Assembly (NCBI RefSeq): GCF_008727875.1
Contig: NZ_VTWS01000001.1
Span: 1,054,001 to 1,118,000, forward strand
Source: Larkinella humicola
GTDB taxonomy: Bacteria > Bacteroidota > Bacteroidia > Cytophagales > Spirosomataceae
DNA: 64,000 nt
Direction: 5' to 3'
This document shows, in pieces, positions 1 through 64,000 of this stretch (position 1 is the first letter of the stretch; the number at the start of each line of letters is the position of its first letter). The notes under the pieces were generated by a model. The model was not told where the DNA came from. It searched no databases and saw only the letters and a program-made list of their open reading frames with translations. Position numbers and translations under genes: made by a program.

Positions 1-2
1 GT

Positions 3-773
3 ATTCAATCGGACAATACCCCGTCGCCGTCCTCGGCGCTAACGGAATTAGGGCGGATCGCCGTGGGCGAGAAAGTGGAGCGGTCGGGTCAGGTGGTTCC
101 GAGCAGCATCGACAGTTTCCGCATTCGCGGGGATCATGCCGAAGCCGTCCACAAAGTCTACGGCGAAACCATCACCGAATTGCCCATCCTGTTTTATTCC
201 GATCAGGAAGAAATTGTCTGCAATGAGCGACTCGAAATCCGCACCGCCGACGGCAAACTGTTCGGCTACGGAGACAACCACACTTTCCACATCTGGAACG
301 ACGAACTGAAAAAATACGCCGTCACGACCGTCGAAAAACGCCCACATATTCGGGACGAAACCGTCACTTTTTTGCAGAAAAACCTGCATCCCGGCAAAGC
401 GAAGCTGATTAAGTGGTTGCCGGTTTTGACGTTGCGGTTTGTCATTCGCGACATTCCGCTGCTGGGTTACTGGCAGTTCAGCACCCGCGCCGTCCAGACC
501 ACCATTCCGAACCTGCGCAATAAGTTCGATGAATACAAGAAACTCTTCGGCAGCGTGCAGTATTTGCCGTTTTTGCTGAAAGTCAAAAAGGTGAAGTCCA
601 ACAAACCGGGCATGGTGTATCAGTACCCGATTGTCGATCTGGTGCCGCAGTTTTCGTTCGAAACCGCCCACCGCCTGGCCCGTCACCTCCGCGAAAATCC
701 GCAGGCCGATGTGAGTCACTGGCTGAGCGAAAATGGCGACAAACCAGAGCAACTGCCGACAGCGTTGGAGTGA
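3..773 (+). CDS. Phage gp3-like (recombination-directionality-factor-like) protein, 5' partial
   Basis: The frame is open from the first bases of the window to a TGA at 771-773, so the 5' end is missing. A GTG at 63 is the first internal start candidate, but the upstream residues (including LGRIAVGEKV across that point) look coding, so the true start probably lies outside. Recognisable pieces are the LGRI-VGEKV opening, SIDSFRIRG, the CNERLEIR-LFGYGD stretch, LTLRFVIRDI, GYWQFSTRA and STIPN-like TTIPNLRN. From memory these match proteins annotated as gp3-like recombination directionality factor or hydrolase/metal-binding protein, found in phages and scattered bacterial loci. No integrase or other phage gene is visible here. 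The family match is moderate and the function is inference. Confidence 0.5.
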   Translation: MQSDNTPSPSSALTELGRIAVGEKVERSGQVVPSSIDSFRIRGDHAEAVHKVYGETITELPILFYSDQEEIVCNERLEIRTADGKLFGYGDNHTFHIWNDELKKYAVTTVEKRPHIRDETVTFLQKNLHPGKAKLIKWLPVLTLRFVIRDIPLLGYWQFSTRAVQTTIPNLRNKFDEYKKLFGSVQYLPFLLKVKKVKSNKPGMVYQYPIVDLVPQFSFETAHRLARHLRENPQADVSHWLSENGDKPEQLPTALE

Positions 774-788
774 TCGTAGTCTAACCGA

Positions 789-821
789 TTTGCCAATCAG
801 TGCATTATCTGGTTATCTTAG
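789..821 (+). promoter_or_regulatory. Predicted Bacteroidota-type promoter of the DUF433 gene
   Basis: TTTG at 789-792 and TATCTTAG at 814-821 are separated by 21 bases, close to the Bacteroidota pattern of TTTG plus TAnnTTTG. The ATG at 839 would then have a very short leader. Seen by eye only. Confidence 0.45.
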
Positions 822-838
822 CAAAAAGTGACTGATTT

Positions 839-1066
839 ATGGAGCAATATCAGAAATACATTCAGATCAATCCGAATATCCGATTCGGGAAACCTTGTAT
901 TGCGGGGACACGCATTGCGGTTCAAGATATTCTTGGTTGGCTGGCTTCAGGAATGAACAACGAAGAAATTTTGGAAGACTTCCCCGAACTGACCACTGAC
1001 CAAATCCGAGCAGCTCTGGCGTTCGCTGCGGATAGCGAACGACGCACCCGCTTACTGGCTGCTTAA
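839..1066 (+). CDS. DUF433 family antitoxin-like protein
   Basis: This 75-residue protein has the DUF433 signature: a short N-terminal strand, then RFGKPCIAGTRIAVQDIL and a C-terminal helical part with the pattern GMNNEEILEDFPELTTDQIRAAL. DUF433 proteins are small winged-helix-type proteins usually encoded just before a DUF5615 PIN-like toxin and are taken to be VapB-like antitoxins that neutralise the toxin and bind their own promoter. Here the stop TAA overlaps an ATG that opens a toxin-like frame, but that frame dies after 14 codons, so the antitoxin appears orphaned. A good promoter match precedes it. Family call is firm; antitoxin activity is inferred from the family. Confidence 0.85.
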   Translation: MEQYQKYIQINPNIRFGKPCIAGTRIAVQDILGWLASGMNNEEILEDFPELTTDQIRAALAFAADSERRTRLLAA

Positions 1067-1110
1067 TGAAACTCCTTCTGGATGCTAATTTATTGTATCG
1101 GTTAGTCTGA
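1066..1110 (+). pseudogene. Truncated DUF5615 PIN-like toxin remnant
   Basis: ATG at 1066 overlaps the antitoxin stop codon (TAATG), the usual arrangement of DUF433/DUF5615 pairs. The 14 codons read MKLLLDANLLYRLV and stop at TGA 1108-1110. MKLLLDANLS-RLV is the typical start of DUF5615 PIN-like toxins and includes the first conserved Asp. After the stop, another frame continues LKLNKL, similar to what usually follows RLV, so a frameshift may have come before the loss. The rest of the toxin is absent; AT-rich sequence begins instead. Too short for a domain call, but position and motif agree. Confidence 0.6.
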
Positions 1111-1158
1111 AGTTAAACAAATTATCAGTAGAGCAGGAGGAATATATTACATAAATAT

Positions 1159-1824
1159 ATGACTAGAAAAATACTAATATTTTCATTTATCACACTCCTG
1201 ATTAGCTCTTTATTCATTTCTTACTTCGCTTTTTCTTTGATGAAATGGGAAACTTTGACAGCTTCTATTTCTCTAACAATTGCAATTATTTCAGCTTGGG
1301 TTGCTTACGAAACCTTCTATTTACAAAATCAATCAAAAAGACCGCAGATTGTATTAACTATCGATTCTCAAAGCCGCCACAGTTTATTTCTGCTTGTATG
1401 TCAAAATTTAGGAGAAAAGGCTGCATTTAATTTTAAATTCACTTGGACAAGGCCTTTATTGGACCTGAAAGGAAATCAAATCACTTTCAAATCAAATCCT
1501 AAAATTGTTGATTGTGAAATACCTGTGTTAAATGCAAAAGAAAAATTATCAATAATTGTTGATGAAATAGGTAGCTTTTACAAAAAAAACAAGGATGATA
1601 GTAAATACTATTCTGGTACAATTTCCTTTCAAGAATCATTAACATGTAATAAAAAAACATCTTATAATTTTCAGTTTTCTTTCGAACAATATTCTGAAAC
1701 ACCATTATCAGAAAGTGAGTTACCAAAAACCTTATTTGAAATCCAGAAAATACCAAAAAACCTAGAAGATATAAAAGCTGAATTACAAAAATTGAGATAT
1801 ACTATAGAAAATAATATAAAATAA
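1159..1824 (+). CDS. AT-rich hypothetical membrane protein with two N-terminal TM segments
   Basis: I do not recognise this 221-residue protein. Two hydrophobic segments are visible, at about residues 5-27 and 32-51, followed by a soluble domain with beta-rich composition, a Lys/Asn-rich middle and a short helical, possibly coiled C-terminus (LEDIKAELQKLRYTIENN). The layout suggests an inner-membrane protein with a C-terminal domain in one compartment. A purine-rich AGGAGG at 1135-1140 lies about 18 bases before the ATG, unusual here because most neighbours lack such a site. The gene is strikingly AT-rich with AAA/ATA/TTA codons, unlike every neighbour, which suggests recent transfer. It sits directly after a truncated toxin. 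Confidence 0.7.
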   Translation: MTRKILIFSFITLLISSLFISYFAFSLMKWETLTASISLTIAIISAWVAYETFYLQNQSKRPQIVLTIDSQSRHSLFLLVCQNLGEKAAFNFKFTWTRPLLDLKGNQITFKSNPKIVDCEIPVLNAKEKLSIIVDEIGSFYKKNKDDSKYYSGTISFQESLTCNKKTSYNFQFSFEQYSETPLSESELPKTLFEIQKIPKNLEDIKAELQKLRYTIENNIK

Positions 1825-1828
1825 ATCT

Positions 1829-2506
1829 TCACACAATCAACTTATACCCCACTCCCCTCACATTCACAATCTGTACCTGCGGGTCATCTTTGAGGTAGCG
1901 ACGAAGCCGCGTAATGAATACATCGAGACTTCGGCCATTGAAAAAACTGTCGTCACCCCACAAATCCAGCAGCACGGCAGAGCGTTCCAGCACCTGATTC
2001 CGCTGTTCGTAGAGTCGCTTCAGTAGTTCGGCTTCGCGGTGTGACATCGGCGTCTCTTTTCCGTTGAACGCCAGCTTTTGTTTGGGATAATCGAACTGGT
2101 AATGGCCAATTGGCAAGCGATCCGGCGTGGTCGGGCGAACGGTCTGGTTCCGGGACAGCAGGGCCTGAATGCGGACAATCAATTCGTCGATACTGAACGG
2201 TTTTTTGAGGTAATCGTTGCCACCCAACTCAAAACCCCGGACCACATCTACGGTTTGGGAACGAGCCGTCAGGAAGATGATCGGAACGTACGGGTCGGTT
2301 TGCCGAATGCGCGCAGCCAGTGAAAAACCGTCGAGTTTGGGCATCATCACATCCGCCACCACCACGTCGGGGGAATGGGCGACAAACAACGCATAACCTT
2401 CCTCGCCGTCAGCGGCATACAAAACCGCAAACCCGCGAACCTCAAGGCTGTCCCGGACAATCAGGCCCAGCGAAAGTTCATCTTCAATCAATAATACGGT
2501 TGCCAT
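1829..2506 (-). CDS. OmpR-family response regulator
   Basis: This 225-residue protein has an N-terminal receiver domain (about 1-120) with the acidic pair E8/D9, phosphoacceptor D52 in VVADVMMPKLDG, T80 and the KKPF lysine near 102. A C-terminal winged-helix DNA-binding domain follows (about 130-225), ending in RGVGYKLIV, typical of OmpR/PhoB regulators. It lies downstream of a histidine kinase gene in the same direction, separated by 123 bases that hold a 36-bp perfect inverted repeat. Across the kinase gene is a divergent GLPGLI/TonB receptor unit with three tandem 10-bp repeats in its promoter, a plausible target. Class is certain; target is inferred. Confidence 0.95.
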   Translation of the reverse strand: MATVLLIEDELSLGLIVRDSLEVRGFAVLYAADGEEGYALFVAHSPDVVVADVMMPKLDGFSLAARIRQTDPYVPIIFLTARSQTVDVVRGFELGGNDYLKKPFSIDELIVRIQALLSRNQTVRPTTPDRLPIGHYQFDYPKQKLAFNGKETPMSHREAELLKRLYEQRNQVLERSAVLLDLWGDDSFFNGRSLDVFITRLRRYLKDDPQVQIVNVRGVGYKLIV

Positions 2507-2519
2507 AGAAGAGAAATTA

Positions 2520-2616
2520 TTTCGCGGAGTTGAGCGGAGGAAAGGGGAGTTAAGCGGAGATTTCTTTAAAAAACTACTCTGCTTAACTCCCCTTTCCTCC
2601 GCTCAACTCCGCGAAA
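2520..2616. repeat. 36-bp perfect inverted repeat between kinase and regulator genes
   Basis: Left arm 2520-2555 and right arm 2581-2616 are exact reverse complements over 36 bases with a 25-base spacer. Each arm contains two copies of GGAGTTRAGCGGAG about 20 bases apart, so the arms are themselves tandem repeats. It lies downstream of the kinase stop and upstream of the regulator start, inside the presumed operon. Confidence 0.9.
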
Positions 2617-2629
2617 CAACTCTTTTTAC

Positions 2630-4114
2630 TTAATTAGGGATCCAGATTACAAACACACTCCCCCGTCCCGGTTCGCTCGAAACTTCAATGCGTCCGCCGT
2701 GCTTCTCGACGACCTGCCGGACGTACGATAGCCCCAGCCCGAAGCCTTTTACCGGATGAAGGTTCCCCGTCGGAACCCGAAAAAACCGATCGAAAATCAC
2801 CTCGTGATACACCTTCGGAATCCCATTGCCGTTGTCCTCCACCGTCAGCCGCCAGCCGTTTTCATCGGCTCGGCTGTTGATCAGGATTTGAACCGACTCC
2901 TGCGAATACTTGATCGCGTTATCGATCAGGTTGTTAATGGCGTTGCCCAGGTGCAGCCGGTCGGCCTGAACCTGGGCGTTTTCCGGAACGGTTTCTACTT
3001 CAATGGCCACCAGTTTCACCGGTGCGCCCGCTGAGGCTTTTAACTGGTGATTGCCCACCACCTCCTGAATCAGTTCGGAAGGCTTAAGCCACTCGCGGTT
3101 CAGTTCCAGTTCCTTCTTCTCGTCGACCGCCATGTTCAGCACCTTCTCCACCAGATCGGACAGCCGTTGCAGTTCATTTTTTGAAATAGTCAAATAGCTG
3201 TGGGTTTTCTGTGCGTCATTCAGCGCCCCGAAATGTTGCATGGCTTCCACAGCCGCCGAAACCGTCGCAATCGGCGTTTTCAGTTCGTGCGTCATGTTGT
3301 TGATGAAATCGTTTTTGATTTCCGACAGCTTTTTCTGTTTCAGAATGGTCGATAACATATACAGAAAGCACCAGGTAGTCAACGCCATCAACAGGGCCGA
3401 GCCCGCCAGCAGCCAGTCCATTTTCTTCAAAATATAGCCCGTTGGACTGTCGAACGAAGCTTGCAGAAACTGGTTTTTAACGGGATTGATAGGCATCGGC
3501 GGGGTCTTAATGGGCGAACCGGTACGCATCGGGTTGTCCATCTGCTGACGGAATATATCCGGTTTTAACTGAATCGTGTCCAGTTGATAATCGGCCTCGA
3601 CATCGCGCAGACGCAACTCGGCCCGATAGGTCGAATCGAATGTTGCAAGGTTGAATTTATGGTCACCCGCCCAGTTCAAAATCAGCATTTTGGTAATTTT
3701 CCGGGCCATGGTGTCGATAAAAACACGGTCTTTCGACGATCGTGACTGCCGTTTAATCCGGTAATTCATCACCTGGACGCTTACCGGCTGCGAATCGGTG
3801 ACGGTGACAAAAGCACTGTCACTGCGCCGGTCAAATGCCATGCGACTTACCGGGAAATCCTCTTCCGATTCCATCGGGCGAAAATGAAACCGCCGACGTG
3901 GTTCGTCGGAACGGATTTCGCCCCGAACCAGTTGACGGGCGTCGTTAAACTGCTGTTTTTCAACCGCCGAAATGAACGCACCCCGCACCGTCCGCCGAAA
4001 CTGCTGCTCGTGGAGTTGGTAGCTCGTATACAGCCAGTAGCCCTGAAAGGTCATCACGCCCAGGATACAAACCGTCATCAGAACAAAGATCGACCGGATG
4101 CGCTGTTTCATCAT
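2630..4114 (-). CDS. Membrane sensor histidine kinase
   Basis: About 494 residues from the chosen start (MMKQRIRSIF). A longer frame reaches 4204, but its first 30 codons lie in the divergent promoter region and lack signal-like sequence. TM helices lie at about residues 5-28 and 234-257 with a periplasmic sensor region between. Then come the HisKA helix with the phosphoacceptor His near 276 (NMTHELKTPIATV) and a HATPase_c domain with the N box (NLIDNAIKYS), G1 (DNGNGIP) and G2 (GFGLGLSYV). It autophosphorylates and passes phosphate to the OmpR regulator encoded downstream. The sensed signal is unknown. Divergent orientation to the GLPGLI/TonB genes suggests envelope or transport control. Confidence 0.93.
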   Translation of the reverse strand: MMKQRIRSIFVLMTVCILGVMTFQGYWLYTSYQLHEQQFRRTVRGAFISAVEKQQFNDARQLVRGEIRSDEPRRRFHFRPMESEEDFPVSRMAFDRRSDSAFVTVTDSQPVSVQVMNYRIKRQSRSSKDRVFIDTMARKITKMLILNWAGDHKFNLATFDSTYRAELRLRDVEADYQLDTIQLKPDIFRQQMDNPMRTGSPIKTPPMPINPVKNQFLQASFDSPTGYILKKMDWLLAGSALLMALTTWCFLYMLSTILKQKKLSEIKNDFINNMTHELKTPIATVSAAVEAMQHFGALNDAQKTHSYLTISKNELQRLSDLVEKVLNMAVDEKKELELNREWLKPSELIQEVVGNHQLKASAGAPVKLVAIEVETVPENAQVQADRLHLGNAINNLIDNAIKYSQESVQILINSRADENGWRLTVEDNGNGIPKVYHEVIFDRFFRVPTGNLHPVKGFGLGLSYVRQVVEKHGGRIEVSSEPGRGSVFVIWIPN

Positions 4115-4154
4115 GTACAAAAATACCCGCTTTTCTGTCGGCTTTCCAACGGCG

Positions 4155-4184
4155 TTAACACTACTTAACACTATATAACAGTGC
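4155..4184. promoter_or_regulatory. Three tandem 10-bp direct repeats, candidate OmpR-type operator
   Basis: TTAACACTAC, TTAACACTAT and ATAACAGTGC follow each other exactly, one helical turn apart. They lie between the divergent kinase and GLPGLI genes. A -7-like CACCTTTG at 4202-4209 lacks a good TTTG upstream; the repeats occupy about that place. OmpR-family regulators commonly bind 10- or 11-bp-spaced direct repeats, so the adjacent regulator is the obvious candidate. Confidence 0.5.
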
Positions 4185-4249
4185 TTTACATCCAACCTCC
4201 GCACCTTTGTCCCATCATTTTCCAGTCATCATTTCACTCCTCCGTAGTC

Positions 4250-5101
4250 ATGAAACGATTCAGAACTGTAGCCGCTGCCCTCATCGGTCTTCATTTGGCA
4301 GCCCAACTGGCCAACGCCCAACCCACGGCCGGCAAGATTTCGTATGAAGTCATGCAAAAAGTCGATCTGTCCCAGATGCGGGTCATCATCAACGGCCAGG
4401 AAGTCCGGCCGGATGGTGCCGATGCCCCCGCAGGTATGCCCGAAACGCGGTCTTTTGTCCAGCATTTTATTTTCTCAGGGACCCACGGCAAGGAAGAACA
4501 GGACCGCAACAGCGGTGGCGGGATCATGGTCCGGCAGGTGATACAGGATGGTGGTGGACCAGGCCCCGGACCCGGTGGACCAGGTGGACCAGGTGGCCCT
4601 GAAGGACGCGAAAATCGCAATTTCAATGGTCGCCCCTTCGAACGTGCCGTGTATTTCGATCTGGCAGCCCAGAAAACCGTCGAGGTGTTGGCGATCAAAA
4701 AAGATTCGGTTACCAGTCACTACCAGACCGAAATCCCGCAGAAACGGGTAACAGGCTGGCAGGAAACCGACAAAACGAAGAAAATTGCGGGCTATCTCTG
4801 CAAGAAAGCAACGGTTCCCTTCAAGAATATGTCCTATACCATCTGGTATACCACGGAATTGCCGTTTACGTACTCCCCCATCAGCAGCCTGACGCCCGAA
4901 AAAGGCGTGGTTTTGCAAATCGAGAGTGACAACGAAGCATTTAAAGCGACCAAAATTGCCGCCCAGGACGTGAAGGAAAGTGACGTTATGCCGCCCCAAA
5001 CCGCCCAGGTGGTAACACTCGAAGAGCTGAACACCATCCGTCAAAAAGCCATGGCCGACATGCGCCAGCAAATGATGAATAATTTTCAAAACCGGAATTA
5101 G
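4250..5101 (+). CDS. GLPGLI family protein
   Basis: 283 residues from MKRFRTVAAAL, chosen because it opens a clear signal peptide ending near ANAQ; the frame extends upstream to 4181 without signal-like features. It has GLPGLI-family traits: an early GKISYEVMQKVDL strand, a central conserved part (GWQETDKTKKIAGYLCKKA, then YTIWYTTELPF) and repeated beta strands. A Gly/Pro-rich tract (GPGPGGPGGPGG) around residues 101-120 is a low-complexity insertion. GLPGLI proteins are exported Bacteroidota proteins of unknown function, often paired with a TonB-type outer-membrane protein, as here. The stop is followed within 5 bases by a long inverted repeat, then the receptor gene. Confidence 0.85.
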   Translation: MKRFRTVAAALIGLHLAAQLANAQPTAGKISYEVMQKVDLSQMRVIINGQEVRPDGADAPAGMPETRSFVQHFIFSGTHGKEEQDRNSGGGIMVRQVIQDGGGPGPGPGGPGGPGGPEGRENRNFNGRPFERAVYFDLAAQKTVEVLAIKKDSVTSHYQTEIPQKRVTGWQETDKTKKIAGYLCKKATVPFKNMSYTIWYTTELPFTYSPISSLTPEKGVVLQIESDNEAFKATKIAAQDVKESDVMPPQTAQVVTLEELNTIRQKAMADMRQQMMNNFQNRN

Positions 5102-5105
5102 TGTA

Positions 5106-5201
5106 CGGTTTACGGTATTCGGTTTACGGTTTACGGTGGCTGACGCAAGCTTCCACGGATGCGTTAGCCACCGTAAACCGTAAACCGAATACCGTAAACC
5201 G
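5106..5201. repeat. Heptad-repeat hairpin (41-bp arms)
   Basis: Left arm 5106-5146 and right arm 5161-5201 are reverse complements over 41 bases with one G/A difference; the loop is 14 bases. The arm reads as 7-bp units CGGTTTA, CGGTATT, CGGTTTA, CGGTTTA and then CGGTGGCTGACGC, the core shared with other sites. It starts 4 bases after the GLPGLI stop and precedes the receptor gene. Confidence 0.9.
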
Positions 5202-5229
5202 AATACCAACCTGAAATTGACCAAGTACC

Positions 5230-8103
5230 ATGCGCTCACTTCTCCCTGTTTTCTTTTTTATGATCAGTCTAACGAAGGTCGTCGCCCAGTCGCAGCTCCG
5301 GGGGGCGGTGGTCGACTCCACCACGCGAAAACCGCTGATGGAAGCGACGGTTTCCCTGCTGTCGGTGCGCGATTCGTCGGTCGTCACCTTCATGATTACC
5401 AACGGAGACGGGGAATTTACCTTCAAAAATGTGGCGGTGGGGACCTACCGGCTGCTGATTACGTATGTGGGGTATCGGAACAAATCAAAGCGCATTTCGA
5501 TCACAACCGGCAAACCGCATACCGACGCTGGAACAATTGAAATGATTACCCAGGCGGTTAACCTCAACGAAGTGGTGGTGAAGCAGGAAGGGCCGCCGAT
5601 TGTCATCAAACAGGATACGGTCGAGTTCAATGCCGGTGCCTTCAAAACGCAGCCCAATGCAATGGTGGAGAACCTGTTGAAGAAACTACCGGGCGTGGAA
5701 GTGGACCGCGAGGGAACCATCAAGGCGCAGGGGCAGGAAGTAAAACGGGTCTTGGTCGACGGAAAACCGTTCTTTGGCGATGATCCGAAAATGGCCACCC
5801 GCAACCTCCCTGCCGACATCATCGACAAAGTCCAGATGTACGATCAGCAGTCCGATCAGTCACAATTTTCGGGTATCGACGACGGTGACCGGAACAAAAC
5901 CATCAATCTCGTTACCAAAAAAGACAAGCGGAAGGGTTATTTCGGCCAGCAATCCATCGGTGCCGGACCGAACGAGACGAACGATGACGTCCGCTACGCG
6001 GCCCGGCTTAACCTGAACCGGTTTAACGGCAACCAGCAGATTTCGCTGATCGGGCAAGCCAATAACATCAACCAACAAGGCTTTACGGGCCAGAATATAT
6101 TCGGCGGGGGCGCCGGACTGGGTGCCAATTTTGGTGGTGGTGGCCTGATTGTGGCGGGTGGCCGGAGTGGCGGAGGAAGCAATGGCGGGAATACCAACGC
6201 CATCACCCGGACGCTGGCGGGTGGTTTAAACTACCGCGACCAGTGGGGTAAGAAAGTAGACGTGGCAGGGAGTTATTTCCTGAACGACCTCAATACCGTA
6301 ACCGATCAGCAAAGCCGCCGACAGTATGCGCTGCCCGACACTTCCTACCAGGTCAACCAGAACAGCACGTCGCGCAATCAGGTCACCAGCCACCGGTTCA
6401 ACATGCGGTTTAATTACCAGATCGATTCGTTGACGACGCTGCGGATTACCCCCGGTTTTACCCTACAGAATTCTGAATACCAGAGCATTAATCAATCACA
6501 AACGCTGACGAACGACGCGATTTCCAGCGTCGAGCAACTGGATTCGACGAACCTGATCAACACCAGCAACACGAATTATAATTCGACCGGAAACGGGATT
6601 TCGGGGAATAACAACGCACTCCTGATGCGGAAGTTCAAACGCAAAGGGCGGACGTTATCCCTGAACTGGAACATTGCCGTCAACAACCAGAATACCGATG
6701 GCATCAACCAATCCCTCAACCAGTTTTTCGGGCAAACCGGCGGCCGGAATAACCAGAACATCGATCAACGAAACGAACAAACCAGCAAGTCGGTGACCAA
6801 CTCGATTAACCTGACGTATACCGAACCGCTTTCGCTCAGCAAAACCCTGGAGTTTCATTACAACTATTCCAATAACCGCAATACCTCCAACCGATCGGTA
6901 AACGACTACGATGAATTGACCAAAGACTACACGGAATTCAACCCATCGCTGAGCAATAACTTTGTAAATACCTACATGACAAATCGGGTCGGTTCTACGC
7001 TGCAAAACAAACGTCTGAAGTATACCTACGCGCTGGGATTTGACATGCAACAGGCTAATCTCCACAGCGATAACCAGACAAGAGACGTCAGTCTGAACAA
7101 AAGCTTTACCAACGTACTACCGAATGCGATGTTTACGTATAACTTCAGTAAAAACAGGACGCTGCGGTTCAATTACCGGAGTCGCACCAACGCCCCTTCC
7201 GTGTCGCAGTTGCAGCCCGTAGCCGACAACACCAATCCGCTCAACATCCGGCTGGGTAATCCGGATCTGAAACAGGAGTTTAGCAATACCGTTTCGCTGA
7301 ATTACAACAATTTTCAGCAAACGACCTTCCGCAGCGTGTTCGCTATGCTGAATGCGACCCAAACCAACAACAAAATCGTGAATGCCACGACGTTTACCAA
7401 CCAGGGAGCGCAAACGACGCAACCCGTAAACACCAACGGTTATTATAACGTGATGGCATTCCTGGCCATCGGTCGGCGCATTCAACCCCTCAAAGCCAAT
7501 GTGAACCTGACGAGTAACATCAACTTCAACCGGGGCGTCAGTCTGGTCAATAGCCAGACCAACCGGTCGCAAAACTGGACGTTCAGCCAGGGTGCCCGCA
7601 TCAACTCGAATTTCGATGAAAAACTTGAATTTGGACTGAGCGGCAACATTAGTTACCAGACTGCTTTATACTCTCTGCAAACGAATCAGAATACCGAGTA
7701 TTTCAACAAATCGCTCAGTGGCGATCTGTATTACCAATTGCCTTTCCGGCTGGTTGTTACGACGGATGTTACGTACAATAATTACTCGGGAAAATCGGCT
7801 GGATCGGTTCAGAATTTTGCGCTCTGGAACGTGGCCTTAACCCGTCAATTTTTCAAAAACCGCCAGGGAGAATTAAAATTGCAGGTCTATGATTTGCTGA
7901 ATCAAAACCGCAGCATCAGCCGGAATGTGACAGAAACGTATTCCGAAGAAACGAATAGTCGCGTTCTGAACCGGTATTTTATGCTCAGCTTTACCTATAA
8001 CCTGCGGAGATTTGGCAGCGGCCCTCAGTCCCGAACCGAACGGCAAAACCGGGATCAGAACTTCCCGCAACGGGGGATGCAACGGCCGGGGCGAATGAAT
8101 TAA
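5230..8103 (+). CDS. TonB-dependent receptor-like outer membrane beta-barrel protein
   Basis: 957 residues with a signal peptide (about 1-19, ending VVAQ), an N-terminal carboxypeptidase-regulatory-like domain (about 22-105: LRGAVVDSTTRKPL, GEFTFKNVAVGTYRL, YVGY), a plug-like region (LLKKLPGVEVDREG, VLVDGKPFFGDDPKMATRNL, INLVTKKD) and a long Asn/Gln/Thr-rich barrel region. It belongs to the outer membrane beta-barrel group of TonB-like proteins commonly found next to GLPGLI genes. It probably moves a ligand across the outer membrane using TonB energy; the substrate cannot be read from sequence. A Gly-rich stretch (GGGAGLGANFGGGG) lies near residue 300. Probably co-transcribed with the GLPGLI gene. 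Confidence 0.9.
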   Translation: MRSLLPVFFFMISLTKVVAQSQLRGAVVDSTTRKPLMEATVSLLSVRDSSVVTFMITNGDGEFTFKNVAVGTYRLLITYVGYRNKSKRISITTGKPHTDAGTIEMITQAVNLNEVVVKQEGPPIVIKQDTVEFNAGAFKTQPNAMVENLLKKLPGVEVDREGTIKAQGQEVKRVLVDGKPFFGDDPKMATRNLPADIIDKVQMYDQQSDQSQFSGIDDGDRNKTINLVTKKDKRKGYFGQQSIGAGPNETNDDVRYAARLNLNRFNGNQQISLIGQANNINQQGFTGQNIFGGGAGLGANFGGGGLIVAGGRSGGGSNGGNTNAITRTLAGGLNYRDQWGKKVDVAGSYFLNDLNTVTDQQSRRQYALPDTSYQVNQNSTSRNQVTSHRFNMRFNYQIDSLTTLRITPGFTLQNSEYQSINQSQTLTNDAISSVEQLDSTNLINTSNTNYNSTGNGISGNNNALLMRKFKRKGRTLSLNWNIAVNNQNTDGINQSLNQFFGQTGGRNNQNIDQRNEQTSKSVTNSINLTYTEPLSLSKTLEFHYNYSNNRNTSNRSVNDYDELTKDYTEFNPSLSNNFVNTYMTNRVGSTLQNKRLKYTYALGFDMQQANLHSDNQTRDVSLNKSFTNVLPNAMFTYNFSKNRTLRFNYRSRTNAPSVSQLQPVADNTNPLNIRLGNPDLKQEFSNTVSLNYNNFQQTTFRSVFAMLNATQTNNKIVNATTFTNQGAQTTQPVNTNGYYNVMAFLAIGRRIQPLKANVNLTSNINFNRGVSLVNSQTNRSQNWTFSQGARINSNFDEKLEFGLSGNISYQTALYSLQTNQNTEYFNKSLSGDLYYQLPFRLVVTTDVTYNNYSGKSAGSVQNFALWNVALTRQFFKNRQGELKLQVYDLLNQNRSISRNVTETYSEETNSRVLNRYFMLSFTYNLRRFGSGPQSRTERQNRDQNFPQRGMQRPGRMN

Positions 8104-8112
8104 TTTGGATTT

Positions 8113-8225
8113 CGCATTCCCCGGATTGTGTATTACCGACATCCCGCATTCCCCGGATGATGTTACCAACATCCCGCATTCCCCGGATTGCATCCGGGGC
8201 TATGGTATTTCAGCCTTTCAGGCTG
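8113..8225. repeat. Triple direct repeat with two short hairpins
   Basis: CGCATTCCCCGGAT occurs at 8113, 8145 and 8175 (spacings 32 and 30). The last copy runs into CCCCGGAT-TGC-ATCCGGGG (8181-8199), followed by CAGCCT-TTC-AGGCTG (8211-8225). It lies in the 259-base gap between the TonB-like gene and the cytochrome-domain gene. It resembles REP-like intergenic repeats; no associated transposase is seen. Confidence 0.7.
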
Positions 8226-8362
8226 GTTAGGGGTGTTCATTCGTTTGGTTGAGAAGGAAGTAAAAATGTTCCGCTCCTGGCTTTGTAGTAAAACAGATTG
8301 ATCGGTTAATTCAACCCGCCAAAAAACCGGGTGATGGTAATTCGTGTGGTAGTCTCTTTCGT

Positions 8363-11300
8363 ATGAAAACAATTCACTTCTTCCTGTTTGTTGCGGCACT
8401 GGGTCTGGTGGGCTGTCAATCCGCTCAACTGCCTGAAGAGGTGGCGCTGGCAATGGAAAAAACGCCCGAAACGGTGGACTACAACCTACACGTCAAACCC
8501 ATCATTTCGGACCGGTGTTTCAAATGCCACGGCCCCGATAAGGCCAAAATCGAAGCGGATTTGCAGTTGGCAAACTTCGAAGGTGCTACGCAGGAAAACA
8601 AGGAAGGACGCCGGGCGATTGTGCCGGGCGACGCCGGAAAAAGTGAGCTGGTGAAGCGGATTCTGAGCCACGACCCGGAAGAAGTGATGCCCACGCCCAA
8701 GTCGAACCTGACACTGACGGCGGAAGAAAAAGCCGTGTTGATCAAATGGATCGAACAGGGCGCGGAATACAAGGAACACTGGTCGCTGACGAAAATCGAA
8801 AAACCGGCGGTTCCGAAGGTGGGGCAAAGTTTTCTGTCGCGCTGGGGCGTCACTTCCGACGAAGAAACCACCTGGGTTCGCAATGAAATCGATCGGTTTA
8901 CACTGGCGAAAATGAAGGAGGTGGGCTTAAAACCGTCGCCCCAAGCCGAAAAAGCAACCCTGCTCCGACGCGTATACATGGATTTGACGGGCCTTCCGCC
9001 CACGCCCGCCGAGGTTGAAGCATTCCAAAAAAATGCCGCCCCCAATGCCTATGAACAGGTGGTGGACAAGCTGCTGGCATCTCCGCAATACGGTGAACAA
9101 CAAGCCGTTAGCTGGCTAGACCTGGCCCGGTTTGCCGACTCGCAGGGCTATCAGGACGACCCCATGCGGAACGCGTATCCCTACCGCGACTGGGTCATCC
9201 GATCGTTCAATCAAAACCGCCCCTTCGACCAGTTTGTGAAGGAACAGATAGCCGGGGATCTACTGCCTGCTTCGCCAAAACCGGAAGTCCAGCGGGAACG
9301 CATCCTGGCCACAGCTTTCAACCGGCTGCATTCGCAAAGTGGCGAAAACGGCATTGTTCCCGAAGAATACCGCATCGAATACGTGGCCGACCGCGCCAAT
9401 ACCTTCGGAAAAGCCTTTCTGGGCCTGACGATGGAGTGTGCCCGCTGCCACGACCACAAATACGATCCGATCAGCCAGAAAGACTATTATTCGCTGTTCG
9501 CATTTTTCAACCAAAACAAGGAAACCGGGCAAATCACGCACAACGGCGAAGCCTGCCCGACGGTGATGCTGCCGTCTCCGCAGGTCGATCAAACGCTGAA
9601 GTTCATCCGGACCAAAATTCAGCGGCTGGAAACCCGCCTGCAACCGCAACTTTACAAAAAATCGTTTACCAACTGGGCTACAAATCCAGTGCTTACTTCC
9701 ACGCTCAACCGCGGCTTGCTGGTACATTTGCCGCTGGATGCCGAGGAGAATGGCATCTACGAAAACCGGGCCGATCGGTCTTTCGTCGCGTTTCTGAGTG
9801 GTGATAAGGAGCGAAAACCGCTGCCAACCGCTGGGAAAGTCGGTCAGGCGATGGCGTTGCGGGGTGAATGCGGCATCGGCATTCTGTCGGAGACAATCGA
9901 CCGCGTGAACGGAAAAATGGTGGAGTCGCCGAAACGGTTTGGCAAGGGACTCAACTTTGAACGGAATCAGGAATTTTCGGTCAGCATCTGGGTCAATCCG
10001 GCCCAAAAAGGCGTTGAAGGAGCCATTTTTCGCCGAACCAACTACGCCAATGAGGGCTACCGGGGCTATTCGGTCAGGATGAATCCGGATCAGACCCTGA
10101 CGGTTTTGCTGAGTTACGTCTGGCCGGCCAATTGCATCGAACTCAAAACCGTTGATAAACTACCACTCCATCGCTGGCAAAACCTGACGCTGACCTACGA
10201 CGGCGAAGCGAAAGCCGCCGGTGTGCGTTTTTTCGTGGACGGCAAACCCGCCCGCATGAACGTGATTACCGACAACCTGACCAAAGGCCTTCTGCACGGA
10301 GAATTCAACTCCAACAAGCAAGGCAAATTTTACGGTTTTGAACTCGGCTACGACTCCCAGGAAAAGACCCTCCACGGGGTTGCCGTCGACGAACTCCGGA
10401 TTTATAAACGACGGCTATCGGCGCTGGAAGTTGAATCACTGGCGGCTGGCACCAATTCCGTGGCCGATCTGGTACGCATCCCTGAAAGCAAACGAACCGC
10501 TCAGCAACGGCAGAATTTGCTCGAACATTATTTGCTCACGGCCGATTCCACCTTCGCTCAGACGAACCGGCAACTCTCGGTCGTTCGCGGGCAGGAAGTA
10601 GCGGTTTTGTCCGACATCCCCGAAGTTATGGTGATGCAGGAATTGCCCGCCAGTCAGCAACGGAAAAGTTTTATTCTGAACCGGGGCGTTTACGATGCGC
10701 CCGGTGCAGCAGTGTCTTCCCAAACGCCACTTCGCCTGGGGAAACTACCCGCCGACTATCCGCAAAACCGCCTGGGCCTGGCGCAATGGCTGCTGGCAGA
10801 CGATCATCCGTTGTTCGCCCGTGTGATGGTCAACCGGCTCTGGCAGAACTACTTCGGCAACGGTCTTGTCAAAACGCAGGAAGACTTCGGCAGCCAGGGC
10901 GATTTGCCGTCGCACCCCGAATTGCTGGACTGGCTGGCCATTCAGTTCCGGGAGGAAGGCTGGGACACGAAGCTGTTTGTCAAACGGATGATGCTATCGG
11001 CCACTTACCAGCAATCGTCCAAAGCCACGCCGGAAGAAATTGAACGCGATCCCGATAACAAGTGGCTGGCCCGGGGCAGCAGTTACCGGCTTTCTGCCGA
11101 ACAGGTCCGCGACAATGCACTGGCGGCCAGCGGTTTGCTGGTTCGAAAAATTGGCGGACCGAGTGTCTATCCGTACCAGCCAGCCGGTATCTGGGAAGCC
11201 CTGGCGACCCGCAATACGATTAGTTACCGCCAGCAACACGGCGACAGTTTATACCGGCGCAGCATGTATACCATCTGGAAGCGGACCAGTCCTCCGCCGA

Positions 11301-11707
11301 TGATGCTGAATTTTGACTCGCCCGACCGGAGTCTGTGTACGGTTCGGCGGCAAAAAACCGCTACGCCATTGCAGGCCCTGGTAACGCTGAATGATCCGCA
11401 ATTCGTGGAAGCCGCCCGGGTGCTGGCCCAGCGAACGATGCGGGCCAAACCGTCGTCGGACGAGCGAATCCGGTATTTCTTTCAAGCCATTGTTTCCCGA
11501 AACCCGCGTCCCCGGGAGTTGGAACTGATGAAAGCCTTGTACGTTGAAGCCTATCAGGGCTTTGCGAACGCACCACAACGGGCTGAATCACTGTTGAAAA
11601 CCGGTGAATACGAACGTGACCCGACGCTGAAAGGCCCGGAACTGGCGGCTTACACGATGGTTGCCAACACCATTTTGAATTACGACGAAGCGACGATCAA
11701 ACGATAA
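8363..11707 (+). CDS. Planctomycete-type cytochrome c / DUF1549 / LamG / DUF1553 lipoprotein
   Basis: 1114 residues. A lipoprotein signal with lipobox LVGC (Cys18) is followed by a planctomycete-type cytochrome c domain with a heme motif CFKCH (Cys52, Cys55, His56) and a later MPTP segment. A DUF1549 domain comes next (about 150-360: DLTGLPPTPAEVEAF, SWLDLARFADSQGYQ, GLTMECARCHDHKYDP), then a concanavalin/LamG-like insert (about 450-690) and a C-terminal DUF1553 domain (about 800-1090: VNRLWQNYFGNGLV, ATYQQSS). Such multi-domain proteins occur with DUF1501 proteins in Planctomycetes, Verrucomicrobia and some Bacteroidota and are thought to work in polysaccharide or other organic degradation; the reaction is unknown. 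The partner gene starts 5 bases later. Confidence 0.93.
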   Translation: MKTIHFFLFVAALGLVGCQSAQLPEEVALAMEKTPETVDYNLHVKPIISDRCFKCHGPDKAKIEADLQLANFEGATQENKEGRRAIVPGDAGKSELVKRILSHDPEEVMPTPKSNLTLTAEEKAVLIKWIEQGAEYKEHWSLTKIEKPAVPKVGQSFLSRWGVTSDEETTWVRNEIDRFTLAKMKEVGLKPSPQAEKATLLRRVYMDLTGLPPTPAEVEAFQKNAAPNAYEQVVDKLLASPQYGEQQAVSWLDLARFADSQGYQDDPMRNAYPYRDWVIRSFNQNRPFDQFVKEQIAGDLLPASPKPEVQRERILATAFNRLHSQSGENGIVPEEYRIEYVADRANTFGKAFLGLTMECARCHDHKYDPISQKDYYSLFAFFNQNKETGQITHNGEACPTVMLPSPQVDQTLKFIRTKIQRLETRLQPQLYKKSFTNWATNPVLTSTLNRGLLVHLPLDAEENGIYENRADRSFVAFLSGDKERKPLPTAGKVGQAMALRGECGIGILSETIDRVNGKMVESPKRFGKGLNFERNQEFSVSIWVNPAQKGVEGAIFRRTNYANEGYRGYSVRMNPDQTLTVLLSYVWPANCIELKTVDKLPLHRWQNLTLTYDGEAKAAGVRFFVDGKPARMNVITDNLTKGLLHGEFNSNKQGKFYGFELGYDSQEKTLHGVAVDELRIYKRRLSALEVESLAAGTNSVADLVRIPESKRTAQQRQNLLEHYLLTADSTFAQTNRQLSVVRGQEVAVLSDIPEVMVMQELPASQQRKSFILNRGVYDAPGAAVSSQTPLRLGKLPADYPQNRLGLAQWLLADDHPLFARVMVNRLWQNYFGNGLVKTQEDFGSQGDLPSHPELLDWLAIQFREEGWDTKLFVKRMMLSATYQQSSKATPEEIERDPDNKWLARGSSYRLSAEQVRDNALAASGLLVRKIGGPSVYPYQPAGIWEALATRNTISYRQQHGDSLYRRSMYTIWKRTSPPPMMLNFDSPDRSLCTVRRQKTATPLQALVTLNDPQFVEAARVLAQRTMRAKPSSDERIRYFFQAIVSRNPRPRELELMKALYVEAYQGFANAPQRAESLLKTGEYERDPTLKGPELAAYTMVANTILNYDEATIKR

Positions 11708-11712
11708 GTGCC

Positions 11713-13155
11713 ATGACCAACGAATTGCAAGACCGCATCCACGATGAGATGAGCCGCCGAACGTTTCTGCAAAGCAGCGGTCTGGGTCTTGGCGCGGCCG
11801 CACTTTCTTCCCTGTTACCCCAACATGCCGCAGCCAGTTCGGCTTCGTGTCTGGATTTGCCCAATTTTCCGGCCAAGATCAAACGGGTGATTTACCTGCT
11901 GCAAAGTGGGGCGCCGTCGCAACTGGAAACGTTCGATTACAAACCGAAGCTTGAACAGATGTGGGGGCAAAATCTGCCCGAATCAGTGCGGCAGGGCCAA
12001 CGGCTCACGGGCATGTCGGCGGGCCAAAGTTCGTTTCCGCTGGCGGCATCGGTGTATAAATTTGCACAATACGGGAAAAGCAGGGCGTGGGTGAGTGAAC
12101 TGCTGCCCCACCACAGCACGATGGTAGACGACCTGTGTTTCATCAAATCCATGCACACCGAACACATCAACCACGACCCCGCCGTTACCTTTATCCAGAC
12201 GGGCAACCAGATTGGCGGACGGCCGTCGATGGGTTCGTGGGTGAGTTACGGGCTCGGTTCGGAGAACAAAAACATGCCGGCTTTCGTCGTGCTGCTGTCG
12301 CGGGCGCGCAGTGGTGACCAGCCGCTGTATGCCAAACTGTGGAGCAACGGTTTTATCCCTTCCACGCACCAGGGCGTGGTGTTCCGGTCGGGTCCCGATC
12401 CGATTTTTTACCTCAATAATCCGGATGGCGTCGACAAAACGTCCCGGCGGACGATGCTGAACTACCTCGCCAAATTGACGGAAGATCAGTACAAACACGT
12501 CCTCGACACCGAACTCAACAGCCGGATGCAACAGTACGAAATGGCGTACCGAATGCAAACCTCCGTTCCCGAAACGCTCGATCTTTCCAAAGAACCGGAT
12601 TACATCTTTGATCTGTACGGCCCCGAAAGCCGAAAACCGGGGACGTATGCGGCCAACTGCCTGTTAGCCCGCAAATTAGCGGAGAAAGATGTGCGGTTTA
12701 TTCAGTTGTATCACCAGGGCTGGGATCAGCACGGTAATTTGCCGAAAGACATTAAAATTATGGCCGATTCGGTCGATCAGCCGACGGCCGCGCTCGTGAA
12801 AGACCTGAAACAACGCGGCTTGCTGGACGATACGCTGGTGATTTTTGGCGGTGAATTTGGCCGCACCAATTACTCACAGGGCAAGCTTACCAAAGATAAC
12901 TACGGCCGCGACCACCACCCGCGCTGCTTCACCGTCTGGATGACCGGGGGCGGAATAAAAAAAGGAATGACGTACGGACAGACCGACGATTTCAGTTACA
13001 ACATTATTAAAGAACCGGTTCATGTCCACGATTTGCAGGCCACGATTCTGCACCTGCTGGGCCTCGACCACGAAAAACTGGTGTACAAATTCCAGGGGCG
13101 TCGCTACCGCCTGACCGATGTGGCCGGAAAAGTAGTCAAACCCATTCTGGCGTAG
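11713..13155 (+). CDS. DUF1501 (sulfatase-like) Tat-exported protein
   Basis: 480 residues. The N-terminus carries a twin-arginine export signal (SRRTFLQ at residues 14-20, then a Gly/Ala/Leu-rich stretch), so the folded protein should be exported. The body matches DUF1501, an alkaline-phosphatase-superfamily-related domain: FIKSMHTEHINHDPA, GSWVSYGLGSENKNMPAFVVL, LYHQGWDQHGN, VIFGGEFGRT and GRDHHPRCFTVWMTGGG. It starts 5 bases after the cytochrome/DUF1553 gene and is surely translated with it; the pair is conserved in several phyla. Catalytic activity is not established for the family. A stem-loop follows at 13181-13210. Confidence 0.93.
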   Translation: MTNELQDRIHDEMSRRTFLQSSGLGLGAAALSSLLPQHAAASSASCLDLPNFPAKIKRVIYLLQSGAPSQLETFDYKPKLEQMWGQNLPESVRQGQRLTGMSAGQSSFPLAASVYKFAQYGKSRAWVSELLPHHSTMVDDLCFIKSMHTEHINHDPAVTFIQTGNQIGGRPSMGSWVSYGLGSENKNMPAFVVLLSRARSGDQPLYAKLWSNGFIPSTHQGVVFRSGPDPIFYLNNPDGVDKTSRRTMLNYLAKLTEDQYKHVLDTELNSRMQQYEMAYRMQTSVPETLDLSKEPDYIFDLYGPESRKPGTYAANCLLARKLAEKDVRFIQLYHQGWDQHGNLPKDIKIMADSVDQPTAALVKDLKQRGLLDDTLVIFGGEFGRTNYSQGKLTKDNYGRDHHPRCFTVWMTGGGIKKGMTYGQTDDFSYNIIKEPVHVHDLQATILHLLGLDHEKLVYKFQGRRYRLTDVAGKVVKPILA

Positions 13156-13180
13156 ACCGTCAATCCGCTCCCAAACGAAA

Positions 13181-13210
13181 ACGGACAACCGATTAGATCC
13201 GGTTGTCCGT
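13181..13210. terminator. Bidirectional stem-loop between convergent genes
   Basis: ACGGACAACCG (13181-13191) pairs with CGGTTGTCCGT (13200-13210) around an 8-base loop. It sits between the 3' ends of the DUF1501 gene and the opposing fasciclin gene. An A-rich flank upstream gives a weak T tract only on the minus strand. Confidence 0.6.
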
Positions 13211-13240
13211 ATACAATTATCCCCACAGAATCAACTAAAC

Positions 13241-14206
13241 TTAAGGCAGCAACACCCGGTCGATCACGTGTACGACACCGTTGGTAGCCACGTTGTCAGC
13301 AGAAACCACGTTCGAAGCCTGATTGGCGTTTCCCGTTCCCAGAAAACTCACTCCGGAAGAGGATACGTTGCTTCGAACGGTGGTTCCCTGTGCCGTCGGA
13401 ACGGCGGCTCCATTGGTTAGGTTCGTAGAAAAGGCCCGGGCGGCAATAACGTGATAGGTCAGAATATTGGTCAGGGTGGCAACCGGCGCGGCATTGATGG
13501 CAGCCGCATCCGCAAAACCAGCAGCCTGGAAAGCGGCATTGGTCGGAGCCAGCACCGTCAGCGGCCCCGCAGCCGTCAAAGCATTGAGAACCGGTGCGCC
13601 ACCCCGTGTAACTGCAGCCACCAGCAAACTCAGGTTCGGATTGCCCTGCGCCAGTTGCACGATGTTTTGGGTGGGCGGCATCAGAACTTTGTTGATGACG
13701 TGAATGACGCCGTTTGACGCAGGAACATCGGCCTGCGTCACCTGTGCGCCATTGACGGAAACCCCCGAAGCGGTTTTGGTAATGTATACATTGCTGTTGC
13801 CCAGCGTCTGCACCGCCGTGTTGGCTGCCGTCGGAATATCAGCTGCAGCCGTCCGCTGACCGATGACGTGGTATTGCAAAACCGCCTGAAGGGTCGCTAC
13901 CGGTGCGGCATTGATCGCGGCCACGTCGGCAAATCCAGCGGTTTTGAAAGCCGCATCCGTTGGTGCAAAAACCGTCAGCGATCCTGTTCTGAGTGCTTCA
14001 GCCAGTCCGGCACGCACTACGGCAGCTTCCAGCAGGGAAAAATCAGCCGTGTTGACAACGATATCGGTGATGGTCTGGGGTGCCGGTGTTTCTTCGTCGT
14101 CGTCATTGTCGCAGGACGTCATTGAAAACAAGGTTGAGCTTACTAACAGGGCTACCACAAACTTCAGGCGGGTGAATTTTCGAAAAATGGATGGATTACG
14201 TTTCAT
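13241..14206 (-). CDS. Two-domain fasciclin (FAS1) lipoprotein
   Basis: About 321 residues from MKRNPSIFRK; the frame extends to 14293, but that part has no signal features. A lipoprotein signal ends at Cys32 (FSMTSC), followed by an acidic linker DNDDDEE. Two FAS1 domains follow (about 45-175 and 185-320), each with the H1 motif TVFAPTDAAF or TVLAPTNAAF, a YHVI motif and a final NGVIHVINKVLMPP or NGVVHVIDRVLLP. FAS1 domains mediate adhesion or matrix contacts at the cell surface. The protein is probably anchored in the outer membrane. It is divergent to an ECF sigma gene. Two other FAS1 genes lie in the window. Confidence 0.93.
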   Translation of the reverse strand: MKRNPSIFRKFTRLKFVVALLVSSTLFSMTSCDNDDDEETPAPQTITDIVVNTADFSLLEAAVVRAGLAEALRTGSLTVFAPTDAAFKTAGFADVAAINAAPVATLQAVLQYHVIGQRTAAADIPTAANTAVQTLGNSNVYITKTASGVSVNGAQVTQADVPASNGVIHVINKVLMPPTQNIVQLAQGNPNLSLLVAAVTRGGAPVLNALTAAGPLTVLAPTNAAFQAAGFADAAAINAAPVATLTNILTYHVIAARAFSTNLTNGAAVPTAQGTTVRSNVSSSGVSFLGTGNANQASNVVSADNVATNGVVHVIDRVLLP

Positions 14207-14387
14207 AAACAGTTTAAAAGTTGTGTGTTGAAAAACTCCGCAATCGACCTTTGGAGGTGTTTGGATTGCTTTCGAACCATAGTGCGGAGGCAAGCAGCTT
14301 TCTCACAAAACTTTTTTGATTTTTTTTTGTAAAATATTCTCTCTGACTTTGAACAAATCGCGGCTAACATTTTGGCTCATCAATCCG

Positions 14388-14400
14388 TTACTGCCAGTAA
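14388..14400. promoter_or_regulatory. 13-bp dyad upstream of ECF sigma gene
   Basis: TTACTGCCAGTAA is a perfect dyad (6-bp arms, 1-base centre) 27 bases before the sigma factor ATG, in the divergent gap with the fasciclin gene. Possible operator; could be chance. Confidence 0.25.
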
Positions 14401-14427
14401 TCAATTCCCTGCAAACCGTTCTGCCGT

Positions 14428-15033
14428 ATGCCCAGTCCTGTACCGGAAATTCCGCCATCGCTTTGGGAGGGTCTTCGCAATCGCGATGACTCCAGCCTGA
14501 GTGAGCTGTACCGGTTGACTTACAATGACCTACTGAATTTTGGCATCTACTTTGGTTTCACAGCCACCGATACCAAAGATGCCATCAACCAGGTGTATCT
14601 GGAGCTGTGGGAACGCGGGGAGAAACTGCCGGTGGTTGGCAACATCCGGTCGTACCTCATCACCGCCCTGCGCCGGAAGCTGTTGAAAGATTTTAACCGG
14701 GAAAATCATTTTACGGAGCTGACCGGACGCGAACCCGGCTACGAACCGCCTTACGAAGAGGTCATCGTGCAGGCGCAGGAACAGCAGCATCTTCAGCAAA
14801 CGCTCCAGCAGGCACTCAGTCAATTGACACCCCGGCAGCGGCAACTCATCGAACTGCGGTTTTTCCGAAATCAGGGGAATGAGGAAATTGCCGAAGCCAC
14901 CGGCATGCACATCAATACGGTTTACAACACGCTGTCTTCAGCTCTGAAACTGTTGCGACAGACGCTGAATCGAAAAGAAAAACGGAGCCTGGTACCGCTA
15001 TGGCTGCTCATTTTTTCCTTGCTGGGTTTGTGA
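14428..15033 (+). CDS. ECF-type RNA polymerase sigma factor
   Basis: 201 residues. A sigma region 2-like part (about 20-95) includes DLLNFGIYFGF and DAINQVYLELWERGE, and a region 4 helix-turn-helix (about 130-185) includes LTPRQRQLIELRFFRNQGNEEIAEATG and NTVYNTLSSALKLL. A short hydrophobic tail (LVPLWLLIFSLLGL) ends the protein, seen in some Bacteroidota ECF factors. It is followed by a FecR anti-sigma gene, a TonB receptor with an STN domain and a DUF4249 gene, so it most likely drives this transport operon when the receptor signals through FecR. Confidence 0.9.
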   Translation: MPSPVPEIPPSLWEGLRNRDDSSLSELYRLTYNDLLNFGIYFGFTATDTKDAINQVYLELWERGEKLPVVGNIRSYLITALRRKLLKDFNRENHFTELTGREPGYEPPYEEVIVQAQEQQHLQQTLQQALSQLTPRQRQLIELRFFRNQGNEEIAEATGMHINTVYNTLSSALKLLRQTLNRKEKRSLVPLWLLIFSLLGL

Positions 15034-15091
15034 GATTTCGTTACTTCGACGTACTATTATCAGAACTTAACACCCCCGGCCCTCTTTCGGG

Positions 15092-16108
15092 ATGTCGATG
15101 AACGCAATGAAACACGACTTTTACACGGCCGACGACTTTTTGCTGGACGATAGTTTTGTTGCCTATCGGCAGGGAACCGACCCGGCGGCAATAGCCTACT
15201 GGACGGAATGGCAGCGTCGAAAACCGGGCAACCTTCCGGCATTTCGGGAAGCCGAGCGGCTGCATAGTATGCTCAGTGGCCACAAACCCGGTCTGGAAGC
15301 GTCCCTACAGGAATTGAAAACCTTGCTGGCCGACCGTCAGGCAGAAACTATCCCTGTCGTCGATTTCCAACCCCAACAAACCCGTTTCCAAACCGGCTGG
15401 TGGATCGCTGCAGCTTCGATTCTGGTCATGCTGGGATTGGGTGGTTACTGGCTCTGGCAGAACCAGACGGTTTCGTACCGCACCGACTACGGCCAGCAGA
15501 AAACGATCACCCTGCCCGACGGTTCCACCGTTACGCTCAACAGCCATTCGGTACTCAGCCACCGACGGCATTGGGCATCCGGCGAAAACCGCGACGTCAC
15601 GCTCACTGGCGAAGGCTATTTTTCGGTCCACCATCTGGAAGCCCATGTGCCGTTTCGGGTGCACAGCGAAGGTGCGTTTACGGTTCAGGTTCTGGGTACG
15701 GAATTTACCATGACCAGCCGCAGCAATCTCCACCGCGTGGTGCTGAACCGGGGCAAAGTAGAGGTTAGCGGTTCGGACAGCAGGCCAGTACTGACGCTGG
15801 TGCCGGGACAACTGGCCGAGCTTGACTCTGCCACAGGCCAGCTAACCCGTCGGGAGGTATCGCCAGAACGCTACAATGGCTGGCTTCGGAACCAACTGGT
15901 TTTCGATGAGATCACCCTTCCGGAAGCCATTCGGCAGGTGGAAGAGCAGTTTGGGATTGACGTTCGATTCGATCCGGCTGAGGCAGGTAGTCGGCGGTTT
16001 TCGGGTATTTTACCTCTGAAAGATCCCGAAAAGGTACTGAACACGCTGGCGGTTTATCACCAATTGAAAATTACTAAAAAGGGAGATGCCTATTTGCTGA
16101 ACCGGTGA
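15092..16108 (+). CDS. FecR-family anti-sigma regulator
   Basis: 338 residues: a cytoplasmic N-terminal part (about 1-100) that would hold the sigma factor, one TM helix at 103-122 (WWIAAASILVMLGLGGYWLW), a FecR domain (about 125-225; YGQQKTITLPDGSTVTLNSHS, GEGYFSVH) and a C-terminal DUF4974-like domain (LPEAIRQVEEQFGIDVRFDP). FecR proteins sit in the inner membrane, receive a signal from the STN domain of a loaded TonB receptor and release the ECF factor. It starts 58 bases after the sigma gene; its stop overlaps the GTG start of the receptor gene, indicating coupled translation. Confidence 0.93.
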   Translation: MSMNAMKHDFYTADDFLLDDSFVAYRQGTDPAAIAYWTEWQRRKPGNLPAFREAERLHSMLSGHKPGLEASLQELKTLLADRQAETIPVVDFQPQQTRFQTGWWIAAASILVMLGLGGYWLWQNQTVSYRTDYGQQKTITLPDGSTVTLNSHSVLSHRRHWASGENRDVTLTGEGYFSVHHLEAHVPFRVHSEGAFTVQVLGTEFTMTSRSNLHRVVLNRGKVEVSGSDSRPVLTLVPGQLAELDSATGQLTRREVSPERYNGWLRNQLVFDEITLPEAIRQVEEQFGIDVRFDPAEAGSRRFSGILPLKDPEKVLNTLAVYHQLKITKKGDAYLLNR

Positions 16109-18792
16109 AGGTGCTGCGACAGATTTTCAGGTTGGCCAACAAACCGTTCCGGGTTGGGCTATGCGGTTTACTGATCGGGTCACTGCTGACCGGAACACAG
16201 ACCCGTGCGCAGTCGGGCCAGCCCCTGGAAGGTTTCCTGAAAACCCTGAACCAGAAGCGCGGAACGTATTTTTTGTACGATGAGAAACTCCTGAAGACCA
16301 TCCGGATAACGGCCCCGATCCCGTGGAAAGCCGACACCCGAACCCTGCTGGAAACCGCCCTGTCTGGTACCGGCCTGACCTTTCGGCGGGTCGACGACTG
16401 TTACCTGATCGAACCCGCAACGCGCCCGTTGCCCCGCCCCCAGCCTACCGGCCAAACGCCTGTGCGACGGTTCACGATCAGCGGATTTGTGCGGGAAAAA
16501 GGGAGCCGGGAGCAGGTAAACGGCGCTTCGGTTTACGTCGAACAAACCGTCGCCACCACCAATCCGTACGGGTATTATTCCCTGACCATCGCCGAACGCG
16601 ACACCGTGGAACTGGTGGTTGCAATGGTGGGTTATCGCCGTTTTTACCAAAAACTACCCCTTTCCGGCTCGACCTCCCTCGATATCGAACTGACGTCCAA
16701 TACCTTGCTGAACGAAGTGGTTTTGACCAATACCGCCGGGGCGCGGGCGTTCAGTTTATCACAGACCGGCCAGGTGACGCTTCCGGCCCTCCAGATTCGG
16801 AACACCCCGGCCTTGCTGGGTGAAAAAGATGTCCTGAAAACGCTGCAATTTGTGGCGGGTATTCAGCCGGGGTTGAGTGGTCAGGTCGGCCTGCACGTTC
16901 GCGGGGGTGGCGCCGATCAGAACCTGCTCCTGCTGGACGAGGCCCCGGTTTACAATGCCAATCACCTGTTCGGTTTTTTTTCGGCCTTCAACGCCGATGC
17001 CCTGCAAACCGTTACGCTGCAAAAAGGCGGATTTTCGTCGCGGTTTGGCGGCCGCCTGTCGTCGGTGGTCGACATGTCCATGCGCGAAGGTAACAAACAG
17101 CAGTGGCATGGTGCGGTCGGAACGGGCATCGTGGCCTCCCGGCTTTTGCTCGAAGGCCCGCTGATTCGCGAGAAAGCATCGTTTCTGCTCGCGGCCCGGC
17201 GCTCCAACCTCAGTCCGGTTCTGGGCGACTTTGTCGCGTCGGTCATCGACGATTATACCGGAACCACCTGGCGGGCCAATTTCTACGACCTCAACGCGAA
17301 GATGAATTTCGATCTAAACCGGCGCAACAAACTGTACCTCAGCGGGTATTTTGGACGAAACTACTTTGGCGGTGGTGACAGCCTGAACCGGGCGCAACGC
17401 TGGGTGAACGTGCTGACCTGGCAAAACCAGACCGGAAACCTGCGCTGGAATCACCTGTTTTCCGAAAAATTATTCAGCAATACCGCCCTGGTTTTCAGCC
17501 GGTACAACTTTGAAACGCACCGCAAAAACATCAGCACCGAGGGCGAAACAGCCGGGCAGACCACGGATTTGTGGCGGTATTTCGATGGCATCACGGACCT
17601 GACGCTGAAAACTGATTTTGACTTTTTCCCTTCCGCCAACCACCACCTCCAGTTCGGACTGATCAATACCGTCCGGGCCTACCGGCTCAATGGCGTTCAG
17701 GTCATCACGCAATCGGCCCTCGGCAATCAGTCGGGTCTGGAAAAAACCGAATCGCTCGAAACAGCCGCCTACGCCGAAGACCACTGGAACCTCGGCAAAC
17801 GCATCAAACTCAGCGCCGGGGGGCGCATCACCCGGTACCGCATCCGGCAAAAGAACTTCCTGCGGGCCGAGCCCCGCGTTTCAGCGGCCGTACAAATCCG
17901 GGAAAAGCAGGCGGTTCGGGCTTCTTTTTCCGACATGAACCAGTTCATTCATTTGCTCTCCAACACGGGTCTGGGGTTGCCAACCGATTTATGGGTACCG
18001 GCCACCGACCTCATCAAACCGCAGCGGTCGCGGCAGATCGTGCTCGGGTTTATCCACGATTTCAACCCCCGCTGGCAATTGACCGTGGAAGGTTACCGCA
18101 AGTGGATGCGCCACGTCATCAGTTACCAGGAAGGCGCGGATTTCATCGGCATCACCAGTGCCGTTCGGGCCAGTGAAGTCAGTTGGGAGCGCAACATCAC
18201 CGCTGGCAACGGGCAGGCATCCGGACTGGAGACGACGCTGGAATCCCGCTCGGGACGCCTGACCGGATCGCTTAATTACACCTGGTCGATGACGCGCTGG
18301 CAGTTTCCCGAACTCAACAATGGTAACGCGTTTTATCCCCTGCACGACCGCCGTCACAGCGTTTCCGTCACGGGTTTGTATACCTTCAGTCCCCGGCTTC
18401 GGTTGTCGGCAGCCTGGACGTTCAGTTCCGGCAACCCGTTTTCGGTGCCGGTTTCGGGTGTTCCCAGTTTCGGTCATCTGGGACTCGGCAAGGCGGATCT
18501 GGTCATTACCCCAACGGAACAACTGTTCGGCACCGAATCACCACTGGTGCAGGTCAGGACGTCGTTCAGCAACTTCCGGGCCGAAGCCAACCACCGGCTG
18601 GACGTGAATCTCCAGGCCGATTTAGGACGTCGGCGGTTTAAACACCGGGTGGAATTGGGCCTTGTCAACGCCTACGGACGCCGGAACCCGTTTTCGTACA
18701 ACCTGATGATCAATCCCGCCGGGCAGCTTTCGCTCCGTCGGGTGGCTTTGTTTACATTTGTTCCATCGCTCAACTACCTGATTTCATTCTAA
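16105..18792 (+). CDS. FecA-like TonB-dependent receptor with STN signalling domain
   Basis: 895 residues with a GTG start overlapping the FecR stop (GTGA). After a signal peptide (to about residue 36, RAQ) there is an STN domain (about 45-105: LEGFLKTLNQKRGTYFLYDEK, LLETALSGTGLTFRRVDDCYLIEP), a carboxypeptidase-regulatory domain (about 125-205), a plug (GLHVRGGGADQNLLLLDEA, SSRFGGRLSSVVDM) and a C-terminal barrel. STN makes it a signalling receptor: ligand binding outside is passed to FecR in the inner membrane. The ligand is unknown. The DUF4249 gene follows 4 bases later. Confidence 0.94.
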   Translation: MKVLRQIFRLANKPFRVGLCGLLIGSLLTGTQTRAQSGQPLEGFLKTLNQKRGTYFLYDEKLLKTIRITAPIPWKADTRTLLETALSGTGLTFRRVDDCYLIEPATRPLPRPQPTGQTPVRRFTISGFVREKGSREQVNGASVYVEQTVATTNPYGYYSLTIAERDTVELVVAMVGYRRFYQKLPLSGSTSLDIELTSNTLLNEVVLTNTAGARAFSLSQTGQVTLPALQIRNTPALLGEKDVLKTLQFVAGIQPGLSGQVGLHVRGGGADQNLLLLDEAPVYNANHLFGFFSAFNADALQTVTLQKGGFSSRFGGRLSSVVDMSMREGNKQQWHGAVGTGIVASRLLLEGPLIREKASFLLAARRSNLSPVLGDFVASVIDDYTGTTWRANFYDLNAKMNFDLNRRNKLYLSGYFGRNYFGGGDSLNRAQRWVNVLTWQNQTGNLRWNHLFSEKLFSNTALVFSRYNFETHRKNISTEGETAGQTTDLWRYFDGITDLTLKTDFDFFPSANHHLQFGLINTVRAYRLNGVQVITQSALGNQSGLEKTESLETAAYAEDHWNLGKRIKLSAGGRITRYRIRQKNFLRAEPRVSAAVQIREKQAVRASFSDMNQFIHLLSNTGLGLPTDLWVPATDLIKPQRSRQIVLGFIHDFNPRWQLTVEGYRKWMRHVISYQEGADFIGITSAVRASEVSWERNITAGNGQASGLETTLESRSGRLTGSLNYTWSMTRWQFPELNNGNAFYPLHDRRHSVSVTGLYTFSPRLRLSAAWTFSSGNPFSVPVSGVPSFGHLGLGKADLVITPTEQLFGTESPLVQVRTSFSNFRAEANHRLDVNLQADLGRRRFKHRVELGLVNAYGRRNPFSYNLMINPAGQLSLRRVALFTFVPSLNYLISF

Positions 18793-18796
18793 ACCG

Positions 18797-19708
18797 ATGC
18801 GCCCACTCCTCGCCCTGTTTCTGATCGTTTTGACGGGTAGCTGCATTCGCTCGGTCGATGAATTATCCGTGGATGCGCTGCCCATCGACCGGGTGACCAA
18901 ACCCAATGTAATCTGTTTTATTTCCCCACAAGACACGGTTTTAGCGGCTAAAATCGCCATGTCGGAACCCCAGATCGTTTCTTCCTTTGCGCCCTCGCTG
19001 GTGGTGAAAGATGCGGTGGTGTTCCTGAGCGACAGCACCCGAACCATTCAGTTGACTTATGACGATAAGCTGAATTATTACCGCGCCTTACCTCAGGGCC
19101 GGTTTTCTATCCGGCCGGGCGTGACCTACCGGCTCACGGTGAGCATGACCGGAAACCGCCGGGTGACGGCGGAAGCCACCGTCCCCCACGCCGTTCCCGT
19201 CAGCCGGATCGCCCTCGACTCGGTGGTTACCCGAAACAGCGCCAATGCCGCCCTGACCAACTACACGACCACGATATTCTGGAATTCTCCGGATAAAAAA
19301 ACCGCTGAAAACCAGACGAATTATTACCGGGGCTGGGCGGAAATCGATCAGGCAATTTGCGACAAAGGCACGGGTCGCGTTCTGGAAAACCGGCTGGGTC
19401 GGCCCACGTTCTTTGTCGACCGCGAAACCGGTCGCGCTGGCGTGGAGCGACTGATGACGGGTTCGCATTCGCTGCTCACCGCGCCCAACACGATCACCCG
19501 GACCAACCGGATTCGGGTGGGTCTGCTGACCACCGACGAAAATTATTACCGCTACCATACCTCGTTACGGGAGCAGTTTACCAACCAGGGGCAGTATTTT
19601 GTGGAACCGACGGTGTTGTTTTCCAACATTGCCGGTGGGTATGGCGTATTTGCCGCCTACAATGGTGCGTATATCAGCCTGAATGACCCCGCCAGTATCA
19701 TCAACTAA
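18797..19708 (+). CDS. DUF4249 lipoprotein
   Basis: 303 residues with a lipoprotein signal (lipobox LTGSC, Cys16) and the beta-rich body typical of DUF4249 (VVVFLSDSTRTIQLTYDD-like strands, RPGVTYRLTVSM, TAEATVPHAVPVSRI). DUF4249 genes regularly follow STN/TonB receptors in Bacteroidota and are presumed surface partners of the receptor; no biochemical role is established. It begins 4 bases after the receptor gene and ends the sigma-FecR-receptor operon, facing the M42 peptidase gene with a 66-base gap that holds only a weak stem. Confidence 0.85.
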   Translation: MRPLLALFLIVLTGSCIRSVDELSVDALPIDRVTKPNVICFISPQDTVLAAKIAMSEPQIVSSFAPSLVVKDAVVFLSDSTRTIQLTYDDKLNYYRALPQGRFSIRPGVTYRLTVSMTGNRRVTAEATVPHAVPVSRIALDSVVTRNSANAALTNYTTTIFWNSPDKKTAENQTNYYRGWAEIDQAICDKGTGRVLENRLGRPTFFVDRETGRAGVERLMTGSHSLLTAPNTITRTNRIRVGLLTTDENYYRYHTSLREQFTNQGQYFVEPTVLFSNIAGGYGVFAAYNGAYISLNDPASIIN

Positions 19709-19774
19709 GAACCGGCACAAAAAAGTCGGCCGGTCGGATTTACCCAAACGGCCTACTCTGTCTCGATGCTATTC

Positions 19775-20860
19775 TTATTTCAAATACCGGAAGTCTTCGT
19801 TTCCTTTCACCGCCAGCAACGTTTCATAAATCAGTTTGATCACCGCCTGAACGTCATCCATATGCACGGTTTCGACCGTCGTGTGCATGTATTTGAGCGG
19901 CAACGAAATCAAGGCGGAAGCACTGCCTTCGGCGGCATAGGCAAACGAGTCGGTATCGGTTCCGGTGGAACGGCTAACCGCCTGACGCTGAAAGGCAATC
20001 TCCTTATCCTGCGCCACCTGAATGATGAAGTCCCGCACCTTGTTCTGCACCGCCGGACCGTAGCAAATCACCGGCCCACCCCCGGCTTTCAGGTCGCCCT
20101 GCTCCTTTTTGTCGTACTTGGGCGACTGCGTATCGTGCGTCACATCGGTGATAATCGCCAGATCGGGCTTCAGCCGCCGGGCAATCATTTCGGCACCGCG
20201 GAGGCCAATTTCTTCCTGAACCGCGTTTACAATGTACAGGGTAAAAGGCAGTTGCACACCGTTTTCCTTCAACTGCCGGGCCACTTCGGCAATCATGAAA
20301 CCGCCCATCCGGTTGTCGAGCGCCCGTCCCACGTAATACCGGTTGTTCAGTTCGAAAAGTCCTTCGGCAAAGGTGCAAACCGTCCCGACGTGAATGCCCA
20401 TTTCGAGCACTTCGTCTTTCGTCAGGGCACCCACGTCGATGAACAGATCGGTTACTTTCGGAGCCACGTCTTTCGCCAGATCACGCACGTGAATGGCCGG
20501 CCAGCCGAATACGCCCTGCACCTGACCATTGGCCGTGTGCAGATTCACCCGCATCGACGGCGCAATCAGGGCGTCGGAACCGCCGTTGCGCCGGACGTAA
20601 ATGTATCCGTCGTCGGAAATAAAGTTGACAAACCACGAAATTTCATCGGAATGCGCTTCGATGACCACTTTGTAAGGCGTCTGATCGGCAGGCGTTGTGC
20701 CGTTGATTACCCCGACGACGGTTCCGTACGTATCGACAATGTACTCATCAATATACGGTTTGAGGTAATCCAGCCAGATTTGCTGTCCCGACGATTCGAA
20801 GCCCGTGGGCGAGGCATTGTTAAGGTAGGTATACAGGAAGTTTTTACTGGATTCGGTCAT
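19775..20860 (-). CDS. M42-family metallo-aminopeptidase
   Basis: 361 residues, full length for M42. Candidate metal ligands and catalytic residues are visible: H70 and D72 in EAHSDEI, D182 in GRALDNRMGG, E216/E217 in VQEEIGLRG, D239 in IITDVTHD and the C-terminal His in KYMHTTVET. M42 enzymes are cytoplasmic, form large tetrahedral dodecamers and trim peptides from the N-terminus; some relatives are annotated as glutamyl aminopeptidases or mislabelled endoglucanases. No signal peptide is present. The gene is single, followed by the opposing DUF4249 gene and preceded by a palindromic repeat at 20889-20964. Confidence 0.93.
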   Translation of the reverse strand: MTESSKNFLYTYLNNASPTGFESSGQQIWLDYLKPYIDEYIVDTYGTVVGVINGTTPADQTPYKVVIEAHSDEISWFVNFISDDGYIYVRRNGGSDALIAPSMRVNLHTANGQVQGVFGWPAIHVRDLAKDVAPKVTDLFIDVGALTKDEVLEMGIHVGTVCTFAEGLFELNNRYYVGRALDNRMGGFMIAEVARQLKENGVQLPFTLYIVNAVQEEIGLRGAEMIARRLKPDLAIITDVTHDTQSPKYDKKEQGDLKAGGGPVICYGPAVQNKVRDFIIQVAQDKEIAFQRQAVSRSTGTDTDSFAYAAEGSASALISLPLKYMHTTVETVHMDDVQAVIKLIYETLLAVKGNEDFRYLK

Positions 20861-20888
20861 TTGTTTATTGATAAATTAGGTCTGTTAA

Positions 20889-20964
20889 CCCCTAAATCCC
20901 CTAAAGGGGACTTGGACACGGCATAATCCGTTTGCTAAAAAGTCCCCTATAGGGAATTTAGGGG
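20889..20964. repeat. Inverted repeat of the CCCCTAAATCCCC family (copy 1)
   Basis: Arms 20889-20912 and 20941-20964 pair over 24 bases with two mismatches; each arm is internally palindromic (CCCCTAAAGGGG). The spacer starts TTGGACACGG and resembles the spacer of the copy at 63452-63544. Similar motifs are, from memory, common between genes in Bacteroidota. Confidence 0.85.
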
Positions 20965-20985
20965 CAGTGTGATCCCAAACCAAAC

Positions 20986-21024
20986 AAAAACGGTCGACAA
21001 TTCCCACCTTGCCGACCGTTTTTT
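20986..21024 (-). terminator. Rho-independent terminator, TonB receptor gene
   Basis: AAAAACGGTCG (20986-20996) pairs with CGACCGTTTTTT (21013-21024). On the minus strand the stem is followed by a T tract, and it begins 14 bases past the receptor stop at 21038. It could also work on the plus strand. Confidence 0.7.
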
Positions 21025-21037
21025 GAAGCGGTATTTT

Positions 21038-23389
21038 TTAAAACGCCACCCGGTAACTCAAAACCGGAATCAGGGGCGTCATGTAACTGGTTTTGATCTG
21101 GCCGGTCCGGGGTTCGAAATACTGCCCGAAAATGTTCTGCCGGTTGGTCGCATTCTGAAGATCCAGCGACAGTGTGCGGGTCGAATGCGGGCGGTTTCGC
21201 TTCCAGCTTAGCCGAACATCAGTTCGAAAATAATTGGGCAGTTTTCGGGTATAGGACTGACTGTCAACATAAACCGTCTCCTGTCGCCGGATTGATTCGG
21301 CCATGTCAATAAGCGTGGTGCGATAGCCACCATAATAGGTCAGTTTGAGATTCAGCCCCAACACATTCCGGCCCGATTCGCCCAGCACCCACTCTTTCCC
21401 GCCCTGAAAACTAAAGGCGTATTTTCCATTAAACCGGGTGTCGCGCCAGACGCCATCCGAACCCTGATAGCGCGAATCATAGAGCGAAGACGACAGCAGA
21501 AAATAAACATTGTTGTGTAAAAACTGCTCCAGCGTCAATTCTAGACCGTAATTTTTGCCTATGCCTTTGTTCACAAGCCGGTCAGTAGTCAGGCCGTCCA
21601 GGCTGTTCACCATCGAAAAAGCGTTCTGCTTGTCTGCACTGATCGGAATGTTGAACAACGACTGGTAATACGATTCGGCTTTCACGCGGAGGTGGTCGTT
21701 GAGCAGCCAGTCATAGGCCAGCACCAGATGGTGCGAGCGCGTAAAGCCCAGATTCCGGTTGGTCGGGGCATTATTTTCCGTCGGTTGGGCCGCAAAATAG
21801 GTCGCCAGATTCTGAATCTGACTGTGTAGCCCGTAGCCCAGACTCAACGAATGGCCCGGCACAAACGCCCAGCGCACCGATCCGCGGGGCTCCAGGGCGT
21901 CGGTATGGTTCAGCATCAACCGCAGGTAATGCAGTCCGGCATTGAACGTGAGTTTTTCGGTCAAGCGGTAATTCCATTGTCCATAGGCCTGCACCGTAGC
22001 CGTCTGGTCGTTCGTCTGAATTTGCGTGGTGAGCGCGTTATGCCCCTCCAGCCGTTCCTTTCGCTCCAGATTGAAACCCAGAACCGAGCCCGTCACACCG
22101 GCGCGCAAGGTATGTTGAGCATTGAATTTATAGGTCAGGGTTGAAGACGCGATCTGTTTCCGAATACGGTAGGCTTCGCGCATTTGCAGCAGCGGCACAT
22201 ACCCGGTTTCCAGCGATTCATTTTCGTAACCGGTTTGGTAGCCCGAGAAAAGCGCAACGGTTTTCAGAAAGGCTTTTTTGCTGAGGCTGATCGAGTGCGT
22301 GGCACCCACGGCACCGGTTTTGGCAAAAAAATGGTCGTTGTGACGTTCATAATCATTTTTCCACTGCGTCGAATCCTTCACGGCATCCTGGTCGCTATTG
22401 CTCAGCCCCCCAAAGCCGAAAGCCGTAAAGGTGCCCGCTTTTACAGCTGGAAGATATATATTGAAGGATAAATCCTGAAAAACATTGGCCGCTCCGCCAA
22501 TGTTGACGCCTATTTTTGACAGCAAGCCCAGGGTCGAATACCGGTAATTGAAGAGGTACGACCCTTTGTAGTTTTTGGAAAACGGCCCTTCACTCGCTAC
22601 ATCGAGCCCCAGAACACCCGCCTGAATGGTGTGTTCGCGTTTGGCATTATTGCCTTTTCGCAGTCGCAAATCGAACACGCCGGAGAGTGCATTGCCGTAT
22701 TCGGCCGGGAAAGCGCCCGTCATGAAGTCCGAATTGGTCAAAAGCTGGGCGCTCAGGATGGAAATACCGCCCCCGGCTGACCCCAGGTTGGCAAAGTGGT
22801 TCGGGTTCGGAATTTCGACGCCTTCCATACGCCAGAGCAAACCCGTTGGCGCGTTGCCGCGAATCACGATCAGGTTGCTGCCATCATCGGCACTGACCAC
22901 CCCGGCGTAGGCCGTCGCCATCCGGGCCGGGTCGTTGACGGCGGCCGCAAACTTCTGGGTTTCCTCCATCGAGAACGTCCGGGCACTCACGGCGGCCATC
23001 TCATTCAGCGGTTTGTCTTTCTCAATTTGCGGCCGAACCGTCACTTCATTCACCGTCATAATGGCCTCTTCGAGGGCCACATTGAGCACCAGTTCTTTCC
23101 CGGCATCGACCACGATGTTCGACAAAATCAGTTCTTTATAGCCCAGGCTGGTGATTTTCAAACTGTGTCGCCCCACCGGGATTTGCGACAACCGAAACGA
23201 TCCATCGGCGTCGGTGGTGATGCCTTTGAGTGGGTTGGAGTTTAAAATAAGAACCGTTGCGCCGGGCAGGGCGGTTTGCAGGCTTTGGTCGACAACGGTT
23301 CCCCGAATGGTTTGTGTGTAAGTTTGTGCGTTGGCGTTTTGCAGGATAACACCCAAAATAAAGACGAGTAGTGAGGTACGAACGTGCAT
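21038..23389 (-). CDS. TonB-dependent receptor with carboxypeptidase-regulatory domain
   Basis: About 783 residues from MHVRTSLLVF, chosen for its compact signal peptide ending NANAQ; in-frame starts at 23419 and 23437 are also possible. An N-terminal carboxypeptidase-regulatory domain (about 25-110: IRGTVVDQSLQTALPGATV, GSFRLSQIPVGRHSLKITSLGY) precedes a plug (LIVIRGNAPTGLLWRMEGVEIP, GAFPAEYGNALSGVFDLRLRKG) and a barrel. No STN domain is present, so it transports rather than signals. The substrate is unknown. It lies downstream of and in the same direction as another TonB-like gene (23504-25972), with a 114-base gap. Confidence 0.92.
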   Translation of the reverse strand: MHVRTSLLVFILGVILQNANAQTYTQTIRGTVVDQSLQTALPGATVLILNSNPLKGITTDADGSFRLSQIPVGRHSLKITSLGYKELILSNIVVDAGKELVLNVALEEAIMTVNEVTVRPQIEKDKPLNEMAAVSARTFSMEETQKFAAAVNDPARMATAYAGVVSADDGSNLIVIRGNAPTGLLWRMEGVEIPNPNHFANLGSAGGGISILSAQLLTNSDFMTGAFPAEYGNALSGVFDLRLRKGNNAKREHTIQAGVLGLDVASEGPFSKNYKGSYLFNYRYSTLGLLSKIGVNIGGAANVFQDLSFNIYLPAVKAGTFTAFGFGGLSNSDQDAVKDSTQWKNDYERHNDHFFAKTGAVGATHSISLSKKAFLKTVALFSGYQTGYENESLETGYVPLLQMREAYRIRKQIASSTLTYKFNAQHTLRAGVTGSVLGFNLERKERLEGHNALTTQIQTNDQTATVQAYGQWNYRLTEKLTFNAGLHYLRLMLNHTDALEPRGSVRWAFVPGHSLSLGYGLHSQIQNLATYFAAQPTENNAPTNRNLGFTRSHHLVLAYDWLLNDHLRVKAESYYQSLFNIPISADKQNAFSMVNSLDGLTTDRLVNKGIGKNYGLELTLEQFLHNNVYFLLSSSLYDSRYQGSDGVWRDTRFNGKYAFSFQGGKEWVLGESGRNVLGLNLKLTYYGGYRTTLIDMAESIRRQETVYVDSQSYTRKLPNYFRTDVRLSWKRNRPHSTRTLSLDLQNATNRQNIFGQYFEPRTGQIKTSYMTPLIPVLSYRVAF

Positions 23390-23503
23390 GAGTAGTTGTT
23401 GTTGTAGGTATGCCGTCATGACAGTTACCTTGTCCACAACCCCTATTCAGTTGCTGTTTTTTTTTATTTCACCTGAAACCGCATTTCTTTCTCCATTCAA
23501 TCC

Positions 23504-25972
23504 TTATTCTTTCCGAACCCGCTCCCGTTCATCCATCGATCCGGCCTTCCGCTGGCTCTTTTTATTCGAATGTATATTACCAAACGACCGGGAATACGTA
23601 AGCTTTATGATAGGAAATTGAGTCGATTCGGTATTGACCTGAACATGGTTTTTAATTGAGAAGGCTTCCTGCGTTAGCGTTCCATAATAAGGATTGATTT
23701 GAAGGGTTCTTAATATATCGGAAATCGATAATTGAAGGCTGCCGGCATCGTTTTTTAGCTCCTTTTTAACGCCCGCATTTAAAGCACCAAATCCGGTTAC
23801 TTTTATCGATCCATTATACGCAGTTGAGTTGTACCAGCCGGATAGTTCAGCCGAAAACCGACCCGGTAGTTTAAACGTCTGACTGAAATTGACTGAATAC
23901 CCGAAATACGATTTTTCGACCGGTATTCGCGTATGTTCGACGCGAAATTGCCGCAAACCGCCGACAAAACCAGCATTCATCGTCCACCAGTTGTTGAGCT
24001 TCCAGGGAAGGTTGGTTTGAAACGTCAGGTTATTCTGCCACGCCAGGTTTTGTGGAGAAACATACAGCAAATTTCGGGCTTCCCGCTCGGTGATTTGATA
24101 CCGGGCAATGGGGTACTTGTCGCGGCTGAAAAGCAGGGAAAACGAGTAATTCCGGAACGTGTACCCGAGTTTCAGGTTGCTGGTAATCGTCGGTTTTAAA
24201 GCTGGGTTTCCGGTGTAAACCGCCGTAGGGTCGCTATACAACACGTAGGAGGCCAGATCATTGTACGAGGGTCGGCTGATCCGTTTGGTATACGAAAGCT
24301 GCCATTCCGCGTTCGGATTGACCTTTTTGGAAAACGACACCGTAGGAAACCAGGCGCCTAACCGCCGATTGATCGTATTTTCGCTGGTATTGGGGTCATC
24401 CATTCGCGTCTGTGAATGCTCGTACCGAACCCCAGCCGCCAATTGAATCGAGGCATTGAGTTGGGCATTGACCGAAGCATATGCCGCCCCGATTCGCTCC
24501 TTCATGCGGATCGTAGTGACGGTTTCAGACCGACCGATCCATACCCCGTCAACCTGGCTCTCAATGCCAGAAACGCTGGAACCGCCGGAATACGTCGCTT
24601 TCAAACCGGTTTCAATTTTTAGTTTCGGGGCTATTGGTTTGGAATAATCGACTTTAAAAACGCCCACCTGCAAGGTTGTGTGGGCGAAGCTTTGCTGACG
24701 GGGTGCAAATAGATTGGTTTCCGAACCGACTGGGGTTCTATCCCGGTTTTGAAATAAACTGTACACCGTAGCAGGATTATCGTTTTTAAAATACAAATAA
24801 TCCAGATCAGCCGTAAACTTCTCACCCGGTCGTAATTCCCGTTCCAGATACACGGTAGAACTCAGGTTTTTCCAGCGATTATCCCCCTGTACTTTCCCCT
24901 CATAAAGCAGAAGAGAATCGGGCAAAATCGTGTAGGTAGCTCCGGCATAGCGGGTGGAAGACGTGGTATTCCGGTTGAAATTAATACTCCCCCCGACACC
25001 GGTTTTTGGGTTGATTTTATAATCGATTCCCACAGTGGCCGTGTGGTTATTTTGCACCGCCGTTGTGGTATCCCAGGCCACGACATCGAGTCGCCCACCG
25101 AACACCGGCATGTTCTGCGAACTCAGAATAAACAGGTCCGTATACGTCCGATCGTGGGAAAATAAATACGAGCCGTACAGATCCAGTTTTCCGGTAGTAT
25201 GAGAAAGCGAAACGCTGCCACTTCCTTTCTCACCCCAGCCATAGCCGCCCGTTCCGGAGACGGAACCGTTCGTGCCCTGATTCTTATTTTTCTTCGTGAC
25301 AATATTGATTAAACCGGCGCTTCCTTCCGCGTCATACCGCGACGGGGGCGTGGTCAATAACTCGATTGTTGAAATCTCGTTGGCATTCATCCCATTCAGC
25401 AACGCGACCACCTGCGCCAATGGGAGTCGCATTAGTTTTCCGTTCAGCATCACCATCACCCCGCTTTTCCCGTTCAGCGTCAGGCTGTTGTTCTGGTAAT
25501 CGATCACCACGCCGGGCGACCGCTCCAAAACCCCCAAAACCGAACTCCCCTTGCTCATCAGGCTACTTTCCACGTTGACGATGGTGCCCGCAACCTGTTG
25601 TTCAAACAGCGGTTTTTCCGCCCGAACCACCACTTCACCCAGTTGCCGGGTATCTTCCCGCATCATTAGGGTTCCAAAATCTTTGCCCAATGGTGAAGCT
25701 GTCAGTTCAAAAACCGGCGAATGCCAGGTTTGGTATCCCACGCTCGTAAACCGCAGGAGGTAAGTTCCGGGCGTGCTGTTTTCCATTCGAAACACGCCCT
25801 GTTCGTCCGTCAACGAACCTTTGACCAGGGTGGAATCGACCAGATTTAAGAGGAGAATGCTGGCAAACGGAATGGGTTGCCCCGCTGCGGTTGTGAATTG
25901 GCCGACCAGTTGACCAAAACCGTTGGCCACCAGGCAACCGGTGAACAGGAAGGAGAAAAAAAATCGCATCAT
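23504..25972 (-). CDS. Outer membrane beta-barrel TonB-like receptor
   Basis: 822 residues starting MMRFFFSFLF with a signal peptide to about residue 20 (GFGQ). It has a carboxypeptidase-regulatory domain (LVGQFTTAAGQPIPFASILLL, TYLLRFTSVGYQTW), a plug-like part (VLGVLERSPGVVIDYQN, VMVMLNGKLMRLPLAQVV, LLTTPPSRYDAEGSAGLINIV) and an OMP_b-brl-type barrel. The C-terminus is basic and charged (SNKKSQRKAGSMDERERVRKE in two parts) instead of ending in an aromatic residue, slightly odd for a barrel. It is divergent to the LytS-like kinase gene across a 306-base gap with a dyad site, so the LytS/LytTR pair may control it. Confidence 0.9.
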   Translation of the reverse strand: MMRFFFSFLFTGCLVANGFGQLVGQFTTAAGQPIPFASILLLNLVDSTLVKGSLTDEQGVFRMENSTPGTYLLRFTSVGYQTWHSPVFELTASPLGKDFGTLMMREDTRQLGEVVVRAEKPLFEQQVAGTIVNVESSLMSKGSSVLGVLERSPGVVIDYQNNSLTLNGKSGVMVMLNGKLMRLPLAQVVALLNGMNANEISTIELLTTPPSRYDAEGSAGLINIVTKKNKNQGTNGSVSGTGGYGWGEKGSGSVSLSHTTGKLDLYGSYLFSHDRTYTDLFILSSQNMPVFGGRLDVVAWDTTTAVQNNHTATVGIDYKINPKTGVGGSINFNRNTTSSTRYAGATYTILPDSLLLYEGKVQGDNRWKNLSSTVYLERELRPGEKFTADLDYLYFKNDNPATVYSLFQNRDRTPVGSETNLFAPRQQSFAHTTLQVGVFKVDYSKPIAPKLKIETGLKATYSGGSSVSGIESQVDGVWIGRSETVTTIRMKERIGAAYASVNAQLNASIQLAAGVRYEHSQTRMDDPNTSENTINRRLGAWFPTVSFSKKVNPNAEWQLSYTKRISRPSYNDLASYVLYSDPTAVYTGNPALKPTITSNLKLGYTFRNYSFSLLFSRDKYPIARYQITEREARNLLYVSPQNLAWQNNLTFQTNLPWKLNNWWTMNAGFVGGLRQFRVEHTRIPVEKSYFGYSVNFSQTFKLPGRFSAELSGWYNSTAYNGSIKVTGFGALNAGVKKELKNDAGSLQLSISDILRTLQINPYYGTLTQEAFSIKNHVQVNTESTQFPIIKLTYSRSFGNIHSNKKSQRKAGSMDERERVRKE

Positions 25973-26191
25973 CGGTAGCTGCTGTTTTCAGGGTGATCGA
26001 TTTTCGCGGCACCAGCGGATAAACCGGGTCACCACTTTAATCGACCGACAAGAAAGCCGTTGCAGAAACCATTCAGAAAACCGGTTGACAACCCGTAGAA
26101 TCAGATTGACGAACGACAGCATTCCGGGCAAAATGAATGGAAAGGCTCCAAAAGTGAAGCGGAATGCCTTTCATATAGCTACGCCACCCCT

Positions 26192-26256
26192 TTGTCAATT
26201 AGTTCATACGTTTCGTATCGAAATTGACAAAATTCGCCGGGAATTGGGTATTTTGG
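26192..26256 (+). promoter_or_regulatory. Dyad operator and promoter-like elements before the LytS kinase gene
   Basis: TTGTCAATT (26192-26200) is repeated inverted as AATTGACAA (26222-26230), with ATACG and CGTAT also paired inside. TTG at 26224-26226 and TATTTTGG at 26249-26256 are 22 bases apart, a promoter-like pair, so the right half-site would overlap the -33 element. The rest of the 306-base divergent gap (25973-26278) shows nothing else recognisable. Confidence 0.4.
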
Positions 26257-26278
26257 GTATGGGTTAATCATTTCTGAA

Positions 26279-27412
26279 ATGAACGCACTGGCACTCGGCA
26301 GATCAAACCGGCACTGGTTTTTCGCCTACAAACTCTACCACATCCCGTTCTGGTTTCTCTATAACTATCTCTGGTGGGCCATTGCTGTGGGCAATCCGTA
26401 TAAAGCCGCTACCAGTCTATTTTTTACGCCTTTTTCCATCAAGTTTCTATTTTATTTCATTTTTCAGGCACTGGCAGCCTATTTCAACCTCTATTTTCTG
26501 ATCCCGAAATACCTGGAGAAAAACCGTCTTCTGGCGTATATGACATTCCTGTTGCTGACCATAGTCGTTGCCTCTTTATGCATCATTCCCGGATATTATT
26601 TAAGTGCTTACTGGTCCGAAAAAACGCTGAATGAACTGTACGGGGGCGGCTCCGAAGCGGACTGTTTTTACAAGTTTCTGAACAATGCGTTTTCATCGAC
26701 CGTGGCGAGTATGACGCTGGCGATGAGTATAAAATTGACCAAAAACTGGGTGGAAACCCGGCAACGGCAACAACTGCTCGAAAAGGAAAAACTGGAGACA
26801 GAACTGAAATTTTTAAAATACCAGTTCAATCCGCATTTCCTGTTTAATACCATCAATTCCATCTTTTTCCTGATTCATAAAAATCCGGATATGGCATCGG
26901 ATTCGCTGGCTAAATTTTCGGAATTATTGCGGCATCAACTGTACGAATGCAATGACCAGAAAATACCACTGACCAAAGAAATCACGTATTTGGAGAATTT
27001 TATCGAACTGGAAAAACTCCGCCAGAACAACAACATCGAGGTCATTTTTCAGATGGATTTCCAGGACCACGAACCGCTGGAAATTGCCCCGTTCGTTCTG
27101 ATGAATTTTGTAGAAAATGCGTTTAAGCACGTTTCGAAACTGACCGATCAACCCAACTGGATTCGGATCGATCTCCGGCTGGATCAGCGCAACCTTTGTT
27201 TCGCGGTTTCGAACAGCACTTCACCCAGTAGCGCCAGCGACGTGCTGAACTTCGGCGGTATTGGCATTAAAAACGTGCAACGAAGACTGGATTTGATTTA
27301 CCCGGACCGCTACGTTCTGTCCATTCTGAACCGGGACAGCCGGTTCGATGTGCAACTTCAGCTCACGTTGTCTGAACTGGAAATTCGTCACGCTCTGGAA
27401 ACGGCGGCCTAG
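26279..27412 (+). CDS. LytS/YehU-type sensor histidine kinase
   Basis: 377 residues. About four hydrophobic helices cover residues 20-150, then a short coiled linker (RQRQQLLEKEKLETELKFLK in part) leads to the His_kinase motif YQFNPHFLFNTINS with the phosphoacceptor His near 186. An HATPase region follows with FVLMNFVENAFKHVSK and GGIGIKNVQRRLDLIYP. This is the class paired with LytTR regulators in Bacteroidota. The LytTR gene starts 48 bases downstream. The stimulus is unknown; the membrane part has no recognised ligand domain. Divergent to a TonB-like outer membrane protein gene. Confidence 0.93.
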   Translation: MNALALGRSNRHWFFAYKLYHIPFWFLYNYLWWAIAVGNPYKAATSLFFTPFSIKFLFYFIFQALAAYFNLYFLIPKYLEKNRLLAYMTFLLLTIVVASLCIIPGYYLSAYWSEKTLNELYGGGSEADCFYKFLNNAFSSTVASMTLAMSIKLTKNWVETRQRQQLLEKEKLETELKFLKYQFNPHFLFNTINSIFFLIHKNPDMASDSLAKFSELLRHQLYECNDQKIPLTKEITYLENFIELEKLRQNNNIEVIFQMDFQDHEPLEIAPFVLMNFVENAFKHVSKLTDQPNWIRIDLRLDQRNLCFAVSNSTSPSSASDVLNFGGIGIKNVQRRLDLIYPDRYVLSILNRDSRFDVQLQLTLSELEIRHALETAA

Positions 27413-27459
27413 GCCCGCGAAAGGTGGTGATCAGAATGAATTTATAAAAACCGCATCCC

Positions 27460-28188
27460 ATGATGAATTGCGTGATTATTGATGATGAACCGTTGGCCCG
27501 GGAAGGCATTGCCAGTTATGTGCGGGAGATCGATTTTTTAAATCTGGTTCAGACCTGCCAAAATCCCGTTGAGCTGATCAAACTGCTGGACGAACACCGG
27601 ATCGATCTGCTTTTTCTGGATATTCAAATGCCGAAAATGAACGGGATTGATTTTCTAAAAATCGTACAAAATCCGCCGATTGTCATCATTACGACGGCCT
27701 TTCCGAGCTACGCCCTGGAAAGCTTTCAGTTGAATGTGCTGGACTATTTACTGAAACCCATCACCTTCGACCGGTTTTTTAAAGCCGCTAACAAGGCCAA
27801 GGAATACTTTCAGCTCATCACAAAACCGGCGTATGCCGACCATCAAAAAGCCGATCCAAACGCGGATTATTTCTTCATTAAATGCGAGAACAAATACGAA
27901 AAAATCCAGTTTAATGACATTCTGTATATTCAGGGCATGCAAAATTACGTCACGATCTATACCCGGAAAGGAAAGTATGTAACGCTGCTCTACCTCAAAA
28001 ATCTGGAGCAGAATTTAGACTCGAAATCATTTATTCGGGTCCATAAATCCTACATTGTTTCCATCGATAAAATTGAAGCCATCGATGGGAATGAGATTGT
28101 CATTCAATCACACCGCATTCCCATCAGCCGAAATTACCGGGAGCAGATTATTCAACAGGTTGTGAAAACGAAGCTCTGGATAAAATAG
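27460..28188 (+). CDS. LytTR-family response regulator
   Basis: 242 residues with an N-terminal receiver domain (about 2-120; acidic residues D8/D9, phosphoacceptor D54 in LLFLDIQMPKMNG, TTAFPSYALESF, LLKPI) and a C-terminal LytTR DNA-binding domain (about 140-240; YFFIKCENKYEKIQFNDI, YIQGMQNYVTIYT, FIRVHKSYIVSIDKI). LytTR domains bind short direct repeats and often control surface or transport genes. It is the partner of the kinase just upstream. It ends 3 bases from the opposing STN-repeat gene with no stem-loop between, so transcription may read through on both strands. Confidence 0.94.
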   Translation: MMNCVIIDDEPLAREGIASYVREIDFLNLVQTCQNPVELIKLLDEHRIDLLFLDIQMPKMNGIDFLKIVQNPPIVIITTAFPSYALESFQLNVLDYLLKPITFDRFFKAANKAKEYFQLITKPAYADHQKADPNADYFFIKCENKYEKIQFNDILYIQGMQNYVTIYTRKGKYVTLLYLKNLEQNLDSKSFIRVHKSYIVSIDKIEAIDGNEIVIQSHRIPISRNYREQIIQQVVKTKLWIK

Positions 28189-28191
28189 ACG

Positions 28192-30174
28192 TTACCGGTT
28201 GCAAAACCGCAAAGCCGCCTGAAAACCGACCCAGCCCGTCGAAAACGTATTAACCAGGTTGCTGGAATTGTTGAAGAGCGGCACATCGAAGCGTGTGGCC
28301 GGTTTGGCGCGGGTGTAGTCACTCAGGTATAAATTGACGGAAGGCCCAACGGCGAGCGCAATGCCCCGGGTCAGTTTTTTCTCGATTCCCATGTTCAGGC
28401 GAACCAGCGTGTTCCACTCGCCCCAATTGAACTGGTCGTCTGCACTCAGTACGTTTCCGGTCAGGTCAAAATTCAGCATCCAGCCCCGCTTCAAGTCCAC
28501 CGCCGTTCCCAGGCCATAGCCCAGGCTCCAGAGCGGTTTTCCAGTCATGCCCAGATTCGAGCCGCCGGTGAAGATGTTGTAGAACCGCTGAACGCCGGTT
28601 TTGAAAGTCAAATTGGTGGTCATCACCTCGTCCGTCGAAATCTCCAGCCGCCGGTAGCCGTTCCGGTGAACGTAACTGAAGAGACCAAAAGGTGTCGTTT
28701 CCGACGAACCGGCAATGTTGACCAACGCAATCTGGTGACCCCGAACCACCTTTGTCGCGTAGTTCAGAAAACCACTAAGCTGCCAGCCCGATAGCTCGCC
28801 CACGGCGATGTTGGTGAAGCCCGCCAACTGAAAACCTGTCATGTTACCGCCGGTTATGTTTCCGTACCCCGCCAACTGAAAACCGGTCATCGAGCGGGCA
28901 GCAATGTTGGTGAAGCCCGCCAGTTGAAAACCACTCATGTCGTCGACAACGATGTTACCAAAACCGGCCGCCTGAATGCTTTCGGACATTTTGCCCATCG
29001 TCATGTTGTAAAAACCGGCCGCCTGAATACCCTGCATGTTTCCGATCACGGTATTGCCAAAACCGGCCGCCTGAATGCCCAATACATCGCCCCGTACCCC
29101 GTTGAAGAAACCGGCCGCCTGCACCCCACTGAGGTTTTCGCCCACGACATTGGCAAAACCAGCGACCTGAACCCCACCGACATCGCCCCGAACCAGGTTC
29201 ATAAATCCGCCCACTTCCAGGGCGGTAACACCCAGCGAATACCCGGCCACCAGGTTCAATGAGTACTGGTTAATGACCCGTCCACTGAGCGTGTGGTTGG
29301 TGCCCACAAACGGGAAAAGCGAAAACTGAATGTCGCGGTGAATGGTGTCACCCGCCAGGTTGGCGTCGTGAACGGCCTGTCGGGTCGATTTAAACCAGTC
29401 GGCAAAATCGTTTGTGGTTTCTTCCAGCACCGACTTGCTGCGATCCCAGATGGTGGGGCCGGGCGTGCTGGTGCGGGGCGCGGGCGTCGAATCGACCGGA
29501 ATGGTCACGGCAACCGGTTGCGCTATAATGGGCGTCGGGCGCGTGGTGTCGATCGACGTCCGGACGGTCATGGGTTGCAAAGCCGTTTGCGAAGGCAGGG
29601 GCGTCATCCCAATGTCGAGTTTGTGCGTTTGCCGGGCGTTGATGGAGACGGTTTCGGAGAAATAATATTTCCGGCGAACCTCCAGCCGCACCGATGGAAT
29701 TTCGGTCGACAGTTTGATGCGGTAATAGCCATACGGATTCGAAACGGTGGACGCCAGCGTGGTTTTTTCGTAAATACTGACCTGACTGACCCGCTGCCCG
29801 GTTTGGCGGTCGGTGATATACCCGTCCAGAATGAAACTTTTGGGTGCTTCGGCGGGCGGCTCCGCTTTTTGCAGAATGATGTGGTTCCCGCGTGATTTGT
29901 AGGTGATGGTTCCCCGAAAAATCTGGTTCAGCAAAGCCCGGACGGAGTTGGTGGTCCGCAGACTCAGCGTGCTGTTGGGATTGATGAGGGCGGCATTGTA
30001 GGCAAAGGAAAATTGACCTTTGGTACTGATGACTTTCAGGGCATTATCGATTCGCTCGTTGGTAAAATCGACTGAAACAACACGTTCGAGGGGCGGAGTC
30101 GACTGGGCAACGGTTTTATGCAGTAAACTACAAAAAATCAGCAGGAAGAAGATACGGATTGGGTACATCGTCAA
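28192..30174 (-). CDS. STN-domain protein with LA_2272-like surface repeats, no TonB barrel signature
   Basis: 660 residues. A signal peptide (to about 23, TVAQ) is followed by an STN domain (about 33-100: VDFTNERIDNALKVISTKGQF), a carboxypeptidase-regulatory domain (about 112-190) and a Pro/Thr-rich linker. Then come about eight to nine tandem units of about 20 residues (about 325-485) reading like GFQLAGFTNIA-G-MTG. A beta-rich C-terminus ends FCNR. The repeats resemble LA_2272-type surface repeats as I remember them. No TonB plug is visible. It is the third gene of an ECF sigma/FecR unit, where a TonB receptor would normally sit, so it may be both sensor and output of the cascade. Repeats are also visible in the DNA (28790-29230). 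Confidence 0.75.
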   Translation of the reverse strand: MTMYPIRIFFLLIFCSLLHKTVAQSTPPLERVVSVDFTNERIDNALKVISTKGQFSFAYNAALINPNSTLSLRTTNSVRALLNQIFRGTITYKSRGNHIILQKAEPPAEAPKSFILDGYITDRQTGQRVSQVSIYEKTTLASTVSNPYGYYRIKLSTEIPSVRLEVRRKYYFSETVSINARQTHKLDIGMTPLPSQTALQPMTVRTSIDTTRPTPIIAQPVAVTIPVDSTPAPRTSTPGPTIWDRSKSVLEETTNDFADWFKSTRQAVHDANLAGDTIHRDIQFSLFPFVGTNHTLSGRVINQYSLNLVAGYSLGVTALEVGGFMNLVRGDVGGVQVAGFANVVGENLSGVQAAGFFNGVRGDVLGIQAAGFGNTVIGNMQGIQAAGFYNMTMGKMSESIQAAGFGNIVVDDMSGFQLAGFTNIAARSMTGFQLAGYGNITGGNMTGFQLAGFTNIAVGELSGWQLSGFLNYATKVVRGHQIALVNIAGSSETTPFGLFSYVHRNGYRRLEISTDEVMTTNLTFKTGVQRFYNIFTGGSNLGMTGKPLWSLGYGLGTAVDLKRGWMLNFDLTGNVLSADDQFNWGEWNTLVRLNMGIEKKLTRGIALAVGPSVNLYLSDYTRAKPATRFDVPLFNNSSNLVNTFSTGWVGFQAALRFCNR

Positions 30175-30239
30175 TGGTACGTTTGGGTTGAAGACACCCT
30201 AAAAAGTCGTTACCCCTACACAGGCAAGCATTCTTTGAC

Positions 30240-31352
30240 TCATTCCTGGCACTCGTAGCCCGCTTTACCCTCTAAGGTGATGCGGTTGCCATCCCGCTTA
30301 ATGAGTAAATCCATCGCTTCCGCCGTAATAGACAGGACCTTCTCCAGTTTTTCATTTTCGAAAGCCAGGGTAGACGTAAATTCACAACGCCCTAACCGTT
30401 CGTCTGCCAGATGAATATCAGCATGATACACCTCGTTGAGCGTCTCCACAATTTTGCTCAGGGGTTCTCTGTCAAATACCAGCCGCCCGGTTTTGAAGGC
30501 CATCGCATTGGCGTCGAACCGGAGTGCTTTGATGAGCGTGTCTTTCTTCGCGTCGAAAACCGCCTGTTCATCTTTGACCAGCGTAACCTCTTTCGCTTTG
30601 GTCGAAAATTTCACTTTTCCGGTACGAACCGCCACCCGCACGTCCGCTGTATAGGCCCGGATGCTGAACGACGTCCCCAACACCTGAACGGTGGTGTTGC
30701 GAACCTGAATCCGGAAGGGTTTGGTGGGGTCGGGTTTGACATCAAAAAAAGCCTCACCAGTTAGTTCAACCTCGCGGCTATCGCCGGCAAACGACTCGGG
30801 ATACGTCAGTTTGCTGTCGCGGTTCAACAAAACCCGGCTGCCATCGGGCAGAATTTTCTCAATTTTCTGATCGGCGGTCACGGCAGCCACCTGCGCCACC
30901 GGAACGGTTTCGGTTTCTTTCGTGAAAAACCACAGCAATCCCGACAACAAAACCACCGTTGCGGCCACGGCCCACACCGGCGATTGCCACCAGCTACGGG
31001 TCCGGTTGCTCCGAATTGGGGTAACGGGCAGCGGTTTTATGACGGGTTCCGGCGGGGCTTCGACCGGTTTTGTGGGGGTGCGTTTATCCTCCGTTTCAGA
31101 CGAAGACCGCATTTTGCCCCGCATTTTCTGCCAGGCCGCATCGGTATTGACCGGAATCGACGGCGGTTGGGCTTTCTGGCTCAGTTTCCCGGCCGTATCC
31201 CAAATCCGTTCGAAGCGGTCGAATTCCTGACGTTCGGAGTTGTCCTGATCCAGCCAGCGCTGAACCCGTTCCGACTCGGCAGCATCGGTCTCCCCGGCCA
31301 GGAATTTCCCCAGCAGGTCGTCGTCGATTCGGTTTTCGGGTTGATCAGGCAT
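30240..31352 (-). CDS. FecR-family anti-sigma regulator (second cascade)
   Basis: 370 residues: a cytoplasmic N-terminus (DDLLGKFLAGETDAAESERVQRWL, split here, typical of FecR), a Pro-rich linker, one TM helix at 125-143 (VWAVAATVVLLSGLLWFF), a FecR domain (about 155-255; EKILPDGSRVLLNRDSKLTYP, GEAFFDVKPD) and a C-terminal DUF4974-like domain (FDREPLSKIVETLNEVYH). It should hold the ECF factor encoded upstream and respond to the STN protein encoded 65 bases downstream. The gap to the sigma gene (31353-31457) contains a weak inverted repeat. Confidence 0.92.
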   Translation of the reverse strand: MPDQPENRIDDDLLGKFLAGETDAAESERVQRWLDQDNSERQEFDRFERIWDTAGKLSQKAQPPSIPVNTDAAWQKMRGKMRSSSETEDKRTPTKPVEAPPEPVIKPLPVTPIRSNRTRSWWQSPVWAVAATVVLLSGLLWFFTKETETVPVAQVAAVTADQKIEKILPDGSRVLLNRDSKLTYPESFAGDSREVELTGEAFFDVKPDPTKPFRIQVRNTTVQVLGTSFSIRAYTADVRVAVRTGKVKFSTKAKEVTLVKDEQAVFDAKKDTLIKALRFDANAMAFKTGRLVFDREPLSKIVETLNEVYHADIHLADERLGRCEFTSTLAFENEKLEKVLSITAEAMDLLIKRDGNRITLEGKAGYECQE

Positions 31353-31365
31353 TTATTTTTTGGAG

Positions 31366-31440
31366 TAAAGACTCAAGACATGAGATTAGAGATAAAATGA
31401 TTTTCAGTGAATTAACCGTTTTTTTAGTCTATATTCTCTT
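31366..31440. repeat. Degenerate inverted repeat between ECF and FecR genes
   Basis: AGACTCAAGACATGAGATTAGAGA-like sequence on the left matches, with several mismatches and a gap, the reverse complement of AGTCTATATTCTCTTGACTC on the right. Units near 7 bp (AAGACTC, AAGACAT, GAGATTA, GAGATAA) suggest a decayed member of the heptad hairpin family. Weak evidence. Confidence 0.35.
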
Positions 31441-31457
31441 GACTCTCCTCTACCTGC

Positions 31458-32063
31458 TTAATTTAAAAAAAGTACCATTAAAAGCGGCAGATAATCCGCC
31501 AGTTCGGTTCGTAAAATGCGCAGGGCTTTCCCGATCTGGTTTTCCACGGTTTTGATGGAAAGCCCGAGTTGGTCGGCAATCTCCTGGTACTTCATCTCTT
31601 CAAACCGGCTCATCGAAAAAATCAGCCGGCATTGTTCCGGCAACCGCTGGATGGCCACCTGCAAACGATCCGACAACTCGTCGGCAATTAACGACTGCAT
31701 GGGTGCTTCCGCCGACGACTGGTACATCTCGACCTCATATGCTGCCTGCTCGCGGTGTTCCGATTGCACGGACAGGTGCCGGATGCGGTTCAGGCAGCGG
31801 TTGTGTACCGAACGATACAAATACGACTTCAGCGAAACCGTAATTTCCAGGGTGTCGCGTTTTTCCCAAACTGCCAGAAAAACCGCCTGCACCGCTTCTT
31901 CGGCATCATCCCAATCGTGCAGGAACGTGCGGGCATACTGGCACAACGGTGCGTAATGGTGCCGGAACACGGCCTCAAACGCGGGTTCGTCGCCCAGTCG
32001 TATCGCATGAATTAATTCCTGATCAGTCAGTTGCACGTAGTTGCGTCCGTTTTTTGGTGGCAA
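31458..32063 (-). CDS. ECF-type sigma factor (second cascade)
   Basis: 201 residues. Sigma region 2 (about 20-95) includes AFEAVFRHHYAPLCQYARTF, split here, and DAEEAVQAVFLAVWEKRD; region 4 (about 130-185) includes LPEQCRLIFSMSRFEEMKYQEIADQLGLS, in pieces, and KTVENQIGKALRILR. It ends in a hydrophobic LPLLMVLFLN tail as the first cascade's factor does. It heads a unit with FecR and the STN-repeat protein. Three AAYGGTA repeats at exact 20-bp spacing lie just upstream (32118-32164). Confidence 0.92.
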   Translation of the reverse strand: MPPKNGRNYVQLTDQELIHAIRLGDEPAFEAVFRHHYAPLCQYARTFLHDWDDAEEAVQAVFLAVWEKRDTLEITVSLKSYLYRSVHNRCLNRIRHLSVQSEHREQAAYEVEMYQSSAEAPMQSLIADELSDRLQVAIQRLPEQCRLIFSMSRFEEMKYQEIADQLGLSIKTVENQIGKALRILRTELADYLPLLMVLFLN

Positions 32064-32379
32064 ATCTACTACTCTTTTTTGAACCCGTATCTACTGCAAC
32101 TACCGACATGACACCCAAATGGTAGATTCCCCCCATGAATGGTATATTTTTTTTCTAAACGGTATGAAATTGATCGGTACAGGCCGTCAGGATCGTTCTG
32201 TTTCGTGAAATCTTCCCATCCAATTCCGGATTTTACGGAAAGATGGAAATACAAACACGGGACACGGAGTCGTCAGGTAATGAGTAAAGATCGTTCTTAA
32301 ACCTGCTTATAGGTACTCAACTGCATTCGGGTAATCCATCCTGACGGGACGAATGCCTTAACGCTTCCTGTTCTTCATC
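32064..32379. other. 316-base divergent gap
   Basis: This gap separates the ECF sigma gene from the sugar isomerase gene and should hold both promoters. Besides the three AAYGGTA repeats at 32118-32164 and a T8 run near 32147-32154, nothing is recognisable; no convincing short gene or hairpin. Confidence 0.5.
32118..32164. promoter_or_regulatory. Three direct repeats at 20-bp spacing upstream of ECF sigma gene
   Basis: AATGGTA at 32118 and 32138 and AACGGTA at 32158 are exactly 20 bp apart, two helical turns, placing the sites on one face of the helix. They lie 55-100 bases upstream of the sigma factor start. A related ATCGGTA at 32173 is off register. Confidence 0.4.
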
Positions 32380-33291
32380 ATGACCGCACTGACGCGCCGT
32401 TCTGCACTCAAAACCACCGCTGCCGGATTGGCAACGGCCTTGCTGGGAACCTTAGCCGGTTTCGATTCGAAAAAACCGCTTCTCGCCTTTTCGACCCTGG
32501 GTTGTCCCAACTGGAACCTCGACCACATTCTGAAAACGGCCGTAACGGCCGGTTACCAAGCCGTTGAATTCCGGGGTCTGGCGGGCGAACTGGATCTAAC
32601 CAAAAGTCCGTCTTTCAATACAGCAGCTCAAGCCAAAGAGACCCGCACCCGGTTTGCAGACCAGGGCATCCGGATTTGCAATCTGGGATCGTCGGCTCAA
32701 CTGCACCATGCTGACGCCACCAAACGGGCCAAAAACCTGGATGAAGCCCGGCGGTTTATCGATCTGGCGCAACAACTCGGCTGCCCGTATGTCCGCGTTT
32801 TCCCTGATCAGCTTCCGCCGGACCAAAGCCGGGAAGCCACGCTTCAGCTGATCAGCGAGGGGTTGCTGACGTTGGGCGATTTCGCAAAAAACAGTTCCGT
32901 AACGGTGCTGCTCGAATCACACGGCGAACTGACCCGGAGCGATCTGCTCATTCAGATTCTGGAAGCCGCCAGACACCCGAAAGTGGGCCTGATCTGGGAT
33001 ATTTTCAACATGTGGGCCGACGCCCATGAAGCGCCCGCGGAAGTGTACCGGAAATTAAAACCGTACATCCGGCATGTCCACGTCAAAGACGCCCGGATAG
33101 CCAACGGGAAGCACCAGTACGTGCTGCTGGGCCAGGGTGAGGCTCCTCTTCGGGAAGCCTTCGACTCCTTGAAAGCCGGCAAATACGAGGGTTACTACAG
33201 CTTTGAATGGGAAAAACTCTGGCATCCCGACATTGCCGAACCGGAGCAGGCCATCCCGCACTATCCCAAAGCGATGAAGGCGTATTTCTGA
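32380..33291 (+). CDS. Tat-exported sugar phosphate isomerase/epimerase-like TIM barrel
   Basis: 303 residues. An N-terminal twin-arginine signal (LTRRSALKTTAAGLATALLG) points to export. The body is a xylose isomerase-like TIM barrel: AFSTLGCPNWNLDHIL, YQAVEFRGLAGELD, PYVRVFPDQLP, VLLESHGELTRSD, VGLIWDIFNMW, HVHVKDARIANGKH and YYSFEWEKLWHP. Glu in LLESHGE, Asp in LIWDIFN, His in HVHVKDA and Glu in FEWEK are the likely metal or catalytic positions. Such exported homologues are frequent in Bacteroidota and Planctomycetes with unknown sugar substrates. It is a single gene; an AAA ATPase remnant on the other strand follows. Confidence 0.88.
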   Translation: MTALTRRSALKTTAAGLATALLGTLAGFDSKKPLLAFSTLGCPNWNLDHILKTAVTAGYQAVEFRGLAGELDLTKSPSFNTAAQAKETRTRFADQGIRICNLGSSAQLHHADATKRAKNLDEARRFIDLAQQLGCPYVRVFPDQLPPDQSREATLQLISEGLLTLGDFAKNSSVTVLLESHGELTRSDLLIQILEAARHPKVGLIWDIFNMWADAHEAPAEVYRKLKPYIRHVHVKDARIANGKHQYVLLGQGEAPLREAFDSLKAGKYEGYYSFEWEKLWHPDIAEPEQAIPHYPKAMKAYF

Positions 33292-33421
33292 TTGAAAGCC
33301 GGAGACGTTTTTTAAAGAGCAGTGGCAAAAAACGGCTCTAAAAAGTCTTTCAGGGGTTTTAAGACAGGATTGGTTGGAGCAAGTTCAAAAGTCCCTCTAA
33401 AAGAAAAAGAATTATTAAAGA

Positions 33422-33595
33422 TTATGGCATGTTTAAGATATCATTTGCATCAAACGTCAACGCTTCCAAAACCGACGTCTTCCCCACGTTATTATCCCCA
33501 ACAATCAAATTGAATTGCCCCAGATTGGACATTTCAAACGAATCGAACCGTTTGAAATTCTCAATCCTGAAGTAGGTTAAATGCTGCTTTTCCAT
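33422..33595 (-). pseudogene. Truncated AAA-family ATPase (N-terminal remnant)
   Basis: A 57-codon frame on the minus strand reads MEKQHLTYFRIENFKRFDSF, then NLGQFNLIVGDNNVGKTSV and LEALTFDANDILNMP, then stop. This is the start of an AAA_15/OLD-like ATPase: the RIENFKRF strand and a Walker A loop GDNNVGKTS. Full-length relatives run to about 350-450 residues; here the Walker B and the rest are missing. A different minus frame stays open from about 33420 to 33312 (TFELAPTNPVLKPLKDFLEP-like) and may be further decayed sequence. Relatives occur in defence and house-cleaning loci, but none can be claimed here. It lies in the 317-base gap between the isomerase and carboxylase genes. Confidence 0.7.
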
Positions 33596-33608
33596 TTCGC
33601 TATTCGAT

Positions 33609-35165
33609 TTACAACGGAATATTCCCGTGTTTTTTCTTCGGCAGGGTCGCCACTTTGTTCTCCAGCATCTGAAACGAGCGGATCAGTTTCTGTCGGGTTT
33701 GCTCGGGGTAAATTACCTCGTCGATGTAGCCCCGGTGTGCCGCCCGATACGGATTGGCGAACTTGTTGGTATAATCCAGCACCTTTTCCTGCAAGCGGGC
33801 CTGCGGGTCGGCGGCTTCGGCAATTTCACGTTTGAAAATGATCTCGGCGGCCCCGCTGGCGCCCATGACGGCAATCTCGGCAGTCGGCCAGGCGTAGTTC
33901 ATGTCGGCCCCGATGTGCTTGGAATTCATCACGTCGTAGGCCCCGCCGTAGGCTTTGCGGGTAATGACTGTCACGCGTGGAACCGTCGCTTCGCAGAAGG
34001 CATAGAGCAGTTTCGCGCCGTTCGTAATGATAGCGTTCCACTCCTGGTCGGTGCCGGGCAAAAAACCGGGGACGTCTTCGAGCACCAGCAGCGGAATGTT
34101 GAAGCTATCGCAAAACCGAACAAACCGGGCGGCTTTGGTGCTGGCGTCGATGTCCAGAACCCCCGCCAGAATGGCCGGTTGGTTGCCAACGACGCCAATG
34201 CTACGCCCCGCCAGCCGGGCAAACCCGACGACGATGTTTTCGGCAAACGCTTTGTGCACTTCAAAAAAACTGCCGGCATCCACAATTTCCTCGATCACCT
34301 CGCGCATGTCGTACGGCTGATTCGGGTTTTCGGGAATGATCGCGTTCAGTTTCGGGCGGTTTTCGTCCGCCGGTTCATACGGCAGCCGAATCGGGTCGTC
34401 CTCACAGTTTTGCGGAACGTAACTCAACAGCTTTTTGATGTATTGAATACACTCCAGTTCGTTGGCGCAGGCAAAATGCGTAACCCCGGATTTGGTGCTG
34501 TGGGTGCTGGCTCCACCCAGTTCCTCCGCCGTCACGGTTTCGTGGGTCACGGTTTTCACCACGTTCGGCCCCGTCACGAACATGTAGGACGTGTTTTCAA
34601 CCATCAGAATGAAATCCGTGATGGCCGGGGAATACACCGCCCCGCCTGCGCACGGCCCCATCACCGCCGAAATTTGCGGAACGACGCCGGAAGCCAGCGT
34701 GTTGCGGTAAAAAATATCGGCATACCCGGCCAGCGACAACACGCCCTCCTGAATCCGGGCACCCCCCGAATCATTCAAACCAACCACCGGCGCGCCGTTT
34801 TTCATGGCCAGATCCATAATCTTGCAAATCTTTTCGGCGTGGGTTTCGGACAGAGCGCCCCCGAAAACCGTGAAATCCTGCGCAAAAACGTAGGTCAGTC
34901 GCCCGTGAATGGTCCCGTAACCCGTCACTACGCCGTCGCCGAGGTAGTGTTCCTTGTCGAGTCCGAAGTCGCGGGTGCGGTGCATGACGAACTTGCCGAT
35001 TTCTTCGAACGACCCTTCGTCGACCAACAGGGCAATGCGCTCGCGGGCGGTGAGTTTCCCTTTTTTATGTTGGGCGTCGATGCGCTTCTGACCTCCGCCC
35101 AGTTCGGCTTCGGCATTTTTATGGTCAAGAATTTCGGTTTTGGCTGACTTAATTTCTGCGTCCAT
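33609..35165 (-). CDS. Acyl-CoA (propionyl-/methylcrotonyl-type) carboxylase beta subunit
   Basis: 518 residues from MDAEIKSAK; the frame extends 10 codons upstream without support. This is a carboxyltransferase of the PccB/MmdA type with two crotonase-like halves: [68 protein letters not shown], then [31 protein letters not shown] and [14 protein letters not shown]. It transfers carboxyl from biotin to an acyl-CoA, usually propionyl-CoA giving methylmalonyl-CoA. The biotin carboxylase and carrier subunits are not adjacent, so the exact substrate is open. No operon partner is seen; the divergent LVIVD lipoprotein gene starts 103 bases away. Confidence 0.95.
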
Positions 35166-35267
35166 GCAAGGGCTTAATTGAATGTATAGCGACAAAAATA
35201 ATTTTTATTACGGAATCCAACGTTTTTATACGAATTTGAATCCTTGTTGCAAAAACTGCACCTTCCC

Positions 35268-35816
35268 ATGAAACACCTCTTCCCTCCTCTCCGCCTTCGC
35301 CAATTGCTGAGCCCGCTGCTGCTGCTGGCGGTTTTTGGCTGCGAAATCAACCGTGAAAGCGACCCCGACCGAACGTTCCAGGCCCTCCGCCCGGTGTATG
35401 CCACGTACGAAGAAATCCGCACCATCCAGACGCTGGGTCCCCAACCGCTGAAAAATCCCGGCAAAATTTACGTCAAAGGCGCGTATTTATTCATCAACGA
35501 ACCGGGAAAAGGAATTCACATTGTCGACAACAGCGATCCGGCTACTCCCAAAAAGCTGGCCTTCGTTTCGGTTCCCGCCAACGTCGACATGGCCGTGAAA
35601 GAAAATGTGCTCTACGTCGACAACGCCGTCGATCTGGTGGCCCTCGACATCACCGATCCCCGGAAGGTAACGGTTTTAAAGCGAATAAAAGACGCCTACC
35701 CCTATCCTTCCTATCCACAACAACGCGGGGTGCAGTTTGAATGCGCCAATCCTGAAAAGGGCGTGGTCGTTCGTTGGGAAACCGCCCAGCTCACCGATCC
35801 GAAATGCTACCGCTAA
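35268..35816 (+). CDS. LVIVD-repeat lipoprotein
   Basis: 182 residues from MKHLFPPLRL with a lipoprotein signal ending at Cys25 (AVFGC). The mature part has beta-propeller-like LVIVD repeats: KIYVKGAYLFINEPGKGIHIVDN, in pieces, SDPATPKKLAFVSV, ENVLYVDNAVDLVALDITDP. A YPYPSYPQQRG segment and two Cys (FECANP, TDPKCYR) close it. LVIVD proteins are surface proteins of unknown role. It is short for a full propeller, but the next gene encodes a similar protein 11 bases later, so the two may act together. Confidence 0.8.
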   Translation: MKHLFPPLRLRQLLSPLLLLAVFGCEINRESDPDRTFQALRPVYATYEEIRTIQTLGPQPLKNPGKIYVKGAYLFINEPGKGIHIVDNSDPATPKKLAFVSVPANVDMAVKENVLYVDNAVDLVALDITDPRKVTVLKRIKDAYPYPSYPQQRGVQFECANPEKGVVVRWETAQLTDPKCYR

Positions 35817-35827
35817 GATCCTGCATC

Positions 35828-36586
35828 ATGAAAAATCATCTACTTTTTATACTGATCGGACTGACCGCTCTGGCGGGTTGTTCCGAAATGGGGAGTAAAG
35901 ACGCTGCTTCCGTCAATCCTAACGGCGGCAGCGGGACGGGCGGCTCAATGGCCCGGTTTGCCGTTGCGGGAAATTTCCTGTACGTCGTCAATCAACACAG
36001 TTTGCAGGTCTACGATGTGCAAAAAAGTGCCGACCCCAACAGTTTGAACAAGGTATCGCTCGGTTTTGGCGTCGAAACGATTTTTCCGTACAAAAACCAC
36101 CTGTTTATCGGAACGCAAACCGGGATGTACATCATGAACCTGGAAAATCCGGCGAAACCGCAGCAAACCGCCCTGTACCGCCACATTTTCAGTTGCGACC
36201 CGGTGGTGGCGCAGGGTAATTACGCCTACGTCACCCTCCGCAGCGGAACATCCTGCAACACCGGCCCGAACCGGCTGGAGGTGGTCGACATTACGAATCC
36301 GGCAAACCCCGTGCAGGTCAATTCAATTTCGATGACGAATCCGCACGGTCTGGGCATTGACGGCAATCTGCTGTTCGTTTGCGAAGGCGATGCCGGTTTG
36401 AAAGTCTTCGACGCCAGCGATCCGGTGAAGTTGAAACTGATCAAAACCTTTGAGGATATTCGTTCCTACGATGTGATTCCGAACCGCTCGGTGCTGCTCG
36501 TCACCGGAAAAGACGGCATTTTCCAATACCGGTACGATGCGTCTCAACAACTGACGCTGCTCAGTATATTACCGGTCGAGAACTGA
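35828..36586 (+). CDS. LVIVD-repeat beta-propeller lipoprotein
   Basis: 252 residues from MKNHLLFIL with lipobox LAGC (Cys18) and a Gly/Ser-rich linker. LVIVD-type repeats form most of the chain: GNFLYVVNQHSLQVYDVQK, NHLFIGTQTGMYIMNLENP, NYAYVTLRSGTSCNTG, RLEVVDITNPANPVQV, NLLFVCEGDAGLKVFDASDP. It probably folds as a partial or whole beta-propeller on the outer membrane surface. The stop overlaps the next start by one base (TGATG), so the next gene, an outer-membrane-like protein, is translationally coupled. Confidence 0.85.
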   Translation: MKNHLLFILIGLTALAGCSEMGSKDAASVNPNGGSGTGGSMARFAVAGNFLYVVNQHSLQVYDVQKSADPNSLNKVSLGFGVETIFPYKNHLFIGTQTGMYIMNLENPAKPQQTALYRHIFSCDPVVAQGNYAYVTLRSGTSCNTGPNRLEVVDITNPANPVQVNSISMTNPHGLGIDGNLLFVCEGDAGLKVFDASDPVKLKLIKTFEDIRSYDVIPNRSVLLVTGKDGIFQYRYDASQQLTLLSILPVEN

Positions 36587-37320
36587 TGAAATACCTTTTT
36601 TTGTCTGCTCTCTTCGGGTTGTTCTGGCTTCCGCTGAACGCTTTGGCTCAGTCGTTGCTATTGCCCGATACGCTCACGCCGGTTCTGAATCACCCTCCTC
36701 GCTGGGTGGTCAAATTTGCTCCGCTGGCGTTGTTCGATCCCGACAATACCATTCAGGTCGGTGCCGAGCGGCTTTTTAGCGGGCGACACACCGTTCAGGC
36801 GGAGTTTGGCTACGGCTGGCAGGGCATCAACCTGTATCCGGGGCTTCATAGCGACTTCAAGAATTTTGAAGTCTGGCGCGGCCGGGCCGAGTGGCGACGG
36901 TATTCCGGGCGGTATCGGGGCTACCGCCGACCGCATTTCGCCACTCCGCCCATCGGACGGTATTTTGCAATCGAAACGCTTTTCAAACAACGGACGGTTC
37001 TGGAAAACACATCCGTCGGCCGGGAGTGCGTCGATGGCACCTGCGCCTTTTTCGAACGCGGCACATTCCCGATGTACCGAACAGTTTGGGGCGTTCACGG
37101 CAAGTTTGGGCGCCAGCATGTGCTCACCATGCCGGGCGACAACCGCCTGTTGCTGGATTTTTTTGTCGGTCTAGGCTTCCGGAAGCTCAGTCCCTACCGT
37201 TTCTCGAATTCAGCCAACGACGATGTCATTACACCCAACACGTTCAGAACCTGGAATACCCGCCGGGGCGGCCTGTTCCCAAGTGCGACGATGGGTATAA
37301 AATTGGGGTATGTTTTTTAA
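36586..37320 (+). CDS. Hypothetical outer-membrane beta-barrel-like protein (DUF3575-like)
   Basis: 244 residues with a signal peptide to about residue 22 (NALAQ). The mature part alternates short amphipathic strands (WVVKFAPLALFDPDNTIQVG, HTVQAEFGYGWQGINLYPG) and ends YVF, as outer-membrane barrels do. It has similarity in style to DUF3575-like proteins, but I cannot assign a family with confidence. Two Cys (RECVDGTCAFF) may form a disulfide. It is the third gene of the LVIVD operon. A 60-bp palindrome follows at 37381-37440 in the gap with the opposing gene. Confidence 0.7.
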   Translation: MKYLFLSALFGLFWLPLNALAQSLLLPDTLTPVLNHPPRWVVKFAPLALFDPDNTIQVGAERLFSGRHTVQAEFGYGWQGINLYPGLHSDFKNFEVWRGRAEWRRYSGRYRGYRRPHFATPPIGRYFAIETLFKQRTVLENTSVGRECVDGTCAFFERGTFPMYRTVWGVHGKFGRQHVLTMPGDNRLLLDFFVGLGFRKLSPYRFSNSANDDVITPNTFRTWNTRRGGLFPSATMGIKLGYVF

Positions 37321-37380
37321 GAAGTGTTTGAATTAAGGTCGGAGACCTGTCCTGTCAATAGGCAATAGCATGGATTAGTA

Positions 37381-37440
37381 GTGGTAGCTCCGGAGGAACG
37401 GCCTGAAGATATCTTCAGGCCGTTCCTCCGGAGCTACTAC
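37381..37440. repeat. 60-bp near-perfect palindrome without loop
   Basis: The two 30-base halves (37381-37410 and 37411-37440) are reverse complements with one mismatch and no spacer. The half contains TAGCTCCGGAGGAACGGCC. It lies in the 209-base gap between convergent genes (ends at 37320 and 37530), a place where a bidirectional terminator is expected; there is no T tract. Confidence 0.9.
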
Positions 37441-37529
37441 GAGTTGATATCGGCTGTGGACTATAGACAGACTGCCCTTCCAGGGCTCTCTCTCCCCGGT
37501 TAACTCAAAACAGCTTGTGCTTGTAAGGT

Positions 37530-38387
37530 CTATTTAAGCGAATATGCTTTTACTGTATTGTGAAAAAACGTAGGAACAAACAGCGTTTTGGTAGCTGGAT
37601 TATACCCAATGTCAGCCGAGTTGATTTTCTCTTTTGACGTGTCCAACTTCAGCTCGGTCGATCCATCTGCCTGAACGTGCCAAATCTTTCCACCCCACTC
37701 GGTGACGATATACTGCTTGTTTCCCAAAGCCACAATGCCATCGATACCACCCGATACTTTGGCGATCGTGCTCAGTTCCTTCGTTGTTGGATTCATGCTC
37801 AGCAAAGAACCGTCACCATTGCCGATCAGCACCTGACCATTTTCCACGAGAAGACCGTTGGTGCCTTTGAGCGGAGCCCCTTCCAGAACCAGACTGGTTT
37901 TTCCCCCGGTCAAGGCCCACACTTTGCCGTTGCCCGAATCCGTGATGTAGACCACTCCCTTTTTGGCATCGACGGCAATATCATTGAGAAATTTGGCACC
38001 TTCGACGGGGTAGCGGTTGAGAATTTTGCCGGTTGCCAGCGCGATTTCCACAACCTGGGTCATTTCGGTTACATACAGTTTATTCCCCAAAACGCCCATG
38101 CCTTTGGTAGAATTCAGGTTTTCGGTAAATTTCATCTGCATCACCTTGCCATCCAGGCCCACCTTGGCAATGTAGCTGCCTTTGTTTTCCAATGACGGAC
38201 CGCCATTGATACAGGCGACATACAATACTTTTTTGCCGGGTTCGAAGAAAACGCTCTCGGGAGTCCGCAGCGTCGTATCCGTTTCCCAGACGGGTGTCAG
38301 TTCGATTTTTTGCGCCTGAACGGACGACGCGGTACGGAATACGAGACCAATCAGTGCGATGACGACTATTTTTTTCATACGAGACAA
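37530..38387 (-). CDS. Exported SMP-30/NHL-like beta-propeller protein
   Basis: 285 residues (MSRMKKIVVI; MKKIVVI at 38378 is an alternative start) with a signal peptide ending VQAQ. Propeller-like repeats are visible: PESVFFEPGKKVLYVACING, GMGVLGNKLYVTEMTQVVEI, FLNDIAVDAKKGVVYITDSG, NGLLVENGQVLIGNGDGSLL and IVALGNKQYIVTEWGGKIWH. Conserved Asn/Asp positions (NDIAVD, DSGNGKVW) resemble the metal site of SMP-30/gluconolactonase-type propellers, but no reaction can be claimed. It is a single gene facing the LVIVD operon. Confidence 0.82.
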   Translation of the reverse strand: MSRMKKIVVIALIGLVFRTASSVQAQKIELTPVWETDTTLRTPESVFFEPGKKVLYVACINGGPSLENKGSYIAKVGLDGKVMQMKFTENLNSTKGMGVLGNKLYVTEMTQVVEIALATGKILNRYPVEGAKFLNDIAVDAKKGVVYITDSGNGKVWALTGGKTSLVLEGAPLKGTNGLLVENGQVLIGNGDGSLLSMNPTTKELSTIAKVSGGIDGIVALGNKQYIVTEWGGKIWHVQADGSTELKLDTSKEKINSADIGYNPATKTLFVPTFFHNTVKAYSLK

Positions 38388-38842
38388 GGTTACAATAAGA
38401 AATGAAAAACCGGCTGTTCAGCTTGACTTGCTATACCCGGCCAATGTAAATAATTTCGGTCAATTATTCTCTTTTTTTGCCCTGTTCCCCTATCGACGGC
38501 CCGCCCAAAGGTCCGATACCGGACTTGTACGCAGTTGAATCCGGACTCTAAAAGTCCCGTAACAACGTTCCCACCTTCTTGCGTTAATTAAAGTAACCGC
38601 TGAAATAAATGTTTATCAGCCCACTGCTTTAGCTGTGGGTAAAGTGAAATAAAACCGAGTCATTACGAAACCGTTTTAACGGTTTTGCCAGACCATGAAA
38701 CCGTTAAAACGGTTCTGGTAGCAGGGGTTGCATCTCACTTTACCCACAGCTAAAGCAGTGGGCTATTGAGCCAAACCAGTAATTCGGCCGTCATTTGGTT
38801 TAAATCAATGAGACCGGGCCGTCGATACGGGAAACCAGGCGA
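38388..38842. other. Intergenic stretch with nested repeat
   Basis: This stretch separates two divergent genes and contains the 30-bp inverted repeat 38618-38764. A short motif pair (GGTCCGATACCGGAC near 38511) forms a small dyad. No gene is recognised. Confidence 0.5.
38618..38764. repeat. 30-bp perfect inverted repeat with nested palindromes
   Basis: Arms 38618-38647 and 38735-38764 are exact reverse complements. The 87-base spacer contains AACCGTTTTAACGGTT and its near reverse complement, AACCGTTAAAACGGTT, so the whole could fold as a cruciform with a side structure. It is upstream of porQ and outside its predicted promoter. Confidence 0.9.
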
Positions 38843-38874
38843 TTTGGCTCGATCCCGTAAGAATTGTATTTTAG
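38843..38874 (+). promoter_or_regulatory. Predicted promoter of porQ
   Basis: TTTG at 38843-38846 and TATTTTAG at 38867-38874 are 20 bases apart, matching the pattern seen before the DUF433 gene. The TTG start of porQ is 41 bases further on. Confidence 0.45.
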
Positions 38875-38915
38875 CAACCCGACGTGTAAACGGTTCGTGA
38901 ACTAAAGAACAGCCT

Positions 38916-39953
38916 TTGAAATCGCTTCTCCTGATTTTTTTCTTTCTGATTCCTAGCATTATCGTAGCCCAGCCACCGGGCGGGCAGGCTGGTTTCGCTT
39001 TTCTAAACGTTCCGACCCACGCCCGCGTGGCCGCACTGGGCGGGCTGGCGGCATCGAATACCCAACCGGGGGTTCTGTTTTTACTTCAAAATCCGGCTTT
39101 GCTCGATTCGTCGGGTCGCAACCAACTGGCCATGACTTTTGTCCCCTATTTCGCCGACACCCGGTTTATCACACTGCAATACGGTTTACCCATCAAAACC
39201 ACAGGCCAGTGGGCGGCCGGTTTGCAGTATTTAACCTATGGCACGTTCGACCAGTCGGATTTGCTGGGCAACCCAACCGGAACCTTCACGTCCAGTGATT
39301 ACGCCCTGAGCCTGACCCACGCCCGGACGGAAGGCAATTTCACCCTCGGCGCAACGCTCAAAGCCGTTGGTTCATCCATCGAAACCTACTCGGCGTTTGC
39401 GGTTTTGTTCGACGTGGGTGGAACGTGGCGTCACCCCAAAAAAGAACTCATTTTTGGGGTCGTGGCTAAAAATGCCGGTTTTCGACTAAAAAATTACTTC
39501 CCCGGACAATCGCCGGATTTACCGTTCGATTTACAAGCCGGTGTGACGGTAAAACCGGAGCATTTGCCCATTCGCGCAACCTTGACGGCCCACCATCTCC
39601 ACCAGTTCGACATCGTTTACAACGACCCGGCCCTGAATGTAACCTATGATCTGAACGGCAATCCGGTTCAGCAGAAAACCGCCCTGCCCGAAAAAATCCT
39701 GCGGCATCTGGCCGTGGGGCTGGAGTTTCTGATCCACCGGAATGTCAACCTGCTGGCGGGCTACAGTCATATGCGCCGGCAGGAAGCGAAGTTGGCGACG
39801 GGTTCGGGAGCCGCCGGGTTGTCGTTCGGCATTGCGGTTCAGGCCAAAGGGTTTCAGTTGACCTATGCCCGCGCCCTGGCAACGCCGACGGTGGGTGGTA
39901 GCAGCCATTTGTCGTTTTCGATTAACTTAAATCGAATAATGGCAAAAAAATGA
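38916..39953 (+). CDS. porQ: Type IX secretion system protein PorQ
   Basis: 345 residues from a TTG start (the only start giving a compact signal peptide, LLLIFFFLIPSIIVAQ). PorQ-like features are the early AGFAFLNVPTHARVAALGG, LLQNPALLDSSGRNQLAM, the repeated outer-membrane barrel strands (QWAAGLQYLTYGTFDQSD) and LPFDLQAGVTVKPEHLPIRA. PorQ is an outer-membrane component of the type IX secretion system, which exports proteins with C-terminal sorting domains and supports gliding in many Bacteroidota. The type B sorting protein at 48352-51255 is a likely client. The other Por/Gld genes are outside the window. Confidence 0.88.
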   Translation: MKSLLLIFFFLIPSIIVAQPPGGQAGFAFLNVPTHARVAALGGLAASNTQPGVLFLLQNPALLDSSGRNQLAMTFVPYFADTRFITLQYGLPIKTTGQWAAGLQYLTYGTFDQSDLLGNPTGTFTSSDYALSLTHARTEGNFTLGATLKAVGSSIETYSAFAVLFDVGGTWRHPKKELIFGVVAKNAGFRLKNYFPGQSPDLPFDLQAGVTVKPEHLPIRATLTAHHLHQFDIVYNDPALNVTYDLNGNPVQQKTALPEKILRHLAVGLEFLIHRNVNLLAGYSHMRRQEAKLATGSGAAGLSFGIAVQAKGFQLTYARALATPTVGGSSHLSFSINLNRIMAKK

Positions 39954-40000
39954 CCAAATCCCGGTACAAATTGCAGTTTCCTACGTTTCTTTGCAAGAAC

Positions 40001-40070
40001 AGAGGGCATGGGATACCGGGCAAAGGGCAATGAACAATCGACATCCTTTACCCCGTACCCCATGCCCTCT
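40001..40070. repeat. Heptad-repeat hairpin in front of hslU
   Basis: Arms 40001-40026 and 40045-40070 pair over 26 bases with three mismatches. The sequence reads in 7-bp units GAGGGCA, TGGGATA, CCGGGCA, AAGGGCA, ATGAACA, ATCGACA. It begins 47 bases after the porQ stop and ends 22 bases before the hslU ATG, so it probably lies in the hslU leader. Confidence 0.8.
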
Positions 40071-40092
40071 GCATCATGCAACTACCTTACGA

Positions 40093-41490
40093 ATGACGAC
40101 ACAGGAACTGAAAGATTTAACCCCCCGGCAGATTGTTGCGGAACTGGATCAATACATCATTGGTCAGCACGATGCGAAACGGTATGTTTCCATTGCCCTC
40201 CGCAACCGCTGGCGACGCATGAACAGCACGCCCGAAATGCAGCAGGAAATTACACCCAATAATATCCTGATGATTGGGGCCACGGGCGTTGGCAAAACCG
40301 AGATTGCCCGTCGGCTGGCCAAAATTGCCGATGCGCCGTTTACCAAAGTTGAAGCCTCGAAATTTACCGAAGTGGGTTACGTGGGCCGCGATGTCGAGAG
40401 CATGGTGCGCGACCTGGTCGAGCAGTCGGTCAGCATGGTGAAAGCCGCCAAAAAAGAACAGGTGAAAACCCGTGCGCTGCAAATTGTCGAAGACATGATC
40501 CTCGACATTCTGATTCCGCCCATCAAACAACCGTCCGGTTTTATGCTGGACGAGCCGAGTGATAAAAATGACGTTCCCGACACGGACGCTGAACTGAACG
40601 AGCGGACGCGTGAACGGTTCCGCGAAAAAATCCGCAAAGGTGAGATGGACGAGCGGAAAATCGAGATCGACGTACAGCAAAATGCGGCCCCCAACATCGG
40701 CATGATCGGCGGTACGGTGGATGAACTGTCGATGATGAACATCCAGGAAATGATTGGGGGCATGATGCCCCGGCGCGGCAAAAAACGCAAGGTAACCATT
40801 GCCGAAGCCAAGAAAATCATGCTGGAGGAAGAAGCCGCCAAGCTCATCGACATGGACGAAGTGAAGGACGAAGCCATCCGCAAAGCCGAAAATACCGGGA
40901 TCATTTTCATCGACGAAATCGACAAAATTGCCACCAGCCGGGGCAGCGGTTCGGGCGGACCGGACGTGAGCCGCGAGGGCGTACAGCGCGACATGCTGCC
41001 GATTGTGGAAGGAACAACCGTCAATACCAAATACGGCAGCATCAACACCGACCACATCCTATTCGTGGCCGCCGGGGCATTTCACGTTTCAAAACCGTCG
41101 GACCTGATTCCGGAGTTACAGGGGCGTTTCCCGATTCGGGTGGAGTTGCAAAGTTTGTCGGAGGATGATTTTTTCCAGATTCTGAAGGCTCCGAAAAATG
41201 CGTTGACGAAGCAATACGTCGCCATGATGGAATCGGAGCAGGTCGAGCTGACCTTCGACGAAGATTCGCTGCGCGAAATTGCCCGGATCGCGTTTCAGGT
41301 CAATTCCGAAGTCGAAAACATCGGTGCCCGCCGTCTCCAAACCGTCATGAGCCATTTGCTGAACGATTTCATGTTCGACATTCCGGACGTCATTGGCGCC
41401 GGTTCTAAAGTAGTCATTACGAAAGAAATGGTTTCGGATAAACTGAACGAGCTGGTGAAAAACCGGGATTTGAGCCAGTTTATTTTGTAA
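40093..41490 (+). CDS. hslU: HslU, ATPase subunit of the HslUV protease
   Basis: 465 residues from MTTQELKDLTPRQIV; the frame runs upstream to 39991 only through the repeat. AAA+ motifs are Walker A GATGVGKTE (about 62-70), Walker B IIFIDEIDKIA, the pore motif near YVGRDVESMVRDL, the I-domain insert and sensor/arginine regions (PELQGRFPIRVEL, NIGARRLQTVMSHLL). HslU unfolds substrates and feeds them to the HslV peptidase in the cytoplasm. No hslV is next to it here, unlike the common hslVU operon. A stem-loop terminator follows at 41508-41547. Confidence 0.96.
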   Translation: MTTQELKDLTPRQIVAELDQYIIGQHDAKRYVSIALRNRWRRMNSTPEMQQEITPNNILMIGATGVGKTEIARRLAKIADAPFTKVEASKFTEVGYVGRDVESMVRDLVEQSVSMVKAAKKEQVKTRALQIVEDMILDILIPPIKQPSGFMLDEPSDKNDVPDTDAELNERTRERFREKIRKGEMDERKIEIDVQQNAAPNIGMIGGTVDELSMMNIQEMIGGMMPRRGKKRKVTIAEAKKIMLEEEAAKLIDMDEVKDEAIRKAENTGIIFIDEIDKIATSRGSGSGGPDVSREGVQRDMLPIVEGTTVNTKYGSINTDHILFVAAGAFHVSKPSDLIPELQGRFPIRVELQSLSEDDFFQILKAPKNALTKQYVAMMESEQVELTFDEDSLREIARIAFQVNSEVENIGARRLQTVMSHLLNDFMFDIPDVIGAGSKVVITKEMVSDKLNELVKNRDLSQFIL

Positions 41491-41507
41491 GTTCGACAGC
41501 GTTATAC

Positions 41508-41547
41508 AAACCGCCATTCTCAGTACAACTCGTGGGGATGGCGGTTT
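41508..41547. terminator. Terminator between hslU and the Uma2 remnant
   Basis: AAACCGCCAT (41508-41517) pairs with ATGGCGGTTT (41538-41547), followed by T and C bases. It lies between convergent genes and can act in both directions. Confidence 0.65.
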
Positions 41548-41553
41548 TCCCGT

Positions 41554-42138
41554 TTACGCCGGGGTGAGAGCAAACAATTCATTCACACGGATCGAAAAAT
41601 CGGGTAATACCGGGGCGGCTGAATAGACATCACTTTCCAGGCAAATGGGGACGTCTTTGCGGGATGTGTAGACGTAGACGACCTCAGATTCCGGAAAGAT
41701 GTTCCAGACCACCTGCACACCTGCTTTGAAGTATTCGGCAATTTTTTCTTCAATTCGATACGCCTGGTCTGTTTCAGACAGCACCTCGACGACAAAAGCC
41801 GGGATTACATCTTCGCCTTGCCGACCGCGTTGTATTTGTTCTTTTGTAAAATAAGCAATATCAGGCCGACGCATTTGGAGAGCAGTAAGCATGACGTCAG
41901 GTATTGTGATGAGAATTCCGGTTTTGTAATAATCTCTTTCTTAAAAAAGTTTATTCAGGACATTGTATACAAAATATTGTGTTTTCGATAAACCAGAGAA
42001 TCGGATCATTTCCCCCTCTTTCCATTCATATTTATACCCATCGACGGGTTCCCACGTCAGGAATTCATCGAATGTCTGAGGAAATGCCGGAGCCGTAGTT
42101 TGTTGCATGGCGATTTTCATTTGAGCCAATGTAATCAA
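41554..42138 (-). pseudogene. Uma2-family endonuclease gene with in-frame stop
   Basis: Two open parts of one reading frame are split by a single TAA at 41941-41943. The first (42138-41944) encodes FDEFLTWEPVDGYKYEWKEGEMIRFSG, in pieces, and ends YNVLNKLF. After the stop the same frame continues ERDYYKTGILITIPDVML, then RRPDIAYFTKEQI, PAFVVEVLSETDQ and NIFPESEVVYVY. Joined, they give about 194 residues, the usual Uma2 length, with the conserved Asp and Glu of RRPDIAYF and VVEVLSE. No frameshift is needed, so one point mutation could explain the break. Uma2 (DUF820) proteins are PD-(D/E)XK-like nucleases of uncertain role, often multi-copy. Read-through or restart at ATG 41892 cannot be excluded. 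Confidence 0.8.
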
Positions 42139-42218
42139 AACGCCAAAAATCCGCCCGGCCTTTTTTACTTTTGTTCATACAACATCACACCCATCTTTCC
42201 ACAGGCCCAGCTTCCGCG

Positions 42219-43784
42219 ATGAAAACCGATCGATTAACGCTTGTTTCACTCGGTTATCTCTATATTCCGGTTTGCCTGTTTTTACTCTTCTGGATTATTC
42301 CCCTGATCGCCCTTCCCTTATCGGTTCTGCTTGCACTAGGCGTATGGCAATTTGTCCGCCAACCGGTTCCTCCAGCCGAAGCACCGGCACCTTTTTCCCG
42401 AACCGAGTGGCTGATTCTGGCAGTGGGTGCCTTGTTGTGGACGTTGGTGAGCGGTATCGGAGCCTTCGTGCCGCAGTATGGCGATTACGACAAACACAAT
42501 CTGCTTTTCCACGACCTCATCACCCGCCCGTGGCCGGTTTTGTACCAGAATCCGCGTCTCCACGATCCGTTTTTGTGTTACTACCTCGCCTATTACCTGC
42601 CCACCGCAGCGATTGCCAAATTCGCTCATCTGTCGTTTCAATCGGCGGAATGGATTTCTTTCCTGTGGGGCTGGCTGGGCGTACTCCTGGCGTTTAGCTG
42701 GGCGGCCCGGTTGAGCAAACCGTTCAGGACCTGGATTGCCGTGGGATTGCCGTTTCTGTCCGGCGTCGAGGTGGCTTTTCGGCTGGTCTGGTCGTTATTC
42801 ATTGATTTTAACTGGGATGCTGCCCGCTGGCTCACTGCTGTTTTTACCAACCAGATTCCGGGCTACACCCGCTACGAAACACCCCGGCTGGCGTTCAGCA
42901 ACCACAACTGGGCGCAGAGTCTCGACCCCGCTCCCCTCGTCATGCAGCTACAGGCGGTTCCGCAACATGCCCTCGGCGGCTGGATTGCCGTGGGTCTGAT
43001 CGTTTATTGGCAACGCCGGAATGCCTCGCCCGTCGCGCTGGCTTTTGTCGTTGCGGCCACTCTGTTGTGGTCGCCATTTGTTAGCATTGGTCTGGGTGTG
43101 TGGCTGCTGTTTACGCAACGCAACGTGTTTACGATTTCGGCCTGGTGGCAACCGGTTTTTCTGGGCAATTGTCTGGCAATGGGCGTGCTTCTTGGCTTCT
43201 TTTACCAGGCCCATGAGCCGATCCCATACGCCGGTTTTCTGGTCGAAGCTTTCGACCAACCCGCCGATGTGCTTTTGTACGTTTTGTTCTGGGGATTACA
43301 ATACTGGGTGGGCATCTTCCTGTTCCGCAGGTATAACCGGCAAACGAACGAAAACACGGTTTGGGTAAAAGTGGCTTTCACAGCCGTCCTCACCATTCAA
43401 CTACTCAGTCTAATCTACATGGGTCGCTGGAACGACTTCCAAAACCGCACGATGATTCCGGCGCAATTCGTTTACTACCTGGGTCTTGCCAACGGATTCA
43501 TGCACTGGTACCGGTCGTCAAAACGAACCGTGGCCGGTTGGGTCTTGGCGACCTGGGTCATGATCGGGCTGTATGTGCCGCTGCGGGTTCTGGCTTACAA
43601 AGTCTGGTCGATTCACGTTCCGCAACCCATCAACCGTTCAATGGCTAACGCTACTACCAATTTCGGGGAAGCCGATATGAGCCGGATGAAACCGCACGAA
43701 GCCATCGATGCCGACACTGATTATGCCCTTCAGTATGTCGGCAAACGGGAGTCGTTTTTTTACCGCTATTTGCTCCGAAAGTAA
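42219..43784 (+). CDS. Polytopic membrane protein of unknown function
   Basis: 521 residues from MKTDRLTLVSLGYLYI; the upstream 16 codons of the frame look non-coding. About ten to twelve hydrophobic helices are visible, e.g. PVCLFLLFWIIPLIALPLSV, WLILAVGALLWTLVSGIGAF, and a Phe/Trp-rich middle (WAQSLDPAPLVMQLQAVPQH). The architecture resembles glycosyltransferase-C-like or polymerase-like membrane proteins (a long loop GAFVPQYGDYDKHNLLFHD after TM3 and a hydrophilic C-terminal tail), but no diagnostic motif lets me name a family. It ends 4 bases from the opposing DUF5723 gene. Confidence 0.75.
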   Translation: MKTDRLTLVSLGYLYIPVCLFLLFWIIPLIALPLSVLLALGVWQFVRQPVPPAEAPAPFSRTEWLILAVGALLWTLVSGIGAFVPQYGDYDKHNLLFHDLITRPWPVLYQNPRLHDPFLCYYLAYYLPTAAIAKFAHLSFQSAEWISFLWGWLGVLLAFSWAARLSKPFRTWIAVGLPFLSGVEVAFRLVWSLFIDFNWDAARWLTAVFTNQIPGYTRYETPRLAFSNHNWAQSLDPAPLVMQLQAVPQHALGGWIAVGLIVYWQRRNASPVALAFVVAATLLWSPFVSIGLGVWLLFTQRNVFTISAWWQPVFLGNCLAMGVLLGFFYQAHEPIPYAGFLVEAFDQPADVLLYVLFWGLQYWVGIFLFRRYNRQTNENTVWVKVAFTAVLTIQLLSLIYMGRWNDFQNRTMIPAQFVYYLGLANGFMHWYRSSKRTVAGWVLATWVMIGLYVPLRVLAYKVWSIHVPQPINRSMANATTNFGEADMSRMKPHEAIDADTDYALQYVGKRESFFYRYLLRK

Positions 43785-43788
43785 CGGG

Positions 43789-45345
43789 TTAGCGCTTTCT
43801 GCCGAAGCGTTTCCAGTAGCCCCCCTCCTGCGGGGGAAAGTAACAATCGGTCGGATTTTTGGGTCCCCGGCGAAAGAGCGGAATGGTGGCCCCGGCATAA
43901 AAATTCGCTCCCCGCGGGTTGCCGATGTTGGCCAGTCCGCCCAGGTGATCGGTGCCGGCAAATACGGGGCCCGCCCGCAGCGCCAGACCAATCGTGGGCA
44001 TCGAATAATTGTCCTGCAAAGCCACCGGCATTGACACCTCGGCCCAGCGGCTCTCCCAGCGCGGAACCACGGCAACCATCGACGGCGTGATGAGCGCGAC
44101 GGCGTTGGAGGGCACCAGACTCTGCGTCCACAAAAGACCGACGTAGAGGTTGTTTTTCACCTGATAATCGGCACTGACATTCAGGGCAGTTGGCAATCCG
44201 GAGCGGTATGAGGTCGTCTTTTCCATCAGCGGAAGCATCAGCGTATTCACAATCCGCTCGTTGATGGCATCGGGCGATTTGATGCCCTGGAACGTGGTAT
44301 TGGTGATCAGTTTGTTGGTTACCGACACCTGGTACAGATTGACCATTTCCGGGTTTTTAAACCGGATGCCCCCCAGGTCGACCAGGGAAGCCGAGATGCG
44401 GTAGAGGTATTTATTTTTGGTCGGATCCCGACGGATTTCCCCCTTTTCCCGGTACGTATACCGGCGGAAGTTAGGACGGTATTCGTAGGTCATTCCGAGG
44501 TCGAAACCCCAGCCCCCACCGGCGGATTGTTTCCCGAAAAGCCAGCCTGGCGAAAAACCCGCCCGCTGAAAGGCAAGCTCGCTGGTGTAGCCATAGACGC
44601 CATCGAACTTGCGGATGCGCAGGGCCTGAAAACCGGAAAGATTGGGATCCCGAACAATCTGGTGCGTACCGTCGTCGACCCGAACGTGGGCATTGTAAAA
44701 TCCTACTTCCCGTTTGACGGTCACCCCCGCTTTCAGAAACTGGTCGTCGTTGTCGAAAATAACCGCTCCGAACGTAGCGGCCAGTTCGCCATAGCCGTTG
44801 ATGTTGGCCATGCCGTGCTGGTTTTCGTTTAGTACCCGCTGAAGCTCCACAATCTGCGTACCGTATAACATCAGCCGGGCAGTGGCCTCCGAGGTGTTCC
44901 GGTAGGTGACGGCCGTTCTGGCCCGCGTCGACAGGGCAATGCCAAACCGGTCGTTCAGGGTGATGAGCGCCGATGGCCCCCGAATTTCGCCCCCAACCGA
45001 CAACCGTTTATCGCGGCCATTCAACTGCTCTTTGAGGTATCCGGTTCGGCCCAGGCTCTTCCCGCGTTCACTCCGGTACTGAGTCGGAATTTGCCCGGTT
45101 ACGTAGCCCACCACCGAAAAAGGGGCTACCCAGCGCACCTGGTTTGTGGAAGCATACAGATCGACGGAGGCCAGATTCAGGTAAAACCGGTATCGGGAAT
45201 CGGCAGCCTCCGACGGATGGCGATAGATGGATTGGGTTCCGCCGTAATTGCTGTTGGCTATTCCCATCAGGTATTGGCTACTGCCCGGAACCGAAATTCC
45301 CAGAATTGCCAACGTTGCGAGTAGTCGACCGTATCTCTCTCTCAT
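43789..45345 (-). CDS. DUF5723-family outer-membrane protein
   Basis: 518 residues with a signal peptide to about residue 24 (GSSQ). Features of DUF5723 include YLMGIANSNYGGTQSIYRHP near the start, LNLASVDLYASTNQ, GYGELAATFGAVIF, FDLGMTYEYRPNF, SASLVDLGGIRFKN and LALRAGPVFAGTDHLGGL. The family is exported and predicted to form an outer-membrane barrel; its role is unknown, though members cluster with type IX and gliding genes in Bacteroidota. It is a single gene; the gap upstream (45346-45562) shows only a TAATTTTG (45505-45512) that may belong to the next gene. Confidence 0.82.
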   Translation of the reverse strand: MRERYGRLLATLAILGISVPGSSQYLMGIANSNYGGTQSIYRHPSEAADSRYRFYLNLASVDLYASTNQVRWVAPFSVVGYVTGQIPTQYRSERGKSLGRTGYLKEQLNGRDKRLSVGGEIRGPSALITLNDRFGIALSTRARTAVTYRNTSEATARLMLYGTQIVELQRVLNENQHGMANINGYGELAATFGAVIFDNDDQFLKAGVTVKREVGFYNAHVRVDDGTHQIVRDPNLSGFQALRIRKFDGVYGYTSELAFQRAGFSPGWLFGKQSAGGGWGFDLGMTYEYRPNFRRYTYREKGEIRRDPTKNKYLYRISASLVDLGGIRFKNPEMVNLYQVSVTNKLITNTTFQGIKSPDAINERIVNTLMLPLMEKTTSYRSGLPTALNVSADYQVKNNLYVGLLWTQSLVPSNAVALITPSMVAVVPRWESRWAEVSMPVALQDNYSMPTIGLALRAGPVFAGTDHLGGLANIGNPRGANFYAGATIPLFRRGPKNPTDCYFPPQEGGYWKRFGRKR

Positions 45346-45562
45346 TCAACTAGTAATAGACATGATTCAAACTTTTTATGCGTTGTTGAGCCTTTAAAGA
45401 TACAGGATGTTTACGGAAATGAAGAGACAGTTACTGAACGGTAAATCCAAAATCGATTCACCGAAATAAATAATAAACTATCTCCTTCCAACGCCAACCA
45501 TATATAATTTTGTATATTATTGCAATTTTAAGGGTTTATTCGCCAAAATCACCAGCCCACCT

Positions 45563-47047
45563 ATGCAATTTCAATCGCAGTCACAAGGAAACCAAACACA
45601 GTCGCAAGCCCAGGGGAATTCTTTCTCATTTACTGACTATCAGACGGATAATTTTTTTGATGAAATGTTTACGGCCGACGGCCAGGTTCGCTCCGGCTAC
45701 GAACAGTTTAAACAGCGGGTGGAGCAGTTGAGTCGTGAAGATGTCATTTCCCGTCAGCATGCCGCCGAACGGGCGCTGATGTCGATGGGGATTACTTTCA
45801 ACGTCTATTCGGAAGGCGAAGGAACCGAACGGATCATGCCCATCGACATCATTCCGCGCGTGATTCCGTCGGAAGAATGGAACCGGGTGGAACGCGGGTT
45901 GATTCAGCGCATTCAGGCAATTAACATGTTCATCCATGACGTTTACAACGATCAGCACATTCTGAACGACAACGTGGTGCCGCGCGACCTGATTGAGTCG
46001 AGTAAGTGTTTTCTCCCGGCCTGCATGGGCCTCAAACCGCCGAAAGACATCTGGTGCCACATTACCGGAACCGACCTGATTCGGGGCGAAGACGGGGAGT
46101 TTATGGTGCTGGAGGATAATCTGCGCTGTCCGTCGGGCGTGTCGTACATGCTCGAAAACCGCGAGTTGTCGAAGCAGACGTTTCCCGAAGTGCTGGCCCG
46201 CACGGGCGTTCGGCCGGTTTCCGATTATCCGACCCGCCTGCTGCAATTGCTGCAACACATTGCCGACCGGCCCGATCCTACGGTGGTGGTGCTCACCCCC
46301 GGTATTTATAATTCCGCGTATTTCGAGCATTCGTACCTGGCTCAGCAAATGGGCGTTGAACTGGTCGACTCCCGCGATCTGGTCGTTTCGGGCGGTTACG
46401 TCAAGATGCGCACCACCAAGGGTTTCCAGACGGTGGATGTGATTTACCGCCGGATCGACGATACGTTCCTGGACCCGCACGTTTTCAATCCGGAATCGCT
46501 GATTGGCATACCGGGCATCTTCGAAGTGTACAAGAAAGGACGGGTGGCGCTGGCCAATGCACCCGGCACGGGCGTGGCTGATGACAAGGTGATTTACGCG
46601 TATGTGCCACGCATCATCAAATACTACCTGGGCGAAGAAGCCATCATTCCGAATGTGAAAACCTACATTTGCCGGGAGGAGGAAGATTGCAAATACGTCA
46701 TGGAAAACATCGAACAACTGGTGGTGAAAGAAGCCAACGAGGCCGGTGGCTACGGCATGTTGATAGGACCGAAAGCGACGAAAGCCGACCACAAACTGTT
46801 CCGGAAAAAGATCAAGGAAAACCCCCGCAACTACATTGCCCAGCCGACGATTTCGCTTTCCCGCGTTCCGACCATCGTCGGCGACCACACGGAAGGCCGC
46901 CACGTCGATTTCCGACCCTACATCCTCTACGGAGACGGCATCAATGTGATTCCCGGCGGACTGACCCGTGTGGCCCTGCGCAAAGGTTCGCTGGTGGTCA
47001 ACTCGTCGCAGGGCGGGGGTGGAAAGGATACGTGGGTGTTGTATTAG
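45563..47047 (+). CDS. Circularly permuted ATP-grasp type 2 protein
   Basis: 494 residues. After a Gln/Ser-rich N-terminus (MQFQSQSQGNQTQSQAQGNS) comes the permuted ATP-grasp body: YNDQHILNDNVVPRDLIESS, FMVLEDNLRCPSGVSYMLEN, VVLTPGIYNSAYFEHSYLAQ, GYVKMRTTKGFQTVDVIYRR, VKEANEAGGYGMLIGPKA and the C-terminal GLTRVALRKGSLVVNSSQGG. The pieces EDNLRCPSG and KEANEAGGYGM are hallmarks. ATP-grasp enzymes join a carboxylate and an amine or thiol using ATP; these members are often found with alpha-E and transglutaminase-like genes and may form peptide-like products. Such partners are absent here; a glycosyltransferase follows. Confidence 0.94.
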   Translation: MQFQSQSQGNQTQSQAQGNSFSFTDYQTDNFFDEMFTADGQVRSGYEQFKQRVEQLSREDVISRQHAAERALMSMGITFNVYSEGEGTERIMPIDIIPRVIPSEEWNRVERGLIQRIQAINMFIHDVYNDQHILNDNVVPRDLIESSKCFLPACMGLKPPKDIWCHITGTDLIRGEDGEFMVLEDNLRCPSGVSYMLENRELSKQTFPEVLARTGVRPVSDYPTRLLQLLQHIADRPDPTVVVLTPGIYNSAYFEHSYLAQQMGVELVDSRDLVVSGGYVKMRTTKGFQTVDVIYRRIDDTFLDPHVFNPESLIGIPGIFEVYKKGRVALANAPGTGVADDKVIYAYVPRIIKYYLGEEAIIPNVKTYICREEEDCKYVMENIEQLVVKEANEAGGYGMLIGPKATKADHKLFRKKIKENPRNYIAQPTISLSRVPTIVGDHTEGRHVDFRPYILYGDGINVIPGGLTRVALRKGSLVVNSSQGGGGKDTWVLY

Positions 47048-47060
47048 ACCCGTATAAACC

Positions 47061-47142
47061 GGTAAGCGTTGTACGGTAAGAATGCGGGGTTTACGGACAA
47101 TTACGTCAGCTAACTCATCACTCTTACCGCATAACTCTTACC
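47061..47142. repeat. Heptad-repeat hairpin (imperfect)
   Basis: Arms 47061-47084 and 47119-47142 pair over 24 bases with four mismatches. On the minus strand the right arm reads GGTAAGA, GTTATGC, GGTAAGA, GTGATGA and then GTTAGCTGACGT, a close variant of the shared core. It follows the ATP-grasp stop by 13 bases; the right arm end forms part of a TACCTTTG element. Confidence 0.75.
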
Positions 47143-47146
47143 TTTG
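47139..47146 (+). promoter_or_regulatory. Promoter -7-like element made partly of hairpin arm
   Basis: TACCTTTG at 47139-47146 is a full match to TAnnTTTG and lies only 8 bases before the glycosyltransferase ATG at 47155. Its first half is the end of the hairpin arm. No TTTG lies at the expected distance upstream. Confidence 0.35.
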
Positions 47147-47154
47147 CATGCTGT

Positions 47155-48150
47155 ATGCAAGCACCTACGACGCCCGCTCTCTCTATCATTCTGGTTAATT
47201 ACAAAACCCCGCATCTCATTGTCGATTGCCTTCATTCGGTTGAAAAACACACTTCCGGACTCACCTACGAGGTTCTGGTCGTCAACAATGATCCGGACCC
47301 TTCCGGTCGGGCGGTTGTTTTGAATGCTTTTCCCAACACCCGCTGGATTGAAATGGGGTACAACGCCGGTTTCTCCCGCGCCAACAACCGGGGTATTACC
47401 GAGTCGGCCGGTCGCCTGGTGCTGCTGCTGAATTCGGATACGCTGTTGATCGACAACGTGCTGAAACGCTGTGCCGACCTGCTCGACAACCGCCCGGAAG
47501 TGGCTGCCGTTGGCCCCATGCAGATCACGCGCGACGGCCAGGTTCATACCGAAGCCTATGACGGTTTTTCCCAACTGCGCCGGTATTTTTACATTGTCCC
47601 CGGTTCCGGTTTTTTCAAAAAATTGCTACACCGTCTGCTGCCCGACAACCACTATACGGATCCCAACGAGGTGGACTGGCTCATCGGCTCGTTTATCATG
47701 ACCCGCCGGGAAACGATTCAGAAAGCCGGGATGCTGGATGACAACTTTTTCATGTATGCCGAAGACGTGGAATGGTGTTACCGGCTGGGCAAACAGGGCA
47801 AAATGCTGCTCCTCCGCGATGCTTTCTACATTCACCTCGAATACGGCAGCAGCACCGATTATCAGGAACGGAAGGTGACGCACATCAACCGATTCAAACC
47901 GCAAATGCACGTTTCCAACCTGCTCTGGGTGCGGAAACAATACGGCGTAGGTGCTTACCTGCTCTTGATTCTGCACTACTTAACCCTAATCCCCGTGATT
48001 TTTGGCTGGAAAATCAGCGTTAACCTCCTCAAGTTGCGTCACCCTTTTTCGGAGTTGGAAAACCAGCGGGAATTTGCCCGGCACGTTGGTATTTTCCTGC
48101 GTTTTTTCTGGAAAACCCTCCTGAACCGAAAGGGATTTTATAAAATTTAA
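47155..48150 (+). CDS. Family 2 glycosyltransferase (rhamnosyltransferase-like)
   Basis: 331 residues. GT-A features are SIILVNYKTPHLIVDCLHSV at the N-terminus, VLVVNNDPDPSG, MGYNAGFSRANNRGI and the LLLNSDTLL motif that would place sugar-nucleotide/metal, then VDWLIGSFIMTRRETI and FFMYAEDVEWCYRLGKQG. The closest style is WbbL-like rhamnosyltransferases. A hydrophobic C-terminal helix pair (about 270-300) suggests membrane association. It probably adds a sugar to a surface glycan or lipid-linked acceptor; donor and acceptor cannot be read. It follows the ATP-grasp gene by 107 bases. Confidence 0.92.
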   Translation: MQAPTTPALSIILVNYKTPHLIVDCLHSVEKHTSGLTYEVLVVNNDPDPSGRAVVLNAFPNTRWIEMGYNAGFSRANNRGITESAGRLVLLLNSDTLLIDNVLKRCADLLDNRPEVAAVGPMQITRDGQVHTEAYDGFSQLRRYFYIVPGSGFFKKLLHRLLPDNHYTDPNEVDWLIGSFIMTRRETIQKAGMLDDNFFMYAEDVEWCYRLGKQGKMLLLRDAFYIHLEYGSSTDYQERKVTHINRFKPQMHVSNLLWVRKQYGVGAYLLLILHYLTLIPVIFGWKISVNLLKLRHPFSELENQREFARHVGIFLRFFWKTLLNRKGFYKI

Positions 48151-48226
48151 ATGCCCTTCAATCGCTTGAAGGAGACTTTAGCCTTCCTTCGTGGTGGTGT
48201 TCAGGTGCCCTTCAGGGGATTTAAGG
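48151..48226. repeat. Degenerate inverted repeat of the CCCCTAAATCCCC family
   Basis: GCCCTTCAATCGCTTGAAGG on the left and GCCCTTCAGGGGATTTAAGG on the right resemble, with mismatches, the arms at 20889 and 63452. The gap between the glycosyltransferase and the type B gene (48151-48351) holds nothing else I can name. Confidence 0.4.
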
Positions 48227-48351
48227 TGACAGCGATTCCATCGAATCCGTCAACTCCCAAACTTTATTGCTATAATTGTCCCCGGTGGCCGAAAACCGTA
48301 TACACAACCCATGCAATTGTACGTTCTTGTAGGTATAGAAATTAATTGGTT

Positions 48352-51255
48352 ATGAAAACATATTTCCTCACGTTTTTGTGGGTCTTGTTGCTGGGCATCC
48401 TGGCAATCTCTGAAACGCAGGCCACGCACTTACGGGCCGGCGAAATTACCACCCGCCGTATTTCCAGTACCTCCCTGACGTATGAAGTTACGATGACCAC
48501 CTACCACGACGAAATCGGGGGACGAACGGCCAGTGACCAGCAGGACCCGTCTTATTTCTGTTTTGGGATTGGACAGGCCGTAGCGGTGAAACGGGCTAGT
48601 CGGATCGTCATCAACCGGGCCACGACGGCCAACACGTACGTCGCTACGTATACCTATCCGGGACCCGGCATCTACCGGATTACCTGTACGATTACCAACC
48701 GGAACGAAAACGTCCGCAACATCCCAACCTCCATTCAAACCAGTTTTCAGCTCCAGACCACCATCGTGGTCAATGCCGCCCTTGGTTTGAACAGCACCCC
48801 GGTTTTGCTGAATCCACCGTTGGATTCGGCCCGGGTGGGACAGAAATGGTGCCACAATCCGGCGGCTTTCGATGCCGATGGCGATAGTCTGGCGTACCGC
48901 CTGTATGTACCGTCCGGCAAAATTGCCGACGAACAAGGCAACTGTACGTTACGGTCGGTAGCCGGCTATTCAGATCCTACGTTGATTGGCGTCAATCGAA
49001 TAAACGAGGCCGGCACGGGACCGGCGACCCTCACAGTCAATGCCATCACCGGCGACGTTTGCTGGGATGCTCCCGCCGAAATCGGCCAGTACAACATTGC
49101 TTTCATTGTGGAAGAATGGCGCGACGGTGTCAAAATCGGGGAAATTATCCGTGATATGCAGATTATCGTTACCGCATCGCCCAATAAACGACCAGCGATT
49201 GTGGTTCCCGCCGACATTTGCGTGGAAGCCGGAACCCTGATCCAACAAACGATCACGGCCACCGATCCCGACGGAAACCGGGTAGAATTGTCCGGGTATG
49301 GCGGGCCGTTCAATGTGGGCCCCGATGGTCGGCCATATCTGGCTCCCGATGGTCAAACCCGGATTAACATCATCGCCCCGGCTTTTGCCACATTCTCTCC
49401 GACAACGGCCCAGAATACCCCGGCTTCCGGCACCTTCCGCTGGCAGACCAACTGCGCCCACGTCCGGGCCGAACCGTACGATGTCATCTTCCGGGTGGTC
49501 GATTTACCCCGGGGAAGCGGGCAAACCCAGTTGGCCACCCTCGAATCGTTCCGGATCAAGATCTATGCGCCCAAACCGCAGGGGCTCACTGCCCGGCCAG
49601 CCGCCGATGCTGCCGGACGAGCCATCATACTCAATTGGGCCGCCTATGCCTGCGGGGTTTCTTCCCTGCCCTCCGGCACACAAATGGTCATCTACCGCAA
49701 GGAAGGCTGTGAGAATGTCGCTTTAGACCCGTGTATCAATCCGGGTTTGGCTCCCTCGACCGGTTATGTAGAAGTTGGTAAAGTTCCCATTAGCCAAACT
49801 ACGTATACCGATAATAACAACAATCAGGGCCTGAAACGGGGAGTACAATACAGCTACCGGATTGTGGTCATGCTGCCATCACCAACCTACGGACAAAGCG
49901 TGGTTTCCGATCAGGTTTGTGTGAATTTACCCCAGCAGGTGCCGCTGATTACCCACGTCACCGTCGACAGTACGTTCGACACCCGGGGCGTCATCACCGT
50001 CCGCTGGACCCGCCCTCCCGGCATCAATCCCAACGACGGCACCGGCCCGTTCCAATACCGCCTGTTCCGGGCTGACGGCCTTACCGGCACCAACTTTACC
50101 CAGATTGCGGCCATTAGCACCACACTGCAACCCACGGTTGCGGATACGGTTTATACCGATCGTGGCATCAATACCGTAGCCAACGCCTACCGGTATCGCA
50201 TTGAATTTTACTTCACCGATCCCGGTTCGGGTCAGTTGCAACGGCTCGATGTGACCGATAACGCCAGTTCGGTCCGGCTCACGGCGACTCCCGGCGTCAG
50301 ACGCGTCCAGCTCAACTGGCAGGCCAATGTACCCTGGAGTAATGACAACAAACAACACCGGGTGTATCGCAGCAAAACCGGCCCAAACGGCCCATTCAAC
50401 CTGGTGGCAGTCGTCCCCGTCACAACGGCCAATACGTATGCCTACCTCGACCAGGGAGCCGATACGTTCGCGGGCGATGGCGTTCAACCGGTCACCATGT
50501 CGGTGGATAGCAGCTATTGCTACCGGGTCGAAACCGTCGGGCAATATGCCGCCCCGCTCACAACGATTCTGCTGAACAATTTCTCGCAGGGCATTTGTGC
50601 GTCGCCGATCGACACCACCCGACCGTGCCCCCCCCGACTGGCCGTTGATACTCTCAATTGTTCCACGTTAACGCCGGAAGCGTTCTGTAATCAGACGACA
50701 TTTGCCAATACCCTAACATGGCAAAACCCGACCACGGGCGATTGCGACCGCAACATTGTGAAATACCGCATTTACTACAGCCCGTGTGAAGGCCAGGATC
50801 TCGTCCTGATCGACTCCGTCAGTGCCCCTCAACTCACGTATCGCCATCAGAATCTGACCTCGTTTGCGGGCTGTTACGAAGTTCGGGCGGTAAGTCGGAG
50901 TGGTCGGGAAAGCGCGGCTTCCAACCGGGTTTGCAAGGACAATTGCCCGTATCTGATGATGCCAAATGTGTTTACGCCCAATGGCGACGGCAAAAATGAC
51001 GTTTTTCAGCCCGCCCAATGCCCCCGGTTTGTCGAGTCGGCGGAATTGACGGTGGTCAACCGCTGGGGGGTCAAAGTCTACCAGAGCAACGACCTCTCCC
51101 TCCGCTGGAACGGCAAGAACAACCAGGGAAAAGACGTGCCGGGTGGCGTTTATCTGTATCAGGTGACCGTCAAATACAAGCGACTGAATTGTGCCGCCCC
51201 CGCCGAAATTGTCAAAGGCTGGGTTGAACTGTTGCGCGAATCAGGGGCAAATTAA
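48352..51255 (+). CDS. Large secreted protein with gliding-motility (type B) C-terminal sorting domain
   Basis: 967 residues from MKTYFLTFLW with a signal peptide (to about 25, ETQA); a TTG at 48346 is in frame but redundant. The body is beta-rich: a cadherin/PKD-like front (HLRAGEITTRRISSTSLTYE), then fibronectin-like repeats with GVQYSYRIVVMLP, ANAYRYRIEFYFT and SYCYRVETVGQYA. The C-terminus has the gliding-motility-associated/type B signature: PNVFTPNGDGKNDVFQP, TVVNRWGVKVYQS, WNGKNNQGKDVPGGVYLYQV. It is exported by Sec and then by the type IX system, so the PorQ gene in the same window fits. It is likely an adhesin or surface scaffold. Confidence 0.94.
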   Translation: MKTYFLTFLWVLLLGILAISETQATHLRAGEITTRRISSTSLTYEVTMTTYHDEIGGRTASDQQDPSYFCFGIGQAVAVKRASRIVINRATTANTYVATYTYPGPGIYRITCTITNRNENVRNIPTSIQTSFQLQTTIVVNAALGLNSTPVLLNPPLDSARVGQKWCHNPAAFDADGDSLAYRLYVPSGKIADEQGNCTLRSVAGYSDPTLIGVNRINEAGTGPATLTVNAITGDVCWDAPAEIGQYNIAFIVEEWRDGVKIGEIIRDMQIIVTASPNKRPAIVVPADICVEAGTLIQQTITATDPDGNRVELSGYGGPFNVGPDGRPYLAPDGQTRINIIAPAFATFSPTTAQNTPASGTFRWQTNCAHVRAEPYDVIFRVVDLPRGSGQTQLATLESFRIKIYAPKPQGLTARPAADAAGRAIILNWAAYACGVSSLPSGTQMVIYRKEGCENVALDPCINPGLAPSTGYVEVGKVPISQTTYTDNNNNQGLKRGVQYSYRIVVMLPSPTYGQSVVSDQVCVNLPQQVPLITHVTVDSTFDTRGVITVRWTRPPGINPNDGTGPFQYRLFRADGLTGTNFTQIAAISTTLQPTVADTVYTDRGINTVANAYRYRIEFYFTDPGSGQLQRLDVTDNASSVRLTATPGVRRVQLNWQANVPWSNDNKQHRVYRSKTGPNGPFNLVAVVPVTTANTYAYLDQGADTFAGDGVQPVTMSVDSSYCYRVETVGQYAAPLTTILLNNFSQGICASPIDTTRPCPPRLAVDTLNCSTLTPEAFCNQTTFANTLTWQNPTTGDCDRNIVKYRIYYSPCEGQDLVLIDSVSAPQLTYRHQNLTSFAGCYEVRAVSRSGRESAASNRVCKDNCPYLMMPNVFTPNGDGKNDVFQPAQCPRFVESAELTVVNRWGVKVYQSNDLSLRWNGKNNQGKDVPGGVYLYQVTVKYKRLNCAAPAEIVKGWVELLRESGAN

Positions 51256-51264
51256 TGGCGGATT

Positions 51265-51328
51265 GAGGGTTGACGATTGACGGTTGACCATGGACGATTC
51301 CATGGTCAACCGTCAATCGTCAACCCTC
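51265..51328. repeat. Heptad-repeat hairpin (29-bp perfect arms)
   Basis: Arms 51265-51293 and 51300-51328 are exact reverse complements with a 6-base loop (ACGATT). Arm units are GGTTGAC, GATTGAC, GGTTGAC, CATGGAC. It starts 10 bases after the type B gene stop and ends 19 bases before the next ATG. Confidence 0.92.
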
Positions 51329-51347
51329 TTTCATCTACACAAACTTT

Positions 51348-51587
51348 ATGTGGTATTTCACCATTCGGAAGAACGATTTATCCAACCCGCAATACCAGTT
51401 GCTGCAACAGAAAGCGGTTTCGACGGAGGTTGAGCTTTTTAACGAACCGTATGAAAATCTCTGTTTGTTCGAAGTGGACGGGACAAACTACCGGCATTTT
51501 GTGGATGCCCTGGATTTGGAAGGGTTGGACTATGAGGTGGTCAGCGAGCGCCCCACCCGAACGCAATTACTGGATAAGTTGCGGTAA
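51348..51587 (+). CDS. Small conserved-looking hypothetical protein
   Basis: 79 residues (MWYFTIRKNDLSNPQYQLLQ onwards), acidic, no signal or TM. It has an alpha/beta look (VELFNEPYENLCLFEVDGTN, FVDALDLEGLDYEVVSERP), compatible with a small regulatory or binding fold. I cannot name a family. Codon use matches the neighbours, its stop is embedded in a stem-loop (51580-51611), and the preceding hairpin gives it its own unit, all favouring a real gene. Confidence 0.65.
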   Translation: MWYFTIRKNDLSNPQYQLLQQKAVSTEVELFNEPYENLCLFEVDGTNYRHFVDALDLEGLDYEVVSERPTRTQLLDKLR

Positions 51588-51611
51588 GCGGTTGGGGAGT
51601 CGCTTACCGCA
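51580..51611. terminator. Stem-loop overlapping a stop codon between convergent genes
   Basis: TGCGGTAAGCG (51580-51590) pairs with CGCTTACCGCA (51601-51611) around a 10-base loop. The left arm contains the TAA stop of the small gene; the opposing yebC gene ends at 51623. The T tract is short. Confidence 0.65.
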
Positions 51612-51622
51612 GCACGTTTTGA

Positions 51623-52336
51623 TTACCGCATGTTGTGGAAGACGTTCAGTACATCTTCATCTTCTTCGATCTTTTCCAGCAGTTTTTCCAGATCGGCGGA
51701 TTCTTCCTCGGTCAGTTCCTTGGTATCGTTTGGAATGCGTTCGAATTCCGCTTGTTTGAGTTCATATCCCTTTTCTTCCAGGTGCTTCTGTATTGCCCCG
51801 AAAGCCGTGAATTCGCCGTAGATCACAATCTGCTCAGCTTCTTCGTCCAGTGAAATTTCGTCTGCGCCAAAGTCGATCATTTCCAGTTCCAGTTCATCCA
51901 GATCGATGGTACCGGCCGGAATGCGGAAGACGGATTTCCGGTCGAACATAAAGTCGAGCATCCCGGAAGTTCCGAGGGCACCCCCGCATTTGCTGAAGTA
52001 ACTCCGCAGGTTGGCCACCGTCCGGTTGATGTTGTCCGTAGCGGTTTCTACCACGATGGCGATGCCGTGTGGGCCGTAGCCTTCGTAGGTGATTTCTTTA
52101 TAATCTTCCTGTTCTTTCGAAACCGCCCGTTTGATCGCCCGATCGACGTTCTCTTTCGGCATGTTGGCGGCCCGGGCATTCTGGATGATGGCCCGTAGTC
52201 GTCCGTTCGTTGTCGGATCAGGGCCACCACTTTTCACGGCGAGGGCAATGTCTTTCCCAATTTTGGTGAAGGTTTTGGCCATCATCCCCCACCGCTTGAA
52301 TTTTCTGGCTTTCCGGTATTCGTATGCGCGTCCCAT
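51623..52336 (-). CDS. yebC: YebC/PmpR family protein
   Basis: 237 residues, full length. Family marks are WGMMAKTFTKIGKDIALAVK, GRLRAIIQNARAANMPKENV, ITYEGYGPHGIAIVVETATD, NRTVANLRSYFSKCGGALG and GTSGMLDFMFDRKSVF. YebC/TACO1 proteins assist translation at difficult (proline-rich) stretches and are also described as transcription regulators; both views exist. N-terminal MGRAYEYRKARKFKRW is the Bacteroidota variant. It lies 77 bases after lysA in the same direction, with a heptad hairpin between the two. Confidence 0.95.
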   Translation of the reverse strand: MGRAYEYRKARKFKRWGMMAKTFTKIGKDIALAVKSGGPDPTTNGRLRAIIQNARAANMPKENVDRAIKRAVSKEQEDYKEITYEGYGPHGIAIVVETATDNINRTVANLRSYFSKCGGALGTSGMLDFMFDRKSVFRIPAGTIDLDELELEMIDFGADEISLDEEAEQIVIYGEFTAFGAIQKHLEEKGYELKQAEFERIPNDTKELTEEESADLEKLLEKIEEDEDVLNVFHNMR

Positions 52337-52353
52337 CGTAAAGAGTGATGAGC

Positions 52354-52416
52354 TAAGAGTTAAGAGTTAAGAGTTGGCTGACGCATTAACTCTTAACTCT
52401 TAACTCTTAACTCTTA
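52354..52416. repeat. Heptad-repeat hairpin overlapping the lysA stop
   Basis: Left arm 52354-52375 (three AGAGTTA-type units) pairs exactly over 22 bases with 52388-52409; the right side has a further unit to 52416. The left arm runs into GTTGGCTGACGC, the shared core, at 52373-52384. The right end includes the TAA of lysA (52414-52416). Block 52363-52384 is identical to the reverse complement of 62347-62368. Confidence 0.92.
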
Positions 52417-53673
52417 ATTATTTTTAATGGTTATTTCTTCTTCAAAATCCACTTCTATCTGATTCCGTACCAGGTCTTCGAAGGTTTCGCGCCGGCGAAT
52501 CAGGTGCGGTTTTCCGTCGTACACCAGCACTTCGGCGGGCCTGACCCGCGAGTTGTAGTTGGAACTCATGCTAAAACCGTAGGCTCCCGCATTTTTCAGG
52601 GCCAGCACATCGCCGGGGCGCACCTCGTTCAGCGAGCGATCCCAACCCAGCGTATCAGTTTCGCAAATGTATCCCACGATGCTGTACGTCTGTTTTTCGC
52701 CTGTCGGATTCGAAACATTGATAATTTCGTGGTAAGCATCGTACATCATCGGCCGGATCAGGTGATTCAATCCCGAATCGACGCCCACAAACGTCCGGTT
52801 AGGGTTCTCTTTCACGACGTTGACGTTTACCAGCAGCACACCGCTTTCACTCACCAAAAACTTACCGGGCTCAAAACACAGTTCGATTTCCCGCCCGTAC
52901 TGCTGACAGAATTTCTGAAAAGCCGCCGTCACTTTCCGGCCCAGATCCACCACGTCCGTGCTGTGATCTCCTTCTTTGTAGGCCACCTTAAAACCGCTGC
53001 CAAAATCGAGGAACTGCAGATTGGGGTAGTCGTTGGCCAGCTCAAAAAGCACCTCCGCCCCTTTAAGAAACGCATCGGCATTTTTAAAATCCGAACCGGT
53101 ATGAATGTGCAGTCCCACCACCGGAATGGCGTATTGCTCGACCAGAGCGCGAATCTGGCTCCGTTGTTCCATCGAAATGCCAAACTTGGAATCGGCGTGA
53201 CCGGTCTGAATTTTGATGTTGCCCCCTTCCGCAATGTGGGGATTGATCCGGATGCCGACCGGTTTGCGGCTGCCGTACTGCTGCCCCATAAATTCCAGCA
53301 AGGGCAGGCTATCGACATTTAGCCGAACACCCAGCGCGAGCGCTTCCTGAATTTCGGCAAAGGAAACGCCACTCGGGGTATACATGATCTGTTCGGGATC
53401 AAAACCGGCCAGCAGCGCCATCCGGATTTCATTCACCGAAACCACTTCCACATCGATTCCCCGGCTGCGCATCAACTTTAGAATCGACACGTTGGTCAGT
53501 GCTTTAGCGGCATATTTAATCTTCAGATTGACGCCCTGAAAAGCGGCCTGAAGCGTGCCTATTCTTTCAATAATTTTGTCGGCATCATACACATACAAGG
53601 GAAGGCCAAACGATTCGGCCATCTCCAGAACGTCGATGCCCTGAACTTGATAACGGTTTTGATCGAGCTGCAT
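52414..53673 (-). CDS. lysA: Diaminopimelate decarboxylase
   Basis: 419 residues from MQLDQNRYQV; 42 codons upstream in frame lie in the divergent promoter area and look non-coding. PLP-dependent alanine-racemase-fold features are the PLP Lys57 in KIKYAAKALTN, VSVNEIRMALLAGF, HIHTGSDFKN, FLDFGSGFKVAY, CFEPGKFLVSESG, and the C-terminal YICETDTLGWDRSL (catalytic Cys) and NAGAYGFSMSSNYNSR. It converts meso-diaminopimelate to L-lysine, the last step of lysine synthesis. The last codons (KNN stop) lie in or next to the hairpin arm. Confidence 0.96.
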   Translation of the reverse strand: MQLDQNRYQVQGIDVLEMAESFGLPLYVYDADKIIERIGTLQAAFQGVNLKIKYAAKALTNVSILKLMRSRGIDVEVVSVNEIRMALLAGFDPEQIMYTPSGVSFAEIQEALALGVRLNVDSLPLLEFMGQQYGSRKPVGIRINPHIAEGGNIKIQTGHADSKFGISMEQRSQIRALVEQYAIPVVGLHIHTGSDFKNADAFLKGAEVLFELANDYPNLQFLDFGSGFKVAYKEGDHSTDVVDLGRKVTAAFQKFCQQYGREIELCFEPGKFLVSESGVLLVNVNVVKENPNRTFVGVDSGLNHLIRPMMYDAYHEIINVSNPTGEKQTYSIVGYICETDTLGWDRSLNEVRPGDVLALKNAGAYGFSMSSNYNSRVRPAEVLVYDGKPHLIRRRETFEDLVRNQIEVDFEEEITIKNN

Positions 53674-53874
53674 ACGCAGGGGTGTCTGCCAATTTTGAGG
53701 TGCAAATATAAACGATTTTACGCCATGTTTGGCAACGGTACCCGATCTCAATCCGGTTCGGAATCTACTTTTTCTGAAAATAAGAGAATCCGAAATCATG
53801 CGTTCAGCGAGAATCCATCGAACAATTCGCCGGGATTCGGGTTAAGTCCTTACTCAACGCTGATCGATACGACG

Positions 53875-54153
53875 ATGAAAAAAATAGCTCTCTTTACGGC
53901 TGCCCTGCTCTGGATTGCCAGTCACGGACAAGCCCAGACGCCTTCACCCAACGCCCACGCGCCAGGACAGGCGGCTCAATCGTTCCCGCAGGGTGAACCG
54001 ACGGCTAAACAGGATTCCCTGAAAAGCAAACTCGTTAAGGGAACCCAATCAAGCCGGAATGCCCGGCGATCGGAGGATGCCATGGCAACTAAAAGCACGA
54101 CAGTGCGGAAGAAAACGACCAAAACCGTGAAAACGAAAAAACCAGTTGATTAG
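53875..54153 (+). CDS. Small exported basic low-complexity protein
   Basis: 92 residues from MKKIALFTAALLWIASHGQA; the frame runs upstream across lysA, but this is the only start with a signal peptide. The mature part is Pro/Ala/Gln-rich, then Lys/Thr-rich (TTVRKKTTKTVKTKKPVD), with no fold visible. I do not recognise it. It could be a small secreted basic peptide of the cell envelope. A good terminator (54183-54224) follows, supporting a real transcript. Confidence 0.6.
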   Translation: MKKIALFTAALLWIASHGQAQTPSPNAHAPGQAAQSFPQGEPTAKQDSLKSKLVKGTQSSRNARRSEDAMATKSTTVRKKTTKTVKTKKPVD

Positions 54154-54182
54154 CCTCCGGATACATGTATTCCTGTTTTCGT

Positions 54183-54224
54183 AAAAAAATGCTATTTCTG
54201 GACGAAGGAAATGGCTTTTTTTTT
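54183..54224 (+). terminator. Rho-independent terminator after the small basic protein
   Basis: GCTATTTC (54191-54198) pairs with GAAATGGC (54208-54215, one mismatch) and is followed by nine T; A-rich flank on the left lengthens the stem. Confidence 0.75.
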
Positions 54225-54321
54225 GTAATTCAGGACTAAATACGCATTCATATGTTTGCCCGCATCATTTTATTCGTATTTTTGACACCGACCCTTTTGG
54301 TTACTGAATTACTCCATTACC

Positions 54322-54870
54322 TTGAAGCGTTCAAACCTCCCATTTACGGAAGACGTACTGGTAAAAAAACTCCAGCAGCGAGAGGAACAGGCATTTCACT
54401 TGCTCTACGACCAGTATTCGCCGGCTTTGTACGGCGTAATCCTGAAGGTCGTTCGTGATGAAGAAGCCGCCCGCGACGTTTTACAGGATTCTTTTGTGAA
54501 GATCTGGCGGAACATTCCCTCTTACGATTCCCAGAAAGGCCGTCTTTTTACGTGGTTACTGAACATTGCCCGAAATACAGCAATCGACGCCATCCGCACC
54601 CGCCATTCAGGTCAGTCAATCCAAACCAGCACCGATATCGTAGATATTGTTGATCAGCATCAGCAAGCCTATCAGCCCGCTGTAGAGACACTTGATTTAC
54701 CCGACAAGGTGAATCAGTTAAATCCGGATCGACGAATGGTTATTGACCTTGTCTACTTCTATGGATATACCCACGAAGAAGTGGCGGAAAAATTGAATTT
54801 GCCGCTTGGAACGGTCAAAACGCGGGTACGGTCTGCTTTACAGGAATTGAAGAAGTTATTCGGCACATGA
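54322..54870 (+). CDS. ECF-type sigma factor (SigK-like partner of RskA)
   Basis: 182 residues with a TTG start (no ATG fits before region 2). Region 2 (about 22-95) includes AFHLLYDQYSPALYGVILKV, DVLQDSFVKIWRNIPSY and GRLFTWLLNIARNTAIDAIR; region 4 (about 125-175) includes NPDRRMVIDLVYFYGYTHEE and VAEKLNLPLGTVKTRVRSAL. The order sigma, RskA-type anti-sigma, fasciclin gene resembles the SigK/RskA/MPT70-83 unit of mycobacteria. Its stop overlaps the anti-sigma start (ATGA). Confidence 0.93.
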   Translation: MKRSNLPFTEDVLVKKLQQREEQAFHLLYDQYSPALYGVILKVVRDEEAARDVLQDSFVKIWRNIPSYDSQKGRLFTWLLNIARNTAIDAIRTRHSGQSIQTSTDIVDIVDQHQQAYQPAVETLDLPDKVNQLNPDRRMVIDLVYFYGYTHEEVAEKLNLPLGTVKTRVRSALQELKKLFGT

Positions 54871-55742
54871 ACACGAAAGAATACATAGAGTCCGGAATAC
54901 TGGAAGAGTATGTGCTCGGCACCGTCAGCCCGCAGGAAAAGCGGGAGGTCGAATGTCTGTCGAGCATTTACCCTGAGATCCGCCAGGAGCTCGACACGCT
55001 GTCGGCTGCGGTGGAACAGTATGCCCAGACCCTCCGCCGTGATCCGCCTACCGACATTAAAGAGTGGCTTCTGAAAGAACTGGAATTTGGCCCTCCGGAA
55101 GTCGAAGTGGTTGAGGAAGTTTCCCCAACGCTCCCACTCACCAGCGAAGAAAGTACTGAAACCCCCATTCGTTCATTAAATTCCAGAGAAGACGCATTCG
55201 ATTCAAGACCTACCTTTCGCGTTACCTGGCTGGTAGCCGCTTCCCTCGGTCTGGTAGTCTTGTTTTTTGCCTACTTCCTGTACTCTCAATTGCAGGGAAG
55301 CCAGCAAACGCTCAGTTCGCTCCGTAATTCGAATGAAGCCTTGACCGAAGAGGTACGGGTTCTGCGGGCACAACAGTCGCAGAGCGACCAGACGCTGGCC
55401 ATCCTGAAAGAACCAGGCACGCGGGTCATCCGGCTGAATCCCACCGATAGCACTACTGCCAACCTCGCAACCATCTACTGGAATGTCAGCACGGGCCAGG
55501 TTAATCTCGAAATTGATTCGTTGGTTCGTCCGCCCGAAACCCAGCAATACCAGCTTTGGGCCATTGTCGACGGAAAACCGGTCGATGCCGGTGTCTTCGA
55601 TGTGGGCGACAACACCCGGGTGGTGCAGCAGGCTAAAAAATTTCTGAAAGCCGATGCTTTTGCCATCACGCTCGAACGCCGGGGCGGTAGCCCCACTCCC
55701 ACGCTTTCCGCGATGGTGGTGGTCGGAAATGTGACCTCTTGA
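54867..55742 (+). CDS. RskA-like anti-sigma factor
   Basis: 291 residues. The N-terminal part (about 1-110) has the anti-sigma zinc-less ZAS-like helix set (ILEEYVLGTVSPQEKREVEC), then one TM helix at 119-139 (WLVAASLGLVVLFFAYFLY), a short coiled coil (about 141-175: SSLRNSNEALTEEVRVLRAQ) and a C-terminal RskA domain (about 190-290: LATIYWNVSTGQVNLEIDSL, QYQLWAIVDGKPVDAGVFDV, FAITLERRGGSPTPT). RskA proteins hold an ECF factor at the membrane and are cleaved to release it. The gene overlaps the sigma gene by 4 bases. Confidence 0.93.
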   Translation: MNTKEYIESGILEEYVLGTVSPQEKREVECLSSIYPEIRQELDTLSAAVEQYAQTLRRDPPTDIKEWLLKELEFGPPEVEVVEEVSPTLPLTSEESTETPIRSLNSREDAFDSRPTFRVTWLVAASLGLVVLFFAYFLYSQLQGSQQTLSSLRNSNEALTEEVRVLRAQQSQSDQTLAILKEPGTRVIRLNPTDSTTANLATIYWNVSTGQVNLEIDSLVRPPETQQYQLWAIVDGKPVDAGVFDVGDNTRVVQQAKKFLKADAFAITLERRGGSPTPTLSAMVVVGNVTS

Positions 55743-55765
55743 TCGCTCCCTATCTGAAAAAAGAG

Positions 55766-55847
55766 TTATAAATAATAAATGGTAAATGTAAAAGTGGCGG
55801 TTTTGCAAAAACTTTTATATTTACCATTTATCATTTACTATTTATAA
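55766..55847. repeat. Heptad-repeat hairpin with arms differing by one heptad
   Basis: Left arm 55766-55795 (30 bases) matches the reverse complement of 55811-55847 (37 bases) except for one G/A change and one extra 7-bp unit (GTAAATG) in the right arm. It begins 24 bases after the anti-sigma stop. Confidence 0.9.
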
Positions 55848-55865
55848 TTCTATTTTCAACCAGGG

Positions 55866-55930
55866 TTATACGTTTTTCAAGGGATGTTTATACGTCGATT
55901 CGACCAAAAATATATATAGTTTTTATACGT
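55866..55930. promoter_or_regulatory. Three TTATACGT direct repeats
   Basis: TTATACGT occurs at 55866, 55888 and 55923; the first two are 22 bp apart, about two helical turns. They lie between the heptad hairpin and a strong terminator (55943-55978), so they cannot be simple upstream sites for the fasciclin gene. The remaining 55979-56105 part of the gap looks like a plain leader. Confidence 0.35.
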
Positions 55931-55942
55931 TTATTTCTACTA

Positions 55943-55978
55943 AAAAAAGGCTCTGGAAACGCTCCCAGGGCCTTTTTT
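55943..55978 (+). terminator. Rho-independent terminator upstream of fasciclin gene
   Basis: AAAAAAGGC-T-CTGG pairs with CCAG-G-GCCTTTTTT. It is strong and symmetric, so it can serve both directions. It separates the anti-sigma gene from the fasciclin gene. Confidence 0.8.
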
Positions 55979-56105
55979 ATGATTTACAGGCTTTTTTTTC
56001 ACCAATTAAAAATCCAAATAGAAGGGGATGGCGTAGGTATTGCTGAGAGTCGGGAAAAACCCGGTTCTTTTATTTTCCCATCTTCATTTAATTCGTATTT
56101 CAATC

Positions 56106-56660
56106 ATGAAAGCCTTCATCAAAACAGGGATTATTGCCGCTATTCTTTGCGCATTCGTCACGGTTTCTTACGCTCAAAAGCCGAAAGAAGTCGGTGGCGC
56201 CATGATGTATCCCAACAAGAACATCATTGAAAATGCCGTCAACTCGAAAGACCACACCACCCTGGTTGCCGCCGTGAAAGCTGCGGGCCTGGTCGAAACG
56301 TTACAGGGAGCCGGTCCTTTCACGGTTTTTGCTCCCACCAACGATGCTTTTGGCAAATTACCAGCCGGCACCGTTGAAACGCTGGTGAAACCCGAAAACA
56401 AAGCCACCCTGACCGGCATTTTGACCTACCACGTGGTTGCAGGTCGTCTGGACGCCAAGGAAATTGGAAAGCTCATTAAGGCCGGTAACGGAACCGCTAC
56501 CTTGAAAACCGTGGCCGGTGGCAACCTGACCGCCAAAATGAGTGGAAAAAATCTGGTTCTGACTGATGCCAAAGGGGGAACCGCCACCGTTGCGATTTCG
56601 GATGTATACCAGTCGAACGGCGTGATTCACTCCATCGATACGGTTTTGATGCCAATGTAA
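56106..56660 (+). CDS. Secreted single-domain fasciclin (FAS1) protein
   Basis: 184 residues from MKAFIKTGIIAAI with a signal peptide ending SYAQ; a longer frame to 56040 lacks support. One FAS1 domain (about 45-184) has the motifs DHTTLVAAVKAAGL, FTVFAPTNDAFGKLPAGTVE, ILTYHVVAGRLD and the closing NGVIHSIDTVLMP. It is a small secreted adhesion-type protein. It follows the SigK-like/RskA pair, which suggests it is the target gene, but a terminator lies between them, so it must have its own promoter. Confidence 0.93.
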   Translation: MKAFIKTGIIAAILCAFVTVSYAQKPKEVGGAMMYPNKNIIENAVNSKDHTTLVAAVKAAGLVETLQGAGPFTVFAPTNDAFGKLPAGTVETLVKPENKATLTGILTYHVVAGRLDAKEIGKLIKAGNGTATLKTVAGGNLTAKMSGKNLVLTDAKGGTATVAISDVYQSNGVIHSIDTVLMPM

Positions 56661-56682
56661 CTGAAGGCAACTAAAAGACTAG

Positions 56683-56718
56683 AAAAAGCCACACGCACAA
56701 CTGCGCTGTGGCTTTTTT
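56683..56718 (+). terminator. Rho-independent terminator of the fasciclin gene
   Basis: AAAAAGCCACA pairs with TGTGGCTTTTT, with an inner CGC/GCG pair, and ends in six T. It lies 23 bases past the stop. Confidence 0.85.
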
Positions 56719-56758
56719 AACTCGTAAACTATCCTCCCATTTCTTGCGTTAATCAGGT

Positions 56759-57247
56759 ATGAACCGCAACCTTTTTCTTGGAGTTTTGTGTGGGCTGGTG
56801 CTCACGGGCTCCGTCGCATCCATTTCGTTAACGCCACGCATCGACGATGCCACACCCCGCAAAGTGGTTAAAACGGAAGCGGAGTGGAAGAAAATCCTGA
56901 CACCCCAGCAATTTTACGTCCTGCGTCAGCAAGGGACCGAGCGGCCTTTTACGAGTCCGCTGGTCGATAACCATGAAAAAGGCGTATTCAAATGTGCGGG
57001 CTGCAAAACGCCCCTGTTCAGCTCCGATACCAAGTTTGAATCGGGAACGGGCTGGCCGAGTTTTTATAAATCATTGTCGAAAGAGAACGTGGTTGAAAAG
57101 GTGGATCGCACCCACGGCATGGTCCGTACGGAAGTCGAATGTGGCGTCTGTGGCGGGCATTTGGGACACGTTTTTGAGGATGGACCCAAGCCAACCGGTC
57201 TGCGGTATTGCATGAACGGCGTAGCATTGGAATTTGAAAAGAAATAA
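56759..57247 (+). CDS. msrB: Exported peptide-methionine (R)-S-oxide reductase
   Basis: 162 residues with an N-terminal hydrophobic export signal ([17 protein letters not shown]). The MsrB domain follows (about 38-160): zinc-site pairs C79/C82 (CAGC) and C128/C131 (CGVC), substrate-site GTGWPSFYK and catalytic C151 in RYCMNGVAL. It reduces the R form of methionine sulfoxide in proteins, here probably in the periplasm. It is a single gene, with a terminator 24 bases downstream. Confidence 0.96.
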
Positions 57248-57270
57248 GCGGGTGCTAACCCCTTGGTTTT

Positions 57271-57302
57271 GAGCCAACCCGACGAACGGGCTGGCTTTTT
57301 TC
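57271..57302 (+). terminator. Rho-independent terminator of msrB
   Basis: AGCCAACCCG pairs with CGGGCTGGCT around a 5-base loop and runs into six T. Confidence 0.85.
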
Positions 57303-57326
57303 ATATTATATCGTCTAAATTTCCGT

Positions 57327-57334
57327 TATATTTG
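57327..57334 (+). promoter_or_regulatory. Predicted -7 element of the PBP gene
   Basis: TATATTTG is a full match to TAnnTTTG. The expected TTTG upstream is replaced by a T run at 57295-57302. It would start transcription near 57341, giving a leader of about 140 bases. Confidence 0.4.
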
Positions 57335-57341
57335 CTTTAAG

Positions 57342-57367
57342 AGACGGATTTCTCAATCCGTCTTTTT
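57342..57367 (+). terminator. Terminator-like hairpin at the start of the PBP leader
   Basis: AGACGGATT (57342-57350) pairs with AATCCGTCT (57355-57363) around TCTC and is followed by T5. It lies immediately after the predicted promoter, so it could be a 5'-end hairpin or an attenuator. A second hairpin, CGCACC...GGTGCG, lies near 57413-57433. Confidence 0.5.
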
Positions 57368-57480
57368 GCCTATCGAATTAATTTTACTTTTTTGAAACCA
57401 AACGGACATCAGGCGCACCCCTTCGGCGGTGCGACAGCAAACGGCTCCGTTCTTCAATTTTAACCGTCAAAATACCAGGC

Positions 57481-60054
57481 ATGAGTAAATTCTGGGGGCA
57501 GCTTCGTACCCTTTGGCAAGGCATCACCGGCTTTTTCGGTCTCATAAGCAACGGCTTTAGACGACTGGTTTACCGCATGATGTCTGGTCTACTTGGAAAA
57601 GAGCGTGTCGATTCAGCAACCGGTCATTACCGGGGCCTTCGACAACGCTACCGAAACTGGATCAACGCCCGCTTCGACACCCGATCACTCGCTTTCCGCA
57701 TCTTTTACCAAACCACCAAAACGCTTATTTTCAGCTTTTTGCTGGTTCTGTTGTACATCCTATCAATAGAAACCAATTTCCTTTACCTCAGCGGTGAAAT
57801 GCCGAGTGTCGAGGATTTAAAAAATCCCAAGGTTTCCCAGTCTTCCGAAATTTACTCCTACGATAAAGTCATGATCGGCCGGTTTTTTACTGAAAACCGG
57901 ACACCCATCAAATACGAAGACTTATCGCCCTCCCTCATTCACGCCCTGATTGCCACTGAAGACGTACGGTTTTATGAGCATTCAGGCATCGACACCCGAA
58001 GCCTGGGCCGGGCTGTCTATGGCGTGTTAACCGGTAACAACTCCGGCGGGGGGAGTACGATAACCCAACAGCTTGCCAAAAACCTGTTTAAAACCCGACG
58101 GCGGCAGTCGCGGGGATTGCTGTATAATGTTCCGCTGGTGAAAACGGTTATTCTGAAAACCAAGGAATGGCTGATGGCCATCAAACTGGAGCGGAATTTT
58201 TCGAAGGAACAGATCCTGACCATGTATTTCAATACCGTCGATTTCGGCAGCAATGCCTACGGGATCAAAACGGCGGCCCGGACGTACTTCAGCAAATCAC
58301 CGGAGACGTTAAACGTGCAGGAATCCGCCGTTCTCGTGGGCTTGCAGAAAGCGACGACGACGTATAATCCGCTGATCAAACGAAACTTCGAGAAGTCGCG
58401 CAACCGCCGGAATGTGGTGATCCGGCAAATGGAAAAATACAAGTACCTCACCAAAGCACAAGCCGATTCACTGTGTGAATTACCCCTCGTAACGCGCTAC
58501 AGCCCCGACAATCCGTATTCGGGACCGGCCAATTATTTTAAAAATGCAGTAGTCGAGGTCGTTAAAAAGTGGGGTGAAGAAAACGGCTATGATCTGTATA
58601 CCGATGGTTTGCGCATTTATACCACCGTTGACTCCCGGATGCAGGCCCTGGCCGAAGAAGCCGTTGCGGAAAAAATGAAGCTGCTGCAACGAACGTTCGA
58701 CAACCACTGGTCGGGTCGAAACCCCTGGACGGATGAAGATGGTAAGGAAATTCCGGACTTTCTGGACAAAGTCGCCCAGCGGACGGAGCGGTATAAGGCC
58801 CTCCAACTGAAATTTCCGAATCAGCCGGATTCCATTCAGTATTACATGAAGGAGAAAAAAGACAGCATGACGGTCTTCTCTTGGAACGGACCGAAGAAGA
58901 AGTACATGTCGCCCATGGATTCCATCGCCTACTACAAGCGGTTTTTGCAGGCCGGTCTGGTGGCGATGGACCCGCATACCGGTTTTATCCGGACGTGGGT
59001 GGGTGGCCTCGACTACAATTTTTTCCAGTTCGATCACGTCAAACAGGGCAAACGCCAGCCTGGCTCGACCTTCAAACCGTTTGTTTATGCCACGGTGATC
59101 GACGATTCAACGATCAATTTAGGCCCCTGCGACCGTCGTCGCGATGAACCGTTCCGGAAGGAATACATCAACGAAAAAGGCGAAGAAGATTTCTGGGCAC
59201 CAAAAAACTCAGCCGGATCATTCTCCTACTCCAATATGACCCTGCGACGGGCCATGGCCCGCTCCATCAACTCGGTGACAGCCCAGTTGACCAATGACGT
59301 TGCAACGCCCCAGCGGGTGGTGGAATACGCCCACCGGCTCGGTATTAAAAGCCAATTGGCGGCTGTTCCTTCGGTGGGTCTGGGTTCTTCGGACGTGTCG
59401 CTGTATGAAATGGTAGCGGCTTATTGCACCTTTGCAAACAACGGCGTACACACTGAACCGTTGCTGGTGACGCGAATTGAAGACCGCAATGGCAAAGTCA
59501 TTGAAGAATTTGTACCCGAGAAGAAACAGGCTATTCGCGAAGAGTCGGCTTTTCTGATGCTCCACATGCTGAAAGGTGGTTTGGAAGAATCGGGCGGCAC
59601 GTCGCAAAATTTGTGGTCGTACGATTTGTTCAAAAACCGGAACCAGGTGGGGGGAAAAACCGGCACCACCTCCAACAACTCCGATGGCTGGTTCATGGGG
59701 GTCACCCGTGATCTGGTAGTGGGGGCCTGGGTGGGTGGCGATGATCGCAGCATCCACTTCCGGTCGACAGACATGGGTGAAGGCGCCAAAACCGCCTTGC
59801 CGCTGGTGGGACGTTTTTTGGAGAAAGTATATCAGGACAAGGCGCTGAAGCTTTATCAGGGTCCTTTTGATAAACCGACGGTTAAAATAACGAAGGATTA
59901 TCTGAATTGCCCCGGTGGAAACGATGATGACGAAGAGGATGAATCGGACTCTACGGATGTTGACATTCCTGCCGATTCGCTGTTCATTGAACCCTCGGCT
60001 CCAGAGCAGGTCGATCCGCCCGATACAACCCAACGCGCCCAGCCTTTCCGCTAA
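57481..60054 (+). CDS. Class A penicillin-binding protein (PBP1A-like)
   Basis: 857 residues. A cytoplasmic N-terminus, one TM helix (about 80-100, TLIFSFLLVLLYILSI), a GT51 transglycosylase domain (ALIATEDVRFYEHSGIDTRS, GGGSTITQQLAKNLF) and a transpeptidase domain (active-site GSTFKPF, then SRSINS-like ARSINSVTAQL, KTG in GGKTGTTSNNSDGWFMG). The C-terminal tail is acidic, Asp/Glu/Ser-rich (NDDDEEDESDSTDVDIPAD) and of low complexity. It polymerises and cross-links peptidoglycan at the inner membrane. The N-terminal extension before the TM (about 80 residues, basic) is longer than in many homologues. Confidence 0.95.
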   Translation: MSKFWGQLRTLWQGITGFFGLISNGFRRLVYRMMSGLLGKERVDSATGHYRGLRQRYRNWINARFDTRSLAFRIFYQTTKTLIFSFLLVLLYILSIETNFLYLSGEMPSVEDLKNPKVSQSSEIYSYDKVMIGRFFTENRTPIKYEDLSPSLIHALIATEDVRFYEHSGIDTRSLGRAVYGVLTGNNSGGGSTITQQLAKNLFKTRRRQSRGLLYNVPLVKTVILKTKEWLMAIKLERNFSKEQILTMYFNTVDFGSNAYGIKTAARTYFSKSPETLNVQESAVLVGLQKATTTYNPLIKRNFEKSRNRRNVVIRQMEKYKYLTKAQADSLCELPLVTRYSPDNPYSGPANYFKNAVVEVVKKWGEENGYDLYTDGLRIYTTVDSRMQALAEEAVAEKMKLLQRTFDNHWSGRNPWTDEDGKEIPDFLDKVAQRTERYKALQLKFPNQPDSIQYYMKEKKDSMTVFSWNGPKKKYMSPMDSIAYYKRFLQAGLVAMDPHTGFIRTWVGGLDYNFFQFDHVKQGKRQPGSTFKPFVYATVIDDSTINLGPCDRRRDEPFRKEYINEKGEEDFWAPKNSAGSFSYSNMTLRRAMARSINSVTAQLTNDVATPQRVVEYAHRLGIKSQLAAVPSVGLGSSDVSLYEMVAAYCTFANNGVHTEPLLVTRIEDRNGKVIEEFVPEKKQAIREESAFLMLHMLKGGLEESGGTSQNLWSYDLFKNRNQVGGKTGTTSNNSDGWFMGVTRDLVVGAWVGGDDRSIHFRSTDMGEGAKTALPLVGRFLEKVYQDKALKLYQGPFDKPTVKITKDYLNCPGGNDDDEEDESDSTDVDIPADSLFIEPSAPEQVDPPDTTQRAQPFR

Positions 60055-60060
60055 GATTTC

Positions 60061-60090
60061 AGGTCAACTCCTTCCGGGTTGACCTTTTTT
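60061..60090 (+). terminator. Rho-independent terminator of the PBP gene
   Basis: AGGTCAAC pairs with GTTGACCT and runs into T6. Confidence 0.85.
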
Positions 60091-60157
60091 GTTGGCCCAA
60101 TCTAAAAACAACCCCGGCGAAGCGGTGGTTATAGAGAGATACCATCAACTCAGGACT

Positions 60158-60433
60158 ATGACACCATCACAAAATCCGAACCTACATCCGGTCAGGAATG
60201 ACATGCCCCTGGAGGATGTTCCGTCAGAAATGGACACTGATCCACGGGCCGATGAAGAAGTAATCGATCAAACCGGGCCCACGCCCAGTGAAGAAGAAAC
60301 GGATTTACAACCCAGCCCGAACCCAACCGGGCGCATTCCGTCGGGCATGGACGACGATCCGTCCAACGATGAAAATCTAAACGAAAAAATCGCCTACGCC
60401 CTGGCGGGCGCGGAACCGAATAGAAAAGAATGA
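60158..60433 (+). CDS. Small acidic hypothetical protein
   Basis: 91 residues from MTPSQNPNLHPVRN, very rich in Asp, Glu and Pro, with the repeated pattern MPLEDVPSEMDTDPRADEE and IPSGMDDDPSNDEN. Likely disordered. I do not recognise it. It has its own stretch between two terminator-like structures and normal codon use. The stop is at the foot of a heptad hairpin. Confidence 0.55.
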   Translation: MTPSQNPNLHPVRNDMPLEDVPSEMDTDPRADEEVIDQTGPTPSEEETDLQPSPNPTGRIPSGMDDDPSNDENLNEKIAYALAGAEPNRKE

Positions 60434-60437
60434 TGAG

Positions 60438-60487
60438 TGATGAATGATGAACGATGAATGGATTAATTCATCGTTCATCATTCATCA
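60438..60487. repeat. Heptad-repeat hairpin between convergent genes
   Basis: Arms 60438-60459 and 60466-60487 are exact reverse complements over 22 bases with a 6-base loop. Units are GATGAAT, GATGAAC, GATGAAT; one more imperfect unit lies upstream. The small acidic gene stops at 60433 and the ABC transporter gene at 60494. Confidence 0.92.
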
Positions 60488-60493
60488 TTTAAA

Positions 60494-62254
60494 CTAAACC
60501 ATCTCCTTATACTGCATCCGGTACAGGTTCGCGTAGGTGCCTTCCTGCTGCAACAATTCTTCGTGGGTTCCCTGTTCTACGATGTTGCCTTTGTCGACAA
60601 CAATAATTTTGTTGGCTTCACGGATGGTCGAGAGCCGGTGGGCAATCACGATGGCCGTGCGCCCTTTCATTAGTTTTCCAATGGCATCCTGAATCAGCCC
60701 TTCCGTTTCGGTATCGACCGACGACGTAGCCTCGTCTAACACCATGATGCGGGGATCGTGAACCATCGCGCGAACGAAGGAAATCAACTGTCGCTGACCC
60801 ACCGAAAGCGTCGAACCGCGCTCCATCACGTTGTACTCATAACCGCCCGGCAATCGCTCGATGAACTCATGCACGCCCACCAGTTTGGCCGCTTCAACAA
60901 TGCGCTCCCGGCTGATGGATTTATTGCCGAGGGTAATGTTGTTTTCAATGGTATCCGAAAACAGAAAGACATCCTGCAAAACAACGCCAATGCTCTGGCG
61001 CAACGCTTCCAGTCTATACTCGTGTACCTCGACACCGTCGATTTTGATCTCCCCCTGATTGATGTCGTAAAACCGGCTTAATAAATTGATAATGGACGAC
61101 TTCCCGGCTCCCGTGGCACCGACAAACGCAACGGTTTCGCCTTCTTTCACAGTAAAGTTGATGTCTTTCAGGACGTAGTTATCGTCGTTGTAGGCAAACC
61201 AGACGTTTTTAAACTCCACCTCACCCCGCCAGGTTGCGGGCGCATACGTACCGGTGTTGGGTGTAAAATCATCGCTATCCAGCAGTTTCAAAATCCGGTC
61301 GGTGCTTACAATTCCCATTTGCAGGGTATTGAACCGGTCGGCGAGCATCCGGATGGGGCGGAAAAACAGGTTGATGAACATGATGAAAGCCGTCACCGTT
61401 CCGTAGGTAACTTCCTGGTTCAGAATCGCTTTGGCACCATACCAGACCACAAGACCCGTGGCGGCTGCCGACAGAATATCGGCTACCGGATAATAAACGG
61501 AATAGTACCAGATCGACCGGATGTTGGCTTTCCGGTGTTCGTCGTTGATCTGCCGGAACTTCTCCTCTTCGATCTTTTCGCTGCCAAAAATCTGCACGAT
61601 GTTCATGCCCGTGATGTGTTCCTGCACAAACGAACTGAGGTTGGCTACGGCGGTCCGCACTTCATTGAACGATACTTTGATTTTTTCCTTGAAGACGTAC
61701 GTACTCAATAACATCAGCGGAATCATCGACAAACTGATGGCCGAAAGCCGCCAGTCGGTATAAAACATGACGGCGATGATCAGCACCAGTTGCAGAATGT
61801 CGCCCACAATGGCGGCCATGCCTTCGCTGAAGACGTCGGAGAGCGTTTCAACATCCGAAATGGTGCGCGTCACGAGTCGGCCGATGGGCGTGTTGTCGAA
61901 AAATTTCAGACGGAGTTTCAGGACTTTCTGGTAGAGCTGAACCCGGATATCCCGAATCACGTTTTGCCCCAGCCAGCCGGAGAGATAGGTATTGAAAAAC
62001 TGAATAATGCCTTGCAAAACCAGAATTACGATCATCAAAATCAGCATTTTGGTCAGGCCCGGATAATCGCCGGTGGCAATTTTGGAGTCGATGGTGTAGC
62101 GAATCAGCAACGGACCAACGGGAGCCAGCACCGCACTCAACAGAATAATCAGAATAAGCCCGTAAAATTGGAGCTGGTACGGTTTTACGAAGGCATAAAG
62201 CCGTCGCAGGGTAATCCAGTCAAAAATCTGACCACTCTTGGTTTCGGTATTCAC
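60494..62254 (-). CDS. MsbA-like ABC transporter (fused permease and ATPase)
   Basis: 586 residues. Six TM helices occupy about 20-320 (FYGLILIILLSAVLAPVGPL, VLQGIIQFFNTYLSGWLGQN) and the ATPase domain about 340-586: Walker A GATGAGKSS, signature LSVGQRQLI, Walker B IMVLDEATSSVD and the switch His in VIAHRLSTI. It is a half-transporter that works as a homodimer and exports lipids, drugs or similar hydrophobic cargo; the substrate is unknown. The EamA transporter gene lies upstream in the same direction, with a heptad hairpin between. Confidence 0.93.
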   Translation of the reverse strand: MNTETKSGQIFDWITLRRLYAFVKPYQLQFYGLILIILLSAVLAPVGPLLIRYTIDSKIATGDYPGLTKMLILMIVILVLQGIIQFFNTYLSGWLGQNVIRDIRVQLYQKVLKLRLKFFDNTPIGRLVTRTISDVETLSDVFSEGMAAIVGDILQLVLIIAVMFYTDWRLSAISLSMIPLMLLSTYVFKEKIKVSFNEVRTAVANLSSFVQEHITGMNIVQIFGSEKIEEEKFRQINDEHRKANIRSIWYYSVYYPVADILSAAATGLVVWYGAKAILNQEVTYGTVTAFIMFINLFFRPIRMLADRFNTLQMGIVSTDRILKLLDSDDFTPNTGTYAPATWRGEVEFKNVWFAYNDDNYVLKDINFTVKEGETVAFVGATGAGKSSIINLLSRFYDINQGEIKIDGVEVHEYRLEALRQSIGVVLQDVFLFSDTIENNITLGNKSISRERIVEAAKLVGVHEFIERLPGGYEYNVMERGSTLSVGQRQLISFVRAMVHDPRIMVLDEATSSVDTETEGLIQDAIGKLMKGRTAIVIAHRLSTIREANKIIVVDKGNIVEQGTHEELLQQEGTYANLYRMQYKEMV

Positions 62255-62317
62255 AAAGAAAACAGTTGGAAGGTTTTTCGGAGTAACAGAAATATTGGGT
62301 GAAGAGTTTGCAGTGCA

Positions 62318-62388
62318 GAGTGAAGAATTAAGAGTGAAGACAGTTCGCGTCAGCCAACTCTTAACTCTTCACTCTTAATTCTTCACTC
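62318..62388. repeat. Heptad-repeat hairpin overlapping the EamA coding end
   Basis: Arms 62318-62340 and 62366-62388 are exact reverse complements over 23 bases. The loop (62341-62365) contains GCGTCAGCCAAC, the core in reverse. The right arm includes the last three codons and the stop of the EamA gene (62375-62388). A fourth and fifth heptad extend the right side into the core. Confidence 0.93.
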
Positions 62389-63292
62389 CTATCGCCAGTT
62401 GAGCCAGTTCCTGCCAGGAAATTAAACCGATGGCGAGAATGGCGAGTGCCAGCCCGATTCGGTTGACCAACAGCAGCTTTTCTTTGAAAAAGAGCAGAGC
62501 CGACAAAGCCGCCACCAGAATGACACCAATGTTGTAGAGCGGATAGACGAAGGCTCCGTTGCCGCCAAATTCAGAAAGCGCCAGCAGCAGGGTGTAAAAA
62601 CTCAGGAAATTCGGAATGCCCAGGGTGATGGCTCCCACCAGCGTCTGGCGTTCAATCTTCTCTTTACCCTGAATCAACCGGCTTGCCAGCATCACCAGAC
62701 CAGCAGCTATGGCCCCCAGTACCATCGTCAACGTTACCTGCAACGTTTGATCAGTCGATGGAATATACCGGATGTTCATGTAGTTGATCATCGTGTTGGT
62801 GGCTCCATACATTACAAAAACCGCCAGCGGCAGGAGCTTATTCCAGCCCAGGGCTTTCACGGTTTGGCCTTCCTGCTTCTTGTACGTACTCAATCCGACG
62901 GCCACCACGGCCAGAATCAAACCCATATAATTCAGCGCATCGAAGGTTTTTCCGCCGGTTTGAAAGACGAACAGACTGAAACAGACCGGAATCACCAGCG
63001 ACATGTTATTGGCCAGCGACGTGGCTGTAATGCCCATACGCTGCGTCGACAGACCCGACAGGATGAACGTAATGATGAACCCAACGCCCAGCCCCAGAGC
63101 GAGCCACGTCCAGGTTTGGGAGAAATCAATGGCGAAAGGCTGGTCGCGGGGCAGCAGCAGAAAACCGGTCAGGAAACACACCGGGTAGTTGAAGACGATT
63201 GCCTGAACGGTATTGACCCTGTAACGGGGAAACATCCGGAAATTAAGCAGCAGAACAACCGAAAGCAAAATGCTCAGGAACAGAAAAAGCAT
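62375..63292 (-). CDS. EamA/DMT-superfamily transporter
   Basis: 305 residues from MLFLFLSILLSVV; the longer frame to 63412 runs through a hairpin and is not coding. About ten TM helices form two EamA-like halves (FLTGFLLLPRDQPFAIDFSQ, LALGLGVGFIITFILSGLST, YMGLILAVVAVGLSTYKKQE, then PNFLSFYTLLLALSEFGGNG, LALAILAIGLISWQELAQL). DMT transporters export metabolites; the substrate is unknown. Its C-terminal residues (GVKN) are encoded inside a hairpin arm. Confidence 0.88.
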   Translation of the reverse strand: MLFLFLSILLSVVLLLNFRMFPRYRVNTVQAIVFNYPVCFLTGFLLLPRDQPFAIDFSQTWTWLALGLGVGFIITFILSGLSTQRMGITATSLANNMSLVIPVCFSLFVFQTGGKTFDALNYMGLILAVVAVGLSTYKKQEGQTVKALGWNKLLPLAVFVMYGATNTMINYMNIRYIPSTDQTLQVTLTMVLGAIAAGLVMLASRLIQGKEKIERQTLVGAITLGIPNFLSFYTLLLALSEFGGNGAFVYPLYNIGVILVAALSALLFFKEKLLLVNRIGLALAILAIGLISWQELAQLAIGVKN

Positions 63293-63339
63293 GGCAAAGA
63301 CAGAAGGAGGAATTTTCTTTTGCCGGAAAGGTAGTAATA

Positions 63340-63434
63340 AATGTAAATGAAGAATGGTAAATGGTAAATGTAAAAGTTTTCGCCTGCAGCGACTCACTTT
63401 TACATTTAGCATTTTCCATTCTTCATTTTACATT
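63340..63434. repeat. Heptad-repeat hairpin upstream of the EamA gene
   Basis: Arms 63340-63377 and 63396-63434 pair over about 38 bases with two mismatches and one indel. Units are GTAAATG, AAGAATG, GTAAATG, GTAAATG, TAAAAGT. The inner arm shares AATGGTAAATGTAAAAGT with the hairpin at 55766. Confidence 0.9.
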
Positions 63435-63451
63435 AAAAATTCTAGGACTTT

Positions 63452-63544
63452 CGCCTTTTGCCCCTAAATCCCCTAAAGGGGACTTGGACGCGGATTAATC
63501 CGGATGCGTAAAGTCCCCTTTAGGGGATTTAGGGGCAAAAGGCG
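63452..63544. repeat. 34-bp perfect inverted repeat of the CCCCTAAATCCCC family (copy 2)
   Basis: Arms 63452-63485 and 63511-63544 are exact reverse complements. The 25-base spacer holds the palindrome CGGATTAATCCG. Together with the heptad hairpin it fills the gap between the fasciclin and EamA genes (63293-63590); no gene is seen there. Confidence 0.93.
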
Positions 63545-63590
63545 GGTACATCATAATTATCAGACGTAAGTTCTAAATTCTAAACTTCCC

Positions 63591-64000
63591 CTATTTCCCT
63601 TTTTCAGCGGGCATCAGCACTGCATCCACCGAGTGAATAACCCCGTTCGTCGCTTCCAGATCTGCGCGGTTGATGGTGGCGGCATTGCCTTGTCCATCCG
63701 TGATGGTGATGGCATCACCTTGCTTGCCGACGGTCAGCGTTCCGCCCGTAACGGTTTTCAGTTTCTGTCCGTCCTGCAACTGATCGGAGGTGTAATTTCC
63801 TTTGACGACGTGATACGACAACAGCTTCACCAGCTTTGATTTGGAGGCTGGCTGCAATAAACCGTCGAGTGTTCCGGCCGGCAGTTTATCAAACGCTTCG
63901 TTGGTGGGCGCAAAAACCGTATAAGGCCCTTTTCCCGCAGCCTGCTCCGACAATCCGGAGAGCCGCATGGCTCGGAATAAAACCGTATGATCGGCCGATT
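63591..64000 (-). CDS. Fasciclin (FAS1) domain protein, 5' partial
   Basis: The frame is open to the window edge; in-frame residues before the internal ATG (63968) read SADHTVLFRAMRLSGLSEQ, which fits the FAS1 start, so the true start is outside. Motifs are YTVFAPTNEAFDKLPAGTLD, LLSYHVVKGNYTSDQL, TLTVGKQGDAITITDGQGN and NGVIHSVDAVLMPAEKGK. It is closest in style to the single-domain protein at 56106-56660. Signal peptide and copy number of domains cannot be judged. Confidence 0.9.
   Translation of the reverse strand, partial: SADHTVLFRAMRLSGLSEQAAGKGPYTVFAPTNEAFDKLPAGTLDGLLQPASKSKLVKLLSYHVVKGNYTSDQLQDGQKLKTVTGGTLTVGKQGDAITITDGQGNAATINRADLEATNGVIHSVDAVLMPAEKGK

What the first reader, a model, noticed from the sequence alone, without database searches (positions are those of the whole stretch)
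5106..63434. Family of intergenic hairpins built from 7-bp repeats whose sequence changes from site to site
Seen directly: inverted repeats at 5106, 40001, 47061, 51265, 52354, 55766, 60438, 62318 and 63340 have arms made of tandem 7-bp units (for example CGGTTTA; GGTTGAC/GATTGAC; AGAGTTA; GATGAAT/GATGAAC; GTAAATG). Arms are 22-41 bp and often perfect. Within a site the heptads are nearly the same; between sites they differ, except for two related pairs. All lie next to gene ends or starts. A constant period and architecture with variable sequence is not what a copied transposon-like repeat looks like. Heptanucleotide tandem repeats are known from cyanobacteria (STRR), but not, as far as I know, as paired arms in this group. 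Inference: either local templated synthesis and arm correction, or a repeat-binding protein that reads 7-bp steps.
Basis: partly seen in the sequence, partly recalled or inferred. Interest (0 to 1): 0.82.

Follow-up and report, generated by a model that had tools for sequence, protein, structure and literature searches.

The report
Seven-base-unit hairpins after bacterial genes
A bacterium of the genus Larkinella carries many long DNA hairpins just behind its genes, their arms built from loosely repeated seven-base units that differ from place to place, and comparison with sister species suggests that DNA copying rewrites the two arms together.

Summary
Confirmed and extended. The window is Larkinella (Spirosomaceae). 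Long inverted repeats with period-7 arms are common: 64 of 149 scored repeats, 1.4 expected. They sit behind stop codons (median 8 bp) and avoid divergent gaps (0 of 101). Units have four constant and three variable bases. 28 of 61 share a GCTGACG-like tip over several heptads, so part of the set is a dispersed family. Between congeners with about 93% identical flanks, paired bases change together (39 seen, 6.3 expected; no G.U excess), loops are inverted at 8 sites, and at some sites the heptad type is exchanged while a hairpin stays. Arm homogenisation plus spacer inversion is the published signature of template switching. Coupled change also occurs in non-heptad repeats, so it does not explain seven. 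No reverse transcriptase was found and no REP transposase beside the hairpins. Paired heptads near gene 3' ends are published for Xanthomonas, so this is a new variant of a known kind: several heptads in one genome, a recurrent tip, exchange at fixed sites. A 3'-end function is plausible but unproven.

The parts
5106..5201 (.). Heptad hairpin, unit CGGT+TTA/ATT, arms 42 bp, loop 12; tip GGCTGACGCA at 5138-5147 pairs with TGCGTTAGCC
   Evidence: absent in G002 and G006, a CGGTATT-type hairpin present in G005
40000..40071 (.). Weaker period-7/14 hairpin (GGGCATG-like), arms 27 bp
   Evidence: identical in G002, near-identical in G006
47061..47142 (.). Imperfect hairpin GGTAAG.../...CTTACC with partial period-14 right arm
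   Evidence: below the score cut
51265..51328 (.). Heptad hairpin, unit GATTGAC/GGTTGAC, perfect 30-bp arms, loop 4
   Evidence: GACAAGA-type units in G002 at the same gap, GATTGAC/GACGATA-type in G006
52350..52413 (.). Heptad hairpin, unit GAGTTAA, arms 26 bp, loop GGCTGACGCATT (tip 52376-52385)
   Evidence: in G002 the same T>G change in three successive units on both arms; GATGAAT-type in G005 and G003
55755..55858 (.). Heptad hairpin of the AATGNNN type with tip TGTAAAAGT
   Evidence: same type in G002 and, by eye, in G006
60438..60487 (.). Heptad hairpin, unit GATGAAT/GATGAAC, perfect 22-bp arms
   Evidence: paired A>G change in G002; other heptads in G005 and G003
62318..62388 (.). Heptad hairpin, unit GAGTGAA/GAATTAA, perfect 23-bp arms, loop holds GCGTCAGCC (62347-62355)
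   Evidence: a 10-bp-unit hairpin (CGGATTGA type) stands there in G006 and G005
63345..63428 (.). Heptad hairpin of the AATGNNN type, tip AATGTAAAAGT...ACTTTTACATT
   Evidence: one of 35 exact tip pairs in the genome

Best explanation
These are gene-end (3') hairpins of a lineage-specific, partly dispersed family. Selection or insertion preference keeps a hairpin behind stop codons (inferred from position and persistence). The arm sequence is rewritten locally at DNA level: the polymerase switches between the arms, so that one arm templates the other (arm homogenisation, paired changes) and sometimes the loop is inverted; slipped copying between units in steps of seven spreads a change from unit to unit and changes the number of units. 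Shown: location, coupled arm changes, loop inversion, one change standing in three successive units at one site, exchange of heptad type at fixed sites. Inferred: template switching rather than RecA recombination between arms, slippage in 7-base steps, and a role of the RNA hairpin in termination or 3'-end protection.
For: Position: 0 of 101 in divergent gaps, median 8 bp after the stop for 79 tandem cases. Arms: in the 24 of 45 heptad gaps of G000 and G002 whose hairpins are at least 70% alike (740 base pairs), 39 pairs changed on both sides and stayed Watson-Crick, 6.3 expected if independent; all pairs changed on both sides 42, permutation mean 8.3, maximum 18 in 5000. G000-G006 and G002-G006 agree (7 against 0.95; 5 against 0.30). 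19 of the 39 are transversions, which no single G.U step makes. Single-sided mismatches show no wobble excess (G.U 19, A.C 28, other 22 between species, summed; 43, 52 and 47 within 79 tandem hairpins). Loops: 9 of 63 same-type ortholog pairs (8 sites) are inverted, 37 direct, 17 unclear; shuffled loops give 115 of 3150, that is 2.3 of 63; six of the nine match at 0.83 or more inverted, one over all 28 letters of the compared window. Heptad hairpins persist better than other long inverted repeats (5 of 45 against 14 of 39 absent between G000 and G002, p 0.009). Ends in convergent gaps with a heptad hairpin rarely hold a canonical terminator (1 of 60 against 19 of 138 without a long repeat, p 0.009). 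Precedent: template switching homogenises arms and inverts spacers (PMC8604942, passages).
Against: No T-tract excess behind the hairpins (11 against 9 A-tract control of 79), and in tandem gaps canonical terminators are as common with a heptad hairpin (7 of 61) as without a long repeat (73 of 559), so they are not plain intrinsic terminators. The convergent-gap result counts both ends of a gap and was one of several tests. No G.U tolerance is visible, which is odd if RNA pairing is selected. Coupled changes occur also in non-heptad repeats (7, 9 and 5 against 1.6, 1.1 and 1.2 expected), and so does one loop inversion (1 of 20 pairs), so neither explains the number seven. Only pairs that are recognisable hairpins in both species were scored, which favours paired arms somewhat. 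Whole exchange of heptad type is not explained by arm copying alone. No transcript data.
Confidence: 0.6

Rival explanations
1. Mobile hairpins: a REP/MITE-like family inserts behind genes; site-to-site differences are old subfamilies, and exchange of heptad type is replacement by new insertions.
For: Shared tip or loop in 28 of 61 hairpins, and loops more alike between sites than shuffled ones (local score 11 or more: 19 against 2 of 1653 pairs); exact tip pairs 38 and 35 copies; patchy over species: 6 of 9 Larkinella genomes, 16 of 121 Spirosomaceae genomes; exchanges and gaps without a hairpin.
Against: No transposase nearby: by eye 0 of 23 Y1 loci (5 of the 7 in G000 among them) have a heptad hairpin within 900 bp, while 18 of 23 have a palindrome of another kind. 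No clear target duplication at the 5106 empty site (by eye). Within a site paired bases of both arms change together, which insertion alone does not give.
Confidence: 0.3
2. Plain RNA structure selection: compensatory point mutations keep a terminator-like hairpin; the heptads are slippage by-products.
For: Position behind stop codons, strong folding, a hairpin still present when the sequence type has changed.
Against: No G.U excess over A.C, half of the paired changes are transversions, inverted loops.
Confidence: 0.2
3. A protein reads the 4-base tag in 7-base steps, and its binding selects the period.
For: Conserved columns are contiguous: contrast 0.98 against 0.79 permuted, 53 of 67 hairpins above their permuted mean.
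Against: The tag differs between sites (AATG, GAAT, GAGT, CGGT, TGAC), hard for one protein. No search for a binder was made.
Confidence: 0.1
4. Templated repeat synthesis by a reverse transcriptase or telomerase-like enzyme.
For: Tandem units with a fixed step and variable sequence.
Against: No RVT_1 match at E 0.001 in G000, G002, G003 and G005, although heptad hairpins were found in all four.
Confidence: 0.03

Closest known systems
Xanthomonas GGGAATC / (GGGANTN)n heptad repeats (PMC4692102, section 10 read)
   Same: 7-bp units with positions 1-4 (and 6) conserved; convergent inverted pairs (70 and 75 cases); close to the upstream ORF (average 28 nt); few between divergent ORFs (8% and 7%); [quoted passage not shown]
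   Different: That study follows one G-rich, quadruplex-forming heptad; here several A/T/G heptads in one genome and a recurrent tip. Arm rewriting is shown here; I saw no such analysis in the parts read
Template switching between inverted-repeat arms (PMC8604942, passages; PMC8794818, abstract and start of introduction)
   Same: Arm homogenisation, multi-base changes; spacer inversion in PMC8604942
   Different: Coding DNA of yeast and RNA genes there; here intergenic bacterial hairpins with heptad arms
TAACTGA heptad repeats (PMC4679880, passages); cyanobacterial STRR heptanucleotides (recalled)
   Same: Intergenic tandem heptads, patchy by lineage; TAACTGA also in five Bacteroidetes
   Different: Direct repeats with one indirect repeat in the Beggiatoaceae genome, one heptad, mostly just upstream of starts there
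REP / RAYT elements (PMC3733652, passages)
   Same: Palindromic, intergenic, dispersed; the tip contains CGTC
   Different: CGTC lies at the hairpin tip, not the foot; arms vary; no RAYT linkage found
Nostoc SDR elements within heptameric repeats (Elhai et al. 2008, recalled; look-up failed)
   Same: A constant core embedded in heptads (recalled)
   Different: Not compared

Membership tests
Xanthomonas-type paired heptads | 7-bp units with four neighbouring conserved positions (there 1-4, and 6) | tested here: met
   53 of 67 hairpins with arms of 28 bp or more; conservation 0.87-0.92 in four columns, 0.63-0.68 in three (window chosen per hairpin)
Xanthomonas-type paired heptads | Inverted pairing of arrays near gene 3' ends | tested here: met
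   of 22 heptad runs outside called repeats 14 also have an inverted partner, 37 of 440 for shuffled units
Xanthomonas-type paired heptads | G-rich GGGA tag able to form quadruplexes | tested here: not met
   commonest tags AATG, GAAT, AAAT, GAGT, CGGT have no G-tract; no quadruplex search was run
REP/RAYT | Cognate Y1 transposase flanked by the repeat | tested here: not met
   0 of 23 loci by eye
REP/RAYT | GTAG or CGTC tag at the foot of a 20-40 bp palindrome | tested here: not met
   CGTC sits at tip or loop; by eye the foot varies (list)
Intrinsic terminator | Hairpin followed by a U-tract | tested here: not met
   11 of 79 against 9 of 79 A-tract control
Intrinsic terminator | Ends transcripts | not testable with these tools
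   no RNA data
Template-switching inverted repeats | Arm homogenisation | tested here: met
Template-switching inverted repeats | Spacer inversion | tested here: met
   9 of 63 pairs, 8 sites
Template-switching inverted repeats | Made by polymerase switching rather than RecA recombination | not testable with these tools
   needs mutants
Reverse-transcriptase-made repeats | RT gene in the genome | tested here: not met
   0 RVT_1 matches in G000 and G002

The most novel reading that the evidence does not exclude
The heptads are written by an active local process with an inherent seven-base step: replication repeatedly re-primes on a four-base tag three bases away inside a hairpin, so that a fixed gene-end site regenerates a fresh, paired hairpin of new sequence, with the GGCTGACGC tip as the constant seed. 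The same step would underlie the excess of heptad repeats in Xanthomonas and cyanobacteria.
Probability: 0.12. Interest if true: 0.85.

Novelty: new variant of a known kind. Interest (0 to 1): 0.56.

Why it matters
Long paired hairpins whose sequence changes fast are usually read as RNA selection. Here loop inversions, transversion pairs and lack of wobble bias point to DNA copying between arms as the maker, with many natural replicates per genome and sister species at about 93% identity. That would make template-switch rates, and the puzzle of why bacterial repeats favour seven bases, measurable. It also warns that covariation in such hairpins is weak evidence for an RNA function.

Tried and rejected
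Whole-genome scan of the 7.86-Mb genome: not possible; replaced by sampled stretches.

RAYT/REP link: 7 Y1 matches in G000, but by eye 0 of 23 inspected loci carry a heptad hairpin within 900 bp. Y1 counts and tip counts tend to be higher in the same Larkinella species; not followed further.

Reverse transcriptase and loss of the hairpin nuclease SbcD as permissive cause (SbcD over its cut-off in all 9 Larkinella genomes): rejected. Rfam at gathering thresholds: no family at the hairpins.

DNA-uptake-sequence reading of the tip (recalled from Neisseria terminators): GGCTGACGC 24 times in 464 kb of G000, 4-8 in three Markov copies; only 5 against 3-4 in G005 and 5 against 1-3 in G003; too few; dropped.

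My first ortholog classes called some same-type hairpins 'different' because the finder picked another repeat; one search showed this, so the arm and loop counts leave out some same-type pairs. re-scored by fitting the whole hairpin (heptad gaps, G000-G002: 35 same, 4 swap, 1 swap?, 5 absent of 45; G000-G006: 17, 3, 0, 1 of 21; G002-G006: 13, 3, 0, 2 of 18). Its cut is lenient (0.68, null 0.56): it scores some exchanges as same (229866; 182318 and 185654 for G006) and two gaps with a degenerate hairpin of other heptads as absent (171265; 108215 of G002). By eye the 45 gaps are 35 same, 6 exchanges, 4 without a heptad hairpin.

Literature: one search found no paper with its terms; the listings showed no title or abstract start on such repeats in Larkinella or Spirosoma (two general stem-loop surveys listed were not opened).
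Full report
What and where. The window is G000:C11:1054001-1118000 of a 7.86-Mb genome. Its congeners match Larkinella sp. C7, L. punicea, L. knui and L. terrae (G002, G006, G005, G003) by equal contig length. The nine sites are real inverted repeats; seven have clear 7-bp arms, one is weaker and one imperfect. As RNA they fold with z-scores from -6.0 to -14.4.

Period seven is no chance. Over 464 kb of G000 and 200 kb of each of four congeners, 64 of 149 scored inverted repeats have best period 7, 1.4 expected from base-shuffled arms; periods 10, 8 and 9 have 7, 6 and 4. Autocorrelation at 7, 14 and 21 appears in repeat arms and not on average in other intergenic DNA, although that DNA too holds 19 period-7 and 14 period-10 runs (1 and 2 when shuffled). 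A second count of such period-7 runs gave 22, of which 14 have an inverted partner nearby, 37 of 440 for shuffled units; eight stand alone.

Anatomy. Units are not exact copies: four neighbouring positions are constant and three vary (53 of 67 hairpins above their permuted mean, p 2e-6; the 67 include orthologs). Common tags are AATG, GAAT, AAAT, GAGT and CGGT. The 5' arm is poor in C (8.5%) against G (25.5%). The tip is more constant than the arms: 28 of 61 hairpins of G000 carry GCTGACG, GCTAACG or GCTGGCG at tip or in the loop, with CGGTTTA-, GAGTTAA-, GATGAAT- or GTTTAAA-type arms; 18 of 39 in the contiguous stretch against 44 of 3900 shuffles. The exact pair TGGCTGACGC N4-30 GCGTCAGCCA occurs 38 times in G000, in 6 of 9 Larkinella genomes and 16 of 121 Spirosomaceae genomes, and in 3 of 395 genomes sampled over the phylum, all three of this family and one of them G000. 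A second tip, AATGTAAAAGT N6-30 ACTTTTACATT, occurs 35 times in G000 and in 5 of 9 Larkinella genomes. Reversed-pattern controls were 0 in all three searches. In loci of about 20 kb from named genomes, period-7 repeats were seen in five of seven Larkinella (not L. knui, L. soli) and in Fibrella rubiginis, not in F. aquatilis, Spirosoma panaciterrae or nine Emticicia-type loci, and once, weakly, in 61 loci of other Cytophagales and Bacteroidetes (1.12 Mb).

Location. With my own simple gene caller, 101 heptad hairpins of five genomes fall 70 in tandem, 31 in convergent and 0 in divergent gaps; divergent gaps are 26% of the DNA in gaps of 60 bp or more. In an earlier overlapping sample (105 hairpins: 79 tandem, 22 convergent, 1 divergent, 1 in a gene, 2 at sequence edges) the median distance to the upstream stop is 8 bp. 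Inverted repeats behind stop codons are general in bacteria (PMC13155455, passages). No T-tract excess follows. Ends in convergent gaps with such a hairpin rarely hold a canonical terminator (1 of 60 against 19 of 138; other long repeats 0 of 46); tandem gaps show no such lack (7 of 61 against 73 of 559; other long repeats 14 of 61).

Evolution. Flanks of G000, G002 and G006 are about 93% identical. (a) Arms change together: 39 Watson-Crick double changes in 740 pairs of 24 hairpins, 6.3 expected; 13 of 24 hairpins have at least one; 20 transitions and 19 transversions. The 24 are those of 45 gaps whose hairpins are at least 70% alike. At window 52350 the same T>G stands in three successive units of both arms in G002. 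Single-sided mismatches do not favour G.U over A.C. Non-heptad repeats show the coupling too. (b) Loops invert: of 63 same-type pairs (43 heptad, 20 other, three species pairs) 37 direct, 9 inverted (8 heptad, 1 other; 8 sites), 17 unclear; with shuffled loops 115 of 3150 are called inverted. None of these sites lies inside the window. (c) Types are exchanged: of 45 heptad gaps of G000 and G002, 35 keep the type, 5 hold a different hairpin and 5 none by automatic score; by eye six are exchanges, such as CGGTTTA to ATGGTTA and GATGAAT to GAGTTAG, both with the tip kept, or GATTGAC to GACAAGA. In G006 and G005 the site at window 62318 holds a 10-bp-unit hairpin. (d) Heptad hairpins are lost less than other long repeats (5 of 45 against 14 of 39).

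Interpretation. Coupled arm change and spacer inversion are what template switching between arms produces (PMC8604942, passages); PMC8794818 proposes it as a maker and keeper of RNA hairpins (abstract and start of introduction). Recombination between arms would look the same. Repeated copying over a tandem array could let arms slip by one unit, which fits the spreading of one change through units (inference from one clear site). The lack of wobble bias speaks against RNA selection as the sole keeper of pairing. The position behind stop codons speaks for a role at mRNA 3' ends or for an insertion preference; neither is shown. The number seven stays open; PMC4679880 reports an earlier proposal that seven bases may be the stretch in contact with the polymerase (passage).

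Comparison. The closest relative in print that I found is the Xanthomonas GGGAATC system: units conserved at positions 1-4 and 6, convergent inverted pairs, near the upstream ORF, rare between divergent ORFs (PMC4692102, section 10 read). What differs here is several heptads in one genome, the recurrent tip, and the evidence for arm rewriting. REP/RAYT membership fails, as does RT involvement. Searches showed no report of these repeats in Larkinella or Spirosoma, in an open-access library only.

Limits. Sampled, not whole genome; simple gene caller; ortholog pairs among three species are not independent (one G000 site counts in two inverted pairs); only hairpins recognisable in both species entered the arm and loop counts; by-eye readings are marked; no strain-level or RNA data.

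Noticed in passing
window 8181-8225 (+): Rfam RF01687 Acido-Lenti-1 match, 37.2 bits against a gathering score of 37, just behind the gene at 5260-8103.
   Followed up: no
window 2520-2616: Hairpin with 10-bp units (GCGGAGTTGA), a sister class with another period; a CACAGAGT-type hairpin stands there in G002 and G005.
   Followed up: partly
window 20889-20964 and 63452-63544: CCCCTAAAT...AAAGGGG hairpins, another dispersed class; 63452 is absent in G002, and a related copy outside the window has its loop inverted in G006.
   Followed up: partly
window 37384-37437: Palindrome with no loop, GTAGCTCCGGAGGAACGGCCTGAAGAT; relatives with 18-nt loops in L028.
   Followed up: no
L169, L170, L172-L192: 18 of 23 inspected Y1/RAYT loci have a non-heptad palindrome within 900 bp (e.g. 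GTCGCGTAGCGAC, TTGACAGGAAATCCC...), candidates for REP families.
   Followed up: partly
G001, G004, G007: Three of nine Larkinella genomes lack both exact tip pairs, so these dispersed families are recent or were lost there.
   Followed up: no
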